Assembly: GCA_003023275.1 (NCBI GenBank)
Contig: PXTX01000083.1
Span: 1 to 34,114, forward strand
Source: Bacteroidetes bacterium SW_4_67_19
GTDB lineage: Bacteria > Bacteroidota > Rhodothermia > Rhodothermales > Salinibacteraceae
DNA length: 34,114 bases
Reading direction: 5' to 3'
Position numbers and translations under genes: made by a program. The notes beneath the pieces are model-generated. The model did not search any database and was not told the origin of the DNA. It saw nothing but the letters and a program-made list of their open reading frames with translations. Of the stretch, positions 1 to 34,114 are shown piece after piece; position 1 is the stretch's first letter, and each line of letters opens with the position of its first letter.

Positions 1-146
1 AGAAACGCCGACCCGAGGGCGAGACGCCCCCACGCCCCCACGCTCCCCGGTTCGCGCATTTTTGCAGAAACGGCCCCGCCGCCGCGCCTTTCAACCAAGC
101 GGAACGACGATCTTTCACCCTGACACTGCGCCCCCGCGCCCTGCGC

Positions 147-1949
147 ATGAAAGACTACCTCGCCGCCCGCCTCCGCGCCGTGCTCTCCGACCTAAAGGGC
201 GTGCCCGACGGCTTCGAGCCGGAACTGGAGACGCCGGCAGCCCCGGAGCACGGCGACCTGGCGACCAACACGGCGCTGCGCCTGGCCGGCCCGCTGGGCG
301 ACTCGCCCCGCGCCGTCGCCGAGGACCTGGCCGAGCGCCTCCGCGCCGACGTCGACCCCGAGCGGGTGGCCTCCGTCGAAGTGGCCGGGCCGGGCTTCAT
401 CAACTTTCGCTTTGCCGAGATGCACCTCCAGCGCGGGCTGGAAGAGATTCTGGCCGCCGGCTCCGGCTACGGACGCACCGACGACCACGCCGGCGAGACG
501 GCGCTCGTCGAATACGTCAGCGCCAACCCCACCGGGCCGCTCACGGTGGGCCACGGGCGCAACGCCGTCCTCGGCGACGCCATCGCCAACCTGTTGGCGC
601 ACACCGGCTACGACGTGACGCGCGAGTACTACTTCAACGACGCCGGGCGGCAGATGCGCGTCCTCGGCCAGTCGGTCAAGGCGCGCTACGAAGCGCTCGC
701 GGCCGAGACGCGCGGCGAGCCGGCGCCGACCAAGACGCTCGACGGAGCCGAGGGCGAATCCGTCGAGGTGCCCGCCTCCTTCCCCGACGAGGGCTATCAG
801 GGCGCGTACGTCACCGACATCGCCCGGGCGCTCTTCGACGAGCACGGCGACGCCCTGCCGAGCGAAGAAGGGGTCGAGCCCTTCCAGAAGAAGGCCGAGG
901 AGGTGCTCTTCGCCGAGATCGAACAGACGCTGGGCCGCCTGGGCGTCGACGGCGGCATTCGGATGGACTCGTTCTTCAACGAACAGACCCTCTACGACGA
1001 CGGGCGCGTCTGGGAGGTGCTCGACGCGCTCCGCGAGGCCGGCTACGTCTACGACGAGGAAGGCGCCACCTGGATGGAAACCACCCGCACCGGCAAGGAA
1101 AAGGACACCGTCCTCGTCAAGTCGAGCGGCGAGCCGACCTACCGCCTGCCCGACATCGCGTACCACGCCGACAAGTTCGAGCGCGGCTTCGACCGGATGG
1201 TCGACGTCTTCGGCGCAGACCACATTGCCACCTACCCCGACGTGCTGAGCGCGCTGGAGATCCTCGGCTACGATCCGGGCAAGGTGGACGTGTCGATCTA
1301 CCAGTTCGTCACGCTCGTGCGCGGGGGCGAGCCGGTCAAAATGTCGACGCGCCGCGCCACCTACGTCACCCTCGACGACCTGATCGACGAGGTCGGCCGC
1401 GCGGTGTTGCGCGTAGACGACGCCTCGGGCGAGGACGTTTCCGACGAAGAAATCTCCGACGAAGAGATCACCCGCGCCGGGGCCGACATCGTGCGCTTTT
1501 TCTTTCTGATGCGCTCCCCGAGCTCGCACCTGGAGTTCGACCTGGACCTGGCGAAGGAGGCCAGCGACAAAAATCCGGTCTACTACCTCCAGTACGCCCA
1601 CACGCGCATCGCCTCGATCCTGCGCAAGGCCGACGAGGTGGGCGTCGCGTTCAGTGACGCGCCCGACCTGTCGCTCCTGACGCACGAGGCGGAGCAAGCG
1701 CTCATCAAGGAGCTGCTGCGCTTCCCCGACGCGGTGCGCCAGGCCGCCGATGCGCGCGAGCCGCACCGCGTGGCGACCTACCTGCGCGACGTGGCGCAGG
1801 CGTTCACGCAGTTCTATGCGCACTGCCACATCATCGGCGAGGAGCGCGACTTGGCGACGGCCCGAATGCACTTGGCGAAGGCGACGCAAGTGGTGTTGCG
1901 CAACGGGCTGGTGGATATTTTAGGAATCAGCGCGCCGGAACGGATGTAG
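147..1949 (+). CDS. argS: Arginyl-tRNA synthetase
   Basis: 600 aa; class I signature region NPTGPLTVGHGRNAVLGD and KMSKS-like VKMSTRRATYVTLDDL; full-length architecture. Confidence 0.97.
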   Translation: MKDYLAARLRAVLSDLKGVPDGFEPELETPAAPEHGDLATNTALRLAGPLGDSPRAVAEDLAERLRADVDPERVASVEVAGPGFINFRFAEMHLQRGLEEILAAGSGYGRTDDHAGETALVEYVSANPTGPLTVGHGRNAVLGDAIANLLAHTGYDVTREYYFNDAGRQMRVLGQSVKARYEALAAETRGEPAPTKTLDGAEGESVEVPASFPDEGYQGAYVTDIARALFDEHGDALPSEEGVEPFQKKAEEVLFAEIEQTLGRLGVDGGIRMDSFFNEQTLYDDGRVWEVLDALREAGYVYDEEGATWMETTRTGKEKDTVLVKSSGEPTYRLPDIAYHADKFERGFDRMVDVFGADHIATYPDVLSALEILGYDPGKVDVSIYQFVTLVRGGEPVKMSTRRATYVTLDDLIDEVGRAVLRVDDASGEDVSDEEISDEEITRAGADIVRFFFLMRSPSSHLEFDLDLAKEASDKNPVYYLQYAHTRIASILRKADEVGVAFSDAPDLSLLTHEAEQALIKELLRFPDAVRQAADAREPHRVATYLRDVAQAFTQFYAHCHIIGEERDLATARMHLAKATQVVLRNGLVDILGISAPERM

Positions 1950-2005
1950 CTGTTGGCTTTCAGCTATCAGCAGTCAGCTATCAGCTCTCGGCTATCAACT
2001 ATCAG
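1950..2005. repeat. Heptamer array: CTGTTGG CTTTCAG CTATCAG CAGTCAG CTATCAG CTCTCGG CTATCAA CTATCAG
   Basis: 8 in-phase 7-mers starting the base after the argS stop. Confidence 0.9.
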
Positions 2006-2034
2006 GTCTTCCGGCCGAAAAGCATGACCTTCGG

Positions 2035-2069
2035 CCCCTGACGGCTGACCGCTGACGGCTGACCGCTGA
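2035..2069. repeat. Heptamer array: CCCCTGA CGGCTGA CCGCTGA CGGCTGA CCGCTGA
   Basis: 5 in-phase 7-mers next to the four-helix-bundle stop codon. Confidence 0.9.
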
Positions 2070-2075
2070 ACGCTC

Positions 2076-2429
2076 CTACGCGCGAAGCTTCTTGAGAAGG
2101 CCGCTGAGCATACGCTTGACCTCCTGCGTGTGATGGGTCGCCGCACGATGCGGCTTTTCTGAAAGCATGGTCAAATCACGAGCCAGCAGCAACTGATATT
2201 CCAACTCGCTTGCCGAGCGGAGGGCCATTTGCACGAAGCGAGCGAAATCCGCGTCGCTGCCGCTTCCGCATCCTTCCGCGATGTTCGCCCCTATCGACGC
2301 AGACGAGCGCCGCATCTGACTGATCAAACCGTAGCGTTCATCGTCTGGAAAGTCGGACGTGAGTTCGTAGACGTTCAGCGTGAGACGATGCGCTTTTTTC
2401 CAGACGGAGAGCTTGCGAAAGTCTTGCAT
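2076..2429 (-). CDS. Four-helix bundle protein, S23 / 23S rRNA intervening-sequence family
   Basis: 117 aa; MQDFRKLSVWKKAHRLTLNVYELTSDFPDDERYGLISQMRRSSASIGANIAEGCG is the classic family N-terminal signature. Confidence 0.93.
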   Translation of the reverse strand: MQDFRKLSVWKKAHRLTLNVYELTSDFPDDERYGLISQMRRSSASIGANIAEGCGSGSDADFARFVQMALRSASELEYQLLLARDLTMLSEKPHRAATHHTQEVKRMLSGLLKKLRA

Positions 2430-2511
2430 GAGCGAGCGGAGCCAAAGAAAATATAGGAAACGTGCGGCATAAATAAACGAGGCAACTTGCTAAAAAGCCA
2501 ACGCTTGTTAT

Positions 2512-2553
2512 CTGTCAACTGATAGCTGATAGCTGATAGCTGACGGCTGAAAG
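2512..2553. repeat. Heptamer array: CTGTCAA CTGATAG x3 CTGACGG CTGAAAG
   Basis: 6 in-phase 7-mers; CTGATAG is the reverse complement of CTATCAG at 1950-2005. Confidence 0.9.
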
Positions 2554-2632
2554 CCCCCCCTCGCATTTCCGAAGCGCGAACGCTTACCTTTCCCAAAGCG
2601 CCGCTTTCCCGAATCGCCGCACGCAACCCGCC

Positions 2633-3508
2633 ATGGCGCTCTCCTACAGCATCCGCGAAGGGCTGGCCGGCTTCTGGCGGGCGAAGTTTGCCGCCGTCGC
2701 CGCCACGAGCGCGATGACGGTGGCGCTGGTGCTGGTGGGCCTCTTCGTGGTGGTGGGCTACCAGGCGCAGCAGGTGAGCGGGTGGTTGCGCCAGCGCGTG
2801 GGCCAGCTCAACGTGATGCTCGACGAGCAGGCCTCCGACGACGACGCGCAGCAAATCATGGAGCGCGCGCGCCTCTTGCCCGGCGTCGACGAGGTGGAGT
2901 ACGTCTCGCCCGAGGAGGCGCAGAAGCGCTTTCGCCGCGCCTTCGGGGAGGGGGCGGAGATTTACTACGAAGAGCCGTTCCTGCCGGCCTCCGTGGAGGT
3001 GCGCGTGGGGCCGACCTACGCCTCCTCCGACAGCCTGAACTCGCTCATCAGTGAAGTCAAGACGTGGGCGCGCGTCGAAGAGGTCGTCTTCAACCAGCCA
3101 CTCTTCGCGCGCGTGCAGCAAAACCTGCGTCTCATCACGTGGGGGGGCGTCTCGCTGGGCGCGCTGGTGGTGCTGGCGTCGATCTTTCTGGTGGCCAATA
3201 CCATTCGGCTGACCGTCTACGCGCGGCGCCTCTTGATTCGCACGATGAAGCTCGTCGGCGCTACCGACCGCTTCATCCGCCGTCCCTTCGTCATCGAGGG
3301 GATGCTCCAGGGCCTGATCGCCGGAGTCGTGGCGAGCGGCATCTTGTGGGGCCTCTACCAGCTAGCCGCCAGCTACGTGCCCGGGCTGGAGGCCCTCGGC
3401 GGGCTGTGGCTGGCCATCGGAGTGGTCGTGGTAAGCGGCGTGCTGCTGGGGTGGATCGGCTCGTTCTTTGCTGTGCGCCGCTTCATCAAAAACGTAGCGC
3501 TGCATTGA
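2633..3508 (+). CDS. ftsX: Cell division protein FtsX (permease)
   Basis: 291 aa, N-terminal TM, extracellular domain, C-terminal TMs with VGATDRFIRRPFVIEGMLQGLIAG motif. Confidence 0.93.
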   Translation: MALSYSIREGLAGFWRAKFAAVAATSAMTVALVLVGLFVVVGYQAQQVSGWLRQRVGQLNVMLDEQASDDDAQQIMERARLLPGVDEVEYVSPEEAQKRFRRAFGEGAEIYYEEPFLPASVEVRVGPTYASSDSLNSLISEVKTWARVEEVVFNQPLFARVQQNLRLITWGGVSLGALVVLASIFLVANTIRLTVYARRLLIRTMKLVGATDRFIRRPFVIEGMLQGLIAGVVASGILWGLYQLAASYVPGLEALGGLWLAIGVVVVSGVLLGWIGSFFAVRRFIKNVALH

Positions 3509-3538
3509 GGGTTGAAGGTCGCAGATTGAAAGTTGAAC
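3504..3538. repeat. Heptamer array: ATTGAGG GTTGAAG GTCGCAG ATTGAAA GTTGAAC
   Basis: 5 in-phase 7-mers; ftsX TGA is in the first unit. Confidence 0.8.
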
Positions 3539-3570
3539 GTTTCTCCAGTCACCGGCGGGGAAATCCCCCC

Positions 3571-3600
3571 GCACTCTCACACTCCCACCCCCTCCACGCC
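3571..3600. repeat. C-rich octamer-like array GCACTCTC ACACTCCC ACCCCCTCC ACGCC
   Basis: About 8-bp period immediately 5' of ATG 3602. Confidence 0.6.
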
Positions 3601-3601
3601 T

Positions 3602-4684
3602 ATGCCTACTCGCCTCTGCTTTGCTCTACTCGCCGCTGCTGCAGTGATCGGGGGCGCCGGGTGCAATCTCGATAGCGGCTCGGGCAGCGACGCACAGGTC
3701 GAGGTGACGCGCCAGGTGCAACGAGGCGTGACGCCGGGGGAGCGCACGCTCGCCTTCGATAGCTACAGCGGCGGCGTCACACTGCAAGACACGACCGCCT
3801 CTCAGGCGGAGCTGACGTTCGTCAAGCGCGCCCGCGCCGGAAGCAAAAAGGAGGCGCGCCGGCTCTTGAGCCGCATCCGCATCGAAGGGCGCGGCGACGA
3901 TCAGGAGTTCGCCTACGAGCTGACCTCCGGCGCCCCCGGCCGTACGAGCGTGGACGTGCGCGGTCATGCGCCGCAGAACGTGCGCCTGCGCCTGCACATG
4001 CAAAACGGCGACGCGCTCCTCTCGGGGCTGCGCGGGCCGCTCGACGTAAAAAATGAAAACGGCGACCTCCGCATCGGCGGGGCGGCGCGCGCAGTGCGGG
4101 CCGAAACGCGCAACGGCTCCATCGAGGGGGGGTTGCGCCGCCTGCCCTCCGGGGCCGAGGTGCGCCTGCGCACCGCCAACGGCGACCTGCAGCTCACCCT
4201 CCCGGCTTCCGCTTCGGCCGACATCGAGGCGCGCACCGAGGCGGGCGACATCGACCCCGGCGCTCTGACCTTCTCGGATCGCGACCTCGAATCGAGCGGG
4301 GCCGGGGCGCGCTTCGAGGGCACGCTGGGCGAGGGCGCGGCCCCGGTACGCCTACGCACCGAAAACGGCGACATTACGCTGCGCCGAGGCACGGTGCGCC
4401 GCCTGCCGGGCGTGGAAGGCGACACGACCGCACGCGACACCACGCGCCGCGACACGCTCTCTTCCGACACCACGCGCCGCGACACCGCCGGCCTGCCGGG
4501 GCCGCCGCCCGCCGGTCCGCAGCAACGCCCCCAGCAGCAACAAACGGCGCCCTACACCGACCAGCCCCCGCGCCTGCTGCGCGCCCCCGACCAGAACCGC
4601 TCGGGCCGAGACACGAACGCAGGCCCGTCGCCGGTGCCGAGCCTCCCCTCGCCGCGGGCGGACACGGCTCGCCGGCAACAGTGA
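3602..4684 (+). CDS. Putative lipoprotein with DUF4097-like repeats
   Basis: Start at ATG 3602 gives MPTRLCFALLAAAAVIGGAGC lipobox; repeated NGD/GDI beta-repeat motifs; P/Q-rich C-terminus with repeated DTTRRDT. Confidence 0.7.
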   Translation: MPTRLCFALLAAAAVIGGAGCNLDSGSGSDAQVEVTRQVQRGVTPGERTLAFDSYSGGVTLQDTTASQAELTFVKRARAGSKKEARRLLSRIRIEGRGDDQEFAYELTSGAPGRTSVDVRGHAPQNVRLRLHMQNGDALLSGLRGPLDVKNENGDLRIGGAARAVRAETRNGSIEGGLRRLPSGAEVRLRTANGDLQLTLPASASADIEARTEAGDIDPGALTFSDRDLESSGAGARFEGTLGEGAAPVRLRTENGDITLRRGTVRRLPGVEGDTTARDTTRRDTLSSDTTRRDTAGLPGPPPAGPQQRPQQQQTAPYTDQPPRLLRAPDQNRSGRDTNAGPSPVPSLPSPRADTARRQQ

Positions 4685-4839
4685 GGCCGCCGAGCGGGGG
4701 TGCGCCTGCTCTGGGAACCTCTTTCCGCACTCCCCTACTCACTGGCAAAAGGGGGAGATATTTTATCACGCATCGGTAGATAAGTCGGTCATGGGCGTTT
4801 CCACCAAAAGCAGAACGCCGCGAACCGACGAACCTTCCC

Positions 4840-4867
4840 CTTTCAACTTCCCACTTTCCACCGCTAA
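4840..4867. repeat. Heptamer array: CTTTCAA CTTCCCA CTTTCCA CCGCTAA
   Basis: 4 in-phase 7-mers just 5' of the lipase start. Confidence 0.7.
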
Positions 4868-4874
4868 CTGACGC

Positions 4875-5735
4875 ATGACGCTCGCGGAGCGCGCCGTCCG
4901 CCGTCTCACCGCCATGGACCGACATCCGCAACCGCCGCTTCTGCGGCTCCGGCATCCGCTCGTGTTGATGCACGGCTTCGGCGTGCTGGCGGCCTTCCGG
5001 CGCGGGGGCATGCTTCACGAGCAGGCCATGCACCTGCGCAAGCGCGGCGTCTGGGCCTTCGCCCCCAACGTGTCGCCCTACCACACCGTCACCGCTCGGG
5101 CCGACCAGTGGGAAGCGCGTTTCGAGCGCATCCTCCGCGAAACCGACGCCGAGCAGTTCCACCTCGTGGCCCACTCGATGGGCGGTCTCGACGCGCGCTT
5201 CCTCGTCAGCCGGCGCGGATGGGGCGAGCGCGTCGCCACGCTCACGACCGTCTCGACGCCGCACCGGGGCGCCACCGCCGCCGATTACGTCATGGAGCAG
5301 CCCGAACGCCTGCGCCGCCTCGTCGCCGACGCCGCCGAGTGGCTCGGGCGTCAGACTCTGCCCGACGACGACGCCTCCGACTTTTTGCGCGCCGTGCGCG
5401 AGATGCGCCCCGCCTACGTCCAGAACGAGTTCAACCCCGCCACCCCCGACCATCCGTCCGTGCAGTACCGCTCCTATGCCGGGCGCGCGGGCCGGGGCAC
5501 CGACGTGGCGATCAGTCCGTTCTTTCGCCTGCTCAACGCCGTCATCTACGAGCGCGAAGGCGTCAACGACGGATACGTCGCTACCGAGAGCGCGCGCTGG
5601 GGCGACTTCCGCGGCCTCCTCGACGGCGACCACGCCCGCCAGGTGGGCCTCGCCGCCGGCGGCCTGCGCCGCGCCCCCGACGCCGACGCCTTTTACCGAC
5701 GCCTCCCCGAAGACCTCGCCGACGAAGGGGGGTGA
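4875..5735 (+). CDS. Alpha/beta hydrolase, triacylglycerol-lipase-like
   Basis: HPLVLMHGFG oxyanion motif, AHSMGG nucleophile elbow, STPHRG. Confidence 0.85.
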   Translation: MTLAERAVRRLTAMDRHPQPPLLRLRHPLVLMHGFGVLAAFRRGGMLHEQAMHLRKRGVWAFAPNVSPYHTVTARADQWEARFERILRETDAEQFHLVAHSMGGLDARFLVSRRGWGERVATLTTVSTPHRGATAADYVMEQPERLRRLVADAAEWLGRQTLPDDDASDFLRAVREMRPAYVQNEFNPATPDHPSVQYRSYAGRAGRGTDVAISPFFRLLNAVIYEREGVNDGYVATESARWGDFRGLLDGDHARQVGLAAGGLRRAPDADAFYRRLPEDLADEGG

Positions 5736-5851
5736 GCACGGCGAGCTGTGGAAGGGGGACGACCGACGGCGGTTTCTCAATCCCGCCGGATGTGTTTTTT
5801 CTTTTAGCGTTCATCGGCCCGGCGTGAAGGCGGCTTCCGCGAAGAGACACG

Positions 5852-6619
5852 ATGGCTTCAATGAGCGACTTCGCTTTCTACAGCACGTCCGCCCTCCCGC
5901 TCCCCCGTGCCCTCGCGCTCCTTCTGGCGGTGCTACTGGCCGCCTGCGGCGGGGGCGAGCGTTCCGCGTCTTCACCGCAGGCGCTCGACGCTTCTGCCGA
6001 AACGACTTCCGCGAGCGGGCGCGCCTCGGGGCAGGCCGCCGGCGCGTCCGCACGCCCCGCTCCCGGCGACACCGCATCGGCGGCGGCGAGCACGTCCGAG
6101 CTGCACGTGAACCGGACCGAGACGTTCTACACCGTGACGGGGCGCACCGAGCAGGCCCTCCTGCGCGAGCTGGCACAGCACGGCCCCCGCAGCGACGGCG
6201 CCCGCCATTTCGGACGCACCTCCTGGACAGCGCGCTGGGAAATCGTCTACGAGCAGGCCTCCCGCCCCGCCCGCGAAGCGCCCTGCCGGATACGCCGCGC
6301 CGACGTGTACCTCGACGTGGAGGTGACGATGCCGCGCTGGAACGCGCCCTCAAATGCCCCCGCCGCGCTTCGGCGCGACTGGAGCAGCTTCCTCGACGCG
6401 CTGGCCTTCCACGAACGCGAACACCAGGAAAGCATCATCAGCGCCGGGCGTCGCGTGGCGCGCGCGCTCGAGGACCTGACGGCCGCCTCTTGCTCCGCGC
6501 TCGAAGAAAAAGCCGACACGCAGGCGCGCTCCATCATCGAAGAGGCGCGGCGCTACAACCGCCGCTTCGACGAACGCACCCGCCACGGACGCACCCAGGG
6601 CGCCCGCTGGCCGCAGTGA
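5852..6619 (+). CDS. Putative lipoprotein with DUF922-like (HExxH-type) domain
   Basis: LLAVLLAACGGG lipobox; YTVTGRTEQAL...FHEREHQESI; start codon uncertain. Confidence 0.7.
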   Translation: MASMSDFAFYSTSALPLPRALALLLAVLLAACGGGERSASSPQALDASAETTSASGRASGQAAGASARPAPGDTASAAASTSELHVNRTETFYTVTGRTEQALLRELAQHGPRSDGARHFGRTSWTARWEIVYEQASRPAREAPCRIRRADVYLDVEVTMPRWNAPSNAPAALRRDWSSFLDALAFHEREHQESIISAGRRVARALEDLTAASCSALEEKADTQARSIIEEARRYNRRFDERTRHGRTQGARWPQ

Positions 6620-6763
6620 GTTCGAGGAGGCGGGGGCGCGGGAGGGCGGGCGTACTTTGTTGCGACACGTTGGCGCCACGCCAGCGGAGTTTCGTTCCCT
6701 TCGCTGCTTTCCGCTTCTTCCCGCCCCGACATTCTCTCCCCCACTCCCGCCGCCCCCCAGACC

Positions 6764-8107
6764 GTGCCCAACAACTACAAGCTCTTCTCCGATCCGGTGC
6801 ACGGGTTTATCTCGGTGCCGAAGGGGCTGATGATGGCGCTCATCCAGCAGCCGGAGGTGCAGCGCCTGCGGCGGATTCGCCAGCTGGGGGTGGGGCATCT
6901 CGTCTTTCCCGGCGCCGAGCACACGCGCTTCAATCACGCCCTCGGCGCGATGGCGCTCATGCAAGACGCCCTCGCCGGCATCGAAGGCAAGGGCACGCCC
7001 GTCTCCCCGACGGAGCGCACCGCCGCGCTCGCCGCTGCGCTGCTGCACGACGTCGGCCACGGGCCGTACTCCCACACCCTCGAACACTACCTTATCCGCG
7101 ATTTTCACCACGAGCAGATGAGCCGCCGTCTGCTCGTTCGCCTCGCCGAGCGCCTCGCCGAGCATCCCGAAGGCGACGCCCTGCGGCTGGCGCTCGACAT
7201 CTTCGACGGCGAGTACGAGCGCGCCTTCTTTCACCAGCTCGTGTCCAGCCAGCTGGACATGGACCGCCTCGACTACCTGCGGCGCGACGCCTTCTACACC
7301 GGCGTGGCCGAGGGCGAAGTCGGGGTCGAGCGGTTGCTCAAGACCCTCCGCGTCACCCCTCCCGCAGGCCGATCCGACGCGCCCGTCGCGGTCGAAGCGA
7401 AAGGCATCTACGCCGTCGAAAACTTCCTCATCAGCCGCCGCCTGATGTACTGGCAGGTCTACCTGCACAAGACCGTCTTGGCCGGCGACGAGCTGTTGCG
7501 CGCGGCCTTCCGGCGGGTGCGCTGGCACTTCCGCGAGGGGCGCCCCGCCATCGGCGACGGCTGCTCGCCGGCGCTCTGTTTCTTTCTCGAAAACGACATC
7601 ACCGGCGACGACCTGAGCACCCGTCTCACCGCCACCGACCACTACGCCGCACTCGACGACACCGACGTGCTCTTCTCGCTCAAGCAGTGGCAACACGCCG
7701 GCGACCCCGTTCTGGCCGACCTCTGCCGCCGCTTCATCGACCGCGACTTCTTTCGCGTGACCTTTTTGCCGGAACAGCCCACCGACGAACAACTCGACCG
7801 CTGGCGCTCCCAGGTGGCACGCTGGCTCGAGCGCGAAGGCCTCGCGCGCGACCGCTCCTGCCCCGCTTCCTTCGACGAGGCGGCCCGCTACTACCTGACG
7901 CAGGGCCGCTCGCGCCACAGGGCCTACCAGCGCGAACGCGGCGAAGCCATCGGCATCGTCGGGCGCGACGGCCAGGTGCGCGAACTGTCGGAAATGGCGG
8001 ACACCGCCGCGCTTACGGCCCTCTCCGAGCGCGTCGTGAAGCCGTACGTGTGCTACCCGAAGGAGGTGGACCTGGACCTGTCGCCGGCGCCGGCGAGCAG
8101 CGCGTGA
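6764..8107 (+). CDS. HD-domain phosphohydrolase (dNTPase/YdhJ-like)
   Basis: GTG start; DPVHGFISVP, HTRFNHALG, LLHDVGHGPYSHTLE, SSQLDMDRLDYLRRD motifs. Confidence 0.9.
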   Translation: MPNNYKLFSDPVHGFISVPKGLMMALIQQPEVQRLRRIRQLGVGHLVFPGAEHTRFNHALGAMALMQDALAGIEGKGTPVSPTERTAALAAALLHDVGHGPYSHTLEHYLIRDFHHEQMSRRLLVRLAERLAEHPEGDALRLALDIFDGEYERAFFHQLVSSQLDMDRLDYLRRDAFYTGVAEGEVGVERLLKTLRVTPPAGRSDAPVAVEAKGIYAVENFLISRRLMYWQVYLHKTVLAGDELLRAAFRRVRWHFREGRPAIGDGCSPALCFFLENDITGDDLSTRLTATDHYAALDDTDVLFSLKQWQHAGDPVLADLCRRFIDRDFFRVTFLPEQPTDEQLDRWRSQVARWLEREGLARDRSCPASFDEAARYYLTQGRSRHRAYQRERGEAIGIVGRDGQVRELSEMADTAALTALSERVVKPYVCYPKEVDLDLSPAPASSA

Positions 8108-8257
8108 AGCATTCGCGGCGACTGCCCCCTTTGCCGACTCCATCTCATCGACGGCGCCCGACACGATCCACGCGCCGGCTCCGCTTTCGCTTCCGGCTCC
8201 GCTTTCGTTTTGAGCGGCGGACGTTCGATCAACGGAGCGCCTTTTGCCCAAATAACA

Positions 8258-8287
8258 GCAGGGGCACGATGTGTATCGCGCCCCTGC
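8258..8287. repeat. REP-like palindrome GCAGGGGCACGATGTGTATCGCGCCCCTGC (may also terminate transcription)
   Basis: 8-bp arms GCAGGGGC/GCCCCTGC plus inner CGAT/ATCG with loop GTGT; located between convergent genes. Confidence 0.7.
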
Positions 8288-8316
8288 GGTCGTGGGTAAA
8301 ATGTCATTCGAGCGCT

Positions 8317-8550
8317 TTAAAAGGCGCCGGCGCTGCCGGCGGCTCCGGAGCGTTGCACGTTGATCGCGCTCAGGCCCTTGTCGGTTTCTTCGACGTCGTA
8401 CTCGACGTCTTCGCCGTCATCGAGGCCTTCTCCGTAGCTCATGCCTTCCACGTTGCTTTTGTGGACGAATACGTCTTCCGTTCCGTCTTCCGGAGCGATG
8501 AAGCCGTATCCTTTTTCAGCGTCGAACCATTTGACTGTTCCTTGTGCCAT
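8317..8550 (-). CDS. Cold shock protein
   Basis: GTVKWFDAEKGYGFIAPEDGTEDVFVHKS RNP motifs. Confidence 0.96.
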   Translation of the reverse strand: MAQGTVKWFDAEKGYGFIAPEDGTEDVFVHKSNVEGMSYGEGLDDGEDVEYDVEETDKGLSAINVQRSGAAGSAGAF

Positions 8551-8710
8551 AGTGTGTTGGGGTACCGGAGCGTGCTGCCAGGCCGTCTCGTCGAACGAGG
8601 AAAGCCGGAAGCCGGCTCGCAGGCCGCAGCGCGCGCTTGTGGTGTTGGTTGTGATCGGGGAGTGAGGGGATGCTTAACCGGGCAGACGTGCGTTAGTTCA
8701 GATCCGAAGA

Positions 8711-9322
8711 TTAACGTTTTTCTTTCTCTTCCGCTGGGGCCTCTCCCGCCTGGGCGTAGAGGGCCGGCAGCCGCCGCGCAAGCTGCCCGTAATCGAGCCC
8801 GTAGCCGATGACGAACCGATCCGGAATCGCGAACCCCACGTAGTCGATGGGCACGTCCTTCTCGGTGGCTTCCGGTTTGTGCAACAGGGTCGCCACGCGC
8901 AGCGACGCCGTGCCCAGCGCCCCGATGCGGTCGAGGATGAACTCCATCGTCAGCCCCGTGTCTACGATGTCTTCCACGAGCACCACGTGACGGTCCTCCA
9001 GGTCGGCGTCGACGCGCTTCAGTTCGGTCACTTCGCCGCTGGAGACCTTTTCGGCGCCGTAGGAAGAGAGCTTCATGAAGTCGACCTCGCACTCGATGGT
9101 GAGCGCGCGCATCAGGTCGGCCAGAAACATGAACGACCCGTTCAGCACGCCGATTAGGATGGGCCGTTTCCCCTCCAGGTCGCGGCTAATGGCCGCGCCC
9201 AACTCCTGTACGCGCTCATGGATTTCTTCCTCTGAAAGATACAGCTGAAACGATTCGCCGTGACAGGTGACGGTTTCCTTCGCATCATTCGCAGCGGCAG
9301 CGGGACGTTGATCAGCGGACAT
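8711..9322 (-). CDS. hpt: Hypoxanthine phosphoribosyltransferase
   Basis: GVLNGSFMFLADLMRAL, VLVEDIVDTGLTMEFI PRPP motif; ATG 9322 chosen over longer ORF. Confidence 0.93.
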   Translation of the reverse strand: MSADQRPAAAANDAKETVTCHGESFQLYLSEEEIHERVQELGAAISRDLEGKRPILIGVLNGSFMFLADLMRALTIECEVDFMKLSSYGAEKVSSGEVTELKRVDADLEDRHVVLVEDIVDTGLTMEFILDRIGALGTASLRVATLLHKPEATEKDVPIDYVGFAIPDRFVIGYGLDYGQLARRLPALYAQAGEAPAEEKEKR

Positions 9323-9444
9323 GGGCGGTGACGAGATGAGAAGAGGCGCGGCAGCAGGCGAACGCCCGCGGAAGACGAAGGGGATGCGCAAAAGGTAACG
9401 CGCCGCACCGTGGTCCTGCAAGCTCATCGATCCGCCGTCATCCG

Positions 9445-10695
9445 TCAGCATTCGGACGGCTCGAACGTCAGGCGCAGCACCCGCTGGGTGGACGGACGCA
9501 CCTTCGCCGACTCGGCCAGGCGGTGGCCTACGACCCACACGATGGTGTCGCCGGAGCACACGACGCGCACGCTCTTTCGCTTGCTGGGCGGCACCTTCGC
9601 ATCGGTCAGCAGGTCGCTGACGAGCGTGCGGCCGTTCATGCCCAGCGGCTGGAGGCGGTCTCCGGGCTGCCACGGGCGCACGTCAAGCGGAAGCGCCAGC
9701 GCCTCGGCGTCGAGCAGGGCAACGTGGGGGTCGTCGGCGGTGAGCGACTCCGGGGGGGCAGGCAGCCGCTCGGCGCGCAGCGTGCCGCCGGGCCAGCAGG
9801 CGGGACGGCCGGGAGCCAGCGTCTGCCCCCCTCCTTCTTTCATGCGCTCTTCTTTTGCCTGCACGAAGCGCAGCGCATCGCGCTCGCGCCACACGCGGCC
9901 CGCCTCGAAGTCGACGCGCCGCCCCGGCTGGGCGTCCAGCAGCTTCTCTAATTCGCCGGCGACGGCCTGGGTGCGCGGCGCGCCGGGACACCAGCGACGC
10001 AGCCCCTCCAGCAGCAGGCGTCCGCGCCACACCGGCGGCGCAGCGCGAAGCGCCTCCACGGCCAGCGCCTGCGCGCCGTCGTCCGGTCCTTCGGAGGCCT
10101 CCTCGAAGCGGCGGCGAAGCTCGGGACGTAGCGCCTCGTCCACGTACTGCCGCACCAGCGCAGCCGAGCGCGCGAGGCGATCCGCCGCGCCGGAGAAGTG
10201 CGCTTCGAGCGCCGGCAGCACGTCGCGCCGCAACGCCGCCCGCTTGAAGCGCGCGTCGCGGTTCGATGGGTCCTCGCGCCACGGCAGCCCCTGCGCCTCG
10301 GCGTACGCTTCGATCTCGTCGCGCCCCACCGCCAGCAGGGGCCGCACCAACGATACCGCCCGTTCACTCCCGTCCTCTTCCCCTCCCAGACGCCGTTTCG
10401 GGCGCATCCCGGCCAGCCCTTCCGGGCCGCTGCCGCGCAGCAGGTTCAACAGCAGCGTCTCGGCCTGGTCGTCGCGATGGTGACCGACGGCGACGTGACG
10501 GCTGCCGGCGTCGTCGGCGTTTGCCCGCAGGCCGTAGTTGACGTGGGCGGCGGCGACGTCCCAGCCCCTCCGGCGCAGCAGATGCACCAGCGCGACCGAG
10601 TCGACGCCCCCGCTCAGCCCCACCACGACCGGGCCGCCCTCCGGCGGCAACAGCGCGTGCTCTTCGATGAAGTCGCGCACCGCGTCGGTGAGCAT
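9445..10695 (-). CDS. tilS: tRNA(Ile)-lysidine synthase, apparently internally deleted
   Basis: VVVGLSGGVDSVALVH, HVNYGLRANAD, GHHRDDQAETLLLNLLRGSGPEGLAGM, intact C-terminal domain; segment between LRANAD and HVAVGHH is far shorter than in the family. Confidence 0.88.
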   Translation of the reverse strand: MLTDAVRDFIEEHALLPPEGGPVVVGLSGGVDSVALVHLLRRRGWDVAAAHVNYGLRANADDAGSRHVAVGHHRDDQAETLLLNLLRGSGPEGLAGMRPKRRLGGEEDGSERAVSLVRPLLAVGRDEIEAYAEAQGLPWREDPSNRDARFKRAALRRDVLPALEAHFSGAADRLARSAALVRQYVDEALRPELRRRFEEASEGPDDGAQALAVEALRAAPPVWRGRLLLEGLRRWCPGAPRTQAVAGELEKLLDAQPGRRVDFEAGRVWRERDALRFVQAKEERMKEGGGQTLAPGRPACWPGGTLRAERLPAPPESLTADDPHVALLDAEALALPLDVRPWQPGDRLQPLGMNGRTLVSDLLTDAKVPPSKRKSVRVVCSGDTIVWVVGHRLAESAKVRPSTQRVLRLTFEPSEC

Positions 10696-10860
10696 GGGCG
10701 TGTGGCTGTAATCGTGTTGCGCGCGGAAGCCGGCCCGATGCACATTCGCTTCGGTTTCGCCGAAGTGGTCTTTTTCCAAGAAGCAACGCCGCCCGCTCTC
10801 CTTCCCTCGCTACCGAAAGCTTTTCCACGAAACACGCCCCCCGCCCCTGCTCAGCACGAC

Positions 10861-11829
10861 TCAGTCCTTCGGGCGCACGCGGCGGTAGAAGCCCAGGAAG
10901 AAGGTGTGCCCGCCGTAGAAGACGAACCCGACCCCGGCGACGACCAGCAGAAGCGCGCCGTAGGGTCCTCGCTGGAGCACCGTGAGCGCACCGCCGATGC
11001 CGATGGCCTGGTCGGGATTGGCATAGACGGCGGCCATGATGATGAGCGCCCCAACGATCCAGAGCGTCAACCCCATGGAAATGAGGCCCACGCGCCCGAA
11101 GAGCCTGGCAAAGCGCTGGCGGCGCGCCGTCTCGGGCGTCGGTGGCGGATAGAGCTGCATGTAGGAGGCGCGATAAGCACGCCAGAGCGCGTGGCTTCCC
11201 GTGAAAAAAAGCACCACGCCTGCAAAGCCGACGACCAACGACCCGTACGGCATGGCCAGCGCCCAGACCACCACCTCGCGACGGAAGCTGCGCCCTCCGG
11301 CGAAGTTGAAGGCGAGCTGCGCCGCCGTGACGGACAGGAGCGCATAGAACGACCCGCTTCCCAAGTAGCCGATGCGGCGAATGCTCGAATGCGCGCCGTC
11401 GCCCTTCATGAAGGGGTCGAGCACCACCTGCACGAAGCGCCAGAGCACGTAACAGGCCATGCCGATGGAGGTCGCCAGCAGAAGCGTCTTGCCGAAAGGC
11501 TGCCGGCGCATCTCGCGCATCACCCCGCGCGTCCCGGTGGCCTGCCCGATGCCCCACGCCGCCCGCATGGCCACCAGCCCCACCAGCGTGAAAACCGTCG
11601 CGCGCGTAAAATAGCCGAAGCGCGTGAGCCGCTCCAGCCACCGCCCCGTGCGCCCCTGCCGCACGCGTTTCACACGGCGTGTCACGCGCCCTTCTTCTTT
11701 TTCCGAATCGTCGCCTCCCGAAACCTCGCGCGCCGGCGCTTCCTCGCCCTCCGCCGACGACGTTTCCGTGTGCCCGCGGGTCGCCTCGCGGCGGGCGCGT
11801 TGCCCGGAAGCGGTCGAGGGGGTGCTCAT
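10861..11829 (-). CDS. DUF1206-like multi-TM membrane protein
   Basis: Three TM-pair repeats beginning GYFTRATVFTLVGLVAMRAAWG; ATG 11829 preferred. Confidence 0.75.
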   Translation of the reverse strand: MSTPSTASGQRARREATRGHTETSSAEGEEAPAREVSGGDDSEKEEGRVTRRVKRVRQGRTGRWLERLTRFGYFTRATVFTLVGLVAMRAAWGIGQATGTRGVMREMRRQPFGKTLLLATSIGMACYVLWRFVQVVLDPFMKGDGAHSSIRRIGYLGSGSFYALLSVTAAQLAFNFAGGRSFRREVVVWALAMPYGSLVVGFAGVVLFFTGSHALWRAYRASYMQLYPPPTPETARRQRFARLFGRVGLISMGLTLWIVGALIIMAAVYANPDQAIGIGGALTVLQRGPYGALLLVVAGVGFVFYGGHTFFLGFYRRVRPKD

Positions 11830-12034
11830 GGACGTTGCTTCAGACGGGGGAGTGCTTCGACAGGCGCCCTTCTCAACGAGGGTCTCCCCTTCGAGAAGGA
11901 CGTGCGTGAAACTAAGGGGCAAAAGACGAGGATGTGAACCTGCACCGCTCTGGCAAGATCCCAGCGGGGTCCCCTCGCGCGAAGCACCGCCACGGCCCTG
12001 ACGTTCGCCGCTCGCTTCGCTCGGGTCGTGCGCT

Positions 12035-14083
12035 TCATCCCTCCTCCTCGAAGCGCTCTGCGAGTTTCTCAGGGGAGAGGCGCAGGACGGTCGGCTGGCC
12101 GGCAGGGTCGGCGTACGGCATTTCACACCGGAAAAGCATGCGCACGAGCGCCCGCGCTTCCGACGGCGAAAGCTGCGCGTCCGGGCCCACGGCGCCCCGG
12201 CGGGCGAGGCTCTTGGCCAGGCGGTCGGAGCGCGCGTCGCCGCGAGCGGTTCCCAGCGTGCGGTATTCGTCCAGCACGTCCTCCAGCAGCGCCTGCGCGT
12301 CGCCGCGCGCCCCGGCGGGCCGCCCCTGCACCGCCACGGTGCGCCCCGAGAAGCGCTTCAGGTCGAAGCCCATGCGCCGCAGGTCCGGCAGCAGGTCGTC
12401 GAACAGCTCCACGTCGGCGGCGGGCAGCTCGATGGTCTCGGGAAAAAGCACCTGCTGCGACGGGTGGTCGGTCTCGTCCTCGACGTGGCGGCGCGCCCGT
12501 TCGTAGAGCACGCGCCGGTGCGCCGCCGGGGCGTCGATCACGAGCAGACGCCCCTCCTGCGGCACCGCCACGAAGCGCCCCCCCACCGGCCAGCACGGCG
12601 GCTCGTCCGACGGCGGTTCCCCCGAGGCGGCTTCGTCCGAGGCGGCTTCGTCCGAGGCGGCCTGGCCCGAAGCGTCCGGCGCCCCGTTCGCTTCGCCCGC
12701 GTCGTCTTCGTCGCCTTCCTCGAGCGGCGCATAGAGACGCGCCGACAGATCCCCCGCCGACGCATCAGACGATGTCCGGCCCGGCGCCGGCCCGCTCTGG
12801 CGCTGCGAACGAGGCGCCGCGTCGCGGTCTCCCGAAGCTCCCGTCCGGGACTCGCCAAAGTCAGCGCGCGGCGGCGTGCCGCGGGCGCCCGCTGCGTTGC
12901 CGCTGGGCCCGGCTGCCCCATCGTCTGCGCCGGAAAAATCTGCGCGGGAAAACCCGGTGTCGTCGACGTCGGTGCTGGGGAAGCGCCCTCCCTCGAACTG
13001 CGGCGCATCGAGTTCGCCCTCGGAGAGCGCCTCGCGCACGGCGGAGCGCAGCAGACCGTAGACGCCGCTTTTGTCCTCGAACTTGACCTCCGCCTTGGTC
13101 GGGTGCACGTTTACGTCCACGCGCGCCGGGTCGAGCGAAAGGAAAAGCGCGAAAAACGGAAAATCTCCGTCATCGAGGAGCGCGCCGTAGGCCGCCTTGA
13201 CTGCGTGCGCGAGATAGCGGTTCTCCACGTAGCGCCCGTTGACGAAGAGAAACTGCTCGCGGCGACTGCGACGGCTCTGGCCCGGCGCCCCGGCCACGCC
13301 GCGCACCGACAGGTAGCTCGCCTCGTCGCTCACGCGGCGCAATTCCTCGGCGCGGTCTTCCCCCAGCAGGTCCCCGATGCGCCGGCGCAGCGCTTCGAAG
13401 AAGTCGCCCTCCGCCTGCGCCACGCGGTACACCTCGTTGTCGTTGTGCACGAGGCGAAAGGCCACCCCGGGGTGCGCGAGCGCCTGCTGCTGGAAGGTCT
13501 CGACGAGGTGCTTGAACTCGGTGGCGTCGGTTTTGAGGAAGCTGCGGCGCGCGGGCACGTTGAAAAAGAGATTGCGCACCGCCACCGATGTGCCCGGCGG
13601 CGTGGCGCAGGGCGCGGCCTCCGTCTGCTCACCGCCTTCGATGCGCACGCGCATCCCCGTCGCGTCGCTGGGGCGCTTCGTCTTGAGATCCACCTGCGCG
13701 ACCGCTCCGATGGACGCGAGCGCCTCCCCGCGAAAGCCCAGCGTCTGGATGCGCTGGAGGTCGCCGGCAGCGCGCACCTTGCTGGTGGCGTGACGCTGAA
13801 AGCAGCGCTCGGCGTCGGCCGGTCCCATGCCACAGCCGTCGTCGACGACCTGCACGAGCGCGCGCCCGGCTTTTTTGACGATCAGCTCGACGTCTTCGGC
13901 CCCGGCGTCGAGCGCGTTTTCGAGCAGTTCTTTCGCTACGGACGCCGGGCGCTGCACCACCTCGCCGGCGGCGATTTTGTTGGCCAGCGTCTCGGGCATG
14001 ACCGAGATGAGGCCCTCGTCGGCCGCGTTCGACGGTTGCCGCTGGTCGGCGGCGGGTTCGGTCTGGGACGCCGGTTCGGGCAA
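12035..14083 (-). CDS. mutL: DNA mismatch repair protein MutL
   Basis: ANKIAAGEVVQRPASVAKELLENALDAGA, DDGCGM, TLGFRGEALASI, NLFFNVPARRSFLK; TTG start at 14083; acidic linker with 15-bp tandem repeats at 12622-12666. Confidence 0.95.
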   Translation of the reverse strand: MPEPASQTEPAADQRQPSNAADEGLISVMPETLANKIAAGEVVQRPASVAKELLENALDAGAEDVELIVKKAGRALVQVVDDGCGMGPADAERCFQRHATSKVRAAGDLQRIQTLGFRGEALASIGAVAQVDLKTKRPSDATGMRVRIEGGEQTEAAPCATPPGTSVAVRNLFFNVPARRSFLKTDATEFKHLVETFQQQALAHPGVAFRLVHNDNEVYRVAQAEGDFFEALRRRIGDLLGEDRAEELRRVSDEASYLSVRGVAGAPGQSRRSRREQFLFVNGRYVENRYLAHAVKAAYGALLDDGDFPFFALFLSLDPARVDVNVHPTKAEVKFEDKSGVYGLLRSAVREALSEGELDAPQFEGGRFPSTDVDDTGFSRADFSGADDGAAGPSGNAAGARGTPPRADFGESRTGASGDRDAAPRSQRQSGPAPGRTSSDASAGDLSARLYAPLEEGDEDDAGEANGAPDASGQAASDEAASDEAASGEPPSDEPPCWPVGGRFVAVPQEGRLLVIDAPAAHRRVLYERARRHVEDETDHPSQQVLFPETIELPAADVELFDDLLPDLRRMGFDLKRFSGRTVAVQGRPAGARGDAQALLEDVLDEYRTLGTARGDARSDRLAKSLARRGAVGPDAQLSPSEARALVRMLFRCEMPYADPAGQPTVLRLSPEKLAERFEEEG

Positions 14084-14084
14084 A

Positions 14085-14161
14085 GCGTATTGCGTATTGC
14101 GTGTTGCGTATTGCGTGAAACGTCACACGTGCCACATTTCACGTTCCACGCGACACGTGCC
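14085..14161. repeat. Heptamer array, 11 units: GCGTATT x2 GCGTGTT GCGTATT GCGTGAA ACGTCAC ACGTGCC ACATTTC ACGTTCC ACGCGAC ACGTGCC
   Basis: Unbroken 7-bp phase over 77 bp between mutL start and the 71-aa ORF stop. Confidence 0.92.
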
Positions 14162-14166
14162 GCGCC

Positions 14167-14382
14167 TCAAAGCACGAGGTAGAGGTACACGGTAATCCCC
14201 AGCAGGGCCAACAGATAAGGCAGGCTGGTGGACTTGCCGCGCCGCGTCTTGCTTTTGATGCGCATGCGCTGCTTGATCCGCTCGCTGCGCTGCTTTTCTT
14301 CGTCTTCGTCCGGATCGTAGTAGCGCGGCTCGTAGTCGAACCCGCGCGGCTTTTTGCGCTTTCCGCCAGTGAACAGGCTCAT
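14167..14382 (-). CDS. Small single-TM protein, 71 aa
   Basis: MSLFTGGKRKKPRGFDYEPRYYDPDEDEEKQRSERIKQRMR...SLPYLLALLGITVYLYLVL; basic/acidic N-terminus plus C-terminal TM. Confidence 0.65.
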   Translation of the reverse strand: MSLFTGGKRKKPRGFDYEPRYYDPDEDEEKQRSERIKQRMRIKSKTRRGKSTSLPYLLALLGITVYLYLVL

Positions 14383-14456
14383 CGTCGTAGTCGGGAGGTT
14401 GGGACGGTTGGCAGGGGCTATTTTTAACCCCGTGCGGGAAAAGCCGTTCCTCCACG

Positions 14457-14484
14457 GCGTGATGCATGATTCGTGTTGCGCGAG
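14457..14484. repeat. Heptamer array: GCGTGAT GCATGAT TCGTGTT GCGCGAG
   Basis: 4 in-phase 7-mers upstream of the 71-aa ORF. Confidence 0.75.
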
Positions 14485-14580
14485 GTACTGTTTTACGGAA
14501 GCGGAAAGCATTCAAGCGCCACTACGTTCCGAATGGGGTCTGCCGGTAGAAGAAAGCAGACCGCGTTCGGCCCAGCGTCA

Positions 14581-14608
14581 TCACGAATCACGCATCACGA
14601 GTCACGAA
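14581..14608. repeat. Heptamer array: TCACGAA TCACGCA TCACGAG TCACGAA
   Basis: 4 in-phase 7-mers; cdsA stop lies in the last unit. Confidence 0.85.
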
Positions 14609-15477
14609 AACCCCCCCGCCACGTACTCCAGGTACAGGTAGACGGTGGGGGCCGCGAAGATCATTGCGTCGAAGCGGTCGAGAAGCCCCCCGTGGCCGGG
14701 CAGGATCGTCCCGCTGTCGTCGATGCTGACCGAACGCTTGAGCTTGCTCTCCGCCAGGTCGCCGAGCGGGCCGAGGATGCCGCAGATCAGCGCCAGCATG
14801 ATGACGTTGGGCCACGCCAGAAACGCCAGGGCCGGCTCGCTCTGTCCGACGAAATCGAACGTCACCGCGCGCAGCACGATGGCAACGGCCACGCTTCCGG
14901 CCAGCCCCCCGGCGGCCCCTTCCCAGGTCTTGTTCGGCGAGACGCGAGGCGCCAGCGCCCGGCGCCCGAAGAACTTGCCCACGTAGTAGGCGAAGATGTC
15001 CGCCGCCCACACCAGAAAGAAGAGCGAGAGCGTCAGCCAGAAGGCCTGGTCGTCGGTCACGTCGGGGCCTTCGGCGACGCGGATTTGCAGCACGTAGCCC
15101 AGCAGCGCCGTCGGATACACCGCGCCGAAGACGGTGTCGGCGAGGCTCACGAGGGGCTCTTCGCGCACGTGCTCGAACGGGATGTGCCCGATCAGCACCA
15201 GCACCACGACGACCACCAGCGGCCAGAGCGCCGGCACCAGGATACGCAGCACCAGCAGCGCCCCCAGCACCATGCCCAGCAGGCGGCGCGGCTTGCCGCC
15301 CCCCTCGTCCATCATTTCGTAGACTTCCCACTGGATGAGGAGCGTCCCCCCCAGCACCAGCAGCCCGAAGGGCCAGCCCCCTACCCAGGCCAGCCCCACG
15401 ACCACCGGCGCGGCCACCACGGCGGTGAGCACGCGCAGCCACGAATTGCTCAGCGGAATCGCGTCTTGAAGCGCCAT
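14602..15477 (-). CDS. cdsA: Phosphatidate cytidylyltransferase
   Basis: Multi-TM; SPNKTWEGAAGGLAGS...GPLGDLAESKLKRSVSIDDSGTILPGHGGLLDRFDA signature. Confidence 0.96.
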   Translation of the reverse strand: MALQDAIPLSNSWLRVLTAVVAAPVVVGLAWVGGWPFGLLVLGGTLLIQWEVYEMMDEGGGKPRRLLGMVLGALLVLRILVPALWPLVVVVVLVLIGHIPFEHVREEPLVSLADTVFGAVYPTALLGYVLQIRVAEGPDVTDDQAFWLTLSLFFLVWAADIFAYYVGKFFGRRALAPRVSPNKTWEGAAGGLAGSVAVAIVLRAVTFDFVGQSEPALAFLAWPNVIMLALICGILGPLGDLAESKLKRSVSIDDSGTILPGHGGLLDRFDAMIFAAPTVYLYLEYVAGGFS

Positions 15478-15526
15478 GCGCCGGGCGAAAAAAGCCGTTT
15501 CAGAAAAACAGCCGACGGCGAACCCG

Positions 15527-16144
15527 TTACCCGCGCTCGTCGCCGTCCGTTTCGCCGGGCTTGTCGCCGGACGCCCCTTCGGCGGACCGCTCGCCCCCCT
15601 CCTCAGACGCTTTCCCCGAGTATTCATCCGCGAGCTCTTCTTCCGCGCGCTGCTCGTCAGCGGGGCGGTTTTTCCGGGTGTGTCGCGCGCGGCGTTCGTC
15701 GCGGTGGCGGCGCTTGGCCTCCGGGTCGGCCTCGCCCTCGGGGTGCTCGCGCGCCTGCTTTTCCTCCTTGCTCACCCCCGGCTCTTCGATGGGCCCCTCG
15801 TCGGAGCCGCCGATGTTGGGGCTGGAGTCGAGGATCGCCTCTTCGCGGTCGGAGTGGGCCGGCGGGGCGTCGGGGTCGGCGCTCATGGCCGCCTCGTTGA
15901 GTTCTTCGTCGGAAAACGGCTCACTTTCGAGCACGTCGCGCGCGTCGTCCACGTCGCGCGGCGGCACCATGACGTGCACGGCGGCCAGGTCGCCCACGTT
16001 GAGGTTGAAGGCGTGGTCGCGCTGCGTGAGCACGACGGCGGTAAGCCCCGCGTCGTCGAGGCGGTCGCGCACGAGGTCGGCCTCGTAGTCGGTGCCGGTC
16101 TCGAACACGGAAATCCAGTCTTCGTAGGTGCGGCTTTCGCTCAT
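15527..16144 (-). CDS. DUF2007-like domain protein with long charged C-terminus
   Basis: WISVFETGTDYEADLVRDRLDDAGLTAVVLTQRDHAFNLNVGDLAAVHVMVPPRDVDDARDVL. Confidence 0.75.
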   Translation of the reverse strand: MSESRTYEDWISVFETGTDYEADLVRDRLDDAGLTAVVLTQRDHAFNLNVGDLAAVHVMVPPRDVDDARDVLESEPFSDEELNEAAMSADPDAPPAHSDREEAILDSSPNIGGSDEGPIEEPGVSKEEKQAREHPEGEADPEAKRRHRDERRARHTRKNRPADEQRAEEELADEYSGKASEEGGERSAEGASGDKPGETDGDERG

Positions 16145-16214
16145 CGGCCTGGAGAAGTCGTTGCGGGTATTCGTTAGAGCGCGGGGCGGGCGCGTTGCCC
16201 GTCGGGGCGTGGTG

Positions 16215-16235
16215 GATCGCAGATCGGGGATCGCG
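16215..16235. repeat. Heptamer array: GATCGCA GATCGGG GATCGCG
   Basis: 3 in-phase 7-mers upstream of the DUF2007-like CDS. Confidence 0.6.
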
Positions 16236-16278
16236 GGGGGCACACACGGGCGGTCGCCGGGGGAAAACCATCCCCTGT

Positions 16279-17781
16279 TCACCCTCTACTATTCCGGTTC
16301 GGGCCCCCGTCCGTTCCCCATTCAGGTTCGTTCACGGTCGTCATCCACGCCCCCGGAAGACGCTCGCTGCGGCCCCCGCCCGTCGACGTCGATCCACTGC
16401 ACCGTCGTGTTCTCGAGTTGGCCGGGCGGCGGGTGCCTCCCGACGACCAGCGAGAGCGGATGGCCCCGATGAAGGCTCCGAGGCCGTTGGCGCGCCGGGT
16501 GAGCATGCCCAAAACGAACAGCCCGAGCATTCCCCCCCCGACCCAGCCGAGAAAGTCGAGAATGATGTCGATGAGCAGCTCCCCGGTGCGCGAAGCGTAG
16601 ATGCCGACCCCGATGCCGAGCGCGCCGGCAGTGATGACGACGATCTTGGCGAAAAAGAGCCGCTGCTGCTCCGCGACATCTTCTTTGAACTGGGTGTAGA
16701 AGTCCACAGTGATGGCGGCGGCCGTGGAGTTGAGCGCCGAGTCGAGGCTCGACATCGCGGCGGCGAAGACGGCGGCCACCAGCCCCCCGGTGATGACCGG
16801 CGGCACCTGGTTTTCGATAAACTGCGGCATCACCTGGTCCGAGCCGATGCCTTCGGCCAGCAGGCCGGGGTTGAAGTCGTAGAAGACGAACAGAAACACG
16901 CCCATCAAAAGCGAGAGCGCCACGCTGATTGCGCCCGTTCCCACGCCCAGCAGGAGCGCCTTCTGCGCCTCGCGCGGGTTTTCGACAGTCATGTAGCGTT
17001 GCACCGGCTGCTGATTCGTCCCGTAGAGCGAAAGCGCGAGCAGCCCGTACCCGAAGATCGCCGTCACGATGCCCTTGAAGGCGAACGGCTCGTCGGCATG
17101 AAGAACCTGCAACTTGTCGAGCGAGGCAGCGGTCTCGAAGGTGGCGCTCGTGCCGCCGGGGGTGCTCGTGATAACCACGATGATCGACGCAATGACGCCG
17201 AGCACGATGAGCCCGAACTGGATCACGTCCGTCCAGATCACTGCCGAGATGCCGCCCACCACCGTGTAGGTGATGGCAATGACGCCGAAGATGATGACCG
17301 CTTCCTCCACGCCGGGCAGCCCGGGGAAAACATTGGTCGGGACGATCTCGCTGAAAAGCAGCGACGCCCCGTACAGGAGCGCCCCGCCGCGCAGGAGCGT
17401 GGCAAAGATGAACAGCGCCGAGCCGAGCTGGCGCGTCTTCGTGTCGAAGCGTACCTCGAGGTACTCGTAGGCGGTCGTGAGCTCCTTTATCTTGTGAAAG
17501 AACGGGATGAAGAGCGCCGCCACGATCCCCGCCGCGAGGATGTCCCCGATCTGGAACTGGAGGTACCACATGTCATCGGCGTAGGCGTAGCCGGGCATCC
17601 CCAGCACCGACGCGGCCGAGAACGACGTGGCGATGATCGAGAGGCCCGCTGCCCACCAGCGCACGCCCCGGTTGCCCACGAAGTACGCTTCCGTGTCGGT
17701 CTGGAGGCGGTTGGCCCACCAGCCCAGCCCCACGACCGTGGCCACGTAGAGCCCGACGACGATCCAGTCCAGAACGTGCAT
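16279..17781 (-). CDS. Sodium:solute symporter (SSS family), C-terminus probably frameshifted/truncated
   Basis: MHVLDWIVVGLYVATVVGLGWWANRLQTDTEAYFVGNR...AMSSLDSALNSTAAA...LGWVGGGMLGLFVLGMLTRRANGLGAFIGAI then Arg-rich non-TM tail. Confidence 0.85.
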   Translation of the reverse strand: MHVLDWIVVGLYVATVVGLGWWANRLQTDTEAYFVGNRGVRWWAAGLSIIATSFSAASVLGMPGYAYADDMWYLQFQIGDILAAGIVAALFIPFFHKIKELTTAYEYLEVRFDTKTRQLGSALFIFATLLRGGALLYGASLLFSEIVPTNVFPGLPGVEEAVIIFGVIAITYTVVGGISAVIWTDVIQFGLIVLGVIASIIVVITSTPGGTSATFETAASLDKLQVLHADEPFAFKGIVTAIFGYGLLALSLYGTNQQPVQRYMTVENPREAQKALLLGVGTGAISVALSLLMGVFLFVFYDFNPGLLAEGIGSDQVMPQFIENQVPPVITGGLVAAVFAAAMSSLDSALNSTAAAITVDFYTQFKEDVAEQQRLFFAKIVVITAGALGIGVGIYASRTGELLIDIILDFLGWVGGGMLGLFVLGMLTRRANGLGAFIGAIRSRWSSGGTRRPANSRTRRCSGSTSTGGGRSERLPGAWMTTVNEPEWGTDGGPNRNSRG

Positions 17782-18206
17782 GGAAGCAGCCGGGAAAGGC
17801 GGAGCGAGCGTCGGAAACGCGAGGGCGGAGCGTGGCGTCCGCGCTGAACCGTTGTCGAACATACAGCACGCGCCGTTCTCTGCACAACCGCCCCCCCTCG
17901 GTGCATGCCCTCCGGTCGGGGGAATGGCGAAAAGATTACAGCCCCGCTGCCGGAGGCCGCCCGATTTTCCCTTTTCGGTGACGCTCGTGCGATGAACGTA
18001 GCCGTCCTTCGTAGACGCCCGACGTAGACGACGTTTGCCCCCGAAAGAGAGCGGCTTTCCCGCTCGCGTCGGGGGAGCCTTTTTTCGTGGACCCCCTCTC
18101 GGCTTGACCGTCGCCGCCGGGGTCGGTACCATGAAAGGGGCACGCCCGCTGCCCCCCAGCGCTTCGCCGGCGTGGGCGTCCGTTTTCCGTCGAAGCCTTC
18201 CTCCCC

Positions 18207-19508
18207 GTGCGGTCTCTCGCTCGTCTGCTCGCCGCTTTTGCTCGCTGCCTGCTCGCGCCCGCCCTGATCGCCGGCGCGGTAGCGGGCCTCGGCGCGATGA
18301 GCGCCGTCCGCGCCCAACCCGTGAGCTTCGGCCCCAGCTACGCCACGCGGCTGGAGGGCACGCTCCGCGGCGGCGTCTACGGCGCCTACGACGAGGACGC
18401 CGACGAGGCCTACGACCTGGTCCGCCTCGTAGACTACGCCCGGTACGCGCGCTCCGGCACGGGCGGCGGCCCCGCCCTCTACACCCGCGCCGGCCCCATT
18501 CAGCAGATGACGCTCGGCCCCGCCGGGCACCTCGTGCACTTCTTCCGCTCCAATACCGCCTACGACGAACGCACCGTCGGCGCGGAAGCCTTCGCCCAGA
18601 CCGACCGCCTCTCGCTGGGCCTTTTCACCGACAACGTGCTCGTGAACGGCGTCACGGGCGGGCGTCTGGCGGCCCGTCCCTTCCCCGGCGACGGCTTCGC
18701 CGCGCCCCTTGCGTCCACCGAGGTCGGCCTCACCGCCGTCACCGACCTGGGGCTTCGGGACGACCGCTACGCCGACAGCCTCGAAACGCCCACCGCCCTC
18801 GCGCTCGACGCCAGCTATGACGCCACGAGCCCCGGCGGGATTGCACTCCGGCCCTTCGCCTCCGCCGCCGCCTTTGCCGACTACGGCTGGGGCGCAGGGG
18901 CGGGCGCGGCGCTCTCCGGCGACAACTTCGCCCGCCTGGCGCGCTTCGCCGTGCGCCTGGGCCTCTTTTACAGCAGCGACCAGTTTACGCCCGGCGCGTT
19001 CGGGGCGCTCTACACGGTGAGCAACCCCCGCGCGCGCCTCGCCGACGACAGCGCGCTCCGCGCGGAAGCCCCCGGCGAACGCTCCGCCAGCACGCCGCTC
19101 TCGGAGATCGGCGCCTCGGCCGGGTGGCGGCTGGGGCTACGCCTGCTCTTCTTCGAGCGCTTCGAGCTGCGCTCCTCCTACTACGGCCACCTCGGCGACC
19201 AGGACCTGAGCCGCTACCACCTGCGGCTTTTCTTTCAGACGCGCGACGGTCGGGCGCGTCTGTTCGTGCGCCTCGACCGCGGCGGGCTCGACCACGTCTT
19301 CTCCGTCTTCGGCGCCGCCGACGACCAGACCGCCGTTACGTTCAATGCCGACTACCGCCTGCCGTTCGACCTGGGCGGGACGGGCGTATGGGCGCACCTG
19401 CGCACGCGCTACACCTTCGAGCGCCTCGACGACGGCACCGGCGGGGTCAAGCGCTTCCTGCCCCAGCGCCGCTTCGAGCCGTCGGTGGGCGTGCGGCTGG
19501 GGTTGTGA
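18207..19508 (+). CDS. Predicted secreted/outer-membrane beta-barrel-like protein
   Basis: GTG start, signal peptide-like N-terminus, alternating aromatic beta-strand pattern, C-terminal FEPSVGVRLGL. Confidence 0.55.
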   Translation: MRSLARLLAAFARCLLAPALIAGAVAGLGAMSAVRAQPVSFGPSYATRLEGTLRGGVYGAYDEDADEAYDLVRLVDYARYARSGTGGGPALYTRAGPIQQMTLGPAGHLVHFFRSNTAYDERTVGAEAFAQTDRLSLGLFTDNVLVNGVTGGRLAARPFPGDGFAAPLASTEVGLTAVTDLGLRDDRYADSLETPTALALDASYDATSPGGIALRPFASAAAFADYGWGAGAGAALSGDNFARLARFAVRLGLFYSSDQFTPGAFGALYTVSNPRARLADDSALRAEAPGERSASTPLSEIGASAGWRLGLRLLFFERFELRSSYYGHLGDQDLSRYHLRLFFQTRDGRARLFVRLDRGGLDHVFSVFGAADDQTAVTFNADYRLPFDLGGTGVWAHLRTRYTFERLDDGTGGVKRFLPQRRFEPSVGVRLGL

Positions 19509-19537
19509 CACGGAATTCGTGACGCGTGCTGGTGCGT
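19503..19537. repeat. Heptamer array: TTGTGAC ACGGAAT TCGTGAC GCGTGCT GGTGCGT
   Basis: 5 degenerate 7-mers; stop of CDS 18207-19508 in first unit. Confidence 0.5.
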
Positions 19538-19606
19538 CGCGTGCTGGCGAGGGGGACGCTCCTCCACCTTCGCCTCGCGTGCTCGCTCGCCGGAGTGCGC
19601 TGCTGC

Positions 19607-19669
19607 CTGCGCGCTCTCCTCGGAGATGTCCGCCAGCGGCAGGTCGTACTCGATGAAGCGTTTTTGCAT
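19607..19669 (-). pseudogene. Possible 5' remnant of a DUF1156-type DNA methylase gene
   Basis: MQKRFIEYDLPLADISEESA resembles the DUF1156 N-terminus; expected REKxIRHGHxSTLHxWWARRP continuation absent. Confidence 0.4.
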
Positions 19670-19672
19670 GGG

Positions 19673-20362
19673 CTACGGTTGCGGGGGCGGCTGGTGATGC
19701 TGCGAATGGCGAGGATGGTTGCGGTCGCGGGTCCACTGCGGCGGGTTGCGGCGGATGTAATGGGCGATGCGCCGGCGGGATCGGTCGTCGCGCACGACGT
19801 GGTCGTAGAACCGGGATTGCCACGCGAAATCGGGGCGCGCGGTGCGGCGCACTTGCCGCGTCACGGCGGATTTGTACGACCGCACGACGGCGGCCAGCGC
19901 CCCCGCGCCGGGCGAAATGGCGGCCATGCGTTCGTTTTTGGGCGGCGGGGCGTCGTCGTTTTCGGGCGTCTGTCGGTTGTTATCGACCGTTTGTAGAGAC
20001 GTTGCGTGCAACGTCTCTACGGAAACGTTTTCATCATGGCCAGGACTGTTTCCACCATGGGAATCGACGCTTCCGCCGTCGTCGCGCGGGCGCGGCATCA
20101 ACCCGACCAGCCCGTGCACGTGGTTGGGCATCACGACGAACGCCCCCAGACGCGCGCGGTCGAAATGATCCGGGATTCCCGCCCAGCACCGATGCGCCAC
20201 GCATCCCGCCGCCGACAGACCCATCACGCCGCCCTGCACGTCGCCGAAGAAACAGGCGCGGTCCTTCGTGCAGATCGTCACGAAGTACCAACCGGGCGCG
20301 GCGTAGTCGTGCCCGCGCAGGCGGGTCGTCTCCACGCGGTATCGGTCGCGGTAGCGTTTCAT
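19673..20362 (-). mobile_element. REP-associated tyrosine transposase (RAYT, Y1_Tnp)
   Basis: GWYFVTICTKDRACFFG, HUH motif VVMPNHVHGLV, catalytic region VVRSYKSAVTRQ, WQSRFYDHVVRD, YIRRNPPQW. Confidence 0.92.
19988..20027. repeat. Long palindrome inside RAYT CDS: GTAGAGACGTTGC-GT-GCAACGTCTCTAC with outer CGTTT/AAACG
   Basis: 13-bp perfect arms (19993-20005 / 20008-20020), 2-nt loop, outer 5-bp arms with a GG bulge. Confidence 0.9.
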
Positions 20363-20511
20363 GTGTCAGAGGCGATATCCTCCCTTCTGGGAAGAAGTTT
20401 GCCGTGGTTTACGCGGAGTCGCCCGCGCAACGCTCACGCGAACCACGTCTGGAGAATCTGACAGAATCGCTCGAACGATGGGTCTTGGCAACGCCGCACG
20501 CGGCCACTGTC

Positions 20512-20550
20512 ATGACGCATCACGCACGAATTACGCATCACGCAACACGC
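20512..20550. repeat. Heptamer array: ATGACGC ATCACGC (ACGA) ATTACGC ATCACGC AACACGC
   Basis: 5 units with one 4-nt interruption; stop of CDS 20538-21035 inside a unit. Confidence 0.85.
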
Positions 20551-21035
20551 GCTGCAACGTCGCCTTCCGCTTCCCTCCGCTCTTCCTCGCCGCCGGGCAC
20601 TGCCGGTCGGTCCGCCGCCCACGTGCGCTCCGGCGCGTGCTTATCGAGAAAGTGGTCGATGTAGGCGGCGCTGATCTCGGCTTCCTCCGCACCGCTCGAC
20701 AGGTAGTAGCCCTTTTTGAAGGGCGCGTCCCACTGGCTCGGGAAAAAGAGTTCGTTGCGCTGCGCTTCGGTCAGGCCGGCGGCCTCGGCGGCGCGTTGCC
20801 ACAGGTGACCGGGGTCGTGAAAGCCGCCTTCGCAGAGCAGGCCCTTTTCGTCGTAGTCCCCGCCCTTCTCTTCGAGCAAGACGTGCCCGGCGATGCAGCA
20901 GCGAAAGTGATCGGGCCGCGCGCCGAACTCGATGACGGCGCGGCGGTTGCGCGCGAAGGCCCAGTGCGCCGCACAGTAGCGGTCCGGCCGGTCGGCGATG
21001 GCGTCGCGCACGCGCTGAAGCAGACGAACGTTCAT
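20538..21035 (-). CDS. Hypothetical protein, 165 aa
   Basis: ORF with native-looking composition (RPDRYCAAHWAFARNRRAVIEFGARPDHFRCCIAGHVLLEE); C-terminus runs into a heptamer array. Confidence 0.6.
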   Translation of the reverse strand: MNVRLLQRVRDAIADRPDRYCAAHWAFARNRRAVIEFGARPDHFRCCIAGHVLLEEKGGDYDEKGLLCEGGFHDPGHLWQRAAEAAGLTEAQRNELFFPSQWDAPFKKGYYLSSGAEEAEISAAYIDHFLDKHAPERTWAADRPAVPGGEEERREAEGDVAARVA

Positions 21036-21038
21036 AGG

Positions 21039-21080
21039 ATTCGCGGTTTCGATTTGGAGGTTGCGGGTTTCGGATTGCGG
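21039..21080. repeat. Heptamer array: ATTCGCG GTTTCGA TTTGGAG GTTGCGG GTTTCGG ATTGCGG
   Basis: 6 in-phase degenerate 7-mers between nadA and CDS 20538-21035. Confidence 0.7.
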
Positions 21081-21130
21081 AGTTTTTAGCGCAGGCGGTC
21101 GAGGGACAACTCGAAACCGCGGCGAAGCCG

Positions 21131-22159
21131 CTATTTCACCGCCGCGCTCATCTCCATCATGCGCTCGATGGGTTCGAGGGCCTGCTGGCGAATGTCCTCT
21201 TCCATCGTCACCTCGGGGGCTTCATGCTCGAGGTTGAGGTAGAGTTTTTCGAGCGTGTTGAGGCGCATGTGCGGGCACTGCGAGCAGTTGCACCCGCTCT
21301 CTGGCTCGGCGGGAATCAGCTCGTTTTCGGGCGCGTCCTTCTGCATCTGGTGAAGGATGCCCTCCTCGGTGGCGACGATGAAGGTGCCGGGTTCGCCCTC
21401 TTTGGCGCGGCGGCGGATCTGGCTCGTCGAGCCGATGAAGTCGGCATGGCGGAGGGTGGCCTCGCGGCACTCCGGGTGCGCCAGCACTTCCGCCTGCGGG
21501 TGCTTGGCCTTCAGGCGCATCAGCTTCTTCTCGCTGAAGGTCTCGTGCACGATGCAGACGCCGTCCCAGAGCACCATGTCGCGCCCCGTCTCCCGGTTGA
21601 GATATGCGCCGAGGTTCTTATCCGGCGCAAAGATGAGCGGCTGGTCCTCGGGAAACTGCTCGATGATGTGCGCCGCGCTGGAGCTGGTGCACGTCACGTC
21701 CGAGAGGGCCTTCACCGCCGCCGTGGAGTTGACGTAGGTGATGACCTTGTGGTCGGGGTAGTCTTCGAGCCATTCGGCGAACTCGTCGGCCGGGCAAGTG
21801 TCCGCCAGCGAGCAGCCGGCGTTGAGATCTGGGAGGAGGACCTGCTTTTCGGGGTTGAGGATTTTGGCCGTCTCGGCCATGAAGTGGACGCCGCAAAAGA
21901 CGATCTTGTCGGCGTCGGTGTCGGCGGCCTCGCGGGCCAGCCCCAGCGAGTCGCCGATGTAGTCGGCCAGGTCCTGAATCGCCGACTCTTGGTAGTAGTG
22001 CGCCAGCAGGACGGCGTTTTTTTCTTCTTTGAGGCGCGTGATCTCGTTGAAGAGATCGAGCGTGGGATCGACGGGTTCTTCGACGAAGCCGGCGCCTTCG
22101 ACGCGGCCGGTGCCGGGGGCGAGCGGATCGCTCGTTTGCGGAGCGGCGACGGTGCTCAT
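21131..22159 (-). CDS. nadA: Quinolinate synthase
   Basis: [48 protein letters not shown]. Confidence 0.97.
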
Positions 22160-22545
22160 GGCGAAGTGCGAGCGGTTGAGAAGCGCGCTGCGAAGGGGAA
22201 AAGTCGTAACGCCACAAGGCGGCGTGTGTTCTGCCGCCCGGCGTGCGACGTGGCGCCCAACAACGTGGCGAGCGTGCAGAACCAGCACAGGCGCCGCACG
22301 CCGGAACGAACGTACAGCGAAAGAGTGTAGCCAAACGAAGGCGCGGTCTCCCGCGCGAGGGCTTCTCGCCGGTAGATCCGCCTTCGCGAGCAGCAGGCGA
22401 CGCCGCCTGTGCGCGCCGCGCCCGTCCTCTTTCACAACCGGGAATTACGCAACTTCAAGACGCTTTCATTCCCCTTTGTTAGGCTGGCGTGCGCTCGCCG
22501 TTGCTCGCTCGTCTCTTCCGCTGTCAGCAGTGAGAGCGCCACGCC

Positions 22546-23046
22546 ATGAATGGACACGTCCTCGTGCTCAACCAGGACTATAGCGCGCTGACCGTGTGCA
22601 GCGTCGAGCGCGCCGTCGTCTTGATGCACTTGCAGAAGGTGCATCTCGTGGAGGCGGTCCCTGGAAAAGAAGTGCGTTCCCCGAGCGTAGAGATCCCGTG
22701 GCCCAGCATCGTGCGGCTCAAGGCGTACGTGAGCGTGCCCTACAAGCGGGTCATGCTCTCGCGCAAGAACGTGCTGCGCCGCGACCGCCACACCTGCCAG
22801 TACTGCGGCTCGGGCAAGCGCCTGACCATCGACCACATCCATCCCAAGTCGCGCGGGGGGGAGGACTCCTGGGAGAACCTGGTGGCCGCCTGCGTGCCCT
22901 GCAACAACCGCAAGGGCGACTCGACCCCCGAGGAGGCGGGCATGGAACTGGCGCGCGAGCCGTTTCGCCCCAGCCACGTCATGTTCATCCGCGACTTCGT
23001 CGGCACCGTCGACGAGGCGTGGAAGCCGTACCTGTTTCTCGCCTGA
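22546..23046 (+). CDS. HNH endonuclease
   Basis: CQYCGSGKRLTIDHIHPKSRGGEDSWENLVAACVPCNNRKGD. Confidence 0.93.
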   Translation: MNGHVLVLNQDYSALTVCSVERAVVLMHLQKVHLVEAVPGKEVRSPSVEIPWPSIVRLKAYVSVPYKRVMLSRKNVLRRDRHTCQYCGSGKRLTIDHIHPKSRGGEDSWENLVAACVPCNNRKGDSTPEEAGMELAREPFRPSHVMFIRDFVGTVDEAWKPYLFLA

Positions 23047-23226
23047 CGGCCTCGCGGTTGCACCCCAAGAGTACTTCCTCCCTCCGGTCGGGGCGCGGGT
23101 TTGGGGTTTTACAGAGGGAGACGCTGGCTTTTCATTTGCCGGAGCGGTCGCACGGGACACGCGAAAGACCGGCCGGATCCTCGCCGACGCCGCGGCGAGC
23201 GGCTGTCGCAACGGGACACGCGAACA

Positions 23227-23255
23227 ACGACCCACGAACAAACGATCCACGAACA
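23227..23255. repeat. Heptamer-like array: ACGACCC ACGAACA AACGATCC ACGAACA
   Basis: Abuts ATG 23255. Confidence 0.65.
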
Positions 23256-23794
23256 TGAACTCTACCCGCTGGGTTGCGCGCGCGCTCTGGCTCGCGCCGG
23301 CGTTTCTGACCTTCATCTGCGGGCAGCAGGTCTGGGCGGCCTACACGCTCGGGCAAACCCTCCAGCAGGGCACGCCCGCCGTCGCCGAGGTCACGGAGCT
23401 GCACCAGGAAAACCGCGTGGACGTGACCTACGACTACATGAAGCTGCGCGTCGAGCTGCCGGACGGCGGGACGCTCCGGACGGGCAAGATGTCGGTCCCG
23501 CACACGCTCGCGCCGCTGCTGGAAGACAAAAAGCGCCTCAAGGTGTTCATGCGGCCCGGCGCGGCGCAGGAAGTGGTTATTCGCGAAAAGGCGCGCTCGG
23601 GCGGCCCGCCGCTGGGGGCCACGCAGCAGCGCCTGGCCGTCGTCAACGCGGCGATGAGCGGCGGGGCGGCCTTGCTTTTCGGCCTCGGCGTCTTCTGGTG
23701 GAACCGCTACCTGCGCCGCCGCGGCGACCCCGCAAGCGAGCGCGCAGGCCGGCGCGACGAGGACTACTCCGCCGGCCAGACGGCGCGCGAGTAA
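23255..23794 (+). CDS. DUF3592-like two-TM protein
   Basis: N- and C-terminal TMs flanking a soluble domain. Confidence 0.5.
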   Translation: MNSTRWVARALWLAPAFLTFICGQQVWAAYTLGQTLQQGTPAVAEVTELHQENRVDVTYDYMKLRVELPDGGTLRTGKMSVPHTLAPLLEDKKRLKVFMRPGAAQEVVIREKARSGGPPLGATQQRLAVVNAAMSGGAALLFGLGVFWWNRYLRRRGDPASERAGRRDEDYSAGQTARE

Positions 23795-23927
23795 TACCGA
23801 TTTGGCGAGACGATGTCGCAGTAGACCCCTTCCGGGCTTCCTCCAAAACCTGGAAGGGTTGCGTTTGGAGAAGACAGTTGGACCAACACAATATCCGGAC
23901 TCCAACAGATCGAATTGGCATCCCCCG

Positions 23928-24476
23928 TCAGGTCACGGCCACATCTTGCGTGCGGGCGGCATCGACGAGGGTGTCTTTGAGCGTCTGCGCGCGCTCCTCG
24001 GAGAGGCGGGAAAAGTAAAGGTACACCGGCCCGCTCGTGGTGTGATGCAAGACGAGCGCCGCCCCGCTGTCCGGCTCCAAATCCACACGCTCCAGGTCCT
24101 CCCAGGCGATGCGGCGCTCGGCGCGGTGCGCGTCGAGGCAAAACGCCAGCCCGTCCGGCGCGATCTGGAAGAAGGGGCGCTGGCGAAACGAGAGGCGATA
24201 GACCACCACCGCGAGACCGATCCACAGCAACGGGGTCCAGTAGTTCTCTCGCAGAAAGGCCCACCCTTCGAAGGCGACCCCGAGCACGACCCCGCACAGC
24301 AAAAGCAGCGCGCAGCCGACGAGCAAAAAGCGCGGCAGCTGCGAGCCGTCGCGGCCGTGAAAGCCCCAGCGTCCGAGGGGAATCTCCGTGGCCTCGCCCT
24401 CGTCGAGGTAAAAGATCGTTTCGGGGGGCGAAGCGTCGTTCGGGGCGGCGGGGTCCGTCGAGGCGGCGTCGCTCAT
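23928..24476 (-). CDS. Membrane protein with PH-like C-terminal domain (copy 1)
   Basis: Two TMs, then FQIAPDGLAFCLDAHRAERRIAWEDLERVDLEPDSGAALVLHH. Confidence 0.55.
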   Translation of the reverse strand: MSDAASTDPAAPNDASPPETIFYLDEGEATEIPLGRWGFHGRDGSQLPRFLLVGCALLLLCGVVLGVAFEGWAFLRENYWTPLLWIGLAVVVYRLSFRQRPFFQIAPDGLAFCLDAHRAERRIAWEDLERVDLEPDSGAALVLHHTTSGPVYLYFSRLSEERAQTLKDTLVDAARTQDVAVT

Positions 24477-24483
24477 GCGGGCG

Positions 24484-24987
24484 TCAATTCGGGTAGACGA
24501 GAACGCCGTGGTGACGCGCGGTGTCGGTGAGGCGGCGGGTCAGGCGGTGCGCGGCCTCCGCCGAAAGGGCGTCGAAGGAGAGCGGCAGCGTCGGGGCGTC
24601 TCCCGTGCGGTGAAGGCGGACCGCTTCGTCGGAAGAGGTCGCATCGACGTGCGCCAGTTCGTCCCAGCGCACCGTGTGTGTTTTCCCGAGGGGCTTCCGG
24701 CGAAACGTCAGCTCGTCGCCCGCGAGGCGAAGAAACGGGCGGCGCATCCAGAAGGCGAGCGACGCGGCCATGCCGAGCGCCCCGGCGGCGAGCAGGAGAA
24801 GCCACGGAAGCGATGCCTCCCCGTAGCGAAGCACGGTCGCGCTGCCGGTGACGGCGACGGCGCCGAGGCCCAGCAGCGAAAACTGCTGCGTGCGCGCGTC
24901 GCGCCAGGATTGCCGGTGGTTCGGCGGGTTGTCGGGCGTCGGCTCGTCGAGGTAGACGGTGGCTGCTTCCGGGGCGGCGGTGCTCAT
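24484..24987 (-). CDS. Membrane protein with PH-like C-terminal domain (copy 2)
   Basis: Two TMs, then LRLAGDELTFRRKPLGKTHTVRWDELAHVDATSSDEAVRLHR; same layout as upstream neighbour. Confidence 0.55.
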   Translation of the reverse strand: MSTAAPEAATVYLDEPTPDNPPNHRQSWRDARTQQFSLLGLGAVAVTGSATVLRYGEASLPWLLLLAAGALGMAASLAFWMRRPFLRLAGDELTFRRKPLGKTHTVRWDELAHVDATSSDEAVRLHRTGDAPTLPLSFDALSAEAAHRLTRRLTDTARHHGVLVYPN

Positions 24988-25086
24988 GGCGCGAGCGGAT
25001 TGTTTGGAAGAGCAGTTGCACCTGAAAGGTAACGCCCATCCGTCGCGCTGCGCAAGCACCATCCAGCCTGAAGCGCACCGGTGGCC

Positions 25087-25662
25087 TCAGCCGAACAGGT
25101 CCCGCACCGGCACCGACCAGCCGGGAACGACTTCGCCGCCGCGCAGCACGTCGTCGGTGGTCAGCACGGCGATATCATCGCGTGAGCGGTAGACGGTCAC
25201 GGCGCGCCGGCGCGGGTCGAGCACGACGACCATGCGGGTTCCCGCGTCGAGCCATTCCATGATCTTGGCCTCGACCTCCGTGTAGCGGTCGTTGGGAGAA
25301 ATGACTTCCGCGGCCAAGTCGGGCGCGCCGGGCCAGTAGCCCTCTACGGCACCGACTTCTTCGACGCGCTCGGAACACACGAAGGCGGCGTCGGGGGCGC
25401 GTACCGTGTCGGGGTCGGAGGCGAGCAGGAAGCCCGTCTCGGCGGCGAACACGCGCCCCAGGCCGTTGGATTTGACGTGGTTGCGCAGCTCGGCTCCGAT
25501 CTCCGAAGCCAGAAACCCGTGATGTCCTCCGGCAGGCGCCATTTTTCGAAGCGTTCCTCGGAGAAGTTCGTAACAGAATCCGTCGTCCGGCAGCGCCAGC
25601 AGCTCCTCGGCGGTGACGGGCTCGGAGGACGTTGGAGTTTCGGTGGAAGCTGCGATAGGCAT
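25087..25662 (-). CDS. Uma2 family (PD-(D/E)XK superfamily) protein
   Basis: TAEELLALPDDGFCYELLRGTLRKMAPAGGHHG...APDLAAEVISPNDRYTEVEAKIMEWLDAGTRMVVVLDP. Confidence 0.9.
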   Translation of the reverse strand: MPIAASTETPTSSEPVTAEELLALPDDGFCYELLRGTLRKMAPAGGHHGFLASEIGAELRNHVKSNGLGRVFAAETGFLLASDPDTVRAPDAAFVCSERVEEVGAVEGYWPGAPDLAAEVISPNDRYTEVEAKIMEWLDAGTRMVVVLDPRRRAVTVYRSRDDIAVLTTDDVLRGGEVVPGWSVPVRDLFG

Positions 25663-25700
25663 GAGGATCGTCCAAGAAGGGAGGCAGGCTCTGCGAAGAT

Positions 25701-26285
25701 TCAGAAGACGCGGCGGTAGATCTCGGAGAGGGCCACGTCCAGCCCGAACGACTTCAGGGTCGCGTCCGTGCCCTGCGCGACGCGGCGGGTCCACGCGTCG
25801 CCGTCGCGGACGTACTGCTGGATGCGCGGGGCGTCCGTTTCCACGAGCCAGCATTCCTGGAGGCGTTCGATGTCGAGGTACTGGTCGAGCTTCCACGAGC
25901 GGTCGCGCTCCTCCGTCGAGGGGCTCAAGACCTCCACCAGCAGTTCGGGATTCAGCAGGGAAGGCGGATTCTCGTCTGTCAACTCCGGTTCGCCGCAGAG
26001 CATCACGATGTCGGGGTAAGTGTACCGTTCGCCGGCGCGAACGCGCATGTCAGACTGAAAGACGTCGCAGCCGCGCTCCCGGTGGCGGTCGTTGAGTGCG
26101 GCGTGCACGTTGCTGGCAATTCGATTGTGTTCCAAGCTCGCGCCGGCCATCATGTAGGCGCGCTCCCCGTCGAACTCGAATCGCGCCTCCTCAGCGCCGA
26201 GGTCGAGGCACAGGTACTGCTGCCGGGTGAGCCGAGAGCCGGGAGGCGCTTCGACGAGGTTCATGACGAGCAGGCGGTTTGGCAA
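25701..26285 (-). CDS. Uma2 family (PD-(D/E)XK superfamily) protein
   Basis: RFEFDGERAYMMAGASLEHNRIASN...TYPDIVMLCG...NPELLVEVLSPSTEERDRSWKLDQYLDI. Confidence 0.9.
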   Translation of the reverse strand: MPNRLLVMNLVEAPPGSRLTRQQYLCLDLGAEEARFEFDGERAYMMAGASLEHNRIASNVHAALNDRHRERGCDVFQSDMRVRAGERYTYPDIVMLCGEPELTDENPPSLLNPELLVEVLSPSTEERDRSWKLDQYLDIERLQECWLVETDAPRIQQYVRDGDAWTRRVAQGTDATLKSFGLDVALSEIYRRVF

Positions 26286-26340
26286 AAATTCACCCAGTGG
26301 TCGCTGTGAACCGTTCGCCGCCTCGAATTGATCCGGGGGG

Positions 26341-26947
26341 TCAGTCGTAGCGGTAGCGCGAGGCGACGGCTTCGGGATCGGTGCCGAGGAGGTAGTGCGC
26401 CCAGAGCGCGAGATTCTGGAGTTGCTGCCGGAGCGGTCCGGTGCGCTCGAAGCGGCGCGCGGCAGTGGTCACGGCCAGCGGCAGGTAGCGAAAGGCCCCG
26501 TGCTGGTGCAGCCGGTCGGCCAACTCGAGATCTTCGAAGATCGGCCAGTCGGGGAAGCCGCCGACCGCCTCGAAGGCCGCGCGGCGCACGAAGAGGCCGC
26601 GGTCGCCGTAGCAGAAGCGCCGCCACCGCACGAGCCGCGTGGCGAGCGCGTAGATGCGCAGAAGCCATCCGTCCCGGTCGAAGCGGAGGCAGAAGGTGCC
26701 CGCCCGAACCGATGCGTCCGTCTCCTCCCCGGTGGAGAGGGCGTGCCGCACGGCCGCGAGCGCCCCGTCGGGCAGCGTCGTGTCGGCGTGGAGGAAGAGC
26801 AGTACGTCGCCGCGCGCGCGCTCCGCCCCGGCGTTCATCTGGCGCGCCCGTTCCCTCTGTCGGCCCCGCCTGCTTTTCGACCGACGCGATCGTGCGCTCG
26901 ATGTAGCCCGCTTCGTTGAGCGCAGGAACGATGACGGATACGAGCAC
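26341..26947 (-). pseudogene. TIGR04283-like family 2 glycosyltransferase, split by deletion/frameshift
   Basis: One frame: VLVSVIVPALNEAGYIERTIASVEKQAG; other frame: RARQMNAGAERARGDVLLFLHADTTLPDGAL...CYGDRGLFVRRAAFEAVGGFPDWPIFEDLELADRL. Confidence 0.8.
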
Positions 26948-27022
26948 AGGAGCGTGGGAGAGCGGGAGCTCTTTTAGCGAGGCGAACAATTTTGCATTGC
27001 TTTGTACGTCTCGCCCGGAGAA

Positions 27023-27050
27023 ACTTTCAACCTGCAACTTTCAACTCACC
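27023..27050. repeat. Heptamer array: ACTTTCA ACCTGCA ACTTTCA ACTCACC
   Basis: 4 in-phase 7-mers; DDAH-like CDS stop in last unit. Confidence 0.8.
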
Positions 27051-27885
27051 AGAACATCAGCTTCATGCAGAAGACCGACCCGCCGGCCTTGAGGAACTCG
27101 CCGGTTTCCAGTTCGACGGGCGTGAAGCCGGCGGCGGTGAGTTGTTCGAGGGCCACCTCGCAGCCGCGCTGGATGAGGACGTGCTCCCCGTCGGGGCAGT
27201 GCGCGTTGCAGGCCAGCTTTTCGCGCGCTTCGACGGCGGGCACTTCGATGGTGTGTTCGAAGAGGCGCTGGATGAGCGCCCGCCCGTCGTCGGTGAAGGC
27301 GCCGGGGTAGACGAGCGCGGTGTCTTCTTCGAGCGGGCAGAAGCAGGTGTCGAGGTGGTAGAAGTCGTCGTCGACCAGCTCCAGCAGCACCACCGGCGCG
27401 CCGGTCATTTCCGAAACCGCATCGTAGACGGCGGGGGCGGTGCGAACGCCGTGTCCGCCCCACAGCAGGCGCCGTCCCGGGTGCCAGATCGCGTCGCCCA
27501 TGCCTTCGAACGAGCCTTCGATGGCGTCGGACAGCTCACGCACGTCGTGGCCGTGCTCGCTGAAGAAGCCGGCGAAGTAGGGCACCTCTTCGCGGCGCTC
27601 CTCGGCGTGCATGCGGCCGAGGACGACGCCGCGTTGGTCGTTTTGCGGATCGTAGTAGGGAAGCGTCTGGTTGGCGCAGAAGACCATGTCGGGCAGGCCC
27701 GCCACGCCGTCGAGCAGGTGCACGTCCAGCCCCAGCGCGTCGTAGGTCTCGCGCACGGCCTGCCACTGGCGCAGCGCTTCGGTCTTGTCGACCGTGCCGG
27801 TCCGGCCTTCCATGTGCGGGTTGATGACGTACGCGACGTCGAAGTAGTCCGGCGTGGTCATCAGCACCCGACCGGGGCGCTCCAT
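27046..27885 (-). CDS. Dimethylarginine dimethylaminohydrolase-like amidinotransferase
   Basis: DMVFCANQ, FEGMGDAIW, DFYHLDTCFCPL, ACNAHCPDGEHVLIQRGC, GEFLKAGGSVFCMKL. Confidence 0.88.
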   Translation of the reverse strand: MERPGRVLMTTPDYFDVAYVINPHMEGRTGTVDKTEALRQWQAVRETYDALGLDVHLLDGVAGLPDMVFCANQTLPYYDPQNDQRGVVLGRMHAEERREEVPYFAGFFSEHGHDVRELSDAIEGSFEGMGDAIWHPGRRLLWGGHGVRTAPAVYDAVSEMTGAPVVLLELVDDDFYHLDTCFCPLEEDTALVYPGAFTDDGRALIQRLFEHTIEVPAVEAREKLACNAHCPDGEHVLIQRGCEVALEQLTAAGFTPVELETGEFLKAGGSVFCMKLMFW

Positions 27886-28039
27886 CGCCGGACGGTGGGT
27901 GAGGTCGAAGTCGAGCGCAGAAGGAGTGCGGTAGAGCACGGAGCGGGGGCGCGAGGCGGCAAGCGGAGAGAAGGCGAGACGGGAAAACAAGCGCTTCTCC
28001 GGGGCGCCTGTTCCCGTGCCGCGGCCACCGGTTTTGAGG

Positions 28040-29107
28040 TCACTGCGCGCCGTCGAGCGGGAGAGCGAACCCGACGCGGACGGCGTGATCTCCAGCCTCT
28101 TTAATGTCGAGGCTTTCGAGGATCTGGCGTTTTCGGGAAGAGCGCCGGTCGTTCGACCGGCCGGCCACGGAGGCGAGTCCGTCGAGCACCATTCGCAGGC
28201 GCGATGGGACGACATCATCGGCCCCCGACCGGCCGGCCGCGGAGACGAGTCCTTCGAGCACCTCGCGCAGGTCGGCGGGGGCGGCGCCGTCGCGCGTGTA
28301 GAGAAACACCTCGCCCTCGACTACGCGGTCGCTGACCGAGACGGCGCCGGCGGTATTGCGGACGACTTGCTGGACGCGCCGAGCGTTCGCGTCCTGTCCG
28401 CTCGGGCCGCCCGGCATGCCGCCCAGCACGCCGCGCGTCACGAACCACGTGCTCGCGCGTCCCCGCACCCGGTCGGCCAGACGCATGAGGCGGTCGCTGT
28501 CACCGGCGGAGTTCGTGCCCGCCTCCCGCCGGTCGAGCATCCGGCGCACGCCGGCGGAGGTGGAAAGCAGCATCAGTTCGTCGGCGGTGAGGGCGAACGC
28601 GTGGGAACGGCCTTCGCCGCCACGCGCAAGGCGGTAGAGCGTCGCTCCGCGATGGGTGGTCGTGTCAAAACGGCTGCTCCCCGGTTCGCCGGCGAGTTGC
28701 TTTCGGAGGCGGGCGCGCTCGAAGTCGGCGGCGACGACCAACTGCGGCGGTTCGTCGCCCTTCGGCGCTGCGAAGTACACCGTGCGCACGTCTTCGGCCG
28801 GGGTGAAACCGGCTGCTTCGAGAAAGCCCTTCAGGCGCTGGGCGCCCGTTTCATCGGAGGCGTTGCGCGTGGCGCGTGTGCTGTCGCGGTCGAAGAGGCC
28901 GCTTCGCCGGAGCGCCCGCGCGTCGACCACGGTCAGCAGGCGCGCTTCGGCGGGCAGCGCGGCGAGTGCGCTCTTGGCCTCGGCCCCGAGCGGAGCGGCC
29001 GTGTCCTCGGCGGGCGCGTCGTCGGCGGGCGTTTCGCAGCCGGCCGCGAGGACGGCGACGCAGAAAACGAGTGCAGCAGTGCGCAGGCGTTTCGAAGCGG
29101 GAAGCAT
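28040..29107 (-). CDS. Hypothetical lipoprotein
   Basis: MLPASKRLRTAALVFCVAVLAAGC lipobox; C-terminal 24-aa imperfect duplication. Confidence 0.7.
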   Translation of the reverse strand: MLPASKRLRTAALVFCVAVLAAGCETPADDAPAEDTAAPLGAEAKSALAALPAEARLLTVVDARALRRSGLFDRDSTRATRNASDETGAQRLKGFLEAAGFTPAEDVRTVYFAAPKGDEPPQLVVAADFERARLRKQLAGEPGSSRFDTTTHRGATLYRLARGGEGRSHAFALTADELMLLSTSAGVRRMLDRREAGTNSAGDSDRLMRLADRVRGRASTWFVTRGVLGGMPGGPSGQDANARRVQQVVRNTAGAVSVSDRVVEGEVFLYTRDGAAPADLREVLEGLVSAAGRSGADDVVPSRLRMVLDGLASVAGRSNDRRSSRKRQILESLDIKEAGDHAVRVGFALPLDGAQ

Positions 29108-29220
29108 GGAAGCAAGGGAAAGGAAGAGGAGCCGGCGTTTCTGGAAAGCCTCCTGCGGAAGAAAAGCGTCGAGCGTTACCGTTTGCCCGAGCAAAAGCAA
29201 TCCGGGAGCACGTCATCCGC

Positions 29221-29248
29221 ATCACGTATTACGCAACACGCATCATAC
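29221..29248. repeat. Heptamer array: ATCACGT ATTACGC AACACGC ATCATAC
   Basis: 4 in-phase 7-mers ending at the permease stop. Confidence 0.8.
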
Positions 29249-30177
29249 TAAAAGTCGCGGCGGCTGAACAGGAAGCCAGCGCTCAGGTAGAGCAGCGCGC
29301 CAACCGCAGCGGTGGAGGCGACCGCGTTCCACCGCGTGACCGGGTCGCCGTGCAGGAGCTGCGCGGCCACGCCGCCGTAGATCGGGGAGCGAAACGCCAG
29401 GATGATCGAGACGAAGATGACGCCGTAGGTCACGATCAGCGCCAGCGCGGGGCTTTCGGTCCACACCGTCAGCAGCGCCACCACGCCGTAGAGCACGGCG
29501 AACATGCCCACCAGCACGAGGATGGAGAAGAGAAACTTGGCGTTCCACACCCCGAGCTTGATCGACAAAATCAGCCAGACGGCGCCGAAGAGGTACGTCG
29601 CCAGCGTGAGCACCATCAAAAGCACGCCGAGGACGTGCCCGCTGAAGAGCTTTGCGCGGCTCATCGGCTTGGAGAGCAACAGGTCCACGTGTCCGCTTTC
29701 GACCATGCGCGCAAAGAGCGGCGCGGCCGAGAAGAGGCCCAGCAGAATGACGATCCAGTACGCCGCCTGCGAGACGACCGTCTGCGCCGCGACGGTGAAC
29801 TGCTCGAAGCTGAGCCCCAGCGCCCCCCTGCCGCTGCTTTGCTGCTGCGTGGGACGGCTGCGTGGACCGCTCATCTCGGGGTCCACCGTCGCCGTGTCGG
29901 TCGCCGCGGCGGCCGTATCAGCGAAGACGGACGTATCGGCGGGCGCGGCGTCGGCGCCGGGGGCAGGCCCCGCGGTGCTCGAAGCGGGCGCGCCGGAGGC
30001 GGCCACGTCGCTGCCGAAGAGGCGCAGCATCGAGATGCCGCCTTCGACCTCTTCGACGTTCATGAACAGCATCAGCACCACCCACACGAGCGTGCTCACG
30101 ACGAAAAGGCCGACGACGATCTTCTTGGCCCACAGCTCGCGGAACGTGAGGTACAGCAGGCCGCGGAGTTTGTGCAT
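29248..30177 (-). CDS. ABC-2 type transporter permease
   Basis: MHKLRGLLYLTFRELWAKKIVVGLFV; ...SAAPLFARMVESGHVDLLLSKPMSRAKLFSGHVLG; six TM-like segments; next to ATPase. Confidence 0.88.
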   Translation of the reverse strand: MHKLRGLLYLTFRELWAKKIVVGLFVVSTLVWVVLMLFMNVEEVEGGISMLRLFGSDVAASGAPASSTAGPAPGADAAPADTSVFADTAAAATDTATVDPEMSGPRSRPTQQQSSGRGALGLSFEQFTVAAQTVVSQAAYWIVILLGLFSAAPLFARMVESGHVDLLLSKPMSRAKLFSGHVLGVLLMVLTLATYLFGAVWLILSIKLGVWNAKFLFSILVLVGMFAVLYGVVALLTVWTESPALALIVTYGVIFVSIILAFRSPIYGGVAAQLLHGDPVTRWNAVASTAAVGALLYLSAGFLFSRRDF

Positions 30178-30184
30178 GTGTTGG

Positions 30185-30232
30185 GTGCGAGAGTGCGGGG
30201 GCGTGGGGGAGCGGGAGCGTTTGGGACGCTGG
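30185..30232. repeat. Octamer array: GTGCGAGA GTGCGGGG GCGTGGGG GAGCGGGA GCGTTTGG GACGCTGG
   Basis: 8-bp phase 5' of the permease start (C-rich on coding strand). Confidence 0.65.
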
Positions 30233-30243
30233 CGGGCTGAAAA

Positions 30244-30264
30244 ACCTTCAACTTTCAATCTTCA
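30244..30264. repeat. Heptamer array: ACCTTCA ACTTTCA ATCTTCA
   Basis: 3 in-phase 7-mers spanning the ABC ATPase stop codon. Confidence 0.8.
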
Positions 30265-31253
30265 ACTGTTTCCGAAACGACGTCGATGAAGTAGTCTTCG
30301 AGCGTCTGGCGCTTCGGCGTGATCGACTCCAGTTCGACGCCGCCGGAGCGCAGGCGGTCGATCACGTCGTTGAGGTGAGCACGGCTGTCGGCGCGCACGC
30401 GGTAGCGTTTCGTTTCGCCGGAAGACGCCTCGCCGTTGCTGCGGGTCGCTTCGACGGGCGAAAGCGCCTCGCCCGGGAACGCGTCGAGCAGGTCGGGCGG
30501 GACGGGGGTGGCGCGCAGGTCGTAGGTGTGCTCCTCTTGCGTGAGGTCGTCGATGGAGCCGGTGCGCACCAGCTCGCCGCCGTTGAGGATGGCCATGCGC
30601 GAGCAGACCTGTTCGACTTCGCTGAGGAGGTGGGAGTTCAGGAAGACAGTCGTGCCCTCGTCGCGCAGCTCCACCAGCAGGTCGCGGATCCGGCGGCGGC
30701 CCACCGGGTCCACGCCGTCGGTCGGCTCGTCGAGAAAGAGGAGCCGCGGGCGCGAGAGGAGCGCCTGCGCCAGCCCCGTGCGCTGGAGCATGCCCTTCGA
30801 GAAGGTCTCGATCTTCGCGTCCGCGGCGTCGGCCAGGTTCACCTTGTCCAGCAGCTCCGGGATGCGCTCCTTGCGCGCGGCGGGCGGCACGCCGCCGAGC
30901 GCGCCGTAGGTGTCGAGCATCCGGCGCGCGGTGAAGAAGCCCGGAAAGCGGTGGTTTTCCGGCAGATAGCCGACCGGCTCGCGCGCGTCGGGGTCGGCCG
31001 CGGCCGTGCCGAAGAGCCGCGCCTCGCCGCCGCTGGGGTGCACGATGCCCAGCAGGCTCTTGACGAGCGTCGTCTTGCCCGCCCCGTTGGGGCCGAGCAG
31101 GCCGAAGATCTCGCCGGGCGCCACCTCCAGCGAGACGCCCTTGAGCGCCTCGACGGTGCGCTTCTCGAGCAGGCCGCTGCGGTAGGTCTTGCGGAGGTTG
31201 CTCACAGCGACGGCGGGAGCATCAGCGGCGGCGGCGGGCACGTCGTCGGGCAT
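30255..31253 (-). CDS. ABC transporter ATP-binding protein
   Basis: GLLGPNGAGKTTLVKSL Walker A, FSKGMLQRTGLAQALLSRPRLLFLDEPTDGVDPVGRR. Confidence 0.97.
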   Translation of the reverse strand: MPDDVPAAAADAPAVAVSNLRKTYRSGLLEKRTVEALKGVSLEVAPGEIFGLLGPNGAGKTTLVKSLLGIVHPSGGEARLFGTAAADPDAREPVGYLPENHRFPGFFTARRMLDTYGALGGVPPAARKERIPELLDKVNLADAADAKIETFSKGMLQRTGLAQALLSRPRLLFLDEPTDGVDPVGRRRIRDLLVELRDEGTTVFLNSHLLSEVEQVCSRMAILNGGELVRTGSIDDLTQEEHTYDLRATPVPPDLLDAFPGEALSPVEATRSNGEASSGETKRYRVRADSRAHLNDVIDRLRSGGVELESITPKRQTLEDYFIDVVSETVED

Positions 31254-31323
31254 GGACTTCGCGGTGAGAGGCAGCGTTTGCGTTCGGGAGTACGCGCCAG
31301 ACGGAGAAATCGTTACGCCGGGA

Positions 31324-31380
31324 CCAATCGACATTCGTCATTCGGCCATCCGCCAATCGAACGTCGTCAATCGACATTCT
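31324..31380. repeat. Heptamer array: CCAATCG ACATTCG TCATTCG GCCATCCG CCAATCG AACGTCG TCAATCG ACATTCT
   Basis: 8 units, one of 8 bp; stop of the MscS remnant inside a unit. Confidence 0.85.
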
Positions 31381-31516
31381 CCGAGGGGCGTTTCGCGTCG
31401 GCGGCGCGCGGGTCGCGGGGGCGTTCGGGACGGTTTGCCGCGCCGTCGTCCTCTCGTGAGTAGAGCACGCGGCGCGGGAACGGGATTTCGACGCCCGCTT
31501 CCTCGAAGGCCTCCAT
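31367..31516 (-). pseudogene. C-terminal remnant of an MscS-type mechanosensitive channel
   Basis: MEAFEEAGVEIPFPRRVLYSREDD... resembles the MscS C-terminal GIEIPFPQR motif; ATG overlaps pgk TGA. Confidence 0.6.
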
Positions 31517-32739
31517 CAGCGTTCCGAGAGCGCCTCCACCCCCGGCAGCGTTTCGCCTTCGAGGAAGCCGAGCATCGCGCCGCCGCCGGTGGAGAGGTGG
31601 CTGATGCGGTCGGCGAAGCCCATCTGCGAGAGCGCCGCCGCCGAGTCGCCGCCGCCGGCCACGGTGTAGGCGCCCGCGTCGGTCGCTTCGGCCACGGCTT
31701 CGGCCACCGCGCGGGTGCCCTTCGCAAACGGCTCGGCTTCGAAGACGCCCATCGGCCCGTTCCAGGCGACCGTCTGGGCGTGGCGGATTTCTTCCTGGTA
31801 GCGCCCGGCCGTCTCGGGGCCGATGTCCACGCCCAGCAGGCCGCCGGGCACGTCGCCGTCAGTGATGTGGTGGTCGGCACTCGCGTCGAGGTCGTCGGCG
31901 ACGACGTGGTCGGTGGGAAGCAAAAGCCGGTCGCCGGCGTCGTCGAGCAGGCGCTCGGCATCGCCCGTGCGGTCGTCCTCGACGAGCGAGTCGCCCACGC
32001 CTCGGCCCTGGGCCTTCAGAAAGGTGTAGCTCATCGCCCCGCCGATCAGGAGCGTGTCGGCCACATCGAGCAGGCGTTCGATCACGCCGAGCTTGTCGGA
32101 GACCTTCGCCCCGCCGAGCGCGGCGACGAACGGGCGTTCGGGGGCGCCCGAGAGGAGCCGGCCGAGCGCGTCGAGTTCGCGCTCCACGAGGCGGCCCATC
32201 GCGGCGAGCTTGCCGTCGGACTGCATCACGCGGGCCGCGCCGACGGTGGAGGCGTGCGCGCGGTGCACCGCCCCGAAGGCGTCGCCGACGAACACGTCGC
32301 CCAGCGCGGCGAGCGCGGCGGCGAAGTCGTCGTCGTTGGCCTTTTCGCCGGGGTCGAAGCGCGTGTTTTCCAGCAGCACCACGCCGCCGTCGGTGAGCTG
32401 CTCGATGACGGCCTCGGCCTTGTTCCCGACGGTCTCTTCGCAGAAGTGCACCGGGCGTCCCAGCAGCTCCTCGAAGCGTTCGGCCACGGGACGCAGGCTC
32501 AGGTCCCCCTCGCGCTCGCCGCCGGGCCGGCCGAGGTGGCTCATCAACACGGCCTTCGCGCCGGTCTGGGTGATCGCTTCGATGGTCGGCAGCGCCGCGC
32601 GCAGGCGCAAATCGTCGCCCACGCGATGCTGCTCGCCGTCGCCCGCGTCTTCGAGCGGCACGTTGAAGTCCACGCGCACCAGCGCGCGCTTCCCTTCGGT
32701 GAGGGCGTCGGCAGGGAGGTCGTCGAGGGTGAGTTTCAT
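31516..32739 (-). CDS. pgk: Phosphoglycerate kinase
   Basis: RVDFNVPLEDA, LMSHLGRPGG, LENTRFDPGE, GGAKVSDKLGVIERLL, STGGGAMLGFLEGETLPGVEAL. Confidence 0.97.
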   Translation of the reverse strand: MKLTLDDLPADALTEGKRALVRVDFNVPLEDAGDGEQHRVGDDLRLRAALPTIEAITQTGAKAVLMSHLGRPGGEREGDLSLRPVAERFEELLGRPVHFCEETVGNKAEAVIEQLTDGGVVLLENTRFDPGEKANDDDFAAALAALGDVFVGDAFGAVHRAHASTVGAARVMQSDGKLAAMGRLVERELDALGRLLSGAPERPFVAALGGAKVSDKLGVIERLLDVADTLLIGGAMSYTFLKAQGRGVGDSLVEDDRTGDAERLLDDAGDRLLLPTDHVVADDLDASADHHITDGDVPGGLLGVDIGPETAGRYQEEIRHAQTVAWNGPMGVFEAEPFAKGTRAVAEAVAEATDAGAYTVAGGGDSAAALSQMGFADRISHLSTGGGAMLGFLEGETLPGVEALSER

Positions 32740-32749
32740 TTAGGCATGA

Positions 32750-32813
32750 AGGTTTGTAGGTATGGAGGTATGGACGTCCACACGTTCAAACGTCCACACA
32801 TTCAAACTCACGA
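32750..32813. repeat. Octamer array: AGGTTTGT AGGTATGG x2 ACGTCCAC ACGTTCAA ACGTCCAC ACATTCAA ACTCACGA
   Basis: 8 in-phase 8-mers filling the gap-pgk spacer and containing the gap stop. Confidence 0.85.
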
Positions 32814-33776
32814 AGCGAGCTTGCGAGCGAGGTCCACCATGCGGTTGGCGAAGCCCCACTCGTTGTCGTACCAGCCGAGGACTTTGACCTGGCGGCCCTG
32901 CGTCATCGTCGAGGGGGCGTCGAAGATGCAGGAGTGCGGGTTGTGCACGACGTCTGTCGAGACGATGGGCGTCTCGTTGTATTCGAGCACGCCGCTCATG
33001 GGGCCGTCGGCGTTTTCCCGGAAGGCGGCGTTCACCTCGTCGGCGCTGGCCTCCGTGCCCAGATCGACGACCAGGTCGGTGATCGAGCCGGCGGGGATGG
33101 GCACGCGCATGGCCATGCCGTCGAGCTTGCCGTCCAGTTCGGGCACGACCAGGCCGATGGCCTGCGCGGCGCCGGTGGAGGTCGGGATGATGCTTTCGGC
33201 AGCGGCGCGGGCGCGGCGCAGGTCCTTCGTGCCGGGGCCGTCGAGGATGTTCTGGCTGGCGGTGTAGGCGTGCACGGTCGTCATCACGCCGCTCTCGATG
33301 CCGAAGGCGTCGTTGAGGGTTTTCACCAGCGGGGCCAGCGAGTTGGTCGTGCAGCTTGCGTTGGAGACGATGTCTTCGTCCCCGCTCAGGTCGTCGTCGT
33401 TGACGCCCAGCACGAAGGTAGGCACGTCGTCGCTCTTGGCCGGGGCGCTGATGATGACCTTGTCCGCGCCGGCGTCGAGGTGGGCGCTGGCCTTCTCGCG
33501 CGTACGAAAGAGGCCCGTCGATTCGACCACCACGTCCGCGCCGAGGTCGCCCCACGGCAGGTTCGCGGGGTCTTTTTCGCTGAAGACGCGAAAGTCCTCA
33601 CCGTCGATGGTGATCGTGTCCTCGCCGGAGTAGGAGACGTCGCCGTCGTAGGTGCCCTGCGCGGTGTCGTACTGGAAGAGATGGAAGTCTTCGCCATTGC
33701 TTTCGCGTTCGAGAATGGAGCGCAGGACGAGGCGTCCGATGCGCCCGAAGCCGTTGATGCCGAGAGTGAGAGCCAT
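32808..33776 (-). CDS. gap: Glyceraldehyde-3-phosphate dehydrogenase, apparent small N-terminal deletion
   Basis: LGINGFGRIGRLVLRS, SNASCTTNSLAPLVK, GWYDNEWGFANRM; canonical VVAINDLxDxxTLA segment absent. Confidence 0.95.
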   Translation of the reverse strand: MALTLGINGFGRIGRLVLRSILERESNGEDFHLFQYDTAQGTYDGDVSYSGEDTITIDGEDFRVFSEKDPANLPWGDLGADVVVESTGLFRTREKASAHLDAGADKVIISAPAKSDDVPTFVLGVNDDDLSGDEDIVSNASCTTNSLAPLVKTLNDAFGIESGVMTTVHAYTASQNILDGPGTKDLRRARAAAESIIPTSTGAAQAIGLVVPELDGKLDGMAMRVPIPAGSITDLVVDLGTEASADEVNAAFRENADGPMSGVLEYNETPIVSTDVVHNPHSCIFDAPSTMTQGRQVKVLGWYDNEWGFANRMVDLARKLAS

Positions 33777-33781
33777 TGTCT

Positions 33782-33821
33782 GGGTACGGGGATGGGAGAG
33801 TGCGGGGTCCGAGGTTGGGGC
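33782..33821. repeat. Octamer-like array: GGGTACGG GGATGGGA GAGTGCGG GGTCCGAG GTTGGGGC
   Basis: 8-bp phase 5' of gap start. Confidence 0.5.
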
Positions 33822-33855
33822 CGCCGGCGTGCGTTGCGCGTTTCTTTCCAAGAAA

Positions 33856-33890
33856 GCTGAAGGCGGACGGCTGAAAGCCAACAGCTAAAA
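33856..33890. repeat. Heptamer array: GCTGAAG GCGGACG GCTGAAA GCCAACA GCTAAAA
   Basis: 5 in-phase 7-mers, same GCTGA core as 2035-2069 and 2512-2553. Confidence 0.75.
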
Positions 33891-34114
33891 ATGTAGCCGA
33901 TTCCGGGGCAGAATGAAACCGGCGCGGAGGCGCGAGGCCGTGCATTATTGGTAAAAACTTCGGAGAAGAAGCCAGCCCCGACCGGCGCGTGGCCGTCGAT
34001 GTGGGAAACGAACCCCCCCGGGCGCGTGTTGAGGATCGGTGCTTGATTCGTTGGAAGGGCTTTCGAAAAAACACGCCGCGCCCTTCGCTCAAGCAAATCA
34101 AAAAGCCAAGAACT

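Follow-up and report, generated by a model that had tools for sequence, protein, structure and literature searches.

The tandem arrays found in many spacers of the window (the whole stretch of 34,114 nucleotides that was analysed) are probably, at roughly two chances in three, the arms, arranged as inverted repeats, of intergenic elements whose layout is similar to that of the intervening sequences (IVS) of 23S rRNA. The complete form, about 450-650 bp long, consists of a small gene, that of S23/IVP (the "23S rRNA intervening sequence" protein), with a heptad or octad array on either side, one of them G-rich and the other its C-rich complement, and it lies between neighbouring, often co-transcribed genes: argS and ftsX here, leuC and leuD in Salinibacter-like relatives, the RNR beta and alpha genes, and cas6 and cas4 or cmr2 and cmr3 in cyanobacterial plasmids. 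Most of the copies in the window are best read as short forms of about 60-200 bp that carry no ORF. Since arrays of this kind surround S23 genes in several phyla, the puzzling bacterial heptamer repeats may well be what such a little-noticed genetic element has for arms or leaves behind, and our literature search found no paper linking heptamer arrays with S23.

Spacer arrays of fixed period and non-random polarity

A first-pass annotation of the window had described degenerate intergenic arrays with a period of 7 or 8 bp, and in-register heptamers or octamers are indeed present at every coordinate that it named (Table 1), the weakest being 3504 (score 7.5) and 20512 (score 7.0), while at 14457, 29221, 30244 and 33856 the array is seen in the sequence with a lag-7 score below 7. 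At a loose threshold, 17 spacers of the window carry a lag-7 array against 3.0 in dinucleotide shuffles (shuffle maximum 6); this becomes 11 against 0.9 at score 7, and 4 against 0.2 at score 9. The autocorrelation analysis that the annotation had proposed was made on 745 kb of the source genome, that of a salt-loving bacterium, comprising 577 spacers (145 kb) and 600 kb of coding sequence. The spacers hold 122 lag-7 arrays versus 3.2 in shuffles and 53 lag-8 arrays versus 2.2, the multiples of the period follow (121 at lag 14, 39 at lag 16), and the comparison lags 4, 5, 10 and 11 give only 4-8 arrays, whereas the coding sequence, with a lag-7 count of 21 in 600 kb, shows no excess.

The shuffle comparisons, in the window and in the 745 kb, rule out chance or composition as the source of the arrays. 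The arrays also recur in the related genome G001 and in other genomes of the order, that is, in independent assemblies that include single-contig genomes, so that an assembly artefact is ruled out as well. The annotation had rightly set this combination of fixed period and degenerate units apart from a simple microsatellite: 196 arrays yield 116 consensus units, the commonest of which, ATGCGTG, accounts for 20 arrays. A conserved core with variable letters in each unit was considered and rejected, the heterogeneity between columns being only mild (0.93 vs 0.78, lag 7). Stop codons in three frames were dropped as the cause of the period because units such as GTGCGGGA and GATTGGC contain no stop triplet, and telomere-like addition of G-rich ends was dropped because the units vary among the spacers of one genome.

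Table 1. Arrays and S23/IVP gene of the window, with positions counted from its first letter.
Feature	Position	Strand	Evidence or remark
Outer left heptad arm of the argS-ftsX element, GCTATCA units	1956..2004	+	lag-7 score 17; 6 bp past argS stop
Inner heptad array, CTGACGG/CTGACCG, adjoining S23 stop codon	2038..2074	+	lag-7 score 20
S23/IVP four-helix-bundle gene, PF05635	2076..2429	-	E=4e-38; solved relatives 2GSC, 2RLD
Right heptad arm, CTGATAG units, reverse complement of 1956-2004	2506..2554	+	lag-7 score 20.5
Heptad array GTTGAAG at ftsX stop	3505..3541	+	lag-7 score 7.5
C-rich heptad array ACTTTC ahead of next gene	4840..4861	+	lag-7 score 7.5
Heptad palindrome filling spacer: GCGTATT units, then complementary ACGTnCC-type, one register	14085..14165	+	lag-7 score 21.5
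GCGTGAT-type heptad stretch, weaker than the arm at 14579..14607	14457-14480		
C-rich heptad arm ATCACGA/ATCACGC	14579..14607	+	lag-7 score 13.5
C-rich heptad array GCATCAC	20517..20550	+	TRF 20525-20550; lag-7 score 7
G-rich heptad array GGTTGCG	21059..21081	+	lag-7 score 8.5
C-rich heptad arm AACTTTC	27022..27046	+	lag-7 score 8
C-rich heptad array GCATCAC/GTATTAC/GCAACAC	29218..29244	+	sequence
G-rich octad array GTGCGAGA (30185-30215) and C-rich heptad array AACCTTC (30243-30266), same spacer	30185..30266	+	lag-8 score 8; TRF
Heptad array CAATCGA	31325..31355	+	lag-7 score 9
Octad palindrome filling spacer	about 32747..32807	+	lag-8 score 15.5

In the spacers of the source genome, the arrays lie close against the gene ends, and the strand that reads from the gene into the spacer is the G-rich one at both edges (62:7 at the left edge, 60:8 at the right edge), independently of the orientation of the gene. 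The annotation had reported that the same cores occur in both orientations; several unit families do so, but it had missed that the orientation is not random. As the G-rich units point inward at both edges, the spacers tend to be inverted repeats, and reverse-complement units are often found on opposite edges of one spacer. Such arrays are not tandem repeats that stand independently of one another.

Association of the arrays with S23 genes

In the argS-ftsX spacer, the arrays bracket the S23/IVP gene, and the right arm matches the left one in inverted orientation with a score of 27 (locus L154). The protein encoded there belongs to PF05635, and against the bAvd family PF22296 (Avd of diversity-generating retroelements) it reaches only 26.4 bits, under the cut-off of 40. 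Inverted arms flank 3/3 of the other S23 genes read in the source genome, and S23 elements elsewhere are located between protein genes too. Across 56 S23 loci of the phylum, the 300-bp flanks carry lag-7 arrays on 37/112 sides and lag-8 arrays on 18/112, against 0-1 of 112 at control lags, and distant flanks of these loci carry them on 5/111 and 0/111, respectively. An inverted match between left and right flanks with a score of at least 14 is found at 43/56 loci, versus 8% in cross-locus comparisons. The arms are also present at 15/17 plasmid S23 loci, which are mostly cyanobacterial, with Azospirillum and Gemmatirosa in addition, whereas ParE genes taken as controls have flanking arrays in 2/50 and 0/50 cases. 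S23, which is not a known transposase, is the sole gene constantly inside the arms. The mechanism and function of the arrays had been called unknown in the first-pass annotation; since the S23 link holds across phyla, and the group at 1950-2554 brackets such a gene, the arrays gain a likely identity.

The S23 association extends to whole genomes: within the order, S23-bearing genomes show the lag-7 excess and S23-free ones do not. The period of the arrays follows the S23 clade, with 5 changes on the S23 protein tree versus 13.5 when shuffled (0/500). A strict dictation of unit sequence by S23 sequence was rejected, the correlation being weak (Mantel r=0.14). The units of S23 arms reappear as ORF-less arrays in their own genome and hardly elsewhere: the unit GGTTCAG gives 258 hits in genome G006 and 149 in G012, GGGGACT gives 63 hits in G036 and at most 5 elsewhere, and the S23c gene with its GCGTnnn arrays is a further case. 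Two observations tell against the main reading: the source genome has 215 CGTGATG hits, yet S23c was not found in this MAG, which is 62% complete and in which leuD was likewise not found, and three other genomes (G015, G023 and G029) lack S23c although they carry arrays of this type. Sorting the abundance of CGTGATG versus CGTATTG by S23c arm type did not give a clean division, G018 being the exception.

At orthologous sites, the comparison of filled and empty leuC-leuD spacers shows that S23 and its arms are there or missing as one block, in spacers too diverged for the exact element junctions to be placed in a check for target duplication. The argS-ftsX site of relatives holds S23 in either orientation, or the arms alone, as in a sister species (L023). 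The units turn over fast in orthologous spacers: the G001 counterpart of 27022..27046 has an octad GTGCGGGA array instead of AACTTTC heptads. In the G001 ortholog of the spacer at about 32747..32807, the octad palindrome is missing and the two genes lie directly against each other.

These sites bear on the reading in which another process made the arrays before S23 arrived, S23 being a passenger that homes to existing hairpins, where it is inserted or lost. Such a passenger would fit the lone arms of the sister species and the fact that array spacers far outnumber S23 genes, and an S23 gene inserted among genome-specific unit families would share their units; we nevertheless consider it unlikely, as the empty leuC-leuD sites have no arms, the S23-free genomes no array excess, and the period follows the S23 tree.

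Proposed mechanism and remaining alternatives

We tentatively propose, with the odds rather against us, that S23/IVP is the active agent of these transposase-less spreading elements, a pentameric ring that would read 7-/8-nt units, set the period and propagate cognate arms in trans. Many of the heptamer repeats known across bacteria (STRR, TAACTGA, GGGAATC) would then be accounted for. The ring would bind the repeats with about one subunit per unit, this binding would fix the period, and S23 would maintain or spread its cognate units. Of the 158 array-bearing spacers that were examined, only 2 lie next to an S23 gene, which tells against the main reading unless S23 acts in trans. Slippage by unit steps and copying from arm to arm may renew the array sequence. 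By analogy with the rRNA IVS, transcripts that cross the hairpin might be cut by RNase III, which would make insertion between ORFs tolerable.

The RNA level also offers a quite unlikely alternative, namely that the elements are selected themselves as terminators, RNase III sites or translational leaders (the regulator-binding idea of MacGregor), S23 being one client. Arrays that follow stop codons are G-rich and those that precede start codons are C-rich, arm complementarity is seen in codirectional and convergent spacers and was looked for in divergent ones, where none was found, and array spacers fold better than other spacers (z -1.27 vs -0.52), all of which would suit such a role; the divergent spacers also tell against the main reading. 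Sense-strand G.U mismatches in the arms are, however, not in excess over A.C ones (81 vs 97), the antisense strand of array spacers folds as well as the sense strand, and the Rfam scan of the window gave no match, rRNA included. The mismatch and folding tests thus support neither selection on RNA pairing nor the RNA step. Ordinary slippage during replication, favouring steps of 7-8 nt (for which PMC4679880 cites the polymerase-footprint idea of Mrazek 2007), in neutral spacers where S23 genes merely end up, would agree with the fast turnover of units and with the fact that in many genomes no long simple repeat is more common than the heptamer, but it is highly doubtful, as it leaves unexplained the outward G-rich polarity and the complementary arms, and as the S23-free relatives, the ParE controls and the period that follows the S23 clade all stand against it.

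Two old puzzles, why heptanucleotide repeats are so abundant in bacterial spacers and what the widespread S23 or "four helix bundle" protein does, appear to be one. If so, a common unannotated class of elements shapes the spacers of several phyla and sits inside operons, and S23 becomes a candidate repeat-binding protein that is directly testable.

Relation to known repeats and elements

The rRNA IVS of Coxiella and Leptospira have, like the elements described here, a PF05635 ORF between complementary arms and a sporadic distribution. ORF-less IVS occur in other bacteria (Salmonella). The IVS lie in rRNA, whereas the present elements lie between protein genes, in several copies per genome, and have long degenerate arrays on both sides. 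In particular, the 23S rRNA IVS of Coxiella is an element of about 430 nt in which tandem GACAGAT heptamers, in strain-variable number, directly precede the S23p ORF (PMC4990558). If the two puzzles are one, the intervening sequences of 23S rRNA are just one setting in which a wider family of elements occurs.

The STRRs of filamentous cyanobacteria had been named in the first-pass annotation as the nearest analogue, an apt choice for intergenic tandem heptamers (122 versus 3.2), and the cyanobacterial plasmid S23 loci do carry heptamer arms. STRRs are, however, described as a few fixed sequences with no S23 link, whereas here the units are diverse and come with octads and inverted arms. The TAACTGA repeats of Beggiatoaceae, some cyanobacteria and Bacteroidetes are intergenic direct heptamer repeats adjoining start codons, for which a mobile repeat-binding protein was offered as one possibility (PMC4679880). 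They consist of one exact heptamer, related heptamers being rare, instead of many degenerate families, and neither S23 nor an inverted-arm layout is reported for them (PMC4679880). GGGAATC in Xanthomonas and GGGGA(C/T)T in Nostoc are G-rich intergenic heptamers whose arrays vary in length between relatives and form some inverted pairs; they were read as G-quadruplex sequences, with no S23 link reported (PMC4692102). The S23 structure 2GSC also derives from Xanthomonas.

RAYT/REPIN and MITE-type systems combine one protein-coding copy with many short palindromic intergenic copies per genome. Unlike them, the present elements have no recognised transposase inside their arms, and their short copies share unit and period rather than full sequence; like them, they are present or absent at orthologous sites, as at leuC-leuD and at the octad palindrome that G001 lacks.

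Period-7 and period-8 arrays in the spacers

The first-pass annotation had claimed that the spacers carry tandem arrays with a period of 7 or 8, and this is upheld in the source genome, a 1.86 Mb MAG (62% complete) of which the window is one contig. Judged by the relatives of its argS, it belongs to the Rhodothermia, close to Salinibacter, and among named records Bacteroidetes bacterium QS_8_68_28 is the nearest. Over 61 stretches of this genome (745 kb), genes were called with a simple method based on codon usage, and self-matches were scored at each lag. The spacers hold 122 arrays at lag 7 and 53 at lag 8, versus 3.2 and 2.2 after dinucleotide shuffling; the multiples 14 and 16 give 121 and 39, the control lags 4, 5, 10 and 11 give 4-8 each, and coding DNA has no excess at lag 7 or 8. 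Within the window, a lag-7 array is found in 17 spacers (3.0 by chance) with a loose threshold and in 11 (0.9 by chance) with a stricter one.

Features of the window (TRF, Tandem Repeats Finder; G001, congener)
Feature	Position	Strand	Remark
Period-7 array	1956		TRF
Period-7 array	2038		TRF
Period-7 array	2519		TRF
Period-7 array	4835		TRF
Period-7 array	14085		TRF
Period-7 array	14580		TRF
Period-7 array	20525		TRF
Period-7 array	27022		TRF
Period-7 array	30243		TRF
Period-8 array	near 32742		TRF
Arrays enclosing a gene	1956-2554	gene on -	PF05635, 23S rRNA-intervening-sequence protein, E=4e-38
Palindromic array	14085-14165
Palindromic array	32747-32807
Octad spacer	32740-32807		68 bp; missing from G001, where the flanking genes abut
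Period-15 array	12597-12674		TRF; in frame with coding DNA, unlike spacer heptads
HNH endonuclease gene	22546-23046	+	PF01844, E=3e-16
Protein with dimethylarginine dimethylaminohydrolase-like domain	27046-28218	-	PF19420

The unit families are many (116 consensus units in 196 arrays of the source genome), and include the heptamers GCGTGAT, GTTGAAG, GATTGGC, GTGGACG, TCAGCnn and GGTTTCG and the octamers GTGCGGGA, GTGTTnnn and GTnTGGAC. The arrays closely adjoin the gene ends, often in contact with the stop or start codon, and the strand that leads out of the gene into the spacer is G-rich at both spacer edges: G exceeds C in 62 lag-7 arrays of the left half versus 7, and C exceeds G in 60 of the right half versus 8, a tendency seen alike in ++, --, +- and -+ spacers. 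Reverse-complement edges within one spacer are common, and the unit register can continue uninterrupted across the palindrome centre, examples being 14085-14165 and 32747-32807. Arm complementarity with a score of at least 12 reaches 14.7% in convergent spacers (1.2% across spacers) and 9.6% in codirectional ones (1.5%); the divergent spacers of the source genome, unlike these, have arrays near the starts but no excess complementarity of their edges.

These arrays turn over quickly between relatives. Among 44 orthologous spacers compared with G001 (median protein identity 76%), 24 have an array in neither genome, 13 in the source genome only, 2 in G001 only and 5 in both; the unit family is kept in 1 of these 5, and the period differs in some.

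S23 genes and their inverted arms

The gene enclosed by arrays in the window encodes an S23 protein. Five chains are present in each of its solved relatives, 2GSC and 2RLD, and the Xanthomonas structure has been described as a homopentameric torus (PMC4990558). Of the 198 genomes sampled in the phylum, 157 encode PF05635, and the copy number reaches 16. We fetched 60 S23 loci, of which 56 were usable (112 sides of 300 bp). Arrays were found on 37 sides at lag 7 and 18 at lag 8, versus 0-1 at control lags 4-6, 9-11 and 13, while flanks 700-1000 bp away gave 5/111 and 0/111, and ParE toxin genes, used as a control in the same phylum sample, 2/50 and 0/50 sides. An array of lag 7, 8, 14 or 16 lies on at least one side in 43 of the 56 loci and on both in 19. 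An inverted match between the two flanks of a locus (score of at least 14) is seen at 43/56 loci, versus 8% of cross-locus pairs, and a direct one at 11/56. The G-rich 5' arm rule is again observed (36:4 and 41:6), largely independently of the S23 strand.

A protein search of plasmids returned S23 mostly from cyanobacteria, and arrays with a period of 7 or 8 bp accompany S23 at 15 of the 17 plasmid loci read, in most cases forming inverted arms; Azospirillum, with heptads, and Gemmatirosa, with octads, are among these. At four cyanobacterial plasmid loci S23 is operon-internal, between cas6 and cas4 (twice), cmr2 and cmr3, and the ribonucleotide reductase beta and alpha genes.

S23 presence, array period and insertion sites

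Seven S23-free genomes of the order have 4 lag-7 arrays in 51 kb of spacer, which is the control level (2-6), and nine S23-bearing ones 21 in 71 kb, with 1-5 at control lags. When the period of the flanking arrays (7 or 8) is mapped on an S23 protein tree with 61 members, it requires 5 changes, versus 13.5 with shuffled labels (0/500); three host families hold both period types, so the host alone does not fix the period.

Units from S23 arms recur in many arrays of their own genome and in hardly any of others. GGTTCAG, an arm unit in genomes G006 and G012, has 258 and 149 matches there, 31 in genome G036 and 0-4 in the rest; GGGGACT, a G036 arm unit picked ahead of its search, has 63 in G036 and 0-7 elsewhere. 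The S23c subclade has arms of GCGTnnn type, and (CGTGATG)n is commoner in genomes with S23c than without (Mann-Whitney p=1e-4; within family p=0.001). In genome G035, with S23c arms of GCGTAGT, CGTGATG has 0 matches and the reversed control pattern, readable as GCGTAGT, has 54. Exceptions are genomes G029, G023 and G015, and the source genome, with 215 matches and S23c not found (leuD was not found either in this 62% complete MAG). Overall, unit similarity correlates weakly with S23 identity (Mantel r=0.14, p=0.008).

In nine relatives, leuC-leuD holds S23c with GCGTnnn-type arms, in a spacer of 556-717 bp at the sites measured from both ends, and by the same measure the spacer is 77 and 85 bp, without arms or S23, in G020 and G023. 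One relative has S23c displaced by one spacer, to leuD-ilvD, which in others has ORF-less arrays, and another has it reversed. In argS-ftsX, S23 is on the minus strand in the window and on the plus strand in a relative that is probably Roseithermus, with TCAGCnn arms in both, and QS_8_68_28 has arms only. These filled, empty, shifted, reversed and arms-only sites indicate that S23 and its arms behave like one unit, open to gain, loss, reduction and flipping. In three genomes, the traced leuC frame terminates within a heptad array (cgtgaaacgtga), which may thus have taken the place of the original stop codon.

Possible mechanism and known systems

The association, the polarity, the tie of period to S23 clade, the recurrence of cognate units and the presence/absence pattern are demonstrated. 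That S23 drives the arrays is inferred, and S23 might instead home to pre-existing hairpins. In the proposed mechanism, S23 pentamers would bind the arms one unit at a time (arms have a median of 4.4 units in both period classes, a figure biased by detection limits) and would help to keep or spread cognate units, which slippage and arm-to-arm copying would renew. By analogy with rRNA IVS, RNase III could cut the interval out of transcripts. This RNA step is so far without support, as the sense strand has similar numbers of G.U (81) and A.C (97) mismatches and antisense folding is no worse than sense.

Among long simple repeats, heptamers are already reported to be the commonest in many genomes, and TAACTGA and GGGAATC repeats are likewise on record (PMC4679880, PMC4692102). 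Targeted searches of the open-access literature found no report that connects S23 genes with heptamer arrays located outside rRNA, and this link is likely, though not certainly, new. In the Coxiella 23S IVS, two to three tandem heptamers, whose number varies between strains, lie immediately ahead of S23p (PMC4990558). The rRNA IVS are sited in rRNA and the arrays described here lie outside it, so that they are strictly not rRNA IVS, but IVS-like.
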